Positions 1-64,000 of a stretch of DNA of 64,000 bases are shown here, one piece after another. The stretch lies in the NCBI RefSeq assembly GCF_000003605.2, contig NW_003134352.1, positions 187,978 through 251,977 on the forward strand, in the 5' to 3' direction. The number at the start of each line of letters is the position of its first letter. Positions within the stretch are counted from its first letter, which is position 1. The translations under genes and the position numbers were made by a program. The notes below the pieces were generated by a model. The model did not search any database, was not told the DNA's origin, and worked only from the letters and a program-made list of their open reading frames with translations. This DNA comes from Saccoglossus kowalevskii (taxonomy: Eukaryota > Hemichordata > Enteropneusta > Harrimaniidae).

Positions 1-535
1 TTCAGGACAAGCAACCATGACCTTAAAATTGAGAAAGGCAGACATAATAATGTGCCGCTGGATAAAAGAACATGTGATATGTGCAGCCAAAATATAGTTG
101 AGGATGAGCAACATTTTGTAATGAAATGTCCAGCTTACAGTCACCATAGGGACAAATTATTCCTGACTGCACAAAATAAAGTTCCAAATTTTGATAAAGA
201 AAATAGTCAGAATAAATTCATTTTGATTATGGCAAACCATACTCTAGCACCAGCCTTAGCTGTCTTCTTAAAAAACAGCTATGGAACAAAACAGCAACAA
301 CTATCAGTGTATTAGGCCACATTTTGTGTTCATTCCATATTCTGTATTCACCTTTGGCTGCAAATTGTCTTTATTGTTTTTGATTTGTTTTATTTTTTTT
401 AGAAAAGTTTTTATTTTTTGTTTTCTTTTTTAGATTGTAGTTTTTTTTTTTAATTTCTTTCTGTAAGACCCTTTTTATCCTTTCCTAGGGATTTTATGCG
501 TCTAATAAAAATATAATATAATATAATATTGTAAC
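1..535 (+). mobile_element. 3' end of a LINE (non-LTR retrotransposon)
   Basis: An open frame entering from the window edge runs to a TAG at 313-315. It encodes the typical C-terminal tail that follows the reverse transcriptase in many LINE proteins: a Cys-x2-Cys pair (CDMC), then DEQHF, a later Cys (KCPAY) and an Arg. After the stop comes an AT-rich 3' UTR ending in a short (TATAA)n-like tail near 505-530, as expected for a LINE 3' terminus. The element is 5'-truncated by the window, so its full length and clade (CR1, Jockey or similar) cannot be told. Family membership is inferred from motif pattern only. Confidence 0.7.
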
Positions 536-1488
536 GACCCAGTAGTATAAAGTGAATTGGATATGAATAAATGTGAATGTCAAGTTTAATAAATTTAAAC
601 ACTGTGATGTACAAACAAATCAGAGATTTAGCCGACTTTTGAGGACAATTTACAAAGCAATCCAACCCTCCATTTGTCAGCACGTGTGAACAAGGCTTTA
701 TGCATACCTCTACGATCCCCTGATGAATGCATCCCCCTGGAGGAACGTAAAGATTTATACATTCTAATATGTCACTTTGAAAGCAAGACACAAGTGGCGA
801 CAAGCCACATAACATGCATATTCACAATAACAATTTTACTACTATTGTATCTTTACACAAATTAGTCAGCATATTTTCATAAAAAATATTAGAAGATAGA
901 CCATATTGACTAATTACTGTGATACTTTTGTCTGTCATAACGTTTGTCATATTGCTATCCTACAACATATTTGCCCCACAAACCTGATTATCATAGTCAT
1001 GACTCTGTAAGATAAATATTGTATTGTATGCACATGTACATGTATGGTGTTTGCTCATAATGAATTGACTGTCTTTGAGCCAACTTCAACTACATAATTG
1101 AACAGAACACATATACTTGCAAATGGTTTATTTGTACTAATATGCTAGCTGGAAAAGATGTGGTGGTGAAAGTTGTCACGACTACGAAAGTGCATGCAAG
1201 AATTGAGGGTGACCTGTGTCAGAGGTCAGAGATTGATAATGTCACTAGTGTGGTGATTGCATTTCACGCTAGTGAAGATGAATGCTGGGCAATACCAGTA
1301 CCAGGTAGAGGCACAATGGCTGCTGAGTAAATCTTAAATACATGGTGAACTTGGCACTGGATCAAAATACAAGGACAGTATATGTATTGAGCAGTTATCG
1401 CTCCAATCAATGACTGAAAACATTTTGCACAATTTATCTTACTTGCCATTCTCTTTCCATGTTTTTCTTCTTTCTCTTGTTCCGCCAG
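536..1488. other. Non-coding stretch, nothing recognised
   Basis: AT-rich sequence with only short random open frames. No splice-bounded exon, repeat or RNA gene is recognised. If PDE1 begins upstream this is intron; otherwise it is intergenic. Confidence 0.5.
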
Positions 1489-1560
1489 CCGATCTGAGGA
1501 TATCGCCACGCAGTCAGTGGCTCTTAGAGTACCCCCTCTGAATATACAGAAACAGGACAG
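1489..1560 (+). CDS. PDE1: Candidate PDE1 upstream cassette exon (72 nt)
   Basis: A pyrimidine-rich tract (TTCTTTCTCTTGTTCCGCCAG) precedes an open 72-nt segment that enters and leaves in phase 2, the phase needed to join the AG|G junction of the core PDE1 exon at 5456. It would encode a stretch including SEDIATQSVALR and ending KQDR. The donor (CAG|GTTGGA) is weak. No PDE1 homology is recognisable, as expected for the variable N-terminus. The case rests on phase and acceptor only. Confidence 0.33.
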
Positions 1561-2798
1561 GTTGGAGTGATTCTTAGTCTATATAGGTCATAATATACTA
1601 ATACAATCACTGTTAATTGTGTGTCTTACACTGACATCACAGTTTAGCTATAAAAAATGTTCCTGCCAACAAATTTGTAAAACTATTCTGTGTATGAATC
1701 TCTTAAAAAAAGTTCATTCATGGAAACTTTATTTTGAGATGAAAACTAAGCATAAACTGATTAAATTGTAATAAAAGTAAGAGGCAGGAAATGATTTTGT
1801 AGTTAAGGATTTGAACAAATTTACTAACTCCTATTATTTCTTAATATTTTAATTAACAAAACTAGTAAAATGTGGCACTAGTCAGATTCTGCATGTTTCC
1901 AAATATTTTCCCACTTTTTGCATGCTTTCCATTTTCACTTTTTTCAACTTTCATCACCTTTTTCTCGCAAAAATTTTACCAAAATAAAAATATAAATAAT
2001 TTAGAATATTTTTGTTTTTTAAAACTTTTTGCTGGATCAAAATTAAGTTTAATTTAAAATAACAGAAATACATGTTTGCACTTTATTCAGAAAAAATCAA
2101 CAATACTTTTATATATTACAAATTTATAGAATTCCTTTAAGATGATATTGACGGAATATTGATTGATGGTCCAAACCCGATCCACTGTGTCATCCTTCCT
2201 TCCATCCATCCATCCATCATCATTCTGGACAGTTCTAAAACAAGCGCCATCTTTGAGAATGACAGTGTATTCTTTTGTTTTTTCAAATTTTAATTAAATT
2301 GTGGGAAAATATTTGGAAATGTGCTGTTAATGTGAATCAGATTTGCTAGGAAAATTTAAAAAAAGTAGATATGTTAGACGTAAAATATGTTGCTTACAAA
2401 AAAAAATTATTTTTGGGAAAGTGATTGTAATGCTCAATGAGCACCGACTTGTAGCAAAAATAAATACTGTTTACTTGTAATTTAATACTCTTTAAAAATT
2501 TATAAACAAATTTAATATAATTAACCTTGAATTTATTAATGAAAAATACACAATAAAACTAAATTTTTCTTTGTTAGGAATTTTGTATAATATTGTTAAA
2601 TAAAATAAACTCTCTGTAAAAAATAAAATTAATGTATAATTCTTGCTTCAGTTTGCTTTGCCAGGTTGCCTTTTCACCTGCCTGCCGTCTTTGCACTGTC
2701 TTTTTGACACAAGCAAATTTGCTGGTGAGAAAAGTTACATTTTGCATATTATTTTTAGTTGTCAGTGTCATTATTCTTTTCTGCTCTCTACCCTTTAG
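1561..2798. other. Intron or intergenic; short CCAT repeat
   Basis: AT-rich and without coding signal. A short TTCC/CCAT simple repeat sits at about 2195-2222. Nothing else is recognised. Confidence 0.5.
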
Positions 2799-2831
2799 TT
2801 CAGTCCAAGTGCGCCACCAAGAGCTTGACAG
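2799..2831 (+). CDS. PDE1: Candidate PDE1 microexon (33 nt)
   Basis: A strong pyrimidine tract ending CTCTACCCTTTAG precedes 33 nt that end at a strong donor (ACAG|GTAAAT). The exon is phase 2 on both sides, so it can be included or skipped without changing frame before the core exon at 5456. It would add SVQVRHQELD and complete an Arg codon at the junction. Good splice sites plus matching phase make it a reasonable cassette; there is no homology evidence. Confidence 0.42.
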
Positions 2832-4376
2832 GTAAATGTATTTGCCAATAAGTAGAAGAGCGCCCTCTTTTAGCATTTGGTTTTCCTTTTGTTTTTCTGC
2901 CAATCTTCTCTAACCTAAAGTAGATGCATCTCCTGTAGTTGCTTGTGCTCTGTGTATGTTAAATGTCGATTTTGCTGCAGTGTTTATTTATTCTGATTCT
3001 TTTGTTTTTATGCAAATTGAATTGGAATTCTAATGAGTAATAATAATTTTTGTATTTTTAAGTAAACACAGACAGTTAATTCAGTAGGCAATAATCCATC
3101 CACCAGGGGTATTCTGAAGCCAGAATGTATGAATAATTTTTAAAATAACAAATAAACAGAATGTTAGTACAGCTAGTAATGTAACATAATTATATTAGTG
3201 TTAGTAACGGCAAAACCACTTGCACCAAAAATATTATCACGTTATTAACTGTAGTTTTGCTTTTAAAGATCACTTTAAAACGAATTAATTTAACAAGTCT
3301 CTGAACTGGCTAGTTATCGCTGTTACTGGGTGGCGTGTAACCTGTATTTGCTCTCCCAGTTTCTCTGATAAACTGCTTTTTTATGTATGCAGTGCTATAT
3401 TATCCAAGTAAATCGCTGTAGTTGCATGTTTAATGTAATATTGACTAGAATCCTTTTGTTCTGCTGACAGAAGGCTGTCTAATCATTCCTTTACAGGTTA
3501 TTGTACTCCATTTGACTTTGTTTATTTTATTTATTACCAAGTTTATTTACGTTTTGTTTTGTTTTCATTCAATTTAATTTGATTAAGGAAGTTGAAAAAA
3601 ACTATTTATTGTTGCGTACTTGGCAATATCAGGTGGCATTCTATTTGGAAATTTCCTCTTGAAAATTCGGCTCTAATATTTCAACTAAGCAGTGGTGACG
3701 TCAGCCAAACTTTGATACAAAAAAAGATCAAATGTAACCTAAGTACTTGACTATTCCACTGGTTACATGCTCTAAGGCTTGAATGGCTGCTCATATGCCA
3801 CAAACCGTGCTCACTCGGTGACCGTGGCATTTATTGGCAGATTGTTTTTCCATCTTTTCCATTCAAAAAATTGCAATGATTTTTTTTTATAATTAACCAA
3901 GTTCCATGAATTGATTAATTTCATAATTTGTATGAGGTATTATTACATTTATCCAAAAACATTTGGTACATGACCAACATTTTCTTTTCTTATAATAACA
4001 AAAAAATTATAAAAATAATAATAATATGACCTTGTAAAGCAGAAAGCAATATGTTTACAAAATATTTTTTAAAAAATCAAAAGACCTTTTTGAAACTGTA
4101 TTGAGCAGCCTTAAGAATCTGTTGATGATTTGCTTTGAAAAAATGTGTTCAAGAATGCCCACCTTAAAATGTTTTTAAGGAACGAGATGATTAGAAATTT
4201 TCAGCTTCCTAAGGTAAAATGTTGTGAAAAGAAAATCCCTCAGTTTTGATATTTGTTTTATGTTGCATGTTGCTCTTATTTTAATTGTCCTTTGATTTCT
4301 TTCCCTTTTTTCCCAAAAAATTGTACATTATATACATGATGTTGTGATGTGACTTTACCCTTGTGATATGGTTTCC
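2832..4376. other. Non-coding stretch upstream of PDE1 N-terminal exon
   Basis: AT-rich, no exon or named repeat recognised. The last ~100 bases before 4377 are pyrimidine-rich and then AT-rich and may hold the promoter or 5' UTR of the short PDE1 form, but no clear TATA box or initiator can be assigned. Confidence 0.4.
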
Positions 4377-4516
4377 ATGGTGACAAACCCAAGACCCCCA
4401 GGCGAGCAAAACAGTAACACTGATGACAACAGTTCCCCTGACAACAACAATGTGTCAGACACCGAAGATAAAAAATCTGTCTCCAGCACCTCCAGTAAGC
4501 AGTCAGGGTCAAGCAG
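4377..4516 (+). CDS. PDE1: PDE1 alternative N-terminal exon
   Basis: ATG at 4377 sits in TTTCCATGG (G at +4) and opens 46 codons of Asn/Asp/Ser-rich sequence (starts MVTNPRPPGEQN, ends SSKQSGSS) before a donor AAGCAG|GTAACC. It ends with two bases of an Arg codon, exactly completing the core exon at 5456. It has no basic amphipathic calmodulin-binding helix, so it would give a short isoform. Whether it is a true first exon or part of a longer spliced exon cannot be decided here. Confidence 0.68.
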
Positions 4517-7500
4517 GTAACCGTGGTAACAAAATAGTTCTTATACTCCGCTGAACTTGAAGAGGAAGCTTGCTGTTGCGTTTATATTTCACTGGTGGAA
4601 TGAAGCAGTCTCTAAATTCTTTGCCACATTTGCTATCAAATAATACATTTTACCTCTAAAAATAATTCGTAAACAAATATAAAATTGTTGTAAAATTTTT
4701 GTTGACATTTCTAACAAAAATTAGGTAGTATTTTAATGACACAAGAAAATACTAACGAAGGTAAAGTGTAAAGAGATAATCATATTCTATGAAAACTAAT
4801 GTAGGCACATATAAAAAGTTTAACATACACGTACATGCAGGTAGCTTAACTCGTAGAATATGTTGATCAAATCAGACTGAACACTGTGTTACGTCCTGGT
4901 ATTGTGTATATAAACCGAGTTGAGTATCACTCGACTTTGGTGAGTCTTGTTCTTATAGTATAACTCGCATAATCTGTCCATGAGCTGTATTGTCCTAGTA
5001 TCCATGTCATAATAAATGGACTAACATTAATTTGTCATGCCATCATTTTTAGTCATATTTCATTTTTCATATTTCATATAACTACATGTGTTAGATTGGT
5101 ATGTTAGTGATGGTAGCTTGTCTCAGTAGGGTGTGTATATAATATAATATTAAGGTGGTTACCATGACAACTATATTAATGTTGCCTAGTGAGTTCTTAT
5201 AGCATTAACTGTTTTGGGTATCAACTAATGCCTGAGTTATCTTGCTTCCCATGCAGTTCATTTGCATAAGCTCATCTGCCTGCTTTAGGTGACTTTAGAC
5301 CGGGACTTTTTAATCCCAACTTTTATTGCTGATTGCTACACTCATTAATATTTTCATCCTGTTGCTAGGTAACCAGTGTTTTGTTCTCATACGTCATCGT
5401 CTTCATGTATTCTCCATCACTGTCCCTCATTTGCATGATCTCCTCCTGTTGGTAGGCGGCTTTTTGACGAAGACGATGAGTTGTCGGAAGTGCATCCTGA
5501 TGCGGTGCCAAACGAGGTTCGAGACTGGTTAGCGTCAACATTTACACGACAGTTTAGTAAAGCAGGAAGATCAAGCGATGAGAAACCCAAATTCCGCAGT
5601 ATTGTTCAGGCTGTTAGAGCAGGCATATTTGTGGATAGGTAAGTTTGTTTTCTTCATTTTTTTTTTTCAATTGTTACCTTAGACATGATGGTTATCTTAC
5701 TTATTCTGTGTGCAGTATACCTTTAAGCCAATTTGTTGCGTCATTGACAAAGAGATTTTTTATGACACAACGAATCAATGCAGGCATACTGTCTGTCTGG
5801 TGAGTTATGAATTATTTGTTTCACTATCAGGATAGTATGATGCAATCAAATTACCCACAAACCTATCTTTACTCTTAACCTTTTCAGCACCAAAGTCAAC
5901 TTCAGGCACCATCCACAAAATAGTTCCATTTAGAGTCAGTTTTTTTCCCACATAAAATTTTGCGAAAATTTCCAAATTTTGAAACAAAAACTAGAACCAA
6001 TATCATATTTTGTCTATGTGGTCCAAAATTAAGATTGAATTTAGTGCAAATTACAAAAAATGGGAACAAATTTATCCAAGAAAAAATTTTGGTGCTCAAA
6101 GGATTAATGTTATAAACAAAATTAATATTTAATATTCTTGGAGAATTTACGCAAGTTGCTCAGTGCTAATTTTGATTGGATGGAACAGTGGATCAGATGC
6201 AGTATGAAACTGATGCTTCTTTTTTATTAGCACACATAAAAAGTCAAATAAATTGTACAAGATGATAAAAGCGGTTGGAGTAAACATTTTACAACAAATT
6301 TCTTGATTTCTTGTTAGGATACCAATACAACATGATCAATATTGTACTCAATATTTTATTTTTCACAGTATTCTAGTGACAATAAAATCTGTGATTATAT
6401 GATATATATTTGCATGTGACCCTAAAAATTACAGTGGGATTGTAAAAAAAAAAATTCTCAATGAACCCTTCATGTCAGCTATTTTTACATAATAATATGT
6501 GCTTGCAATAGAACATATATGGTAGTAGTGTTTTCATTATTTCTTTTTGTCACAGGATATATAGGAGACTTAGTGGTATGTCAGGGATCACCTATCCACC
6601 ATCTGTTATCAATCTGTTCAAGGTATGTCATAGCGCCCTCTGTGGTCAAACATGTGCAATGCTGTGCTTTTGTTTTACCACTGTCTGTACAGAACCTACA
6701 TTTATACAAGATTTGGTTATATTCAGCCAAATCCAGTTTATGCTGCCTTTTTTTGCATTTTTAAAGTGAAGACATGTAATAATATTTTTTTTTTGCCCTA
6801 TTTGTTCATTTGTTCATCCAGTTTTGTTGAATGTTTTTTCTATAGGGACCAGCAAGAAGTCCACGAACTGCAAGTATTCGGAAATAATTTATTGAAAGGA
6901 GTTAATATAATGTATTATAATACTAAAACAATAACCTCAAATAAATTAAAATTAGTTTGTGTGTGCTTGCATCCCAAATATTTTGTGTGGTTTTGTGCAT
7001 GAACCAGGCTCCACTCATCTAAGATACAATAAAACTTAGTCTGTCATTTGACCTGCCTCTGGTTATAAATTTTTTTCCCGGGGAATTTCATTGAAATCCT
7101 ATCATAGTCTTATTAATCTGGAATGTCTATGTTGTATAGGCCTAGTAAAATAATTAGTGATTTGGTTCTGTGAGGTGTACAAAATTGAATGATGGTGTTC
7201 TACTATTCTCTTCAACCATTGATTTCTATTGCATTGTTTCAGTTTCAGTCCACAACAGCACAAACAATGCATGGTGTACTCACTAGTTGCCATTGTGTGA
7301 CCAACATTGACATCATTCTATCAGCCAATATTTCTGTATTCCCTCACTCACTCAAAATTTATTCTTTCATCCACTTTTTGTAATGCTGTGTGTTCTCACC
7401 GAAATTCTGATAAGTTCTTTCCCCAAATTGAGTCACTTTGGCATACCATTTGTCATGTTATTCATGGTTCAGGGCTACTTGCATAAGTTAATCTCATCTA

Positions 7501-8925
7501 ATCCAACGTAGATTTAAATAATTAATAATAATGATCATAAAATAAAGTGGCTGCTTTTCAAGGTTCATTATTAACACGTACTAATGGGTGAACATTTCTT
7601 GCAGCTTGGTTTTACTTTTTGTTTTTAGCCCTTTCATCATATTGTTGAACTTTGTAACTTTTCATGAAACGAAGCTCAGTCTACATCTGTGGACGAAACC
7701 TATAACTAATAAATCAAATGTACTCAATATAGAAATCTTTCATCTAGCTTTTATGGTAGAAATATAGTTTGACTGAAAGGGTTGATTTATATTTGATGGC
7801 GACTTAATAGATCCACTACACTGTGATAGCTAGTTTTAATAATGAAATACCAAATTTGTTGTATTTGAACTACCGTAAACACATTTAAAGAAATTGCCTT
7901 TCATGTACGGTACATTGACATGTAATAATAAACTAAAATTTACTGTAAAACATGTTGAAAAAGCGACATGCAATTTTAGCGAAATGTTGATTTAGCGAAT
8001 CTTCCTTGTTATTGTTGATTTTCTGTTTTCACAATACTTGTCTGTTGCATGCTAAAACAAATGCGCAGTTATCACCTCGATAAAAACAAAGAAAAACTGT
8101 CAGCGCCCCAGATATTTAAGTTCCGGATTACTGTATACAAATCCCCCAAGCCTTGGCCATTTTGAATTTATAATAAAGTCATTAGCGACATCTTGAATTA
8201 GCGAATCAGTTCTCTCGCTAAATTCACTAAATTTGCGAAAAAGACATGTTTTACAGAATATATCTCTGAAGTGAAACTGGGCTTCTAATTTATGCATGTG
8301 TTTAGTATCTATTCACAAGTGATATTAAAATTGGGTCGTTTCTGGTAAGGTTGATCTGTTAAGTCATAGCTTATGAATAAAAAATTACTAACTTTAAATA
8401 ATTGTCTTAAAGCGATGCCACAGTCGTCAAACAGTATGTGCTCAAATTTCATGTAAACGATAAATATTTTTATGTTTACATGTATATCGAACACAACATG
8501 GTGTGAGGACTGGTGCTTAAATGTGTGACTGGTGATGGTTTAAGGTGTTATAAAAGTGTTCCTGATTGGTTAATAAGACCCTTCATAGATCACATGATCA
8601 GTGAATTATCCAATACCATAACAGCTTCTACAATTTCCTTATTTCTGTAGAATGTTGATGATTGGTCATTTAATGTGTTTGCTCTTAATGATGCGAGTGA
8701 CAATCATGCTATGAAGTACATGGCGTATGAACTTTTTACGAGATATGACCTTATATCTAAATTCAAGGTAAGTATGATGCAGCAAATTTTAAAAATATAA
8801 TTTTTGCCTTATTTTCATTGGTTATGCATATAATTCCAGAGTAACATCAATTATCACCTGTGGCTCAGATTGATACAAAACTATGGTGGTAAAGTACTTA
8901 TGTTTGCTGACGTCAATCTAAAAGG

Positions 8926-8956
<31 letters not shown>

Positions 8957-11900
8957 GTTTTTATTACATTTGTTTATTTATGTCTTGTCATTCTCTTTAC
9001 CTTACTAAACTCTCTGATGATTTAGTTGTGTAATAAAGTAATTATTAATAAAGATTATAACATTTTGCATGCACAGTAAGCTAATTTTGTTTCCTTCCCT
9101 TTTATTTGTCTATTCAAGATACATTTTGTATTGTAGTCATTTAATTGCCGTCAGTTAAACCTTGAACGCAAATGGCAACTGACTTCTCAAATAGAGTTCC
9201 ATTCTCTCCCATCACCATATCCACTGTTCCAACTACTATGGTTCATAAATCAGTTGACACAATGACATAAAAGAATGGTACATTATAAGCTGTCCGTTTT
9301 GCACACATACACATATACATGTACGTGTACGCAGTGACTGATTCAGTCGTTTGCACCCAAAAATGAAATCATGGTGTTGTTTACTGCTGTTGTATTTAAT
9401 GTACGTGTTCCTAAAACAACTTATGGGCAATGTTGCCATAGTATATAATGGTGATCAGTGAGCGTTACTTGTTTAATACCAGGCATTCGCATGCTGGTTG
9501 GCATAAATGTAAACATACAACGTCACAGTGTAACGGCCTAGTTGTTCTCAACAAAATTTGGATAAGCTCTTTCCTACAATTGAGTCACAGTGGCATACCA
9601 TTTGTCATGTTATTCATGGTTCAGGGATACTTGCATATAAAGTTAATCTCATCTAATCCAACATAAATTTAAATAACGGTCTATTTGTTGGGGCGAAAAT
9701 AAGTTGTTGTTCTTTCACTGTCAATACAATTTCAGCAGTCATTTGCATTTAAAATCATTTGACAGATGCACTTCCTTTTAAAGCGAGGGAGTCGTCACCT
9801 GCCATGCGTCAGATGGCCTGAACGTGTCATTGTTTACAAACAAGCGTCTACCCATGAGCCTTTGTGTTTTTAGCGTGTGTTATCGTCGCTTGGGACTCAA
9901 TTCCCGCGTGTACGCAGGTGATGACCCTCCTGCTTTAAGATGCTGTCTGTGAAAAGTATTTGTGGTGCGAAAGTCACAAACTGAGTGTATAACTGACATG
10001 ATATCATTTTATATTTTCAGATTCCTGTTACTAATTTGAATGCTTTCCTAGATGCATTAGAGGCTGGCTATAGTAAATACAAGAATCCATATCATAATTT
10101 AGTACACGCAGCAGATGTTACACAAACAGTTCATCATGTTATGGTACATACAGGTCTTATGGTGAGTATCATCAACATCACACTTCATATTTATAGCTTA
10201 TCCTGTTACTTAAGCAGTGGATCCGTGTGTGATTTAGCTCTGATACTGTAAAAACTCTTGGAAGTTATTTTTGCTATTTTTCGCTCAAGGGGTGATTTCA
10301 ACTTGACAGAAAAAAAGTGAGAATAAACTCCATACTAAACATCTGAAAAGTTTTTTGGGAGAAAATTTATTCAAGCTAAAATTTTGTATTTTGATGTGTA
10401 CTACCCATATATAGCAACATTATTTCAATATATCTTCTCACTAGCCCTACAAACTTGTACCATGTGTAATTAGTATATCAAAATATATATTATACACATA
10501 ATTTCGTTTATCACTCTTTAAAATTCAGATGACCACACCTCTCATTGTTTATGTGCATATCTAATTAGGAAGTGATCATAATTTGTTTGTGATTGGATTA
10601 TTTAAATTGCCTCAAAATTCAGATGACCACACCTCTCATTATTTGTGTGCATATCTAATTAGGCAGTGATCATAACTTGTTTGTGATTGGATTATTTAAA
10701 TTGCCTCAAAATTCAGATGACCACACCTCTCATTATTATTTATGTGCATACCTAATTAGGCAGTGATCATAACTTGTTTGTGATTGGATTATTTAAATTG
10801 CCTCAACATTCAGATGACCACACCTCTCATTATTTGTGTGCATATCTAATTAGGCAGTGATCATAACTTGTTTGTGATCGGATTATTTAAATTGCCTCAA
10901 AATTCAGATGACCACACCTCTCATTATTTGTGTGCATATCTAATTAGGCAGTGATCATAACTTGTCTGTGATTGGATTATTTAAATTGCCTCAAAATTCA
11001 GATGACCACACCTCTCATTATTTGTGTGCATATCTAATTAGGCAGTGATCATAACTTGTTTGTGATTGGATTATTTAAATTGCCTCAAAATTCAGATGAC
11101 CACACCTCATTATTTGTGTGCATATCTAATTAGGCAGTGATCATAACTTGTTTGTGATTGGATTATTTAAATTGCCTCAAAATTCACCACTCATTATTTA
11201 TGTGCATATCTAATTAGGCAGTGATCATAACTTGTTTGTGATTGGATTATTTAAATTGCCTCAAAATTCAGATGACCACACCTCTCATTATTTGTGTGCA
11301 TATCTAACTAGGCAGTGATCATAACTTGTTTGTGATTGGATTGTTTAAATTGCTTCAAAATTCAGATGACCACACCTCTCATTATCTGTGTGCATGTCTA
11401 ATTAGGCAGTGATCATAACTTGTTTGTGATTGGATTATTTAAATTGCCTCAAAATTCACCACTCATTATTTATGTGCATATCTAATTAGTCAGTGATCAT
11501 AACCTGTTTGTATTTTTCAGCACTGGTTAACAGATTTAGAGATATATGCATCATTATTAGCAGCCCTAATTCATGATTATGAACACACAGGTACCACAAA
11601 CACCTTTCATATTAATTCAAGGTAAGTTCCCATAATTTCTTACATTCAGAGTACATGTATAGATGTTAGGAATAAGCAGTGATTCACAGCTACCCACAAT
11701 GCAACATGATCACATTGTGTATACTACTTCCTGTTTACAAAGACATATTTCATCAAAGTTCAAAATTCTGATTCTTTGTGTTTCTGCATACTGCTTTAAT
11801 TTAGAGCAAGAGGATTAGAGGATTTTCATGAATGAATTATAATATTATTGCCAGATGGGAGAAAATGTAAAACTGTTTATTTTTTGTGCTATTCTCGATC

Positions 11901-14900
11901 TTGTGCATGACATTGTTGCAGTATCTTGCAATAAGTGCAGGATTATAGCCAGATAACTCTCAAAATTTATGAATGAAGTTCATTGCTTAGTCAATAGTAG
12001 CTGTGAACGCATATAATTATCATATTTTGAACATTTCTGGCATTTCTTCCATTTTTATATTTACAGGTCTGAAACAGCACTTTTGTATAATGACAGGGCT
12101 GTGTTAGAAAACCACCATATTAGTGGATCATTTCGGGTAATGTTGGAAGATGATAAAAACATTCTCAGTAATCTATCTCGAGATGAGTACAGGTGAGTGC
12201 ATAATACATTGCGCTACTATAGTCATATTATTATACATATACTACCAAAAACAATAGAATTTGCTGTTCTGTATGAAAAAAAGCAGTATCAGTACGCGTT
12301 CGAGTTGTTCCTTATGTGAGGTAATCTACATCACCAACACTGACATGTTAAAGGTTGAACATTCAACTCTTTCTTTTGTTGACATTGGGTGCAAGAAGCG
12401 ATATAATGCAAATTGAGTCCTGTCAATCAATGCAAACGTTTTTTATTGCTATTTTGAGTTATAATCTCATTAAATTATTACCATGAGCAGAGAAAAGAAG
12501 TACAATAATAAGGTTATCACGATAATACCGCCAAGAATTTACCCAAGCAGTACAAGGTTACATTGACATCCACTATGCGTTGGTACACATGTAAATACAA
12601 ATATATGATCGCTGTACCGATTCATGCGTATTTTATCCTTTTCACCATCAGTTTGTGCTTTTTATTACAAATTCACAAAATAGGTCCCGTTTATAGTCTG
12701 CACTTTCCTTTAAAAGATTGGGACAAAAATAGCAAAAATCTTTTAGTAAAAACTGAAAAATGACTCAAAATTTGTCTGTTGGCTCTAAAATTCGGGTTTA
12801 TTTCCAGGAATATTGAAAAATATAAAAAAGTGCAGAAATATTTAGGCAAAAAAGTATGGTGGTAAAAATGGTTGAAGTATTCTTGTGATAACCTTAAAAT
12901 GATCAAGTATGCAATGAATGCACAATTGTTGGTTTATTTGTACTTCTATAAGTATTGGTGCATTTTGCTTTTGCATTTTGTTTTCTACATACCGGTATAT
13001 GAAAATGGTTTAGATATTTTTCATTCTTCACTTTGTTGGCAATATACATTGACATTATTTCAAGAAGTACATCATGTGTGCGCGGTTTTAATACTTTTTT
13101 TTTTTTTTTTTTTGTTGACAGGGATTTAAGAACTCTAGTAATTGATATGGTGCTTGCAACCGATATGTCCTATCACTTCCAACAAATCAAGCAAATGAAA
13201 AACCTTCTTAGTATACCTGAAAAGTAAGTCAACGTTTGTAAAAACACTGCACACAGAAATCTGATGAAAGGCTGAGACACATTTATTGAAAAAACAACTA
13301 CTACAAAACTAATCAAATTACAGATTCATAAATACATTTCAATAAACTACAAAATTGGGCAGGGGCCGACTTCTACCTACCGAGACAACAAGTGGCCCCC
13401 TGAGCAATGGATTTCGGGATCAAAATTGAAGGAGGGGGAAAACATTTATGCGGCCACTCGACCTCGACATGGGGGGGGGGGGGTGAAATCCAATGCCCAA
13501 AAGAGGGAACACGGGCTGCTAGTGGAGCGAAGTGATCCCCATGAAATAAAGAAACGTGAAAGAAAAATGAAGGGTTAGTAGGGGTGACTCAAACTTGGAC
13601 AGACCAGGGAGTGGTGCAGAAGGAACGGATGTTCACTGTCTGTGTGGTAGCACCATAACCATATACAGTAAAACCTGCGTTAGTGATCATGTTTATATAA
13701 AGAACACCTGTTCATTGTGACCATATTTAGGCAATCCAGATGCAACGTACAGGTGATATAAAGATCCATGATCACCTGTCTTATTTGGCCAGTGAACGAT
13801 ATTTTTGACACCAGTTTGCTCGAATAAAACTGTTTATCACATGACCACGGTGAAGATCATTCAGAGCAGTGACACTTTTTTTTTTACTCCTCTTCGCTTC
13901 GGATGGAGCATAAGGCGCCGACAAATCTCCTCCAGCCGTCACGGTCTTGTGCAAGCCATCCTATTTCATTCCAGGTCTTCCCTGCTGCCTTCAACTTCTC
14001 TTCCACAGTCCTTCTCCAAGTGCCCAGAGGCCTGCCCCTCTTTCTCTTCCCAGGTGGTGCCCATCTCAATGCAGCATGAGGGTGTCTGGTTCTGCCCATT
14101 CTTAGCACATGCCCCAGCCATCTCCAGCGTCTCTGCTTCACCTCAGCTGTGATGCTATTGATGCAGGTGCGCCTGACACTTAGTGTGACATATAACTAAA
14201 TAACAACGATGACTTAATTTTTATTTTGAAAAAACACATTGCCATGAACAATATTTCTACAAGTGTAACTGTAAATGATTTTAGAAACTACAATGAATAC
14301 AGTTGTACACCATTGAAGTTTATTGCTGATGACATATATTGTTTGTTTTATAGTATTGACAAGCCAAAGGCCTTATCTCTTGTTTTACACTGTGCTGATA
14401 TTAGTCATCCAGCCAAAGACTGGCCAATACACTACAAATGGACTGAACTCCTAATGGAGGAATTCTTCAGACAGGTCAGTATTTATTTTTTCATTTTATG
14501 CATCTTCAACTCAGATTTCTTTTCTCAAGGGGATGCAGAAACTAAAAGTAGAAATAATTACACACATACTTTTTTAGCATAGTATAAATAATGGTTCAGT
14601 TTGCCCTCTAATTAGTCAGATTTTGTATGCATTAAAATGAAATCTGAAATTAAAATGAGTCTTGTTGTTGATAGCAATAAAAGAAATTAAGATTGTATGT
14701 GACTGTTATTAAAGTTAGTTTCTGAAGATACAAACTAAATCCCTGATTTGCACATTTTAAAACTATAGTTAAATATTTTTCAAGATAAGTGTAACTAGTT
14801 GCGTCTCGAAAAATCTCTGTGCCTTAGTGACTGTTGGCTTGGAGGAGACACTGATGGCGATGTATCTTTAATACAATCAGCTCCTTATTCATCACCCAAG

Positions 14901-17900
14901 ATTTGCAGCAGTGGTCAAATGTTTACTTTACATTTGGGCTGTAATATTTTTATCGTCTGCCTCTCAGCTGACATAAATAAATTGTACCTAAAAACTATCA
15001 CATGGTTAACGAAATTTAGCTCACTTTTGGTGAATGTCGCCATCTTGGATTACCAGGTAGCAACATTTGAACAAGTGGCCTGTAGCTATAATCCTAAAAA
15101 CTATCACATAACAATGGTTAACAAAATTTAGCTCACTTTTGGTGAATGTCGCCATCTTGGATAACTTCCTAACAACGATTTGTACAAGTAACAATACACA
15201 GCTTTATATTGTCAATTTACATATTTTTATTTAAGGTTTATTCATGACTGTTAACTCTATAGTATTGAGATAGGGATTATTTACTTGGCCATGTCAGTTA
15301 TCTCTCCCTACTCACAGCTAGTTGTACCGGTTTATGTGATGTCATGTCATTTATTCTTTAATTTTTCAGGGAGACAAAGAGCAGGATCTGGGAATTCCAT
15401 TCTCTCCTCTCTGTGATCGAAAAACAACAATGATTGCAGAATCTCAAATAGGTACGCTCTGTTGTAATGATTCAGTGTGTTCACTTATAAAATAGTTATC
15501 TTCAACTGCCAGATTCTTTGTATTTTGGGTACAGTTTTAAACATTTTGTAATATTTGATAAATATTTGAGCCTCCTTTTAAAAATTAGTTCTTTTCACAA
15601 AAAAGAACTTTTCTGTCCCAATAATGGTATGCTTATGGAGTTGTATTCCCTCTGTCCCAATAATGGTTTGTCCCAATGACTGAGTATTTCCCTGTGCCAA
15701 TAATGGTGTGTCCCAATGAGTGTTTTGTGAGAATTTCACTCTCTGACCCAGTAAATAATTTCCTTATTTATTCATTCTCAAAAAGCAATTAACAAATAAC
15801 GACAGTGAATTTTGATGGGCACCTGTATACTTAAATCACGATCCCTTTAAAAACTGTTAATGATTCTTGGCCAATGAGTTTAGTCTTGCGTAGTATAGGT
15901 TGTTGTACTTGTTCATGTTGACAAGAATCAACCGTCTATACTGTTGTTTTTAATTATACATCTACGTGTTGCTGCTAATAAAACAATGTTGTACTCACCA
16001 AGGGTTAGATTTTTAAAGTACAACTCTAGGTAGAATTCAAACTTTATGACCTGCAGGTACTTACTGTACTCATCATAATCATAATGTTGTACTCACCAAG
16101 GGTTAGGGGTTGGGATTTTTAAGGTATAACTCTAGGTAGAATTCAAACTTTCTGACCTGCAGGTACTTACTGTACTCATCATAATCATAATGTTGTACTC
16201 ACCAAGGGTTAGGGGTTGGGTTTTTTAAGGTACAATTCTAGGTAGAATTCAAACTTTCTGACCTGCAGGTACTTACTGTACTCATCATAATCATAATGTT
16301 GTACTCACCAAGGGTTAGGGGTTAGGGTTTTTTAGGTACAACTCTAGGTAGAATTCAAACTTTCTGACCTGCAGGTACTTACTGTACTCATCATAATCAT
16401 AATGTTGTACTCACCAAGGGTTAGGGGTTGGGGTTTTTTAAGGTACAACTCTAGGTAGAATTCAAACTTTCTGACCTGCAGGTACTTACTGTACTCATCA
16501 TAATCATAATGTTGTACTCACCAAGGGTTAGCGGTTGGGGTTTTTTAGGTACAACTCTAGGTAGAATTCAAACTTTCTGACCTACAGGTACTTACTGTAC
16601 TGATCATGCAGGTTTAATGGTGTAAAAACTTCTCGTGACTTTTTTCTTGACGTGTTTACTTTTTAGGATTTATCGACTTCATTGTGGATCCTAGTTTCCA
16701 AGTCCTAGGTGACATGCTCGAAAAGATCATTCCACCGGGCATGACAGGTAACAGAGCAATTGAAGAAACTAGCATTTCAGATGAATCTGAGGGGGTTGAA
16801 GACAGTGGACGGAAAAGCAGTGGAAGTTGTGCGGCAGCTGCTGCAAGAAGAATTAGCAGTACAAGTAGTGCCGACAGTCCAGTGGCCGTCAGGAGATCAT
16901 GGGTTGATCCTCTTCAACTTAATCGACATTTGTGGAAGGAGAGAGCCATGAAAGGTAATGTGCTTAATTAATTAATAATAATTTCATTGTGTTTGCATTT
17001 TATTGCAATGATAGTACAGCAAAAATGACAAGCAGAAAGAAAAGTTATCAATATTAACAGAGGCATATTACTTGGGGTTTGCAACTACGGTGACATGATA
17101 CCAAGATCTCGTTTCAATCACGCTCTCGCATAAGCATTCCAACTCAGAAAAATGCGAATGCGCATGCCCGAGGTAACTAGGATACTGGCATGTCCAGGTG
17201 GATCAAAATAGCTGCTCACGATATGACTGATTACGATAACTATACTTTCTGTACATTTTCGATGTATTACCGTACATTTTTTCACTATGAATGTGGTAAT
17301 ACATGTTTTATTGTTTTATTAAAAACCACCTATGTCATGTCAGAAGGTCCGTAGCATCAGTCACGATACATGTATCTACGAGATGAGACATGTTTTGTCT
17401 ATTTGTTTGACTCATCCTATCTCATAAATGCATTGATTGACTTGATTTTAACAGACAACACATGTTGTGGCACATTTTGTATATTAATTAAAAAAAATTA
17501 CAAGATTTTGATAATTTTCTCTTGCAGACGCACAAGCAAGAGAAGAAAATAAAGGGAGGGTTGATAATAATGAGCAGTCGCTTGCAGAGGAACGAAAGTC
17601 AGATGCCAGTAATGACTCAGGTGTTGACAGTACATGTAAAGAAGATACTGTTCCCACGACAACAGAAATGGGAGCTGCATCAGCAGGTAATATTATCAAT
17701 TACTTCAAAAGTTTAAAATCTACTCAATGTAATGTGCACTCATTTGTCCGCTTTTTTTTATTTTTACTTACATTTAATTTTTCTGTTTTCAGAAAAGGAA
17801 AGATAGGTCTACAGAAATAAACTTGCACTGAAGTCGCTGAAACAAATATTTTTTAAATTGTTTTCAACGGTCAATCAATTGCACAGTATGCTATGCATTT

Positions 17901-20900
17901 TGGTTCATTTTTGATAGTGTCATATTTGTTTAATGGTGCAAAACAACATGAAAATTCTTCATTGAGTTTAACAAGCGTTTAATTGACTTCCATAGGAACG
18001 GACAGTAGTTATTCCAGTGACCTCAATATGTGACCTGTTTTTATCCACCAAAGTGGGTGGTATTTAAAATTTAAAATTTGAATATTGATGTGTACCATTA
18101 CCAGAAACTGTTTTTTGTTTTTTTTTATTTGTCTAATTAATAGAGATTTGAATTAATGGTTTTGTGATTATTATCAAAACAACATGGCAGTAAAAATTGT
18201 GTCCAAATTTCCAGTACAAGACTGAATGATTATGCAGTGGCAATCAGATGTTTTTTGCTCTTTTCTCAATTCTCTTGCAAATATTGGTAAAGTTATGGAT
18301 TCATTTACTGATCAGGGTTGAAGCTCACAAAATTCTATGTTTCATAGCGAAATAGACTGTTTTAAGATGGTTTTGGCAAAGAAGGGGAGGGGAGTTGTAG
18401 AATGAGAATTTTTTTTGTGATAACCAGTGGCAGTTAAACAGCTTGTGATTGATTATTTGAATAATCCTCTGACTGTTTCCTGCAACCCCAATCCAGTGAT
18501 TGATCAACTGGCTGTTTCAAGAGACCCACTGAAATCGAATTACTTGTCACCATTTTTCTCTCTATCTTCTTTTTTCTCAGTTCTTTAAGTTATTACTACC
18601 ATTTTGTTATTTTTTTTTTTTTATTGTTAGAAATAAATTTTTAAATTGTGGTCCTGTGATTTTTGTATAATATTTCTGAATTTCCTTTTGTATTTTGCTT
18701 TTTGCAGATGAAAAACCATGAAGGTAACTTCCTGATTCCTTTTTTTCATTCCATGTTTTTCTCCTTCCTCCTTTTCTTATACATCATCAAAAAACTAACA
18801 TCATCTTTAAATTTAAATGAAATTTTCCCAAGAATTCACTTATTCACACTCACAGAAAAAGACTGAAATTGATTTGGCAACATTTTGTAAATAAAGGCAT
18901 GATTTTAAACCACTATTTTGTTATCATAATTGGCATAGAATTGTTAGGATAACATTAATAATGTTTTCTACCCATTTGTCAAATTATAATTGGAGTAAGA
19001 AACTATTATAGAATTGTTAAAAAGGATACAGGGATAAATATTCTTATTTTTAACAAGGCAATAATGTGTGTAAAGTTTTGTTTTATATAAACAAAGGATG
19101 TGAGAAAAGTTACTTTTGCCCTTTGAAGTAGACTCAAAAATGAAATTGAATTTTTCCTTAAATCCTTGAATTTTTTTTGGTCATAACGAAGGAATTGTAG
19201 GAAAATATAGAAAAAAAATGTTGTACCCAAAATTTGAAGGAAATTGAAAAGATTAATTAAATAAAATTGTAGATAAACTGAGATTCTGGATCTTTAACTT
19301 TTTCACCACCAGTTTCATCTTTTCATCACAAATTCACAAAATAGTCATTCAGTCAAAGAGTTCTTCAGATTGGGACAAAAATAGCCAAATTTTTTGAGTA
19401 AAAACTGAGAATTTACTCAAATTTTGTCAGTTGGCTCCAAAATTAGGGTTCAATTCCAGAAATATTGGAGAATACAAGAAAAAAGTGCAGAATAATTTGA
19501 GCGAAACAGTCTGGGGGTGATAAGGTTAAAACTAGTACACTATTTTGGCTTTCAAATAGAAACTGATCAATCCACAGTAAATTGAAATTCATTTGTGGTG
19601 ATGAACTAAGAATGCCTGGAAGGTCAGTTGCCAAACATTTTGGCTCATCAGTGACCATACTAAAATCACAGCCTTTAATTAATTAATTTGTTTGCTATTA
19701 CCGCCACACTGGTTGTTTTACACAGAAGTTATGTTCAGATATTTAGAATTTTTTTTATAATATAAACCACAGTCACTCTACTAGGAGAGTGCCTGTGATA
19801 TAAACCATGCCTTTACATTTTGTATGTAGTGGTGACATATGCCTATGTTTCCTATATAAATGGATTTTGTGTAAATCCAAATAAACATGCATTACAGTAA
19901 AATGCAAATTTGACAAAACAATTATTTAATAATAATAATACGTAATTTATAAAGTGCCAGTATCCAAAACAAAGTAATGTTCAATGGTGCTGTACATAGA
20001 GATGACGAGTTGTTGAGGGCTTTCCTAAAAAGACGAGTCTTAAGTTGAGTCTTGAAACTGTTCAATAATCATAATAAGTGTAAGGTAATATTTTTAGTTG
20101 ACCGTAGATGCAAATAGCAGCTGTTGAGATCTAGTTGAGAGTGAGAGACGATGTTTTTGCTCATCAAATAATCTTCTATTCTTACCCGTAATCACATCCA
20201 TTTCATCGCTGCTGTATTTGGAACTGCGTATGCAATGACCACTATTTGAAGGGGTAAAACAATTTTTGCAGCTCCTTTTCTCTTAACAAGACATCAGTGG
20301 CTATTTGTGTCTATAGTCTATTTAATTAAACAACAACGTAAACAAATTATTTTTATTTTTTTTAATTCTCACAGTGCTTCATGGGAAAATTTCATTCTAT
20401 TTTAAATAATTAATATCAGCCACAATTCATTTCTAACAAGTTGTACTTTGCATGGTAACTACCATATCACTTTTTCTAATATATTTTTTTTTCTAATTAC
20501 CATTTTTCACTATTCATTTTCAGATTTGCATGCAGCTCATCTGTCTCTGTCTCTGTCTATGATTTCTCGCGCATTGTAATAACAATTGTATTTAAAATAT
20601 CATCTTGCAGCTAAATAGTTAAAAATTATTTTTCATACAAAATCATTTGAATGTAAATGTTGGCATTTGTGAACAAAAATGTTGCTCTTTCATTGCATTG
20701 CATGCTAGCACAAAACATTATTTTTGAAGAAGCAAAAACGTTTCTGATCTCAAACCAAATTTTTTATTTGCTTTTACTTACAATCAATCAAATGTGAAGA
20801 CAATAATGGTGTAACCTTGAAGTTAATATTGTTACCATTTGAATGCCCGCCAACAATTTTATTCATCTATTTTCAAATTTTTATAAAGTTTTCTATAATT

Positions 20901-23900
20901 TCTTTTTTAATTTCAGATCAAATTGGTGTAATTTTGTATCGGCTTCATGTTTTGAGCGCAATTTTTTTTATATATGGAAACAAATTATGCAGATTTAATG
21001 ACAAAATTCAGCATTCAGTTGGTAAATGTTACACTCTGAGGTCATTCCTATACTATTTTGGAGGTCATAAAACTATTATGTGAAGTATTGAATGATTGTT
21101 GATATACACAATTTGTGGGGAAATATATTCATCAGTATACGCCCTTGTTCCAAATTACTGTTGAACCACAGTATAGCAAAGTGATGCAAGTCTTTACAAA
21201 TCAACTAGTGTCAAAACATTACTCAATCAAAACTGTTGAAATTTAGAGGTTTAGTAAATATTTTGCCTAAATTATTTTACATAATAGTCACCAGACCCTG
21301 ATAAAATGATCTGAAAGTGCAAATTTTTATGAGCCTAAATGTTTCTTTCCATATTAGGTGTTCCAATTTTACAATTGTCCGATATTTCTTTTTTTTGTTA
21401 CCGGGCTCAAGTTGAACATGAAAATAGACTTGCATGCGGAACACTGGGAGATTTATCAATTTCATTCCTTTTATGGAGACATGAATGCTTATTAATTTTT
21501 TTGTGGAGTCTTTCAGAGATGTATGCAAATTAATTCCATATATGGGCTGTTTTGTTAATGACTTGCAGTGCATCATATTAAATTTATGCAAATTTTTTTT
21601 TTATAAGACATTTATGCAAATTAATGCTTTATATGGACTTATTCGTAAATTAACTTGCAGTGTCATATAGAATATTTATGCAAATTAATTCCTTATATGA
21701 GCATATGTTTCAAGAAACTTGCAATGCATTGTTGAAGATTTACTTAAAATATTTTGTTTGATATATAGTAAATACTTCATGCATTGCACTGTAAGAGCTT
21801 GACACATCAGAATCATATTATCGTCTATGTTTCAAAGGCAATTTCAATTAGTTAAGTTCTTACTCTGGTAAAAAGTAACACTATTTTTATTGTTCAATTT
21901 TTAACCTTCAACTAACCCTTTATTTTTCTGCTTACTGGTATCCATGGCTGCAGAAGATTCTCTTTAATGCAACCTGTTTTTATATATTTGTTTTTACCAG
22001 GAAGAAAACCGCAGTTGATCAAAGGCTCTACAGTATTTACCCGCTCTTCATCAGGCATGTCTGTTACATCTGCATTAAAAGTTAACCTTTCTCCTACAGC
22101 TAGCCCAACATCCAACTCCTCTAGTTGTTCTTCTCCCTCCATTCCATCAGTTGGCATGGCAACACCATCATCTTCATCTTCATCATCTGTCATTACAGTG
22201 AAGAAAAAGAACACAAGTACTTCAGCATTGAAGAATACATCATCGACGAATAGGATGAAGACTCGAAATCTGCAGAATATTTCACTTCGTAGTGTCAAAA
22301 CTCAAACCAAACACACACATTTACGCAAAATTCCTTAGGAGTTTATTATTTTCTCAATTACAGTTAATCGTATTTATAATTACCTTTGTATTTCAATGAA
22401 TTTATTTCCAGATATAATTTAATTTCTTAAATAATAAACATGATAGATACGTATATTGGTAAACCCCTATTTTTTATAATTTGTTCATTCCTAACTGCAC
22501 ATAAAATTGCTGTTTAAATTTCATGATGCTTTATGGTTCACGAAAACAAAACTTTTAACAACACTCTCATTGTATATTCACATCGAAAACTTGTACAAAA
22601 TACACTTTATTGTTTTGTTTTTTTAATATAAATGACTTTTCAGGAAATTGGTTTTGTATAACCTGGCATGAATGAAGAAAAATGTTTCTTTGTAATATAT
22701 TTCTGTGACTGTTTCAAAGTTCTAGGAGATATGCAGGTGCCCCTCACAACATTATTTATAATCATAATGGATATGATATTACCCATGGTGCATTGCTTTG
22801 TATTACAAGGAACATTTTGAGCTGATACTCATCCCCTCTTGTTTATTCTGCTCATTTCAAGTTATATTTATATAAAACTACATTTCATATAGTTGTCACT
22901 ACAGTTGGAATTCACTTGAAAATTTCCCCGAATACATAAATTCTGTTTTTTTTTTATTTTAATTAAAAAATAAATCCAATTTGAACATTTGGGGTCATGG
23001 GGTCTAACTGGGTATCTAATTTTTCCATTAAAGTTCATAGTCAAATTATCTCTATTAGAAAATATGCACAATACATAAATGTTACTATAGTTTTTATAGA
23101 AACATTTGGAAGTATTTCAAATGCACCTGATGTACTTCTAAATAAAGGACAGTATTAAGATTTCTTTGACATTTGTACTGTTTTTTCTGGAAGCTAATCT
23201 CCCGTAGAAGCTCACATAAACCCAGAATTATATTTATTGTATTCTGGATAATTAGAATATGACTTGTTTTCACAATAGACAGTCTTTGTCATTTACATGA
23301 ATGCACGTACCAATAAGAAAGGAAGGCACAAGAATGGATTTACATTTCTTCATTATTGATCTATTTAACCTTGACCCTGCTCCTAGGAACGTGGTTAAAA
23401 CAAATCATTTTAGTCTGCGTAGCTCTCTTTATTTTAAAGATGCAATGTGGACAATACTCTCGTATATATTTTTAATAGTGTTGTTGTGACTTCATAAACT
23501 TAAAGCGGGGGAGTCGTCACATGCGCATGCGTCAGATGGCCATAGCGTGTAATTGTTTTCAAACAAGTGTCTACTCATGAGCCTTTGCGTTTTCAGCGTG
23601 TTGTTATTGTCATTTGGGACTCAATTCCTGCGTGTGTGCAGGTGACGACCCTCTCGCTGTAAAATGTTGCGATTGCAGGACACACAATCGTATTTGTTAG
23701 ATAAAATATCAGAACCACTATTATGCATGCCCTGTGATTGTTATATGTCCGAAAACAACCAGGGCACATACTTATTAAAGAATTACATTGTGAATATCAG
23801 ACGAATATCCAGAGTTGTGCTAACAAGAACTGCATTTGCGTTTCATAATAAATCAGTCCATATATTCATCACCACAAATTATCAAACAAAATTATTACAA

Positions 23901-25693
23901 ATTCCTGCGTCCATATTGCATCTTTGAAGTATATACATGAAGCCACATTGCTAAATAAATACATGATATATAGAAATGTGACAGGAAACTTAATGTTAAT
24001 CACGCCCTGCTAAAAGTATTGTGCAACATTTTGTACATTTTTGTTTATTTTTCCATAATTTGTTGTTGTTGTAGACCTTGTTTCTCATTGTTTACAAGTA
24101 TCATGGCTTTCTATATTCTTTTTGCCCTTCCCTATTCATCACTACATATATATATATATATATATATACAAAGAACTGCTTTTATTTAAATTGAAAGATA
24201 TAATATGTAAACTATTTGAAGTTTACAAAACATTTGATACCTCTTGAAACCCAATTCCTTTCAGCTTAACATCTCTCTAAACTCAACACCTCTAAACTGA
24301 ACATCTCTTTAAACCCAATGCCCCTAAGCTGAACATCTTTCTGAACCCAACACCTCTAAGCTGAACACCATCTAAACCCAAATCCTCTAATCTAAACACC
24401 TCTCTCTAAATCCAACACCTTTCTAAGCTGTACACCCAATGTCTCTCTAAACTCAATTCCTCTCGACTGAACACCTCATAAGCCCAATAGCCTTTCTAAA
24501 CCCATCATCTTTCTAAACCCTACACCATTTTCAACCCAATACCTCTCTAAGCTGAACACCTCTCTTAACCCCATGCCTCTAAGCCCAATGCCATTCTAAA
24601 CCCATCACCTCTCCAAACCCTACACCTTTTTCAACCCAATACCTCTCTAAGCTGAACACCTCTCTTAACTCTAAGCCCAATGCCATTCTAAACCCATCAC
24701 CTCTCCAAACCCTACACCTTTTTCAACCCAATACCTCTCTAAGCTGAACACCTCTCTTAACCCTATGCCTCTAAGCCCAATGCCATTCTAAACCCATCAC
24801 CTCTCCAAACCCTACACCTTTTTCAACCCAGTACCTGCTTCTAAGCCCAATGCTTTTCTGAAACCATTGTGTCTCTAAATTCTACATTGTTTTCAACCCA
24901 ATACCTCTCCAAACCCAATATCTTGCAGTGTTCAACACTTTCGTAAACTGAACACCTGATTAGTATTCATTATTTCATATAGTTCAGCTTAGCCCTGAAG
25001 TTTAGTTGCACAGTTTTCTAACATAAAAGTTTTCTAATATAAAATGTGCAATTCCCAAATATCTCAGATTATAAAATATTCAGGTTTTTATGGTCTCCCT
25101 ACCTCCATCTCAACAATAGCAATGTTTATCGATATTTATATATGCACAAAAACACGCACATATGGCCATTTAACACGTCTGCTATGTGTTTTTATTGGTA
25201 TATATTGTCCCTGGCTAACTTGTAGCTCTCGTAGATAAAACTTAATTTTCTCAAGATAAACGGTCCTCCAAATGCTAAAAAAATTATCTTGTGGACTTTA
25301 CCTGTGGGCAGGAAAACAAAATCCTGACTTTTAGCATTCAAATTAATTTGCATGAATAAAACTACTATTCAACAATAAAAGCACTTCGCTCACATAAAGA
25401 AAAAAAAACAGGATTTTTGTAGTTCTCTTTTGAATATAAACATTGAATTTTTTGTTTCTATTATGTAATATACGTTTGGTTCATTCTTTCTAGAGTATCA
25501 TCACCAGTTGGGATTCAACTTTTGTACAATAGTTTGAGCTTTCAAAAGAAGAGAAAAAAAAAATCATATTGTAAATTGTGTCAATAAAAGTTTACGAATC
25601 ATGAATTGTATCTGTGCAGGAAAAGATTCTACAGTTGATGAGGGGCCCCTCCATGTAATGCCACCACCCCCTCCAGGCAATGGTGCCTTCTGA
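4377..25693 (+). CDS. PDE1: PDE1-type calcium/calmodulin-dependent cyclic nucleotide phosphodiesterase (gene span)
   Basis: Thirteen exons join in frame: 4377-4516, 5456-5638, 6556-6622, 8651-8767, 10021-10161, 11521-11621, 12067-12192, 13122-13223, 14354-14474, 15370-15451, 16667-16954, 17528-17686, 25620-25693, giving 1701 nt (566 residues plus stop). Family knowledge: PDE1 hydrolyses cAMP and cGMP to 5'-nucleotides in the cytosol, using two metal ions, and is stimulated by Ca2+/calmodulin. Seen: the PDE1 hallmark VRDWLASTFTRQ, the class signature HNLVH (His194-His198), HDYEHTG (His234, Asp235), the metal ligand Asp341 in ADISHP, and the invariant purine-binding Gln392 in SQIGFID. The catalytic domain is complete. 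This splice form lacks the usual N-terminal calmodulin-binding segment, which probably lies in exons upstream of the window. Residues after about 400 are low-complexity, Ser- and Glu-rich, as in other PDE1 tails. Confidence 0.93.
4517..5455 (+). other. PDE1 intron
   Basis: No coding signal. A segment around 4885-5040 has a TATATAAA box followed by AATAAA about 100 bases later and was considered as a lone terminal repeat (see rejected items). Nothing else is supported. Confidence 0.5.
5456..5638 (+). CDS. PDE1: PDE1 core exon: pre-catalytic conserved segment
   Basis: Encodes LFDEDDELSEV, then VRDWLASTFTRQFSKAG, KPKFRSIVQAV and RAGIFVD. It is nearly identical to the vertebrate PDE1C segment just after the calmodulin-binding/inhibitory region. 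The acceptor is GGTAG, the donor GATAG|GTAAGT. All possible upstream exons must meet it in phase 2. Confidence 0.95.
5875..6107. mobile_element. TTAA-bounded MITE, diverged family A
   Basis: 233 bp with TTAA at both ends; left TTAACCTTTTCAGCACCAAA and right TTTTGGTGCTCAAAGGATTAA form imperfect inverted repeats of the same type as 12633, 19294 and 58598. The interior is unrelated or strongly diverged. Confidence 0.6.
6556..6622 (+). CDS. PDE1: PDE1 exon (start of catalytic domain)
   Basis: Encodes IYRRLSGMSGITYPPSVINL followed by FK, aligning with the PDE1C segment MYRRTSNMVGLSYPPAVIEA. CACAG acceptor, AAG|GTATGT donor. Confidence 0.93.
7429..7515. repeat. Dispersed repeat, copy 1
   Basis: Shares ATACCATTTGTCATGTTATT and TTAATCTCATCTAATCCAAC in the same order with 9576-9668. 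Both sit in PDE1 introns. No terminal repeats are clear. Confidence 0.65.
7942..8256. mobile_element. MITE with CTGTAAAACATGT ends
   Basis: About 315 bp. Left end ACTGTAAAACATGT is mirrored by ACATGTTTTACAGA at the right, followed inward by TTAGCGAA-type words on both arms. Probable TA-type insertion; non-coding. Confidence 0.65.
8407..8520. mobile_element. MITE, family B, short diverged copy
   Basis: 114 bp from TTAAAGCGATGCCACAGTCG to GAGGACTGGTGCTTAA, with the family interior TTTCATGTAAAC and ATATCGAACA. TTAA at both ends. Confidence 0.65.
8651..8767 (+). CDS. PDE1: PDE1 catalytic exon
   Basis: 39 codons: VDDWSFNVFALNDASDNHA through ELFTRYDLISKFK, matching the first helices of the PDE catalytic domain (DKWSFDVFSLNEASGDHA in PDE1C). 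Acceptor TTCTGTAG, donor AAG|GTAAGT. Confidence 0.95.
8927..8957. repeat. (ACTT)n microsatellite
   Basis: A run of ACTT tetramers in the PDE1 intron. Confidence 0.85.
9576..9668. repeat. Dispersed repeat, copy 2
   Basis: Second copy of the 7429-7515 segment, a few per cent different. Confidence 0.65.
9778..9938. mobile_element. MITE, family B (161 bp)
   Basis: TTAAAGCGAGGGAGTCGTCA at the left and GTGATGACCCTCCTGCTTTAA-type sequence at the right form ~25-bp inverted repeats; the outermost bases are TTAA on both sides. Homologous to 23500-23664. Confidence 0.8.
10021..10161 (+). CDS. PDE1: PDE1 catalytic exon with HNxxH
   Basis: 47 codons containing KNPYHNLVHAADVTQTVHH. The first His (194) of HNLVH is the presumed general acid and the second (198) a metal ligand in the family. 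Confidence 0.96.
10515..11512. repeat. ~94-bp minisatellite, about 11 copies, ending at an exon acceptor
   Basis: Units contain CAGATGACCACACCTCTC, GTGCATATCTAATTAGGCAG and TGATCATAACTTGTTTGTGA. Two units (near 11185 and 11455) lack the GATGACCACAC block. The last unit reads on into the PDE1 acceptor TGTATTTTTCAG at 11520, so the array touches the branch-point region of exon 11521. Confidence 0.92.
11521..11621 (+). CDS. PDE1: PDE1 catalytic exon with HDYEHTG
   Basis: Encodes HWLTDLEIYASLLAALIHDY then EHTGTTNTFHINS. His234 and Asp235 are metal ligands in the family. The acceptor lies directly after a 94-bp tandem array. Confidence 0.96.
12067..12192 (+). CDS. PDE1: PDE1 catalytic exon
   Basis: Encodes ALLYNDRAVLENHHISGSFR through NILSNLSRDEY. 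The LYNDRSVLENHH motif is characteristic of PDE1. Both junctions split an Arg codon. Confidence 0.96.
12633..12876. mobile_element. TTAA-type MITE, family A copy
   Basis: 244 bp with left TTATCCTTTTCACCATCAG and a right end carrying ATGGTGGTAAAAATGGTTGAA. Interior closely matches 19294-19529. The terminal TTAA motifs are decayed. Confidence 0.7.
13122..13223 (+). CDS. PDE1: PDE1 catalytic exon
   Basis: Encodes DLRTLVIDMVLATDMSYHFQ then QIKQMKNLLSIPE. LATDMSxHF is a class I PDE hallmark. The acceptor follows a long poly-T tract; the donor splits an Asn codon completed at 14354. Confidence 0.95.
13255..13660 (-). repeat. GC-richer interspersed repeat, unclassified
   Basis: A compositional island in an AT-rich intron, with a G13 run at about 13471-13483. 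Read on the minus strand it ends in AATAAATGTGTCTCAGCC, like a retroelement 3' end. No coding part is recognised. Confidence 0.35.
13664..13868. mobile_element. DNA-transposon-like fragment (Tigger/pogo-like end)
   Basis: Starts TACAGTAAAACCTGCGTTAG, resembling the terminal repeats of pogo/Tigger elements. The other terminus is not found; the LINE at 13878 may have interrupted it. Confidence 0.3.
13871..14180 (-). mobile_element. 3' fragment of a LINE, antisense in PDE1 intron
   Basis: On the minus strand a frame reads VKQRRWRWLGHVLRMGRTRH, then GKRKRGRPLGTWRRTVEEKL and DRDGWRRFV, the very common C-terminal tail of invertebrate LINE ORF2 proteins (RRxRWLGHVLRM...GRP...W). It ends in a stop and a short A-run (T-run at 13871-13883 on the plus strand). 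5'-truncated. Confidence 0.8.
14354..14474 (+). CDS. PDE1: PDE1 catalytic exon with the metal-binding Asp
   Basis: Encodes IDKPKALSLVLHCADISHPA and then KDWPIHYKWTELLMEEFFRQ. Asp341 in ADISHP is the conserved metal ligand. GTCAGT donor. Confidence 0.96.
14985..15190. repeat. Two-copy ~120-bp tandem repeat
   Basis: CTAAAAACTATCACATGGTT...TTTAGCTCACTTTTGGTGAA...GTCGCCATCTTGGAT occurs twice in tandem in a PDE1 intron. Confidence 0.8.
15370..15451 (+). CDS. PDE1: PDE1 catalytic exon with the invariant Gln
   Basis: Encodes GDKEQDLGIPFSPLCDRKTT then MIAESQI. The Gln (392) of SQIGF is the invariant residue that grips the purine ring in PDEs. Confidence 0.96.
15980..16608. repeat. ~106-bp minisatellite, six copies, with GGGTTAGGG core
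   Basis: Each unit carries TTGTACTCACCAAGGGTTAG, AGGTAGAATTCAAACTTTCT and CTGCAGGTACTTACTGTAC. The array ends about 60 bases before PDE1 exon 16667. Copies 2-6 are nearly identical. Confidence 0.92.
16667..16954 (+). CDS. PDE1: PDE1 exon: end of catalytic domain and Ser-rich linker
   Basis: Begins GFIDFIVDPSFQVLGDMLEK, the last catalytic helix, then passes into a Ser/Glu-rich linker and ends near WVDPLQLNRHLWKERAMK, which resembles the conserved post-catalytic WxxxxxxNxxxWK motif of PDE1. An internal GACAG|GTAACA at 16747/16748 lies in the same phase as the real donor, so a form 69 codons shorter could arise. Confidence 0.93.
17528..17686 (+). CDS. PDE1: PDE1 C-terminal linker exon
   Basis: Encodes a charged, Ser/Asp-rich stretch (QAREENKGRVDNNEQ through KSDASNDSGVDSTCK to MGAASA). 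It ends in phase 1, and every candidate last exon downstream starts in the matching phase. Confidence 0.88.
17793..17821 (+). CDS. PDE1: PDE1 alternative last exon a (EKER)
   Basis: After acceptor TTCTGTTTTCAG the frame reads EKER then TAG at 17804-17806. A poly(A) signal AATAAA sits at 17816-17821, ten bases past the stop. This would give the shortest C-terminus. Confidence 0.5.
18708..18721 (+). CDS. PDE1: PDE1 alternative last exon b (DEKP)
   Basis: After the strong acceptor TTTTGCTTTTTGCAG the frame reads DEKP then TGA at 18719-18721. AATAAA follows at 18890-18895. It could be a fourth ending or a poison/decoy exon. Confidence 0.42.
19294..19529. mobile_element. TTAA-bounded MITE, family A copy
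   Basis: A 236-bp element with TTAA at both ends and terminal inverted repeats (left TTAACTTTTTCACCACCAG, right CTGGGGGTGATAAGGTTAA). Interior shares AATTCACAAAATAG and GATTGGGACAAAAATAGC with copies at 12633 and 58598. TTAA target sites are the piggyBac signature; no transposase is encoded. Confidence 0.75.
19925..20075. repeat. Interspersed repeat, unclassified
   Basis: Begins with an (AAT)n run, then ATTTATAAAGTGCCAGTATCC and TTCAATGGTGCTGTACATAG, a wording common in interspersed repeats of marine invertebrates. Ends are not clear and no family is assigned. Confidence 0.4.
20524..20579 (+). CDS. PDE1: Possible PDE1 alternative last exon c
   Basis: After acceptor TATTCATTTTCAG the matching phase reads 18 codons (DLHAAHLSLSLSMISRAL) to a TAA at 20577-20579. 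Much of it is a CTGTCT simple repeat, so this is weak. Confidence 0.2.
21510..21735. repeat. Degenerate ~75-bp tandem repeat in PDE1 intron
   Basis: TTTATGCAAATTAATTCC or a close variant, followed by a CTTGCAGTG segment, recurs three times. Non-coding. Confidence 0.55.
22001..22338 (+). CDS. PDE1: PDE1 alternative last exon d (112-residue Ser-rich basic tail)
   Basis: Acceptor TTGTTTTTACCAG, then 112 codons in the phase set by the exon ending at 17686: GRKPQLIKGSTVFTRSSSGM, a Ser-rich stretch (PTASPTSNSSSCSSPS), and a basic end (SLRSVKTQTKHTHLRKIP) to TAG at 22336-22338. AATAAA at 22433-22438 fits a short 3' UTR. The tail is basic and Ser-rich, unlike the acidic proline tail of the 25620 exon, so the two forms should differ in location or phosphorylation. 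No domain is recognised. Confidence 0.6.
22339..23499. other. PDE1 intron or 3' UTR of form d, otherwise featureless
   Basis: AT-rich. The only supported element is the AATAAA at 22433. Confidence 0.5.
23500..23664. mobile_element. MITE, family B (subtype with MITE at 9778)
   Basis: About 165 bp beginning TTAAAGCGGGGGAGTCGTCA and ending GCAGGTGACGACCCTC, forming ~24-bp terminal inverted repeats. Clearly homologous to 9778-9938 (shared GACTCAATTCC, CATGAGCCTTTG). The right TTAA is mutated. No coding capacity. Confidence 0.75.
24145..24170. repeat. (TA)n microsatellite
   Basis: About 24 bases of alternating T and A. Confidence 0.85.
24245..24960. repeat. Degenerate CT/AAC-rich satellite
   Basis: About 700 bp made of short variants of AACCCAATACCTCTCTAAG and CTGAACACCTCTC, with a ~120-bp higher-order period visible in the middle (CATTCTAAACCCATCACCTC recurring). 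Non-coding, strongly strand-asymmetric (poor in G). Confidence 0.8.
25620..25693 (+). CDS. PDE1: PDE1 distal last exon (acidic/proline tail)
   Basis: Acceptor TATCTGTGCAG, then GKDSTVDEGPLHVMPPPPPG and NGAF before TGA at 25691-25693. The proline run and length resemble a genuine coding tail. A 3' UTR with AATAAATAAA at 26356 follows, the strongest poly(A) site of the gene. I take this as the reference ending. Confidence 0.75.
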
Positions 25694-26355
25694 AAACTGT
25701 TTTGCTGATCTACATACCCAAGTGATATTTTTGTTTGTCGGTAGTGTAATTGAAACTGTTAGAATGTAAGGTGCGGACTGGCTTCACGACACATGTGATT
25801 CTAGTCTTATCCAACCACTTGGGTTTTAAGAGGTTCAGAAACAATGATTGAGAACTTTTACAATTGTATCTACAGAAATATTTATTTTGAAAATTTTAGA
25901 AGGGGCTCTTGTAGCATAAACCAGTACATATTTGGGAGAGAATCTTGTGAGATAAACGTCTCAAGTTGTTTATGTAAATAGTTAACTTAATCTAGTAAGA
26001 TTTCTTTCATTTTCATGTATTTGCTTCTGATATTGTTTATTTGTGTCTGGGATAGTGCAAAATTTGGGGTACCAGATACTTACAGTAGCTCTGCCCCCAC
26101 ATTGAATGTTGAAGACCCCTCAGTCATGAATCTTTTTTGCAGTTCCCCTAGTTATAAATGAAAAAAAAATGTCTAGATACTGTGGAATGCTTTTCCTGCT
26201 GAAACAGTTTTGTACCTTTTTCTGATTCATTGACTAATGGAATTAATATTAGTAGTATCAAAGTGTTAGTAATACAGAGATTATTTTAGAGTTCTTGGTT
26301 TCTGTAAAATATTTGTAACTGGTACCTACAGATTATGTTATTTTATTTCATTATG

Positions 26356-26365
26356 AATAAATAAA
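26356..26365 (+). promoter_or_regulatory. PDE1 poly(A) signal
   Basis: Overlapping AATAAATAAA about 660 bases past the stop at 25693; coding signal ends here. Confidence 0.65.
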
Positions 26366-26399
26366 AATGAACACCCTAAACTTCAGTGGTTGTATTTAT

Positions 26400-28575
26400 A
26401 ACATGCAGTTCTTTCCAGACTTGATGGAGGTTTAAACCAAATTGAAAATCAAATTTCTTTTCATACTCCCCAATTTTGACTGTGTGACCCCAGATGTTTT
26501 TAAATCAGTTGTAATTTACCTGTTTTCAAAGCTGTATTTTTATTCAGATCAATTTAGCATTTTCCATACACTTCAAAATCAAACGTAAAATGGCGTCAAA
26601 ACATTGCTATAAAAAAAAAGAAGTTCAATATCGAATAGTTTGATTTTTGCTGAAAATCTCTTAATTATGTCGAAGAAAAGCCAGAGACTTCACAAAAGAT
26701 TTTATAATTTTGGAATTGTAAATAAAAACAATATATTTGCATGCTGCCATAGCTGGGTCAATCTATATCTACTTGGCATATTGAGTACATTGCATTGTGG
26801 GAAAAGCATTTCCATTTTGAAGGAAAGGTAACATTTGTACAATGCATTTTGGGAAATAAATTCCCACTAAATACAAAGTAAAATATCAATCTGATCCTGA
26901 TCCAGTGCCTCTGGAAACCATTTCAAATTCCAAAACAAAATAATGTTTATTTAGAAAAAAAAGTAATTATCATGGTTCCAAAGAATAATTCTACTTCAAC
27001 ATGTGTTCGAGTCTGAATTGTTTAAAAAACAATGTGTATAACTGTGAGTGTATTTCAGCTTGTTTAAATGAATGTTTGAGATTAAAATGAACAGCAGAAA
27101 CCTGAGGGCATTGTAAATGTTTTATAAATATACATTTTTATAAATCAAAATGACTGTTAGAATTCCAAATGACCAATCAATTTAAATAAATTAAGTTAAT
27201 TCAATATTATTTTAAATTAAGTAAATTCAATATCCAATCAGCAATGGGCTGTTGCAGATGTTGTGTCACATCCATGTATGACTGAAGACGTGTACATGTG
27301 TTGTCAATCACAATTACATATTTGAATGTAAAAAGATGCAGTTTACCTGACAGGTATTTTAATTAGTTAATTAGGAAACCAAGATGACCTCCCTTGTCCA
27401 CAAAACTATATGTTTTCGGAAAGCTTATTGTATAAATTTTAAAATGTTGTTAGTATTTTTTTTATGGACACTGTAGTTCGAAATATGCACAAAAATGTGC
27501 TTTTTTGGTCAAAAGTGATTTTAAAAAAATTAGCTTCTAAACCATGCTTCTGTTTCCTGTCAAAATTGGTTTGTGGGTACATCTGTTTACTATGAAGAAA
27601 GTGTCGTCTTGAAAACTGTCTACCAATTGTCAATTTTGCAGGGCAGCAGCCCAAATTTCACTACTTCAAGTTTATGCATAAATTAACACTCAGGCTAGTT
27701 GTCTGTACGATTGTTGTAACACTGTTCAACCAAAAACAATGCCCCGACGGCGTTTTGAAGCCAAATACATTGTCAATCATTTGTGAAAATTTCAAAACAA
27801 AAGGTCAAAGCATCTAGGAGCTATTTTTTAAAGTTCTGGGATGTGCACTAAAAAGAAGCTGAGATAATTGCTAATTTGCATAACAATTCATTCAGTAAGA
27901 AGTTTGCTAATGCTCATAATTAAAATGGCTGTGACAGTTCCAAATTTAAATGTATTATCGTTTTGTTAAAAGTTAAATATAGTGCGTAATATGGAGATCC
28001 CGTCATTTCTTTTTTCACCATGTTTCTTTTTTATTATTTATGTACAGCCTTGCTAAATCTTGCTAAGCATTTAAAGGAGAGAATGTTTGCACCTGTTATC
28101 TATATTTTAAAATCGTTTTTGAGTATGTTCCACTATTCACAATTCTACAACATTTTAACAGTCTATAGCCAAGACTGTTTGGATAATAAAAAGCAAAAAA
28201 AAAAAATTTCACTCCCAAGTGCCCACAAACCTGCATCTCTACCTTAAATATTTTTTCATGTATTCGTTTTCTGTCATTCACTGTATACAAAACAATAACA
28301 GTAGGACATGGTTTATCATCAGTAAAAATGTTATGCCGATAAATTGCAAATTACATGGACGTATCCTTGGGTATACGCACTTAGCATTTACTTTATTTCT
28401 ACTTTCTATTTCTATTAATAATAATGCTATAAGTGCAATGAGGACGAAAACATGTAATTTTAAAATTCAATTTTGATACTGTATATCGATAGATACATTG
28501 GACTGATTTATCGTGAATTAAAAACCAAGTATCAGACATCAGAGTTTTTGTTCTATGAAACAATGGACTTCTCTA
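26400..28575. other. Intergenic DNA, nothing recognised
   Basis: AT-rich, with short random frames only. No gene, RNA or named repeat supported. Confidence 0.5.
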
Positions 28576-28977
28576 TTAAGGGGGGTAGCTAGTACAGGTT
28601 ACAGGAAATAAAAAAGGCAATTTATGTTTTTACAGGAAAAATAAAAGTTCCATGTACAGTAAAAAATAGGTTTTTACACTTTACAGATAAAGCAACTTCC
28701 TAATTACATTTTTATAATATATTTGATAATTTGTGTTAAAGAATCAAAATTGGAGATTGCGTAACGATTACGACATTTACGGTAATGTTGAAAATGCTTA
28801 ATACGCTTACACAAAATAAGATGTTTGTACAAATTACGGACGAATAATATAGCTGATTACATTTTACTCCTTGCTAATGTCTACGAATTTACGTTTTTTA
28901 TTTATTGAAATTACATTATTACGAGAATAAAAACAATTGATTACAGCTTACGAAAATACCCCTTGCCGACCCCCCTA
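28576..28977. mobile_element. Possible MITE with G-run/C-run ends
   Basis: About 400 bp between TTAAGGGGGGTAG and GACCCCCCTATTAA. The G6/C6 ends are an imperfect inverted repeat; the right boundary abuts the next MITE. Confidence 0.4.
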
Positions 28978-29110
28978 TTAAAGCGCGGTGGTCGTCGCGC
29001 AGCGCGTGTTCGAATTTCATGTAAATAAACAATGTATTTTACACACGTTGTTTACGTCGCTATGAGTCCCATATCGAACAGGACGCGGCGCGACGACTGC
29101 CGCCCTTTAA
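28978..29110. mobile_element. MITE, family B (133 bp, GC-rich ends)
   Basis: TTAAAGCGCGGTGGTCGTCG at the left, GCGACGACTGCCGCCCTTTAA-type sequence at the right: ~23-bp inverted repeats bounded by TTAA. Interior ATGAGTCCCATATCGAACA recurs at 29722 and, inverted, at 44922. Confidence 0.85.
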
Positions 29111-29209
29111 GTATTGTACTGGTGGTCTTGGTACGTTTTGGTTCACTGCACATGCGTATTAGTAGATTTGATTTGACACAAGTTTCCGTCCAGCAATTTG
29201 TTATGATGC

Positions 29210-29555
29210 ATAGTTCACACTTGCAATTTGTTACGGTGCAGTTTCACACTTGCAATTTGTTAAGGTGCAGTTTCACACTTGCAATTTGTTATGGTGCAGT
29301 TTCACACTTGCAATTTGTTACGGCGCAGTTTCACACTTGCAATTTGTTAGGGTGCAGTTTCACAATTACAATTTGTTACGGTGCAGTTTCACAATTACAA
29401 TTTGTTACGGTGCAGTTTCACACTTGCAATTTGTTACGGTGCAGTTTCACAATTGCAATTTGTTACGGTGCAGTTTCACAATTACAATTTGTTACGATGC
29501 AGTTTCACAATTACAATTTATTACGGTGCAGTTTCACAATTACAATGTGTTACAA
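29210..29555. repeat. 29-bp minisatellite, about 12 copies
   Basis: Unit CTTGCAATTTGTTACGGTGC plus AGTTTCACA. Since 29 is not a multiple of 3 and the unit lacks stops in all plus frames, it makes long open frames that are artefacts. Lies between two family B MITEs. Confidence 0.93.
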
Positions 29556-29721
29556 TGCAAATGAAAAACCAGGAAAGAAAGGCACCGACATGTTAGTACA
29601 GTGGATAATAGCATAAAACTATGTTTACACGAGTAGCCTAAAGTCATACACTTATTTTATCGAAATTGACATAAATATCAACGAAACTTCTAGGTGTATT
29701 TTCTTGCCAGACATTGGTCAG

Positions 29722-29946
29722 TTAAAGCGCGGTGGTCGTCGCGCAGCGCGTGTTTGAATTTTATGTAAACAAACAATGCATTTTATACGCGTTGTATAAT
29801 AATAGTAATCTTTATTGAAACCGTATTCCAGAGTGGGATCTTAGATGAAAATACAATAAAGTAACAAAAAATAACAAACAAACAAACAAACAAAACACAT
29901 GAGTCCCATATCGAACATGACGCGGTGCGACGACCGCCGCCCTTAA
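29722..29946. mobile_element. MITE, family B, carrying an insertion
   Basis: Both ends match the 28978 copy (TTAAAGCGCGGTGGTCGTCG left, CGACGACCGCCGCCCTTAA right), but about 100 bp (29800-29900, with an (AAAC)n run) interrupts the middle. Confidence 0.8.
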
Positions 29947-31464
29947 ACGTGATCATTACCAGCTGTTGAACGTACATTTCATTGGTTCGCCTGTAGATCA
30001 AGCAGTTCGCGGTGCAGCATTTGAACTGGGCAGTAGGCACCTAATTGTTGTGTATGGATTTGATAAGTCAGATCTTTTTCAATTATCTTTATGTTGCCGA
30101 CCTGACTTGCAAATAAAAACAGGGTTATGAATAATATATATGACATGTTCTCAATACTGGTGTAACTACTGATACAAGTTGATGATCACAGTGAATTAAA
30201 TTCCACTATGATTACGGGCATCATTAAAAATGGTGGCATTGATGATATACTCGGAAACAGTAAATACAAAATAATTATTTTAATTAATTTATTTTCAAAA
30301 TTCCTACGGCTTTTTATCTGCGTTTCATAGCTAAATCACAGTCTCTCTGTGATAGAGGGACTGTGGTTGAACGCTATATATAACAATCATTTTGATTTTT
30401 TAAAGATTCAAGAATTTGTTAGCAGTCGGCGGGGTAGGGTGGGATATACCAGTACAATTGAATTGATATTGTAAAACTTGCACGCACGTCGTTTTCTTCC
30501 AAGTTTACGCAAATACGCAAACAACGATCACCAAAAAGCTAATAATTGCATGTGAGCAGAAATCACATATCTTTCTAGTTCCATGATAATGTTGAATTGA
30601 CAGTAAATATCCAACTTGTCCAAAATAACATGTGTCAGCTCTTTTTTATAACATCCTAATATTAGCGTAGACAATCCAAATTACTTGTTTAGCAACATTT
30701 TTGCAACTTACATTGATCTTTTGTAAGCAGTGTATTCTGTATCAAACCATGTGCAATCAACACGTTTGACGAATGATCTAGAACAGCTGGTATATATTTC
30801 ACTGAGATAAAAAACACGGTGTTTTGTTGGCAATATACAACAATGTGTATCAGCGTACTGAGTGTGCGCTAAATTTATAATGATTATCTGCGTACGTATC
30901 GAGACTTCAATGTTATGCCCTCACGCGGCTTACAATAAAATTCTATTGTTTTTATTTTTTCTTTGTATAAAACATACAGCATGTGCAACGAAATCCTTAT
31001 TTTCGGAAGATCGATGATATAATTTTCAAATTAATAATTTATGCTTGTTCATCAGAATTTACAAATTGAAATGGTTAGAAGAAGAAAAAAAAATCATTCA
31101 GTTAAGTAATAGTCTGAATACATCCATAAATATAATAGTGGCTTGAGTTCTTTAATAGTAAAAGTAGACAGTATGTGCTCAGTAATTGTGTATAGTGGAA
31201 TTGTGTGACAAGGGAGAAGTGTTTTCAAAAACCAAAGTCCCCCCAAGTCAAAATGTTTTGCTCGCCCTCTATCGGCAGCCTTTCGTTTCTGTCATTATGC
31301 TAATTTATCATATGCAAATAACTTCTTGACAGACCGGCATGGTGATGGCGGCGTGAACGGAAAAAAGTAAAGTACGCATCAATTTTAACCGAAGGACTTG
31401 AACACGTTCTCCAAATTGTACATTCACTAGAGGTTCATTGTATCGAAGGTCAGTTTAAGTGAGA
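29947..31464. other. Intergenic and 5' flank of the Tudor gene
   Basis: No repeat family or TATA box is recognised. The last ~150 bases are less AT-rich and probably hold the promoter and 5' UTR. Confidence 0.4.
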
Positions 31465-34400
31465 ATGGAGCGATCTGTGAGCGTAGTTTTGGACGAAGGG
31501 GCTTGTATTTCTGTGTACATCACGTCAGTGAAATGCTCGTTGGGGGTATGTCGTTTTTGGGCCCAGTGCGATACTTCGTCCGCTACTCAATTCCAAACAT
31601 TGATGGATAACTGCCAACAATTCATTGAAAATGCCTCGTGTGTGGTAAATGAGAGATCTCTTGATATCGGTGATTTGTGTTTCGCAAAATATTCAGATGA
31701 TTCGAAGTGGTATCGTGGCCGAATTTGTGGGTGTTGCACAACGAAGGGTTACTTCAACGTAAATTTTATCGACTACGGAAATTCAGAGCGTATTCCATTT
31801 TCGGACATCCGATTTGTGGAAGACGTTATGGTTGCTGGCCCCTCGTCCACACAGCCTGCCCAGGAGATTTTATTCGGAACACCGGCCCTGGTAACCGAGT
31901 GTATATTAGCTAATATCGAGCCCGTTGGTGAGTGGGATTGGGACGAAGCTGCCGTCAGTTACTTGACTGAGTGCTTGGAATACGAGGAATTTACTGGCAC
32001 GGTTTTGAAAGCAAGCGGGAACGCAGTCCTCGTTCAGTTGAATTTTTCCAATGGTGGGTCGGTGGCAGATCAGATGGTTCAGTTAGGGTTTGGAAAGTCA
32101 TGTGACAACAGTCATATTTTGCTGGACACTTTCAAGAGATTGGAACTACCGGTTGGTTATGAAGATGATGTCTGTATGGCATGTTGCATCTCCCCTGAAC
32201 TGTTCTGGGTGTATTTAAAATCTGCCCCAATTGATGAAATGACTGCAAAAGTTAGTACCTACTATAGTGGCCTACGTGAAAAAGATCATGAGCTGCAGCC
32301 AATCAGGAAAGGTACTCCGTGTATTGTCAAGTACTCAGGAGATGAGGGATTCTACAGAGCAGAAGTTGTTGAAGTATTGGACTACGAAAAATGCAGAGTC
32401 CAATTTGTAGATTTTGGTGACTCTGAAATCACTTCTTTCTCCAATATCAGAGAAGTTCATTATAGTTTTTTGCAAACTCCGGTTGGTGCCCTGGAATGTG
32501 CATTAGATGGTGTTTCTAGTTTAACTAAAGAAGCAGCTGTGTCTTTGGCCAGGTTAACTGTCGATAAAAACGTGAAAGCAGTTGTAGACTCAAAAAATCA
32601 GAATAAATTATTTGTCCACTTGTACCATGTCCATGATAATACCGCAGTTGATATTGCTGATATAATGGTCCGAGAGAAACTGGTTGAATACTCTCCTGCT
32701 GAGCCACGATGCAAACAAATTAAGCTGGAGACTTTGCAGTTAAAACTTTGGTCCTACCATTCTGTGTATGTCACCCATGTTGATGATCCATTCAATATCA
32801 CTTGCCAGCTGGCTTCTAGCACTGGTGATATCGACGCTATCATGAGTGAACTAGCAACAGCTTGTGGACAAGGAAACACAACAAGTTTACAGTCTTATGA
32901 GATCATGACCCGGTTTGTTTGCTGTGCAAAATATGCAGTGGATGGTGAATGGTATCGAGCAGAAATAACTAAAATTGTTGATGTCGATAAAGTAGAAGTG
33001 AAGTACATAGATTTTGGGAATAAAGAAATTGTTTCAATATCGCAACTCCAGCCTCTACCTGACAACTGTTGCCAGCCAGTCCAGGGAATCAGCTGCAATC
33101 TTGCCTATGTGAAACCGTCTGCCGGTGGGTGGTCTAAGGCCGAGAAAGATTGGTTATTGGATGCAAGTGATGGTTTTCTACTGATTGCATACATTATCGG
33201 GATTGACAAGAATGGGCGATACTTGGTGGAATTATCAGAATCCCAAAATGTGATCAATATGAAAATGCGTGAGAGATGGCCACTAAAAAACCAAATATCA
33301 GACATCACTGCAGAGGCACAGAAGGTAATCGAGAAAGTAGAGTCACCTGTGGTCCAGAAAGAAGAAACAAAACATGCTGATCATGTGCAAAAGACAGTAA
33401 ATCATGCTCCTGAGATTGTAAGTGTGGAATTAAAACAACCAGATATTCAACCAGGAACAAGATTGTCGGTATTAGTCACAACTGTTATCACTGTTTCCAG
33501 CTTCTACTGCCAGCTGACTAATCATATTGATTTACTACAAGATAAATTGCAGAAGTTTTACACTGCCCTCACGCCATCTGATTTGCGATTTACTGGCAAG
33601 TCGGTTTACTGCTGCGCACGTTTCACTGAAGATGATAGCTGGTACCGAGCACAAATTGTGAAAACTGACAAAACTGAAGTTGAAGTTCTATACGTTGACT
33701 ATGGAAATAGTGAGAAGTTGCCCATTTCTCGACTGAAACAACTGACGGCGGAGTTTGCTGTGGATCCTGTCCAGTCTGTGTTGTGTTCGTTAACAGAATG
33801 TGTTTATCGAAGTCTTGCAAGTATCCCACCTGAGAATATTGCTACAGAGTTTCAGAAATTGGTTTCACATCGTGAAATGTGTGCAGTAGTGCTGAGTAAA
33901 GTACTCGATGGTCGGCTTGTGGTAGAGCTTATTGACAGTGAATTAGGCCTAGATATTGGTTCCAAATTGGTGGAGAGTTTTGGATTGCAAAGGGCTGGTA
34001 CACCACCATCACTTCAAATGAAGAAATCACCAACGATAGTAAGATTTTCTGAGTCAGATGAGAGACAACTATCTCCAGTGCCAATAGATCTTGATTTCCA
34101 GAAAATGAAAATGAAGGTTGGATGTCGAGAAGAAGTTCTTGTTACTCACTGCAGTGATCCGGAACACATCTGGTTTCAAGTTTTGGAATATGATGCTGAT
34201 CTTGGCCAGCTGATGGTTGATATTGATAAGTATTGCACAGGTACATCGCGGGGAAATAATTCTGTAGCATGCGGGCTGGGCGTTATTTGCCTTGCACAAT
34301 ACACAGAAGATGACCAGTGGTATAGAGCAGTGATTACTGGCGTTCGTAAGAAGGGAGATGTCGAAGTACAGTTTGTTGACTATGGAAACACGGAGATGTT

Positions 34401-35458
34401 GTTACAAGCTAGATTGAAACCGATAACCAAACAGTTTTTAGATCTCCCTGCCCAGGCAGTTCGTTGTTCGATTATGAGGGATGTACAGACTACAAATATA
34501 AATTGGTCTCCAGAGCAGATTAAGCAGCTGCAAGACATGATCCTGAATAAAGTATTTACAGTCAGTATTACTCAACATGATGAGGTAGAAGATGCATACT
34601 ACGTTGAATTGTATGATGAAGCGCAAATGTGTATCAATCGTAAGTTCAAAGATTCGTGTATGACCCATAACAAGATGTTAGACAAACCACAATCTGCAGT
34701 AACCAAGTTAGTTGCTAACGGTTACCATGATACACAAACAAAACCACCTACTATTGACCAGCCTTCGAAGAAAACCATGTCATCGGTGATGAGATGTGAG
34801 ATGGAAACTCCTTATATTCAACAAATACTGGAAGAAGGGTCCTACTATGATGTGTTGGTATCGTATATAAATAGCCCAAGTCAGTTTTGGTGTCAGATGT
34901 GGAAACACGTTCCGGAGCTAGATATACTGATGGATCAGATTGCTGAGGTTTACTCTAACAGAGACATTGGCGACTTGGCAATTACAACCCCCCATGTTGG
35001 TCAAAAATGCTGTGGTCAGTTTACAGAGGATGATGGATGGTACCGTGCTCAGATCGTCGCCATTGACGGGGAGAATCTGACTCTTATGTATGTTGACTAT
35101 GGCAACTCAGAAACGTTACATATACAGAGAGTCAAAAAGCTCAAACCGGATTTTGTCAAATTCCCAGCACAGGCATTTGTTTGCCGTTTAGATGGGCTAA
35201 AACCCGCTCATGCCACGTGGTCACTGGAAAGCGTACAGAATTTTGAATCACTGACTGGGGAGAAGAGACTTGTTGCTAATGTGGTCAAAGTGGAAAAATG
35301 CGGCCGTGTAATGGTGGATCTTATTGATACAAACGGTACAGATGACTTATCAATCAAAGATGTCCTGGTAGCAAACCAGCATGGTGTGTCTACTTCTCCT
35401 GACATCCCCAAATCATCAAAGTCAAGTGGTATACTGTCTCCTATCAAAGCTGCACAAG
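31465..35458 (+). CDS. Tudor gene exon 1: Tudor domains T1-T6
   Basis: A single 4-kb coding exon. Core aromatic positions (Trp of WYR or its equivalent) are residues 82 (T1), 296 (T2), 496 (T3), 726 (T4), 952 (T5) and 1192 (T6). T1 reads KWYRG...FIDYGNSE; T2 has FYRA and VDFGDSE, so both the Trp and the Asn of the usual DYGN are replaced; T3-T6 keep WYRA with (D/Y)(F/Y)GN. Spacing of 200-240 residues fits full extended Tudor units. It ends at GCACAAG|GTAAGA in phase 1. Confidence 0.95.
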
Positions 35459-38400
35459 GTAAGATTAATTTTCCATCACACCTTGAGGGCGCTTTATATT
35501 CTTGCACCAGAGTGAGGCTATAATGTATATACTGTGAAACCATTTATTTAATTAATTTCACTATTTTGATGTTTTGAGAATATTCATTGTTTTAATTTCA
35601 CGAATTTGTTCATTAGCAAAAATTGTGAAATTAAAATCCTGTGAATAATTAATGCATTTACAGTACTCAATTTGCAAACCAACATAATTCAGTGCAATGT
35701 ATTATGGTTGTTTGTACGTACAATTTATTGTTACAGTTACATTAATAATTGATACATTTGATCTGATTCCCAATATTGAATCATTCTCTGCTTCCATATT
35801 TCTGATTGGTTGAATATAATTATTTACTGAACCAATCAGAAGTCTGGTTTTTGATAGCTACTAAATCTCCAATTTGATCATTTGAATAAAACATATTTTG
35901 ATCATGATATTGATAAAATTATTGAGTAATGTATAAATTTATGTACTAAAAAAAAAAATATATATATTTTATTTTCCCTCTTGGTACATCAAAATGGTAT
36001 CTACTTGTATTGAAACTGCATCATGGCTGAAATACTGCTTTCTTAAAAAAACATTAAAAATATTTTTGTACCATGTGGGTGTAAATTTTTCACATAATTT
36101 GAAAAATACATGTATGCTACAAATGTGTAAGCAGGTGCTGGCTGGTTAATACAGTTACTTTATTCATTATTTGTAGGACGTATGTGTGAATTTATAATGT
36201 CCTTATAGTGGTTATTAGCTAAACGATTTTGCTTATAGTTGAATTTAAAAATTAGGCAGGTTCTGGCTAATGTAGTTAGTTTATTGATTATTAATCATGT
36301 AATGTGTTTGGATGAAAGTCAAGATTTTACCAATAGTCACAATCACAAACCAAATTATTTTTAGATAAACATGATATTATTTTAGGGAGGTTATCATAGT
36401 CAAACCAGCAGTTCCTGGCTGGGTATTCTCAGAGCTCAATGAATGCATTTGACAAAATTAGGGGCCTTAAAAATTTGTTGTGTTACGTTGGTTTGTTGGA
36501 GTAAAATATTAGATGACTTGAGCGATAATGTATATCATTATACATCTGTCACAGTAACACCATTGGTTACAGCATGTCATTATTTTACGGTATTGCACTG
36601 GGTATTTTCATCCTACCATATTAGGAAAAGCAAATTCTAAATATGAAGTACGCACGTTAGCGTTCTCTAATAATAATAAAAACAAACATGGCTTCCCCCA
36701 GGGTTTGACTGGTCCTACTNNNNNNNNNNNNNNNNNNNNNNNNNNNNNNNNNNNNNNNNNNNNNNNNNNNNNNNNNNNNNNNNNNNNNNNNNNNNNNNNN
36801 NNNNNNNNNNNNNNNNNNNNNNNNNNNNNNNNNNNNNNNNNNNNNNNNNNNNNNNNNNNNNNNNNNNNNNNNNNNNNNNNNNNNNNNNNNNNNNNNNNNN
36901 NNNNNNNNNNNNNNNNNNNNNNNNNNNNNNNNNNNNNNNNNNNNNNNNNNNNNNNNNNNNNNNNNNNNNNNNNNNNNNNNNNNNNNNNNNNNNNNNNNNN
37001 NNNNNNNNNNNNNNNNNNNNNNNNNNNNNNNNNNNNNNNNNNNNNNNNNNNNNNNNNNNNNNNNNNNNNNNNNNNNNNNNNNNNNNNNNNNNNNNNNNNN
37101 NNNNNNNNNNNNNNNNNNNNNNNNNNNNNNNNNNNNNNNNNNNNNNNNNNNNNNNNNNNNNNNNNNNNNNNNNNNNNNNNNNNNNNNNNNNNNNNNNNNN
37201 NNNNNNNNNNNNNNNNNNNNNNNNNNNNNNNNNNNNNNNNNNNNNNNNNNNNNNNNNNNNNNNNNNNNNNNNNNNNNNNNNNNNNNNNNNNNNNNNNNNN
37301 NNNNNNNNNNNNNNNNNNNNNNNNNNNNNNNNNNNNNNNNNNNNNNNNNNNNNNNNNNNNNNNNNNNNNNNNNNNNNNNNNNNNNNNNNNNNNNNNNNNN
37401 NNNNNNNNNNNNNNNNNNNNNNNNNNATATATGTATAGAAAATTAAAAAGGATGATATAGACCTATTTGTAAAGATACAACAGGCAAGTTAGTAAATAGA
37501 AACTATTGTCAAAATTATAATGACAATAAAGGAGCACATGTAGATAAAAACAATAATAGAACAGTAGAAATACACACATGTGCTGTGCTGTAGACAGTGT
37601 CACTTTGGGCAGGTGCTGGCTGGTTAATAAAGTTAATTTATTTAATTATAGCAGTCCGAAACAGTAACTTATGGATTGATTGTCCTGTCCCACTTGTATC
37701 TTGCGCATGCCTGGGCCGATCACAATTGGAACTTCAGCCATTTTTGTGCTTAAAATTCATCAAAATCAAGCATTTGTACAATTCCGCAACCAGATCTGGA
37801 CCAATTACATTCAAACTTCACTCAGACATCATACATAATGTAATCATGTCTCACCTATGCACATGTATTTGTTTGGCAGTCCAATTCATGATGGCCAAAT
37901 GGTAAGCCATTTTAAAATGTATTAAAAAGAATTTAAAAAATATAGCAGGAAAACTACAAGCCTGAATGCTTTGATACTTGGTGTATATGTACCTGGGGTA
38001 GACCTCTCTTAGATTTGTTCATTTCATGATGATATCTTCAATTCTCTAATTTTGGTGAATATTTTTGTAATTTTTGGTAAAAAGTGATATTTTTGACTTC
38101 TTGTTAAAAACCGCAAGTCCAATTGCTTTGATATTGCATATATAGATGCTACATGTGGACCTTTCTCAGATTTGTTCATTTCATGATGATATCTTCAATT
38201 CTTTAATTTTGGTGAATATTTTTGGGAAAAAAAGTGATATTTTCGACTTCTTGTTAAAAACCAAAAGTCCAATTGCTTTGATATTACATATATAGGAACT
38301 ACATGTGGATCTTTCTCAGATTTGTTCATTTTGTGATGATATCCTCAATTCTCTAATTTTGGTGAATATTTTTGTCATTTTTGGTAAATAGTGATATTTC

Positions 38401-41400
38401 TGACGTCTTGTTGAAAACAGCAAGTCCAATTATTTTGATATTACATATATAGATACTACACGTGGACCTTTCTCAGACTTGTTCATTTCGTGATGATATC
38501 TTTAATTCTCTAATTTTGATGAATATTTTTGTCATTTTTGGTAAAAAGTGATATTTTTGACTTCTTGTTAAAAACAGCAAGTCCAATTGCTATACATACT
38601 ATACATATTGTTTATTTTCTAATGATATCTTCAGTTCTTCAATTGAAATGTGCCTTGCTAACAGCGGAGCTATCTCAGCCGAGAGGCTGCTTGTTTTTTC
38701 TTACTTTCCGTCTCATAGTTACTAGTTTATATACGAATCTTACTTGTACATGTTGTCATGTTTACTAGTTATTTTTTCTGACCAATAAAAATGTTTTTTC
38801 TTACAGTAACTAGCAACACATGTACCCCCACTGGTACGACCAAATCAGCCAATAGCATTCTGACCCCAGCAACACTGTCCAAAGTCACTCCCGATGTTAG
38901 ATGTCCAACTGAAAGCCGAGCAAAAGATTCAGCGAATCGTGTTGTGCCACCAATCTCTCCAGGGCCACTGGTGTTTCAAGAAATTAACTACAAAAAAGAT
39001 GAAGTTATAAGTGTTACTGTCACTTACATTAACAGCCCGGCTGAATTTTGGTGCCAACCAATCAGAACGTCCGACCAATTCAATGCCCTAATGGATAACT
39101 TGGAATCCTACTACGCCAAACTTGGTGACTCAGAGGGAATTTTGACGCAAACAACTGTCGGTAAGCAGTGTGTTGCTCAGTACTCAGTTGATAACGGTTG
39201 GTATAGAGCAGTCATTGTTGCCCGGCAACCTGGCAAGATGAAAGCCTTCTTCATTGACTATGGTAACACTGAACTCATTACTGCGAACAAAGTCAAAGAA
39301 ATTCAGCCAGCGTTTACAGAGCTGCCAGCGCAAGCGTTCCAATGTTGTCTAAGCGGTTTCTCTGAGGTTGAAGATAAGACAGAGTTTGATGCTTTGGTTG
39401 GTAATGGTGACCCATTAAATTGCAAGGTTACGAAATGTGATTTTGGTCTGTATGACGTATCACTATCAAACGCTGCGAATAAAGATATTGGTGAGGTGCT
39501 TCGTGAAAATTTGAAGAAAGGAAAGCAAGAAGTTGTCAGTCCAGGTAAGTCTGAATATGACTGTACATATTAACATAAACACTTTGGAAAATGCAATCTT
39601 TCCCTCGTATTTTGGCGCAACAATTTCAACATCTTAAAAAATGGACATAATTTTTCATTGGCTAAAATTTTGAAAAAAATATGGAAAAATTATGCAAGTT
39701 CATTTTGTAACGTGTTACAAAATCTAACTGCCGGTCAAAGGATTTGGAGAATTTGCATATTTTCACTAAAGGTGGGGGGTTCTTACCTGGATATACAGGA
39801 TAATTTGAAAATTTTGTTAGTCCCCGTTCGGACAAAGTCAGAAAACGGGGACTAATAATTTGGGTTCTGTCCGTTCAGAGCCATTTCTCGGACACCCTTT
39901 GACCCATCTCGTTCAAACTTGGCATACAGACGACCTACATATCAGCATTCCCACTGTCTTTTTTAACTGAGGGTATATGTACCCTCTATACAGAAAACTG
40001 GAGGTATAACACACATTTTGGGGGTACACCTGTACCCTCTACATCAAAAATTGGGGGTATTTCTAGGAGGGCCAGGGCCAGTATTATTTATCTGCACTGG
40101 GATTGGTTGTTGTAGCTCAGAATAAAGATTATACACAAGATTTCACAGAAATTTATTTATTTTGCAATTCTCATTTATAGACAAGTTTACACACAGTCTT
40201 CATGAAATTTTATGCAATGTAGCTGCTAATCTGACAACCTCATCCTGATTGTATCCTGGTTGCTTGGATGCATACTCAATTATCATTCTATGTACTACTA
40301 CTAGGCCCTTCACAAGCTTGTGATTAAAATCCACAGCATCTGCCTGCTGCGGGTAAACATCTTCGGGCGTGACTGCCTGTTTTTCGTTTTGAACACCGAA
40401 CTGTCCATGGTGCGTACCGCTACCTGCCGTAAGATAATTAAATATTGTGTTAATACGATTATGCTGACCCCCGGCTCTGCCGGCCATGGTAGAATTCCAG
40501 CACGTGGCAGTTCAGAGTTGGCAATTTTTTTGCACGAAAAAAAACATTAAAATTAACTACAGTAAAATTCTACTGTTACAGTGTACGAGACAGTAAAACT
40601 CAAACATGTGTTGCGGCTTGGATTCCCACATTGTCACTACAATAAACGCATTATGCAAGCAAATATCAATGAATACGTAGTTCAAAATTACAGAGATTAC
40701 TTTAAAAACGGCGAAAATTATATGAAAACAGAATACATACCAGTTATACAGTTGATATGTTAGAGTTAAACGTGTAAGGTCCTCGCTAACTGCAAGCAAC
40801 TACAAGCTAACATGCCGCCATTTTATTCTACAATGACCCTCGTTTACGATGACGTCTATGTGTTATCACGTAAACGGTCGTTTGATTGGCTATTTTTTCA
40901 TCATCATTACAAAATTAACCAATCATTTTTTCTGTTACAAAAAAAATACTCCTACTGTTTGGCTTTTCCATCTTGCGTTCAACACCCGGCGTTTTACGTA
41001 ACTTACAAGCTGGTTGTCAAATGTTCGCGCGGAGTTCAATGATTTTCAGGCTAAATTAACGTTGACGTAGACCTATGAAAAACGTAGGCGCAATATAATT
41101 TTATACATTAATGGAACGTAGATGAGTTGAAATTTGGCGCGCACTATTTTATTTATACGAGAATTACGTACTGCAGTACGTGAATGGGAATGCTGCATAT
41201 GCACACCAATTTTTATTATCATTCGATTAAATATGGCTGACTGGCAGCCATTTTGTCCATCAAATTCTGATATTTAAACGTGTCCAGAACTGTTTCTCGG
41301 AGCTGAACTGAGCTGATTTCAATCGAGCTTTGTATGGTGATCATGCAAGATGGCCATTTTGTTTTTTTCACGTTTTCGTGCTGATTCCTCCATAAGATAT

Positions 41401-44400
41401 GGCCTGATTCAGTTCAAAGTTTGTACATATGTACTATACTTCAAGATAACACAACACCATGTTTTGTTTTGAGATTTGATCAAATTTGTTGTAATGGCGG
41501 CCATTTTGTTTACTATCTTAAAATCAGTCTTTAACGTGTCCAGAATTGTTTCTCTGAACTGAACTGGGTGATTTCTATCAAACTTTGTATGGTGATCATG
41601 CATATTGGGTTATAGGTGCACGTCACTTTTTTTTTTTGAGATTCGGTCCAAGATGGCCGACTGGCGGCCATTTTGTGTTTTTCTGTATTCATGCTGACTG
41701 GCGGCCATTTTTTTTTTTCATCGTTTTTGTGCTGATTTCGTCTTCCATAAGATATGGCCTGATTCAGTTCAAAGTTTGTACATATGTACTATACTTCAAG
41801 ATAACACAACACCATGTTTTGTTTTGAGATTTGATCAAATTTGTTGTAATGGCGGCCATTTTGTTTACTATCTTAAAATCAGTCTTTAACGTGTCCAGAA
41901 TTGTTTCTCTGAACTGAACTGGGTGATTTCTATCAAACTTTGTATGGTGATCATGCATATTGGGTTATAGGTGCACGTCACTTTTTTTTTTTGAGATTCG
42001 GCCCAAGATAGCCGATTGGCGGCCATTTTGTGTTTTTCTATATTCATGCCGACTGGCGGACAATTTTTTAGCTTCGCTGTCGACTTTGTCGAGCGGAGCT
42101 TATCATATGAGTGATTGTCCGTCATCGTCCGTCGTCCAAGTCAATGTTTTACTTTTTCGACTTCTTGAAAACTACAAGCCTGAATGCTTTGATACTTGGT
42201 GTATATGTACCTTGGGTAGACCTCTCTTAGGTTTGTTCATTTAATGTTGATATCTTCAATTCTCTAATTTTGGTGAATATTTTTGTCATTTTTGGTAAAA
42301 AGTGATATTTTCGACTTCTTGTTAAAAACCGCAAGTGCAATTGCTTTGATATTACATATATAGGTACTACATGTGGACCTCTCTCAAGTTTGTTCATTTT
42401 GTAATGATATCTTTAATTCTCTAATTTTAGTGAATATTTTTGTCATTTTTGGTAGAAAGTGATATTTTCGACTTCTTGTTAAAAACTGTAAGTCCGATTC
42501 CTTTGATACTATACATATTGTTCATTTTCTAATGATGTCTTCAGTTCTTTAATTGAAATGTGCATTGCTAATAGCGGAGCTATCTCAGCCGATAGGCTGC
42601 TTATGTGCTCATTTTTGCATATTTTTTACTTCTTCCCTAAAACCGCCCTTTTTCCCCCCTCTTTCCCATACATTATATATTGCTTATGTATAATAGATGT
42701 ACTGTAATAGACAAGTGTATTGTTGGGTACTGAACTACTCGGGCCAATGTTTTTCAATAATGTTTAATTTCAGATCAAGGTCATTTCAGTGTTTATATGT
42801 TTGATGCTGTTTTTTGCTCGGTTTGCTCAGACTTCCCCAAAACCACCTGAAAGGTTGCTCTGAGATTCATAATGGACTGGTCCTCTTTCAAATTTGTTCA
42901 TTTGGTGAAGATTCTTTATTTTTGTGAAAGTTATTATTTTTTTGGTGATTCCCCCCCCCCCCCCTCTCTCCCCCATACTCTATATATGGGCTATGTATAA
43001 TACATGACGATGTACTAGTGTATTGTTGGTACCAGAGCCAATGTTTTTCAAAAATGTTGAATTTCAGGTCAAGGCCATTTCAATATTTATATGTTTTGCT
43101 GCTATTAGACAACTGTAACAGTTTGTCAGTGTGTTGGATACTGAACTATCTGGGCCAATGTTTTCTGTGGTATTTTTCAATATACATTGTGTTTGGTTCT
43201 GAACTACATGGGCCAATGTTTTTCATGATCTCTATTATTTGAAACTGGTATTAATACAATGATCAGTTTCTTTTATCAACATCATGTACGTTTCCAACTC
43301 ACAGTTGAATTACAGCGGAGCTCTTTTGACCGCAAGGTCGCTTGGTGTGTAAATCTTATCAACAGAGGGCGCACTTTAACTTATTGTTCAATAACTAAAT
43401 ATCTACTATCCTCGGGGCGGACATCCGGGCATTTTCTACCGCCTGACAACCCTCGCGGTGAAAACAAAGACCAAAAACTCGCAGAAAACTGTACTTTGGG
43501 ATGGTTGTTGAGACTCCCATGAACAGTGTAACAAGATTAGCCCTACATGTGTAACATATATGAATTTGGTTGTTCAGGATTACTTCAAAGTTGAGTTTAT
43601 GTTGTTTTCTCGAATTTTCACTGGCTCGACCGGCGTTCCACAGCAGCGCGCACAAAGCCCATAGAAATACGTGGTACAGTGGTGCGCGTCTTAGCAACAT
43701 AGAACGTCCGTGACGTAGCTCCGCCCCCGAGGATACCTGTTTCCTTGTTTGACCATATTAAAAAGACCGTGCTGGTATCAATTAGGACTAAACCAGTCAG
43801 TAAAATAGGGAGGGATGTAATCTAATCAGGTTGATTTAGAAATTTTGTTGAAATTCATGGTAAATAAATAAACAATAGTGTTGACTTTGTGAATATAAGG
43901 GTCTGGTCATTCAACTTAAATTAACAGCATTCATAACTTCAACATTTGTTTCTGTGTTGCTGTACATAATACATTACACCTACTTTTGAATTCATTTAAA
44001 TTGTTTCTTTAAAGATTCATTATGAGTTACTTCCAATCAACCTTGTAACAATATTATGATTAGATGATTACATCTCAAACTTTTATATCTGGTTAATTAA
44101 TGAAGTAGTAAAAAATAGAGTCTGTCCAACTACAACGTTAGAAGTCTTCATTGAAGTGATGAAGCACACCAAGTGGTTAATATAGTGGTAATAAGAAATA
44201 GTAGCTCAACCAGAAGTTTATTTCTACCTGGCAAAAATAAATGGAAATAAAACATAACTGAATAAACGAATAAATACGTAATAGGGGATAAGAAACAAGA
44301 GTGAATGCAACAAAATACAAAAATCAATGGAGAAAGATGAACAAAGCAATCAGAAAAATAGTCAAAATAAAAACTAACCTGCTGGCTGGGAAAACGCAGT

Positions 44401-47400
44401 AATACTAAGGGGCTGAAAAAACTCACTAGGGATGGCAATAAAGTGTGGACCCCCCTCTCCCATGATACACCACTGAAAGAAGTACAGCCTGGGCGGAAAT
44501 GCCTATATAAAAACAAAAGGGACTGAGAAACTGGCCTCAAGTTCATGAAAAACAAAGGAAGTACTGGTTGCTGGGTAAAACAGACCTAATATACCTCTGG
44601 GTGAAAGAGTGTCAAATATATTTAAGTTCGCATTGACGTCTAGTGGTATTGTTTGTTAATGACTCATGCTATCATCTTCCCTTCCCATGCTGTAATTTTC
44701 TCTACCCTTTCCAGTCCATGCTGTGATTTTCTCTACCCTTTCCAGTTCATCTTCCAATCTTATGCTGTGCCCACCCTTACATGACAGAGGTTTCACAAAT
44801 ACATTTAATAGCAAGCCATCATTCCGTAACAATAGGTCAAAATAAATAAAAAGGTTCTTGGCAGTGCGAAGGGGGATGGTTGTTGAGAGACCAGAAAGTA
44901 GACCGCCAATTTGGGCTTGTAGCCGCGTCCTGTTCGATATGGGACACATAGTGACGTATACAACGCGTGTAAAATACATTGTTTATTTACATGAAATTCG
45001 AACACTCGCTGTGCGACGACCACCGTGCTTTAATGAAACCCCTGCATGAACAGGGCAAGCCATATGTATGTATACATTATGTCCGGTATTACATCACACT
45101 TCGAAGATACACACATTATGCATGTGATAATCGTGTTTTTAGCCAGCCACCTGTCTGTCATTTTAGACAGGAACAAAATTTTATTTGAAGGCAAAATCTT
45201 CACAAATCTGTCTTATTTTTATTAAAAGTTTCCTAGAAATTACAAAATAGCCATATATAATCAACAAAAAATAGACTATGACTGCAGACCAGACTGGTGA
45301 TAATGTATTATACGTACCATGTTTGCTTACTCAACTTGAATCTAATATTTAAATTGAACCTATTGTATTTTGCAGTTGCTCTAAAGATTACAAAATTATC
45401 ACTTCCTGCCTGTGACGACCTACAGCTAGGAGAATATCATGATTTAATGGTTTCACATGTGGAAAGCCCTTTGCAGTTCTGGTGCAACCAGGTAAGACAG
45501 TCTACTCAGCTGGACCAATTGGTGAGTGAGATGACAAGTCATTATGACCAGCGCAGAACTACTTCTTTGGATGACTTGAAACCTGGAGAAGTCTGCGCTG
45601 CACTTTATACTGATGAGTCTTGGTACCGAGCCATTGTTAAGGATATCAGTCATACAAATGATATTACTGTCTTTTTCTGTGATTTTGGTAATACAGAAGT
45701 AGTCCCTGGTAAGTCTGTTAAAGCCCTGGATATCAAGTTTTCACATTTTCCCGTTCAAGCAATTGAGTGTGGTCTTCAAGGTGTTGGAGACTCTACAAAT
45801 GCAATGACCGAAACCTTCCAAGAAATGACAGCAGAGAAGCATTTAGTTGCGAAAGCACTAAAAAAAGAAGGTCTCAAAATATTGGTTGAGCTGTATGATA
45901 CAACAGGAGAAATTGATGTGAATATTAACAAGGAACTAGGAATACTTCAAAAACCTGATATAAAATCGATCAGTACTTCTGCAGATTCAGTTGCAGTGTC
46001 AGTAACGAAATTTCCCCAACGTGCAGTGACAATTGGACGTTCAGAAGAAGGGTATGTGTCATACATTGAAAGTGTTAATAAGTTTTATGTACAGTTGGTG
46101 ACTCAAGAGGAAGCACTCGGACGAATGATGAATGATCTTGAATCACAATGCTCAAATAGTACAAACTATGTTACTGAACTGAAATGTGGGATGCCCTGCT
46201 GTGCTAAATACTCGGCTGATGGAGCTTGGTATCGAGCTGAAGTTGTAGAAATCACTGGTGACCAAGTAAAAGTGTTGTTTGTTGATTATGGTAATACAGA
46301 GACAATTGTGAGGTCTGAGGTCAAGATGATCACACCACAGTTATGCAGTCTGCCACCATTTTCCATTGAATGCAAGTTGGATATTGACAGTATAGAATCC
46401 ATCACCGAGGTGTACAACTCCTTCTCAGAACTAACTTTGGAAAAGACGCTCAGTGTGACTTTCCTGAACTCTGATCAACCTTGTAAAGTTACCCTCATTC
46501 ATGAAAACCAGAACATTAATGAAGAAATTGTGAAGAGGTTTCAACCAGTTGTTGAGGCACCTGCAATCATTGAGACAAGTCATGTAAAACCACAACCAAC
46601 TAATGCAACACAAAAGGAAATCATGTATCCCTCTCGTGAACTTGAGACTGGATGTCCAATTGATGGTTATGTTTCCTATATTGAATCCGCCAAGAAATTC
46701 TACATACAGCTAGCATGTGAGGAAGAGAGACTGGGTACCTTGATGTCAGATGTTGAGGCAGAATACAGCACTGCTAGTAAAGATGCTATCATTGAACTGA
46801 AATGTGGAATGCCCTGCTGTGCTAAATACTCGACTGATGGAGCTTGGTATCGAGCTGAAGTTGTAGAAATCACTGGTGACCAAGTAAAAGTGTTGTTTGT
46901 TGATTATGGTAATACAGAGACAATAGTAGGACCGGAAGTCAAGATGATCTCACCACAGTTATGCAGTCTGCCACCATTTTCTATTGAATGCAAGTTGGAT
47001 ATTGACAGGATAGAATCCACCACCGAGGTGTACAACTGCTTCTCAGAACTAACTTTGGAAAAGACGCTCAGTGTGACTTTCCTGAACTCTGATCAACCTT
47101 GTAAAGTTACCCTCATTCATGAAAACCAGAACATTAATGAAGAAATTGTGAAGAGGTTTCAACCAGTTGTTGAGGCACCTGCAATCATTGAGACAAGTCA
47201 TGTAAAACCACAACCAACTAATGCAACACAAAAGGAAATCATGTATCCCTCTCGTGAACTTGAGACTGGATGTCCAATTGATGGTTATGTTTCCTATATT
47301 GAATCCGCCAAGAAATTCTACATACAGCTAGCATGTGAGGAAGAGAGACTGGGTACTTTGATGTCAGATGTTGAGGCAGAATACAGTACCGCTAGCAAAG

Positions 47401-50400
47401 ATGCCATCATTGAACTGAAATGTGGAATGCCCTGCTGTGCTAAATACTCGGCTGATGGAGCTTGGTATCGAGCTGAAGTTGTAGAAATCACTGGTGACCA
47501 AGTAAAAGTGTTGTTTGTTGATTATGGTAATACAGAGACAATTGTGAGGTCTGAGGTCAAGTTGATCACACCACAGTTATGCAGTCTGCCACCATTTTCC
47601 ATTGAATGCAAGTTGGATATTGACAGGATAGAATCCACCACCGAGGTGTACAACTCCTTCTCAGAACTAACTTTGGAAAAGACGCTCAGTGTGACTTTCC
47701 TGAACTCTGATCAACCTTGTAAAGTTACCCTCATTCATGAAAACCAGAACATTAAGGACACAATTGTGAAGAGGTTTCAACCAGTTGTTGAGACACCTGC
47801 ACCAAAACAGATTCAGGAACCACAAGTAGCTCAGTCATACGCATCACGTACTGTAGAGACTGGACTTCCAATTGATGGTTATGTTTCCTATATTGAAAGC
47901 ACCAAGAAATTCTACATACAACTAGCATGTGAGGAAGAGAGACTGGGTACCTTGATGTCAGATGTTGATGCAGAGTACAGTACTGCTAGCAAAGAGACTA
48001 TCATTGAACTGAAATGTGGGATGCCTTGCTGTACTAAATACTCTGATGGAGCTTGGTATCGAGCTGAAGTTGTAGAAATCACTGGAGACAAAGTTAAAGT
48101 GTTGTTTGTTGATTATGGTAATACAGAGACAATTGTAAGGTCTGAAGTCAAGATGATCACTCCACAGTTATGCAGTCTGCCACCATTTTCCATTGAGTGC
48201 ATGCTTGATATTTCAAGCATTGATTCATCTCCAGATGTGTACACGCATTTCTCAGCACTGACTTTAGAGAAGACTCTCAGTGTATTGTTTCTTGATGAGC
48301 AGCATCCATACAGAGTTTCATTGAACCATGATAATCAAAACATTAACAGAAAAATGGCAGACAAGTTTTATTCTCCTAATGATGAAAATAAACTTGCCAG
48401 TCATGAAGATAGATTCACCAAGATGGTCTTCCAAGTTGGGCAGGTTGAAGAAGTTTTTATCTCCTCAGTTGTATGTCCATGGAACTTCCATTGTCAGTTA
48501 GCAAATGCAGGTACTCAACTGACAGATTTGATGGAAGAAATCCAAGCATATAGTACTAATGTTGAGAATGAGTCAGCTATGGAAGTGGTCATGGTTCAAA
48601 TGCCATGTTTGGCTCTATTTTCTGATGGTCAGTGGTATCGCGGAAGTATAGCCGAAATTCATGAGTCTTCATATTCAATATACTTTGTTGATTATGGAAA
48701 CTCACAGGAATGTTCATTTAAAGATGTGCGTGCCATCTCAATCAAATTTTTACAACTAGAAGAACAGGCCATTGCATGTTGTCTCTCTGGAGTTCAGAAA
48801 AAATCCAACACATGGCCTCATGAGGCGGAAGTCCGATTTGAGGAACTTGTGCTGGAAAAGAGCCTGACAGCCAAAGTTGTGGCTTCTGGTATTGAGAGTT
48901 TAGATGTTGACTTATTTGATGAAGAGATATCAGTATCAGAGCAGATGCTTGTTGAGGGATTGGTGGAGAGGAGAGTGATTAAAGACAAAGAAACCTCTTT
49001 GGAAAATCATACAAATAAGGATGATGCTGGAGAAAGTCATGAAGTCCATCTTAAAGAGGAAGATGGGTGTTTGGACTTGGAGAAACAGATATTAACTGCT
49101 GAAGGGGATGAAGAAACTGTACTTGATACTGCTGTGATAGAGGCTAGTGGCGAGAAAGAGTCTGAACAGCCTACTCTAGAAGACCTTGCTGGCCAGCCCA
49201 CTCCAGAAGAACCTTCTGGCTCACAAGAGGAACCTGCTGGCTCTCAAGAAGTTCTGCCATCAGATGCTGATCTAGGCAAGACTGGCCTAATCAACAAACT
49301 GCAGCCTCTACCAGCTAGTGTTCCTGAACTATCCTTCTCTATTGCTGAGATGGAATTGGGTGGCAGTGAAGAAGTTTACGTCATCAAGGTAGTTTCTGCA
49401 CCCAAGATATACTGCCAGCTGAGTAGATTGAGTTTAGTTCTTCAGTCCCTGTCTGTTACTTTGCAGGATGATTACTCCAAGATTGAAATTGGAGAGCTTC
49501 TAATGGCAGAATTGGAAGTTGGCACTCCATGTATGGTGTTGAGTATGGCTGATGCTCAATGGAAGCGTGCCATAACCACAGGAATCATAGATGACTCCAA
49601 TGTTGAAGTCTTCTTCGTTGACTATGGTAACACTGCAGTTGTTCCTGCAGACCACCTTAGACTCATAAAGCTTGAGTATTTGAAGATTCCAGCCATGGCC
49701 ATAAAGTGTTACATCCGGGAAATCATCCAGTCAGGGACTATTTCGTCTAGTAATATCACATCTTTGTTGCACGATCAGCTTAATGGAAAGCCATTTACAG
49801 CTAAAGTTCTTCAGCAGCCATACACAGGTGTTTACCTGGTGGAGTTGTACGACAAAGGCACCAATGTAGGCCAGTCATTTCTTGATAGTATCAAACCTAC
49901 AACTGAACATTTGAAGAAACCGGTTGTTGAGACGCACATTATTGAGTTTGCGCAGTCACCAGCTGGAAAGGAGAAAGGTAAATGTAGGATGGTGTCAAAC
50001 GATGCCCAAAGCCCAGATTTGAATACTGGGATAGTGGATGTCCAGCCAAATATGCCATTGGATGAACTGTTGTCATATCCTCAACCAGACCGTCCTCTTG
50101 TATATCCTGCCAAAGAAGAGCTGCTGAAGTCTGTAGTATCCCATCTAATGCCAGACATTATTGGTTCAGATACTCAGTTGACGTTCCTCACGCAAATGTC
50201 ACCAAGTAACTTCATCTGCCAGTTTGCTGAAACTGCAGAAGAGCTGAAAACTGTTACTCAGAAGGTGAATGATTTTTGTAATGGAAAACATAGCACTGTT
50301 CTAAATGAGCCGCTCCCTGGTACGCCATGCTTAGCTCAGTTTCCTCATCATGGTCCATGGTATCGTGCTGTGATCATTGCTATTTCTGATGTTGAGTGTG

Positions 50401-53400
50401 AGGTCTATTTTATGGATTATGCTAACACTGAAACTGTTCCTCTGACTCATCTCCGGATCATTCCATCTGAGATGTTTGAAGTTACTGCCCAAGCCCTGAA
50501 GTTTTGTCTTGCAGATGTGCAACCAATTGATAATGACTGGACAGATGATGCTAAAACACTATTTGAAGGCAAGTATGATCAAATTCCTCATTTTGGTACC
50601 ACATTTTTCCACAATATATGTCTTAATGAACCTAATTTCCTGTTGTCTACAGGTCTTGATCAACCTGTTTTTTTTTTAATGGACAGTTTATTTTGGCATT
50701 CATAGCATTATTTAAGGTTTATGAAATGCAATGTATGGATCTTTCTGAAGGCATTGTGCTGGTTGATCAAATGTCCGAAAATATTGACCTGCATATATCA
50801 GATATGCACTTATGCGATTCAGCAAACTTCAAAGAAAACCATGAACCCTGTTAAGTAATTACCAATTTCGGTCATACCACAATATCTGGGTGGCCACTTT
50901 TTTAGCCCCGTTGTCGACTTATCGTATGAGTGATTGTCCGTCGTCGTCCGCATCAACTTTTTAGCTCCGCTGTCGACTTTGTCGAGCGGAGCTTATCATA
51001 TGAGTGATTGTCCGTCGTCCGTGTCAATGTTTTACTTTTTTGACTTCTTCTTGAAAACTACAAGCCTGAATGCTTTGATACTTGGTGTATATGTACCTTG
51101 GGTAGACCTCTCTTAGGTTTGTTCATTTCATGTTGATATCTTCAATTCTCTAATTTTGGTGAATATTTTTGTCATTTTTGGTAAAAAGTGATATTTTCGA
51201 CTTCTTGTTAAAAAACGCAAGTCCAATTGCTTTGATATTACATATATAGGTACTACATGTGGACCTCTCTCAGATTTGTTCATTTTGTAATGATATCTTT
51301 AATTCTCTAATTTTGGTGAATATTTTTGTCATTTTTGGTAAAAAGTGATATTTTCGACTTCTTGTTAAAAACCGCAAGTCCGATTGTTTTGATATTACAT
51401 ATATAGGTACTACATGTGGCCCTCTCTCAGATTTGTTCATTTGATGATCATATCTTCAATGATTATTTTTGTGTTTTTTGGTAAAAAGTAATATTTTCGA
51501 ATTCTTGTTGAAAATAGCAAGGTTGATTGTTCATTTTCTAATGATATCTTCAGTTTTTATTAATTGCAATGTGCATTGCTAACAGTGGAGCTATCTCAGC
51601 TGACAGGCTGCTTGTTCACTATCATTTTTAAAATGTTTTGCTCATTTGCAGAATGGTGCAAGGATAAATTACTAACAGCAAGAGTTGTGAGTATAAGCTC
51701 AGACAAGAAAGTTCAAGTCAAGTTGTATGATGTCAATAATACAGATATTAGTAAGATTCTGATATCAAAAAATTATGCCAAACCTTTAGGCGCTGTGAAG
51801 AAAGGTTAGTGGTTTAAGTATTAAGCAGGGACCTGGCTAATGAGTAAAATATGTGAATATTTTATAAGCTTTAAAAATTATTTTGCTTGCAGAAGGTACA
51901 ATTAAATAAAAGATAACAAAGAGGCAGGGAATCAAAACTTGTTTCCATGGAAACAATGACTTTGTGTTAAACCCTACTCTGGCATACATAAAACTTAGGT
52001 TTTCAATTCAAAAATTAGTTTGGGTACCACAATTTTTTTCATACAAAAAACAGTCACAAGGTATAAATTCCCTAAATGTCAGGATATTCCTGCATCAGAA
52101 AGGTTAGCAGTGACCATCTTCAAATAAATAGATAAAACAATAAGGTTAGGCAACCATGGTGATGTGTGATCAAGATCCCATTGATAATAAAACATGAGGT
52201 AATGAGGTGAAATAAATGTAAGGGTGTATGCAAAGACACAAAATGTTATTTTTATACTCTGTATATGTGTGTAATTGTAATATATGTTCTCTTCAGACCC
52301 TCTTACTTTTGGGTTGAAATATATGCGTACTAATTACTTAATTTGCATCATTATTTGCAGATAATATTTTGGCTAATTTGACACTGTTTCACTTGTATCC
52401 TAAAAACTACACAACATATTTCAACAAAACTTGGTTCATATATCACAGGCTTTTATTAATTGCTTCATTTGCATATTGAATCGTCTATTTTAAAATTTGT
52501 CTTGGTTTTTGACTCCTGTGTGCAAAGAACACAATTGGAGTGTTTGCGGGTAGTGCATTCGCTTCTGTTTATTACCACCCACTCATAAAATTGTAATAAA
52601 ACTAGTAAATACAGTATTCTGTATTTGTACTTCATGCCTCCAATACCTTCAGCACATAGGATATAGTTCCAGAAAGGTAAATGCAGTTTACAATATAGAT
52701 GATAGGTGAGAAAAGTTTGCATTTTTTCCCATGTTTGATATCTGTGTGATGTGATTGAAATAATACGATGGATTTGAGTCAGGTGATTTGTTGCTTACTT
52801 ATTTATTTGTATGAGAGGTGCCTTTGTGTGAATACCTTTGTTCTGTGAGTGGATTTTAACCAATGTGAAACTCTTACTTACATCTTCAACTGGTGATACC
52901 GCATAGTTATGCTTAGAGTTTGTTCGGTTGCAGAGCCTGTCACATTGTCAGAAAGTGCCAACCAAGAAAACATAGATGAAAAAAGCATTGTAGATGCAGC
53001 TATTGCCTTGGCAACAGTGCATCCACCTGAAGGTGTGAATTATGACGAAGATATAAGTGGTGAAGAAATAGTTTTACAAATGGGGAATGTGAGTGAATTA
53101 GAAGTTGCCATGGCAACCAATGCTAAAGCAGATGGTTGCCAGAGTGATTCTACAGCTGTACAGGAACATGATGTATGGGGAGATAGTGACGATAGACTGC
53201 TTGATACAACGCAGGAAACAATCCCTGAAGCATTACAGAGTGAAACAGTGATAGAGATGACAAATGCAGATAAAATCGCATTGCAAAGCGATACGAGTGA
53301 AGATTTTCTTGAGAAGAGTGATGTTAGCATTCAAGAAAAAGAGAGATCTGAAGTCAAGGAGGGTGTTAAATTGTTTGGTACACCTCAGAGCGAAGATTTT

Positions 53401-56400
53401 CTTGAAACTGAGCAGACTGGAAAGAATGTTGAATCAAAAAAAGCTGAAAAATCTTCAGGTAAGGAGGGTGATAAATTGTTAGATATGCCATTGAGCAATT
53501 GGAGTGAAGATTTCCTTGAAACTGAACGGGCTGGAAAGAATGTTGAATCAGGAAAAAATGGTGCAAGATCGGAAATTGAGGATGGTGATGAATTGTGTGA
53601 TACACCACAGAGCAATTGTAGTAATGATTTTCTTGAAAGTGCACACAATGAAAACAAGAATGTTGACACAGACACTGCAAAGTCAGAAACCATTTTTGAG
53701 ACACTGCGAAGTAAAGATTTTCTAAAAGCAGATGTGGCTGCAAATGAAAATGTTGATTCTGAAAAAGATGGAGAAGGATCAGGAAATACGGAGGTTGATG
53801 AGTTTTGTGAGGATTTTCTGGACAGTATTGATGATGGAACCTTGCAAAAAAAACTACCAGACACGAGAGACTGGGCAATATATGAAGATTCCACTCCTGT
53901 GAAAGCAATACCGAAAATAAACATAATATCAGTTTCTGACAACACCAATTCTTGTGACATTTCTGACTACACTGAAGATCTTGAAGAGGACAGCATAGAA
54001 GGCGATAGTCAGTATGTTGCCATGGAGACAAAGATGAAAGAACCAGATGAAGGTATAGGTGAATGTGACACAGACTTAGTTATGAACACAATGATGGTAG
54101 AGGCTACCTCTCAAGACGTTAGCACAAAAATTGAATTTGGTGAGGATATTTCTTCAGAAAAAAAAGATGGCTATGAACATTTGGGAAAGATCGATAGCAG
54201 AGTACTTGATGGAGCAGGTGATGGGCTCTGTACAGATAAGACCGTTTTGGAAACAGATGTCATTGTGGCCACTGTTGACTGTGCTGGTGACAGAAGAAAA
54301 TTGGTGAAGCTCATACCAGAGGAGTTGGGATGGACTGAGAGTACAACCAGTCTGAGCGATATCAGGAAGCTCTCCTCACTAGAAATGGCAGAGGATGTTG
54401 TAGACAGATCCGAGACTGAACTGCCAAGGGGAAAGACTAGTGGTGATAGTGGGGTATCTGAGGTTCCTGGCGAAGGGGAGTGGTCAAGCCCTGGAAAGAC
54501 AGCTGATGCTGAGATGATGAGTTTGTTTGTCGTGACAGAAGCCAAACCTGGTGATATAAGTGAACACAGTGGTGTGTTTAGTGATGAGAATACTGTGGGG
54601 GATGACAATGGGCAGAAAAAAGGTAAGAAATCTATTTTGTAAGAGGTAGTAATCTTTGCTGAAATAAAAATTATACTATTCATATTTACATATCCTACAG
54701 GTTTCTAAATGTATATTTATTTGTTAACATGAAGGTCATGTTGGGTCAGTATTATAATATCTGATGAAAAATCTGTTCGTATGGACAAATGTTGGTGATG
54801 AAATTTGTAATTTTATACTGTCTAGAATTGTAATATCTAGTTTAAATGCGATTATACTGCCCTCTTACATTTTATTTTGGAAAATGTCTAGATCAAATTC
54901 CAGTGATAATGAAATTTGGGATTATACAGCCTGCCCCCTAGCATTGTATTATGGAGAATGTCTAGATCAAATGCAAGTGAGAATGGAATTTTAAATTATA
55001 CTGCCCTCTAACATTGTATTATGGAGAATGTCTAGGTCAAATGCGAGTGATGATGAAATTTGTGGTTATACCGCCCTCTAGCAATGTGTTATGGAAGATG
55101 GCACCTGAATTATGATCATCACACTGCCACACTATGAATAACTCATTACTGCTATCCTCCCTTAATTGGAGTACATGTACCATCAGCGATTCCAGTCTGG
55201 AGCTACTTCATCTTCTCATGACCTGAAGTTTTCTAAACTATTTTTCACTTGAACCATATTCTTGAAATACATATATTGTATGTGCATGTAAGCCAACAGT
55301 TGCACTTATTCTGGATCAATAAACTAAGACTTATTACCATAGTTGCACCTTTGTCATTTACATAAGGGTATATGATATCCACAATTAATAATCTTTTCTT
55401 TCAGTTATGCCTATAATCAAATTTATTGAATATATTCTGCACATCACTAATATTTAATGTATCATTTTGATTATCGTGCTACATGTAATTTGAAATGATA
55501 ATCAAGTAAAATGGGTGTTTTGTACTCTTTATGCTGTTCTTGCACTTGCACATGCATCTTTTCCGTCTTTTTCTTTTGCAGATTTAGTTAATAAATTCGT
55601 AGATGACATCATCGAGAAAGCTGCTAGAGCAGAGATTAGTGTAGGAGACAGTTGCATTTCACAAAAAAGCTCCCCAGGTTTAAGATCAGTGTTAGCATTC
55701 TGTGAAGATGAATACAAGCACACTGAGGATAGCATAGTTGTTGAAAGTACTGATTCAAGAGTCGAAAGGGATTGGCGTTTAGTTGCTATCACAGAACACA
55801 CTGCAGACGAGGTGAAAGATGCATGTATGGATTCACAGATCTGTGTAGTAGCGGATAGCAAGGTTATAGATAAGGTTGTAAGTGGATACCAAGCTGGTGC
55901 TATAGGTGATCACAGCCAAGAAGGCCATTCTGAGGCTGTAGGTTATAGCGACTATGTAGGCACTGTGACAACCTCTTTTGATTCCAATGATTTTGTAAAC
56001 ACTGAAGTCCAGGATAGGGTTATAGATAACCAGACTGTAGATGATAATGACTTGGTAGATGCAGAAAGTCAGGTTGTAGATTACAGTGATTTTGTAGATG
56101 CAGAAGGAAAGGCTATAGATGATAGTAACTTTGTAGATGCAGAAGGAAAGGCTATAGATGATAGTAACTTTGTAGATGCAGAAGGAAAGGCTATAGATGA
56201 TAGTAACTTTGTAGATACAGAAAGAAAGGCTATAGATGATAGTAACTTTGTAGATGCAGAAGGAAAGGCTACAGATCATAGTAACTTTGTAGATGCAGAA
56301 GGAAAGGCTATAGATGCTAGTGCTTCAATAGATACAGAAGGAAAGGCTATAGATGATAGTGTTTTCATAGATACAGAAGGAAAGATTACAGATGATAGTA

Positions 56401-59400
56401 ACTTTGTAGATACAGAAGGAAAGGCTATATATGATAGTAACTTTGTAGACACAGAAGGAAAGGCTATAGATGATAGTGACTTTGTTGACAGCGAAGACCA
56501 TTCTAGTACCATAGATGATAGTGATTTTGTAGATGCAAATGGCCAAGCTATGGCTGTAGAATACTATGACACTGAGAACCAAACTAGTATCATAGGTGAT
56601 AGGAATTTTGTAGACACTGAAGGCCAAGCTAATCCTAAAGACAGTAAAGATGTAGATAGTGTAGCTAGAGCTGTATCCGTAGCTTTTAGTGACTTTGTAG
56701 ATAATGAAGTCCAAACTATAGATGATAGTGTTGACCTTATAGATATGGATGGTCAATGTAGAGCTACAGAAGACAGTGAGCTAGTCACTGAAGGCAAAGC
56801 TATTAGCATAGTTGGTAGTAAACTTGTAGATTTGGATGGTCAAGGTAGAGCTACAGAAGACAGTGAGCTAGTCACTGAAGGAGAAGCTATTACCATTGAT
56901 GATAGTGACTTTGTAGATGGTCAATGTAGAGCTACAGATGACAGTGAGCTAGTGGACAACAAACAGCAAGTGATCGATGAAAACCAAGAAATGAGTGACA
57001 GTACTGTCAGTGGAACAGAATTGCAGAGTAGATTAGTTGCACTGTCAGGAAGTTCTAGTGATCTCATGAGTGGTTTAGGTGAGCACTTTTAGAGTATGGA
57101 TATACCTTAATCTGCTGCTTTTCGTAATCTGTTCATCTTCCTGTAATAAAAATGCGACTTTGATCACAGATACTTCAAGTTATCACAGCACAGAAAAAAA
57201 GTGTGATGCTCCTCCAATAGGTGTTTGTTATGTTAATATTCACACCACTTTCTGTCAATTAATTGCAATTGTCTGCACTTAACCATGCTTGAGTGATCAC
57301 CAAAAACTAATGCTGCTATTGTTTAAAAACTTTGCATCTGTATCTTGTACATTCCAGGACCGATCATGTTCAAAATTTACACCTATCATGTGCACATTCC
57401 CATTTGATTACCTCAAGATGGCCGACTGGTGGCCCTGTTTCGCTTCTATATGTGAACTTATATGCTTCGATAAATGAACTGATGAATGAGACCAGATTAG
57501 TTTTCAGTGAAAATCTGTTTAATATGTAAAATCAAATGGCATGTTTCTATGTCTGTCTTCACAACTATTTGCACAAATGCATTGAACCTAGCCTGCAGTT
57601 TGTGTAAATAAATGTCAAATACTTGTTAATAAATTCATGCTTATTCATGAGCTAATTTCCATATTATCTGCTCAAATGTGTTTACTCTATGTGGCAAATA
57701 AACTGAACCTTTACACTCAGTACACATAGTACACTCAAATGAAGTGGAACCTGGCACAGACTGTGCGTGTTGTTTCACTTCACACATAAGCACTCCTAGA
57801 ATCTCCAATAAGGGTAAATATGTGCCAGAATCATGTTTAACATTCCAGAACAGGTATGCCAGGTGCCACATGGGCAGTGTAAACTGACAAACTCCTTGGC
57901 TATAAGAAAATAAATATACTTCTATTTGTAGACCCAAAAGAAGATGTTCCAGCCGAGTTAATGAGGACCAAGTTGCCATTACAAAGGTAATTTTGAGCAA
58001 TTGTTTTCAGCCCATAATACTTTGCTGTTTTCAGCCCATAATACTTTGCTGTTTTCAGCCCATAATACTTTGCTGTTTTCAGCCCATAATACTTTGCTGT
58101 TTTCAGCCCATAATACTTTGCTGTTTTCAGCCCATAATACTTACCTGTTTTCAGCCCATAATACTTTGCTGTTTTCAGCCCATAATACTTTGCTGTTTTC
58201 AGCCCATAATACTTTGCTGTTTTCAGCCCATAATACTTTGCTGTTTTCAGCCCATAATACTTAGCTGTTTTCAGCCCATAATACTTTGCTGTTTTCAGCC
58301 CATAATACTTAGCTGTTTTCAGCCCATAATAATTTGCTGTTTTCAGCCCATAATACTTTGCTGTTTTCAGCCCATAATACTTTGCTGTTTTCAGCCCATA
58401 ATACTTTGCTGTTTTCAGCCCATAATACTTTGCTGCCGTTGTGGCTGAGAACATTTGTGTATATCTGTTTTCTCAAAAATTGCATGACCAATTTATACGA
58501 CAGTTTTCACAAAGTTGTCCAACAATACCAGTATGAGTCAACATCATTTTGATTTAATTTATTAAAACCCTTATATGAATGTCTCTCTGTATGGTTCTTA
58601 ACCTTTTCACCACCAGACTTTCATGCCCAAATTTTTCTCCACTTTTTTTTTTCTTGCATTCTTCAACATTTTTTGAAATGAAATCTTCAAGCCAACAGAC
58701 AAAATTTGAGTCAATTTTCAGTATTGGCTAGTTTTTGTCCCAATCTTCTGAAGGAAAGTGTAGACTATAAACAGGACTATTCTGTGAATTTGTGATGAAA
58801 AAAGATAACTGGTGGAGAGAAGGTTTAAATGAATCTGTATTTAATCCACTTTGTCAATTTTAATACATTATGCTGAACATTCATAATATTTTTAAAAAAA
58901 ATCTTCTGCTTCTTGTCAAATCGTTGAAAATGATAGCGATGAAATCGTCATGAATTCAAGAGATCTGTTTACAATTATCTAGAATGATTTTGATTGTTTA
59001 TTTCAGAAAAAGTCGCGCTAGTACATTTTCATTGGATGACTGGGTGGATATAAACACGGATGATATGGCGGATACTGACACAGGTCAATATACAATGATG
59101 TATTGTTTATTTGTTAATGACTGTATTGTTCAACCATGTCTGTTTTGTATGAGGTACCTCTCTAATGTAAACCCAAAAAGTGATTTATTGTGGCTCTATT
59201 ATTACCATGTAAAATGCCTGCTTTCCTAATTGCTGTTACCTGAACCACTTGTATAAAAAAAAAAAATTCGCTCTCTTGTAAGTGAAGGGATTGAAAATGT
59301 GTATTGAACATATATAAAACTGATCTGCAACAATGTTTATAGAGGTATTTTATGTAAATCAACTCAGTGGAGAAGGTAGTGGAACTAATGTTTGGTTTAG

Positions 59401-60405
59401 ACAGCTCTTGTGACCAAGTAAAAACATGAAACTTTGTTAGATTGCAATTCATTTGTGAGATCAGATCTGTTGAAGGGCAAGATGGCATTAGTTCCTGTTG
59501 TCAACAAAGTCAGAAAACTTGTGGATTCACCTCCGTATGTTCGTCTGTTCATATTTAGCCATATCTCACATTTGCTTAGGCCAATCCAGTTCAAACTTCA
59601 TACATAAATCAGACATGTACCAGTATATAGGAAATATGCGCATGCACTTTTATTATGATTTGATTCAAGATGACTGGATGGCAGCCTTTTTAATGCCAAA
59701 AATGCATTAAAAACACACATTTTTACTTTTCTGGAACCAGATCTCAGTCGTGTGTGAACGGATTTGGTTTAAACTTGGTACATACATTGAACAGAATGGG
59801 ACATTGATGCGTGTCTATTTTTCAGTTGAAGTTTAAAATGGTTGTCTGGTAGCCATTTTATTTCAAAGAATGCAGTTCTGGATCCATATATGCAACATGA
59901 CCAATCAAGTTCAAACTACACATTCATTTTATGATCCAAGTTGAGATGATTTAAGGCAAAAATGTTTTAAAATGAAAAATTTTGGAACTGAATCTCAGTC
60001 TTGCATGTCTGTTCAAACTTAGTTTTATACATTGAACATAAAGAGATCTTTATGCATTCTTTTTTTTTCTGGCTGGGGTCTAAAATGGCTGACTGATATT
60101 CAACATGCCTGGACTGATCAAGTTCACATATACATCAGACATCATATACATCTTTGTCGCCATCAAATCCAAAATGGTTGACTGACGATCATGTTTTAAC
60201 AAATCAGTTCCACAGAGCCTGGACCAATCAGGTTTAAACTTCATACATCACACATTAGGTCACATATTTACATGTATATTTCACAAACAGGGACTATGTC
60301 ATTGACAATGACTTGTTTCACTATGTTTTTTCCCCTGTAGAAGATCCTGGTGAAGAATTAAAAAACGAGTGGAAATCACAAAAGAAGAAAGGTCAGACAG
60401 AATGA
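31465..60405 (+). CDS. Giant multi-Tudor protein, 15 Tudor cores (Tudor/TDRD6/TDRD15-like), gene span
   Basis: Nine exons join in frame: 31465-35458, 38807-39544, 45376-50568, 51652-51804, 52934-54622, 55582-57078, 57932-57986, 59007-59083, 60341-60405 (13,461 nt, about 4,486 residues). ATG 31465 has a strong context (GAGAATGG) with an in-frame TAA three codons upstream. Fifteen cores of the form (A/K)YS..(D)G.WYRA ... F.DYGN(T/S)E are visible, each preceded by an SN-like half with a (F/W)xCQL-type strand, i.e. extended Tudor domains. Family knowledge: such proteins bind symmetrically dimethylated arginines of Piwi proteins and build germ granules for piRNA work; Drosophila Tudor has 11 domains and vertebrate TDRD6 about 7. 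After residue ~3,360 the protein is acidic and repetitive. It could be orthologous to TDRD6, TDRD15 or Tudor; I cannot choose. An additional exon could hide in the gap at 36720-37426. Confidence 0.9.
35459..36719 (+). other. Tudor gene intron 1, 5' part
   Basis: AT-rich intron, nothing recognised except a short (AT)n near 35960. Confidence 0.5.
36720..37426. other. Assembly gap (N run)
   Basis: 707 unknown bases inside intron 1 of the Tudor gene. Any protein read through it is meaningless. Flanking exons share phase 1, so a phase-1 exon here cannot be excluded. Confidence 0.99.
37640..37935. repeat. Degenerate interspersed repeat (CCATTTT/GATGGCC type)
   Basis: Contains GACCAATTACATTCAAACTT, CAGACATCATACA and ATGATGGCCAAATGG, wording shared with 41230-42060 and 59500-60290. 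Confidence 0.45.
37949..38692 (+). mobile_element. Hairpin-ended core-repeat element, copy A (5' truncated)
   Basis: Five ~152-bp core repeats (each with GACTTCTTGTTAAAAAC, TTTGATATTACATATATAG and TTTGTTCATTTC) end in AGCGGAGCTATCTCAGCCG plus a hairpin (CAGCC-GAGA-GGCTG) and CTT. The 5' hairpin seen in copies B-D is missing. Confidence 0.75.
38807..39544 (+). CDS. Tudor gene exon 2: Tudor domain T7
   Basis: Acceptor TTTTTTCTTACAG. A Thr/Ser/Pro-rich linker is followed by one extended Tudor domain: VTVTYINSPAEFWCQP, then GKQCVAQYSVDNGWYRAVIV (Trp1463) and FFIDYGNTELI. Phase 1 in and out, donor CCAG|GTAAGT. Confidence 0.94.
39819..40090. mobile_element. Hairpin-start element fragment (GTCCCCGTT type)
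   Basis: A perfect 10-bp inverted repeat (AGTCCCCGTT at 39819-39828, AACGGGGACT at 39844-39853) encloses CGGACAAAGTCAGAA. It is followed by TTCTGTCCGTTCAGAG and CGTTCAAACTTGGCATACA, the same architecture as the AGCTCCGCT elements but different words. Confidence 0.55.
40200..40487 (-). CDS. Possible small antisense gene, 95 residues, unknown function
   Basis: Minus-strand frame starting at a strong-context ATG (TACCATGG) with an in-frame stop 27 bases upstream: MAGRAGGQHNRINTIFNYLT ... ending EVVRLAATLHKIS. Composition is balanced and helix-prone, unlike random AT-rich frames nearby. An AATAAATAAA on this strand lies just past the stop (near 40150-40162). Upstream a possible 5' UTR intron (donor CTG|GTATGT at 40740, acceptor AACAG at 40573) and an AAAATGGCGGC, YY1-like, at about 40812-40824 could mark a TATA-less promoter. 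I do not recognise the family; it may also be a processed gene copy. It is nested in Tudor intron 2. Confidence 0.45.
   Translation of the reverse strand: MAGRAGGQHNRINTIFNYLTAGSGTHHGQFGVQNEKQAVTPEDVYPQQADAVDFNHKLVKGLVVVHRMIIEYASKQPGYNQDEVVRLAATLHKIS
41230..42068. repeat. Repeats with CAAGATGGCCGACTGGCGGC, including a 355-bp tandem duplication
   Basis: The block 41396-41650 recurs at 41751-42005 almost unchanged (same GATATGGCCTGATTCAGTTC, same GTGCACGTCACTTTT). Units contain the imperfect palindrome ATGGCCGACTGGCGGCCAT. Non-coding. Confidence 0.85.
42069..42602 (+). mobile_element. Hairpin-ended core-repeat element, copy B
   Basis: Starts TAGCTTCGCTGTCGACTTTG then TCGAGCGGAGCT (near-palindrome), a GTCCGTC-rich tract, three ~157-bp core repeats and the 3' hairpin end (AGCGGAGCTATCTCAGCCG, GATAGGCTGCTT). 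Complete by structure; no coding capacity. Confidence 0.85.
42603..43345 (+). mobile_element. Related element with a different core and similar 3' hairpin
   Basis: GGGCCAATGTTTTTCA-type blocks recur at about 42750, 43030, 43150 and 43210. It ends in ACAGCGGAGCTCTTTTGACC, a short hairpin GACCGCAAGGTC, and CTT, mirroring the terminus of copies A-C. Confidence 0.55.
43407..43735. mobile_element. MITE with TA target site
   Basis: 329 bp between TATCCTCGGGGCGGA and TCCGCCCCCGAGGATA-type ends (~15-bp inverted repeats, TA at each edge). Richer in GC than its surroundings; no transposase. Confidence 0.7.
43736..44921. other. Tudor gene intron 2, central part
   Basis: No gene supported. A 37-bp unit with CATGCTGTGATTTTCTCTAC is duplicated near 44687-44745. 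Confidence 0.45.
44922..45033. mobile_element. MITE, family B, truncated and inverted
   Basis: Reverse-strand copy of the 28978 element: GCGTCCTGTTCGATATGGGA at the left and GCGACGACCACCGTGCTTTAA-type end at the right. The terminus expected before 44922 is absent. Confidence 0.75.
45376..50568 (+). CDS. Tudor gene exon 3: Tudor domains T8-T15
   Basis: A 5,193-nt exon (phase 1 to 1) with eight cores; Trp positions 1660, 1862, 2068, 2274, 2471, 2664, 2973 and 3239. T9-T12 share GMPCC(A/T)KYS, DGAWYRAEVVEITGD and VKVLFVDYGNTETIV almost unchanged. T13 keeps WYRG and FVDYGN. T14 has WKRA and lacks the usual Tyr before it, so its cage looks damaged. T15 has DYAN instead of DYGN. Between T13 and T14 is a Glu-rich linker (LEDLAGQPTPEEPSG). 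The exon ends ATTTGAAG|GCAAGT: a GC donor, since only this junction keeps T15 in frame with the exon at 51652. Confidence 0.95.
45990..48370 (+). repeat. Four tandem Tudor-encoding units of ~618 bp
   Basis: Equivalent Trp codons lie at 46227, 46845, 47463 and 48054: spacing 618, 618 and 591 bp. Units 1-3 share long stretches with no or very few differences, including synonymous sites and the linker; unit 4 is more diverged and 9 residues shorter in the linker. Confidence 0.95.
50569..50570 (+). promoter_or_regulatory. GC splice donor (GC-AG intron 50569-51651)
   Basis: GAAG|GCAAGT is the classical GC-donor consensus. Splicing to TTTGCAG at 51651 restores the C-terminal half of domain T15 in phase 1 (TLFE|EWCKDKLLTARVV). 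Confidence 0.85.
50903..51613 (+). mobile_element. Hairpin-ended core-repeat element, copy C (with partial 5' duplicate)
   Basis: A short broken 5' end (50903-50961) precedes a full element from 50962 (TAGCTCCGCTGTCGACTTTG) with about 3.5 core repeats of ~156 bp to the 3' hairpin (GAGCTATCTCAGCTGACAGG, CTGCTT). It fills most of the GC-AG intron and ends about 40 bases before the acceptor. Confidence 0.85.
51652..51804 (+). CDS. Tudor gene exon 4: end of Tudor domain T15
   Basis: 51 codons: EWCKDKLLTARVVSISSDKK, VQVKLYDVNNTDISKILI and on to AVKKG. This matches the strand-helix that closes other extended Tudor units (for example LTAKVV...VDLFD in T13). Donor AAAG|GTTAGT. Confidence 0.9.
51805..52933 (+). 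other. Tudor gene intron 4
   Basis: AT-rich, no recognised element. Confidence 0.5.
52934..54622 (+). CDS. Tudor gene exon 5: acidic disordered region with SEDFLE repeats
   Basis: 563 codons, very rich in Asp, Glu, Ser and Thr, no folded domain seen. A degenerate ~45-residue unit recurs: SEDFLEKSD, SEDFLETEQTGKNVES, SEDFLETERAGKNVESGK, SNDFLESAHN, SKDFLKAD, CEDFLDSIDD. Phase 1 in and out. Coding status is supported by the long frame bounded by good splice sites (GTTGCAG, AAAAAG|GTAAGA). The role is unknown; an acidic flexible tail in a granule scaffold is an inference. Confidence 0.88.
54760..55105. repeat. ~76-bp tandem repeat, four degenerate copies
   Basis: ATTATACTGCCCTCTAACAT, TGTATTATGGAGAATGTCTAG and AGTGATGATGAAATTTG recur in Tudor intron 5. 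Confidence 0.8.
55582..57078 (+). CDS. Tudor gene exon 6: acidic region with 13-residue repeats
   Basis: 499 codons, phase 1 to 1. From about 56090 to 56500 a 39-bp unit encoding variants of DAEGKAIDDSNFV repeats about ten times; looser DDSDFVD copies continue to 56940. No folded domain. The minus strand is also open here because of the repeat and is not a gene. Acceptor TTTTTCTTTTGCAG, donor TTTAG|GTGAGC. Confidence 0.87.
56085..56500 (+). repeat. 39-bp coding minisatellite (13-residue unit)
   Basis: GATGCAGAAGGAAAGGCTAT plus AGATGATAGTAACTTTGTA in tandem. A length divisible by 3 keeps the frame. Confidence 0.92.
57932..57986 (+). CDS. Tudor gene exon 7 (55 nt)
   Basis: Acceptor CTATTTGTAG; encodes DPKEDVPAELMRTKLPLQ; donor AAAG|GTAATT. 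It enters in phase 1 and leaves in phase 2, matched by the next exon. Confidence 0.7.
58003..58436. repeat. 24-bp array, 18 copies, each shaped like a splice acceptor
   Basis: Unit TTTGCTGTTTTCAG|CCCATAATAC: a pyrimidine tract and CAG in every copy. It begins 16 bases after the exon 7 donor. Both strands are open through it (24 is divisible by 3), giving artefact frames. Confidence 0.95.
58598..58828. mobile_element. TTAA-bounded MITE, family A, opposite orientation
   Basis: 231 bp; TTAACCTTTTCACCACCAG at the left, CTGGTGGAGAGAAGGTTTAA at the right. The interior is the reverse complement of the 19294 copy (for example CAAAATTTGAGTCAATTTTC). Confidence 0.8.
59007..59083 (+). CDS. Tudor gene exon 8 (77 nt)
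   Basis: Encodes KSRASTFSLDDWVDINTDDM and ADTDT; acceptor TTTATTTCAG, donor ACAG|GTCAAT. Phase 2 to 1. Confidence 0.72.
59498..60295. repeat. Degenerate interspersed repeats in the last Tudor intron
   Basis: Starts with an imperfect hairpin (AAGTCAGAAAACTT and neighbours), then several ~150-180-bp blocks with CCAATCCAGTTCAAACTTCA and AAATGGCTGACTG-type words, like 37640 and 41230. Confidence 0.5.
60341..60405 (+). CDS. Tudor gene exon 9 (probable last exon)
   Basis: Acceptor TTTTTTCCCCTGTAG; reads EDPGEELKNEWKSQKKKGQT then E and TGA at 60403-60405. A possible donor AAAG|GTCAGA at 60392 could instead splice to an acceptor at 61089 (ATATTTCAG), giving a different end. No poly(A) signal lies close to 60405; AATAAA at 61550-61555 may serve both forms. 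Confidence 0.6.
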
Positions 60406-61560
60406 AGAAAACTGTCTTGGATTATCATCAATTTATTATTATTTTTTTGAAAAATTTGTATTCCATCTTGTAGCATATACACACAAAAATTACAATTCTC
60501 TGCAAAGTATTATTATTAGAGCAGTTTGGGATATATTTTTGTGAACTTATTGGAATTGTGTTTGCAAGGGCTTCACTTCACAAAGGTTTCTGCCACTCTT
60601 TTGCCTAAAGAACCATGTTACTAATTTTTTACCTAAATCATGATTTTTGAACGTTTTTGCTTGCATAAAATTAAGTGATTGACCAAACCGGTCTCTGTCA
60701 TGCTTCATTCAGTGTTTTAACTGGCATGTCTGATCTTCTGTCCTTTCTATGTAGCCCCTATACTTAAATTTGCCAGTTGTGTAAGATACAAATTTACAAC
60801 ATACATGTACCACCAAATGAAAAGCAGAAATTCACAAGTTGCATAGTTTAAATTTTGAATAACGCTTGTAGTAAAGCTGTCCTCGCCTTTTTTTTTTATG
60901 CAAATGTCTGTAATACTGTGATTTTATTGAACTCAAAGATCAGTGCATTATAATGATTTATGTTACGATGTAAATATAACTATTATTTGCCATGGCAGAG
61001 ATAGAATAGAGGTAAGGTCCGAGTGGCCACTGTATGTGGTGTTTGATGTCTTAAGACATCAGGATTTTTAATATCAAGAAATATTTCAGGATGTTTGTCA
61101 GTTCTGCAGATTTTCCAGGGCCAGCGAGACCTGCTAGTGATGCAGACTCTTCACATGCCATGTATCATGGGGCCATTTCAAGTTTGATCAGATTTGATTT
61201 AAACTTACATTTGTTACTGTTTCAATATTATGTTAGAAAATTAGATTTATTTAGAAACAATTGTCTTTGTACATTGTCATTTAAAACACCAGAAAGTAGG
61301 AAACTGGGTAAACTTTATCACTTAAAAATTTATTTGAATTTTCAATTTTTAAAAATGTTAATGCAATTTAGTTTTACTGCATTACTTAACATCGTGTGCT
61401 GCTATGCAGAAATTATTTCATGTCTCTATTTTGCAAAGTAATTATGCTTTTCCCTGTCAACTGAAAAATAGTTGATGACTTTTGTTTTTTGCTAAACTGT
61501 TTACAGTGTCAAAAGTTGGTTTAAAAATTAAAATATTTTGCATGCATTAAATAAAATTTG
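60406..61560 (+). other. 3' region of the Tudor gene (3' UTR or alternative last exon)
   Basis: AT-rich. After ATATTTCAG at 61081-61089 a frame in the phase of the 60391 junction stays open for about 33 codons; another frame starting at ATG 61091 stays open longer (MFVSSADFPGPARPASDADS...) but does not match that phase. AATAAA at 61550. Confidence 0.4.
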
Positions 61561-62100
61561 TTTTCTTCATTTGTGTTGTTGTTTACGACCCTAAGAAATG
61601 AATGAATTTAACTGTGTTTATTTCTCACTGATCATTGCATTATTGAAGGCCTTGCATTCGAATGGTTGTGCTGTTATTTTAGCCGCAATTCCGCGGATTT
61701 CTAAGCCCCATGGATCGATTTTCTAAAACGTCTAAATCCAAAAAGAAAATTGGGGGGGGGGGGGTAAGAATACAAATCTTGTTCATTCACTGGAAGTAAA
61801 CACGCTGTTGGGTCATTGTTGTCGGCTGCAAGAGACCTGTATCAGTGTATGGTCGAAGAGAGACAACTCGCGGTGTCTCCAATGCGGAATGTTCGCGATT
61901 CTTTTTATCAATGCAATAGTAAATTCAAAGTGGTTTTAAAGTGTTCAAAGTAATATGTAACAATTAACATGATTGGCTGGGTATGATCTGACGGACCAAT
62001 CAGTGAAGAGCTTTAATTTTTCTTTTCACCAACGGTGCCATTTTATTGTTTCAATTGTTAGCTGTATTGGATTGTTGTTTACAAGTTTCAAGCAGCAATA
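61561..62100. other. Intergenic DNA and flank of the fragment below
   Basis: Holds a G-run of about 13 at 61752-61764. Nothing else recognised. Confidence 0.45.
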
Positions 62101-62352
62101 ATGGTGAAATTGGTTACAAAAGACGACGAGTCAGCTGTGTGAGAGATCGATAAAGACATTAGGAACAAATTTCGTTGGGCATGGCTTGACAAGGAAGTGA
62201 CTTTGACCATGCGAATCTGGAAGAAAGATGAAGTGGTAACTGAAAAATTGAGTGACTTCATCGGCAAGTGCGAGGTCCCGGGAAAGGCGCAGTGTCTGTA
62301 TTGTAACGATTTGATCAACTACGGTTCTTGGACCCGGGCTACTTTCAGTTGA
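62101..62352 (+). pseudogene. BED-type zinc-finger-like fragment, broken
   Basis: From ATG 62101 the frame reads MVKLVTKDDESAV, an in-frame TGA at 62140-62142, then EIDKDIRNKFRWAWLDKEVT ... VPGKAQCLYCNDLINYGS and a stop at 62350. The KAxCxxCxxxINYGS motif is the start of a BED-like finger common in invertebrate transposase-derived proteins; the rest of the finger (GxxAL..H) is replaced by WTRATFS. Either a decayed gene copy or an isolated first exon of a decayed gene. Confidence 0.5.
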
Positions 62353-62459
62353 AAATTAAAATTGTCATTCTCATCCCTGCATGTGTGCAAAGAAGAGGCC
62401 AATAGATGTATGCGTCAAATCTTGTTTCTCTGAGTAGATTGGGATGCAATTTGGTAGTT

Positions 62460-63060
62460 GCTTAGTGATGAAGTCTTTTGAATTTGATTTTAGTACAAAA
62501 TTGCATATTAATTAGCTAATATTTTTTAATGTATGTATATGTAATATTAATTTGCAAAATTTACTTTTATCATATTCTGCTTTACTGAAATAGTTAAAAT
62601 TTGCATACTAGTACTGTTTAGTGTACCCATAGTTGAATGTTTAACATAACATAGGAAATGTATTAATTAGCTAATTTGCATACTAATAGACCTTTTATCA
62701 CCCGTTGTGTGATCCTGTGTTATGCATGACAAAGGTTAAAGTTGTGTAAAAACATGAGGTATTTCAATGCTTTGCTGAAGTATTAATTGCCTATTTTGCG
62801 TGATAGTAAATTTTTAGCTTTTCCCCCATTGACTTTGTATATAGCTGCCCCAGGACAATGCACAGACCTGATCAGTTTTGTGTTAAAATCACGCATATTA
62901 ATTACATAATTTGCATAATTATTATCTTAAATGTACATGATAATGCGACGACCTAATTAGTTTCGGGTTCAAATATATCCATAATAATTACCTAATTTGC
63001 ATAAATATTTTCGGCTTTACCAAAACTGATCATCGCATTTTAATGAAATGTCAATGCAGA
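62460..63060. repeat. Degenerate repeats with AATTAGCTAATTTGCAT
   Basis: Variants of TTAATTACATAATTTGCATA recur at about 62510, 62660, 62890 and 62985, a loose ~130-bp period. Non-coding. Confidence 0.5.
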
Positions 63061-63065
63061 CCTTT

Positions 63066-63410
63066 TAATCCCCTTCGGACAAAAATGGGGACTCATGTTT
63101 TGTGTTCTGTCATTTTTCAGATGCCTGGGCAGATTATTTTCAAAGACAAGTCATAATAATGTTATATTAATGTTTAAGTACTAAGATTGTTTAAGATTTG
63201 TTAAATTTGTGTCAAAATATGCAAATTTGAATTTTTTTCATAAAAATTTTTATTTTCAACAACTAGTCCGAAACCGTAAGTCCAAATGATTTCATATTTC
63301 CAGCAATGATACGTAGGGTGATCTATTGTCAGATTTGTTAAATTTGTGGTAAAATATGCAAATTTGTAAAAAATGTAATTTTCGACAACTAGTTCGAAAC
63401 GTCAACCACA
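63066..63410. mobile_element. Hairpin-start element fragment (ATCCCC type)
   Basis: TTAATCCCCTTCGGACAAAA then TGGGGACTC resembles the 39819 element start, followed by GTTCTGTCATTTTTC and two ~140-bp blocks sharing ATTTGTTAAATTTGTG and CAACTAGTYCGAAAC. Confidence 0.5.
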
Positions 63411-63849
63411 ATGCCACTTTACTGATCCTTGTTCCATGATAATGAAGACAGAAGAGCTATTTCACACACAACGAAATCCATTGGCTTACAAGAAATATAC
63501 CAGGATGGACATGTCATGAGCTCCCACCATGTGAACGCAAAAACTCTGAAATAATACAAAACTCAAAAATCTGTGTTAGTAATGAATCTTCGCAACAGGC
63601 AATATTTTTAACAGGAAAACTAATAAATGTGCAAAAATTAAACATAAACATAGTTGAACTCTGGTGACCTTGCCCTTTGTTATATAATATTATTCCTATT
63701 ATCATAGTTTGTTTCAATATAAATATGCATTGTCATAATTAATTTTGAATACAAACAAGTTTTGGGGTTGAACCAACAGTGGGGAATCAGTCTACCGAAT
63801 GTCCTTAAAAGATGTAAATATCTTACAAAAACATTGGTGCCTTTTTTGT

Positions 63850-64000
63850 TAGCTCCGCTGTCGACTTTGTCGAGCGGAGCTTATCATATGAGTGATTGTC
63901 CGTCGTCGTCGTCCGTGTCAATGTTTTACTTTTTCGACTTCTTCTTGAAAACTACAAGCCTGAATGCTTTGATACTTGGTGTATATGTACCTTGGGTAGA
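63850..64000 (+). mobile_element. Hairpin-ended core-repeat element, copy D (cut by window end)
   Basis: Starts TAGCTCCGCTGTCGACTTTG and TCGAGCGGAGCTTATCATAT, then the GTCCGTCGTC tract and the first core repeat (AAAACTACAAGCCTGAATGC), identical or nearly so to copies B and C. Confidence 0.85.

Follow-up and report, generated by a model that had tools for sequence, protein, structure and literature searches.

A nine-exon gene model encoding a chain of Tudor domains

In the 64-kb stretch of Saccoglossus kowalevskii DNA analysed here (hereafter the window), long open reading frames (ORFs) lie on the + strand at 31459-35523, 38782-39573, 45282-50705, 52897-54642 and 55494-57092. Our gene model spans 31465-60405 on this strand and comprises nine exons, which join to 13,461 nt encoding 4,486 residues with no internal stop. 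A reading of this DNA from sequence alone (hereafter the sequence-only reading) had proposed a one-frame Tudor protein some 4,500 residues long at these coordinates, and both its length and its position proved correct. Exon 1 (31465-35458; residues 1-1331) encodes extended Tudor domains D1-D6, with cores at about 31669-31830, 32311-32472, 32911-33072, 33601-33762, 34279-34440 and 34999-35160; an in-frame TAA (31456-31458) lies 6 bases upstream of the ATG at 31465. Exon 2 (38807-39544; residues 1332-1577) encodes D7 (core at about 39160-39321), and exon 3 (45376-50568; residues 1578-3308) encodes D8-D14 and most of D15, with cores at about 45582-45743, 46188-46349, 46806-46967, 47424-47585, 48015-48176, 48594-48755, 49521-49682 and 50319-50480. 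The C-terminal part of D15 is encoded by exon 4 (51652-51804; residues 3309-3359). TDRD6 likewise has many domains in few large exons.

An acidic tail follows, encoded by exon 5 (52934-54622; residues 3360-3922), which carries a 117-bp tandem repeat at 53393-53645, by exon 6 (55582-57078; residues 3923-4421) and by three short exons placed by eye: exon 7 (57932-57986; residues 4422-4439), exon 8 (59007-59083; KSRASTFSLDDWVDINTDDMADTDT) and the last coding exon, exon 9 (60341-60405), with its stop codon at 60403-60405. Two ATTAAA polyadenylation-like hexamers (61527 and 61546, together covering 61527-61551, + strand) lie downstream of the stop. Intron 1 (35459-38806; GT-AG, phase 1; 3.3 kb) holds the only N run in the window, 707 bases at 36720-37426, and this assembly gap could conceal another in-phase exon or a 16th domain. 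Intron 2 is 5.8 kb long, and intron 3 (50569-51651; phase 1), which interrupts D15, is of the GC-AG type (AAG/GCAAGT ... TTTGCAG).

Several other features share the window. Upstream, on the + strand, exons of a 3',5'-cyclic nucleotide phosphodiesterase occupy 9997-16968: PF00233 matched 14196-14579 (E 2.2e-12) and, below the cut-off, 9997-10248 (E 0.0028), with no match at 16651-16968. By eye, we take these exons to be PDE1-like. A frame open on the - strand at 13887-14195 (RRWRWLGHVLRM...) had no Pfam match and by eye resembles the tail at the C-terminus of LINE-type reverse transcriptases. A 29-bp unit is repeated 12 times in tandem at 29193-29553, some 2 kb ahead of the start codon. One dispersed element, built on a tandem core of 157 bp, recurs in introns 1, 2 and 3 (38001-38591, 42219-42518 and 51105-51460); its flanks, as judged by eye, are AGCTCCGCTGTCGAC- and AGCGGAGCTATCTCAGC-type sequence, and it resembles a mobile element that carries tandem repeats internally. 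Intron 2 also holds a 355-bp unit twice in tandem (41352-42069; 96% matching) with many 'tggcggccattttg' motifs by eye, and, on the - strand at 40203-40484, a protein-like 94-codon open frame that begins MAGRAGGQHNR, with no Pfam family above cut-off, which is possibly a nested gene. A 24-bp unit repeated 18 times (58002-58435; 97% matching) is open in several frames on both strands and falls in intron 7 of our model. Downstream of the gene, a 69-codon frame on the + strand (62143-62349; KFRWAWLDKEVTLTMRIWKK...CLYCNDLINYG) appears protein-like by eye and had no Pfam match.

Splice junctions and coding signals suggest a single transcript

As the sequence-only reading had held, splice phases agree at all eight introns (seven phase 1, one phase 2). 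However, the sites were picked by eye with phase in mind, so the match is a sign of consistency and no independent test, with the short exons 7-9 depending most on this phase-guided choice, and one intron, the third, has a GC donor. Donors matched MAG/GTRAGT at 7-9 of 9 positions at every intron. Acceptors were moderate by a simple pyrimidine score or count: at four of the eight introns, an equal or better score was reached by 7-16% of the AG sites between 30 and 62 kb.

One junction could be tested independently, because intron 3 cuts through D15. Against a profile built without D15, exon 3 matched up to profile position 148 and exon 4 from position 146 (E=2.9e-4 for exon 4). We considered the two donor candidates for exon 3 that scored at least 6 in 50401-50705, each joined to the acceptor at 51652 only. 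The GT donor at 50573 was rejected, as a stop follows a few codons into exon 4; the GC donor at 50569 stays open. For exons 4-9, the modelled frame was the best against the codon usage of exons 1-3 in 6/6 cases, with 300 random 900-nt windows, read in one frame only, as the background control. Tandem Repeats Finder gave 14 rows across 28000-62400. The five within exons had periods of 27, 21, 117, 39 and 87, all divisible by 3, which supports translation of the tail; outside exons, one of the nine rows (two of which are one array) had such a period.

The same DNA could instead hold two or three adjacent Tudor genes on one strand and in phase, for example a 6-domain gene in exon 1, a 9-domain gene in exons 2-4 and exons 5-9 apart. 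Reading exon 1 through into intron 1 meets a stop after 21 codons, which would give a 6-domain product, and introns 1 and 2 are both long. Each of exons 2-6 has a length divisible by three and phase 1 at both ends, so phase agreement discriminates little between possible partners, and only moderate acceptors precede exons 2, 3, 5 and 7. The donors, however, score 7-9 of 9 at every junction, the first ATG of the exon 2 ORF and that of the exon 5 ORF each sit in the intron just before the acceptor, and the split D15 ties exon 3 to exon 4. We consider separate genes quite unlikely, and our gene model suggests a single transcript across all nine exons.

The tail, for which about 1,100 acidic residues had been proposed, comprises 1,127 residues in the model (exons 5-9), with about 25% D+E, 9% K+R and a pI of 4.05. 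Its repeats have units of 39, 87 and 117 bp, the 39-bp (13-residue, DDSNFVDAEGKAI-like) repeat lying at 56038-56485 and the 87-bp repeat at 56740-56953, both in exon 6. The ORFs of exons 5 and 6 matched no Pfam family at E 0.1. Our guess is that the tail is a like-charged, probably disordered spacer or condensate-tuning element.

Fifteen extended Tudor domains in a Tudor-only architecture

Searching the exon ORFs against Pfam with hmmscan gave six PF00567 (TUDOR) stretches in the ORF at 31459-35523, one at 38782-39573 and eight at 45282-50705, each counted at E 0.1. The three whole-ORF scores ran from 115.8 through 489.7 to 698.4 bits, against a curated cut-off of 23. The total of 15 is what the sequence-only reading had counted, with none missing; as it depends on the assembled, near-identical tandem array D9-D12, the exact number is uncertain and is best read as about 13 older domains plus two young ones. 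Profiles built by leaving out one domain at a time recovered 15/15, with E values from 2.4e-25 (D1) to 1.7e-74 (D10), and each of the 15 covers most of the 204 profile positions, 10-186 at the least. When the 15-domain profile was run against the 1,979 six-frame ORF segments of the window (at least 20 aa each), the strong matches were the three Tudor ORFs and exon 4. No 16th domain appeared in these segments, the other listed matches all having an E of 0.28 or worse.

A profile of 14 domains, made without D15 because it spans an intron, matched 41 distinct PDB sequences at E 0.001, with TDRD1 the best (1e-44). We modelled two of the 15 domains, D6 and D14, with AlphaFold2, using the other 13 in-exon domains as the alignment in each case, and obtained pLDDT values of 89.7 and 88.6. 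Foldseek matched both models to extended Tudor structures of TDRD1, TDRD2, Papi, Tudor, SND1, Krimper and Qin (best E 3.5e-20 for D6 and 8.5e-16 for D14), several of which are complexes with methyl-arginine peptides. All 15 domains by profile, and the two modelled ones by predicted structure, thus appear to have the make-up of extended Tudor domains, a Tudor barrel within an SN-like half of about 180-200 aa.

The Pfam scan covered the ORFs of five of the nine exons (1, 2, 3, 5 and 6), and in these no match to a LOTUS, KH, helicase, kinase or RING domain reached E 0.1. On these five ORFs, we rejected a protein of the TDRD4/RNF17, TDRD5/TDRD7, TDRKH or TDRD9/TDRD12 type, which would call for RING, LOTUS, KH or helicase domains. 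Regular expressions for MYND and RING found nothing in the 1,979 ORF segments, which gives no sign of an upstream exon carrying either motif. Other Pfam matches were to small-barrel families (SMN_Tudor, Agenet, SAWADEE and others, some above cut-off) and to unrelated families, and the best stretch always lay inside the Tudor regions. Across the exon ORFs scanned, the predicted protein has multiple T3 domains and no accessory domain, the architecture of a Tudor-only scaffold. It is a further member of the Tudor-only family with multiple extended Tudor domains, and not a new kind of protein.

The phylogeny of individual domains that the sequence-only reading had proposed was carried out in part, as a tree of the domains with five segments of solved structure. 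Most nodes were poorly supported, and only four reached 95: D9-D12 (100), D10-D12 (95), D10/D11 (96) and a pair of Tudor segments (98). With nodes this weak, the tree does not assign orthology to TDRD1, TDRD6 or Tudor.

Aromatic cages support a high potential valency

The cage of the second extended Tudor domain of Krimper (eTud2) is reported as Tyr624, Tyr630, Tyr646, Tyr649 and Asn651 (PMC8249470). In the equivalent columns, four aromatics and the Asn are complete in 13/15 domains, and the four aromatics are kept in 14/15. D2 reads YYFFD, with Asn changed to Asp. D14 (49332-49946, + strand) reads SKFYN: its first two aromatics are replaced by S and K, and the extended Tudor fold is retained in its model. 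With two cage aromatics lost in D14, not every domain should read methyl-arginine. Incomplete cages are described as possibly favouring unmethylated arginine (PMC8249470), and by analogy D14 may have another partner or a structural role. The high methyl-arginine valency that the sequence-only reading foresaw is supported, as a potential, by the cage residues of most domains, with D14 as an exception; binding to Piwi tails is carried over from the family.

Judging from the family, 13-14 of the domains would recognise PIWI-type tails by their symmetrically dimethylated arginines, D14 would have some other ligand or a structural role, and the protein would gather several PIWI/piRNP clients in germ granules (nuage). 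A structural or RNA-binding role outside the piRNA pathway, for instance as a scaffold of somatic granules whose cages serve non-PIWI clients with GAR motifs, would draw on the ability of extended Tudor cages to read sDMA peptides of proteins other than PIWI, as for E2F with TDRD1 and SND1 (titles of 5m9n and 5m9o). We regard such a role as unlikely, in view of two Tudor-only relatives: Drosophila Tudor is described as a scaffold of germ granules, in which it binds methylated Aub (PMC12261137), and for TDRD6 an interaction with PIWIL1 is reported (PMC10212539). PIWI binding and germ-granule scaffolding are, for the present protein, what we infer from its family.

A young tandem array with putative hybrid domains

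Four of the domains, D9-D12, form a tandem array (46157-48283, + strand) with unit spacings of 618, 618 and 591 bp. Identity is 65-95% among these four and 19-34% for other domain pairs. Compared half by half at the DNA level, the array is a mosaic. In the N halves, D9 shares 56-58% with D10-D12, and D10, D11 and D12 share 91.5-96% among themselves; in the C halves, D12 shares 66% with D9-D11, and D9, D10 and D11 share 97-98%. The cores are 90.5-99% identical in all pairs. This mosaic of half-by-half identity identifies D10 and D11 as putative hybrids, each with a D12-type N half and a D9-type C half joined in the common core. The linkers D9-D10 and D10-D11 are identical across the 123 positions compared, and the D11-D12 linker differs from both at 34/99 positions. 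Successive units share an exact repeat of 318 bp (46421-46738 = 47039-47356).

Such likeness could in principle reflect strong purifying selection with no recent duplication or conversion, and the dN/dS of 0.27-0.48 between units does indicate constraint. Against this, third positions are nearly identical in the C halves that D9 and D10 have in common (2/65 differ) versus 22/42 differing in their N halves, and the 318-bp stretch is identical at every base. Since silent positions are homogenised, selection at the protein level alone does not explain the array, and we consider this reading highly improbable.

The assembly itself could also have inflated the count, by placing two haplotypes of the 618-bp unit in tandem, in which case the real number of domains would be 14 (or 13). 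The segment running from the D9 core to the D10 N half differs from the corresponding D10-D11 segment at only 19/618 positions, or 3% (10 of 171 in the core, 4 of 195 in the C half, none of 123 in the linker and 5 of 129 in the N half). Two alleles could differ to this extent, or an assembly error could be at work, and the exact 318-bp repeat fits the same idea. However, the differences are clustered, with none over 318 bp and 10 within 171 bp of core, the diverged D11-D12 linker implies that at least one extra unit is old, and the array contains no N run. It is possible that one 618-bp unit is an assembly duplication of two alleles; for the array as assembled, we judge inflation unlikely.

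The array points instead to growth by unequal crossing-over or conversion within Tudor cores. In the simplest reading of its sequence, D9 and D12 would have been ancestral neighbours whose cores underwent unequal crossing-over or gene conversion, which turned two domains into four. The chain would thereby have gone from 13 domains to 15, with the last step a recent one. We tentatively suggest, with rather less than even confidence, that valency is still changing in this lineage: hybrid domains would be born by recombination inside adjacent cores, regardless of exon boundaries, and the number of 618-bp units may vary between individuals, giving variation in the valency of a PIWI scaffold. In a literature search, we found no report of tandem Tudor domain birth.

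Comparison with known Tudor scaffolds

Taken together, the locus probably holds one nine-exon gene encoding a Tudor-only scaffold with 15 extended Tudor domains and a 1,127-residue acidic tail, with a PIWI-related, germ-granule role suggested by its family and a recent history of growth. Work in Drosophila makes the case that every Tudor domain of an 11-domain scaffold is non-redundant (PMC11956945; PMC12261137), and a 15-domain relative with two apparently recent hybrid domains offers a natural test of that view. If the number of units varies between animals, one could ask how valency relates to granule formation and to the control of transposons. The array also presents a concrete route by which Tudor chains may lengthen.

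Among solved structures, TDRD1 is the closest relative of exon 1 (5m9n, E 7e-27, in D5) and of exon 3 (4b9x, E 5.9e-18, in D13), whereas D8 fits TDRKH rather than TDRD1 (6pi7, E 4.2e-17). TDRD1 carries a MYND finger, as listed in PMC12147562. None was found here by Pfam on the five exon ORFs or by the motif scan, and the in-frame stop lies just before the ATG, in a window that holds an assembly gap. Vertebrate TDRD6 and TDRD15 share the Tudor-only architecture (multiple T3, no accessory domain) as tabulated in the same survey (PMC12147562), but TDRD6 has fewer domains: the sequence-only reading had put them at about seven, a review gives eight (PMC10212539), and 15 are present here.

Drosophila Tudor is likewise a chain of extended Tudor domains, and the D6 and D14 folds match its structures (3nth/3nti/3ntk/4q5y/4q5w). 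It has 11 domains versus 15 here, and its cage positions are described as varying among domains (PMC12261137), whereas most cages are complete here. The long acidic tail and the young array D9-D12 with its putative hybrids are features noted in the present protein. One 2025 paper gives the 11 domains of Drosophila Tudor as the highest known number. Our literature search found no protein described with ten, 12, 13 or fifteen Tudor domains, and a search for relatives in IMG/VR gave 30 pattern matches, 0 of them confirmed.

The survey of Piccinini et al. (2025) reports cnidarian proteins of orthogroup OG164 with up to 19 T3 Tudor copies (PMC12147562). These share with the present protein, on a comparison by description only, a very high T3 copy number in one chain. 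The survey describes OG164 as bricolage with relationships that are not resolvable (PMC12147562), in agreement with the weak nodes of our domain tree. Fifteen domains thus exceed the figure quoted in the Drosophila field and fall below the survey maximum of 19; the protein, proposed as one of the largest Tudor scaffolds, stands among the larger ones but holds no record. Since cnidarian proteins reach 19 copies, size alone is not new, and what is new here is the young array D9-D12 with D10 and D11 as its putative hybrids.
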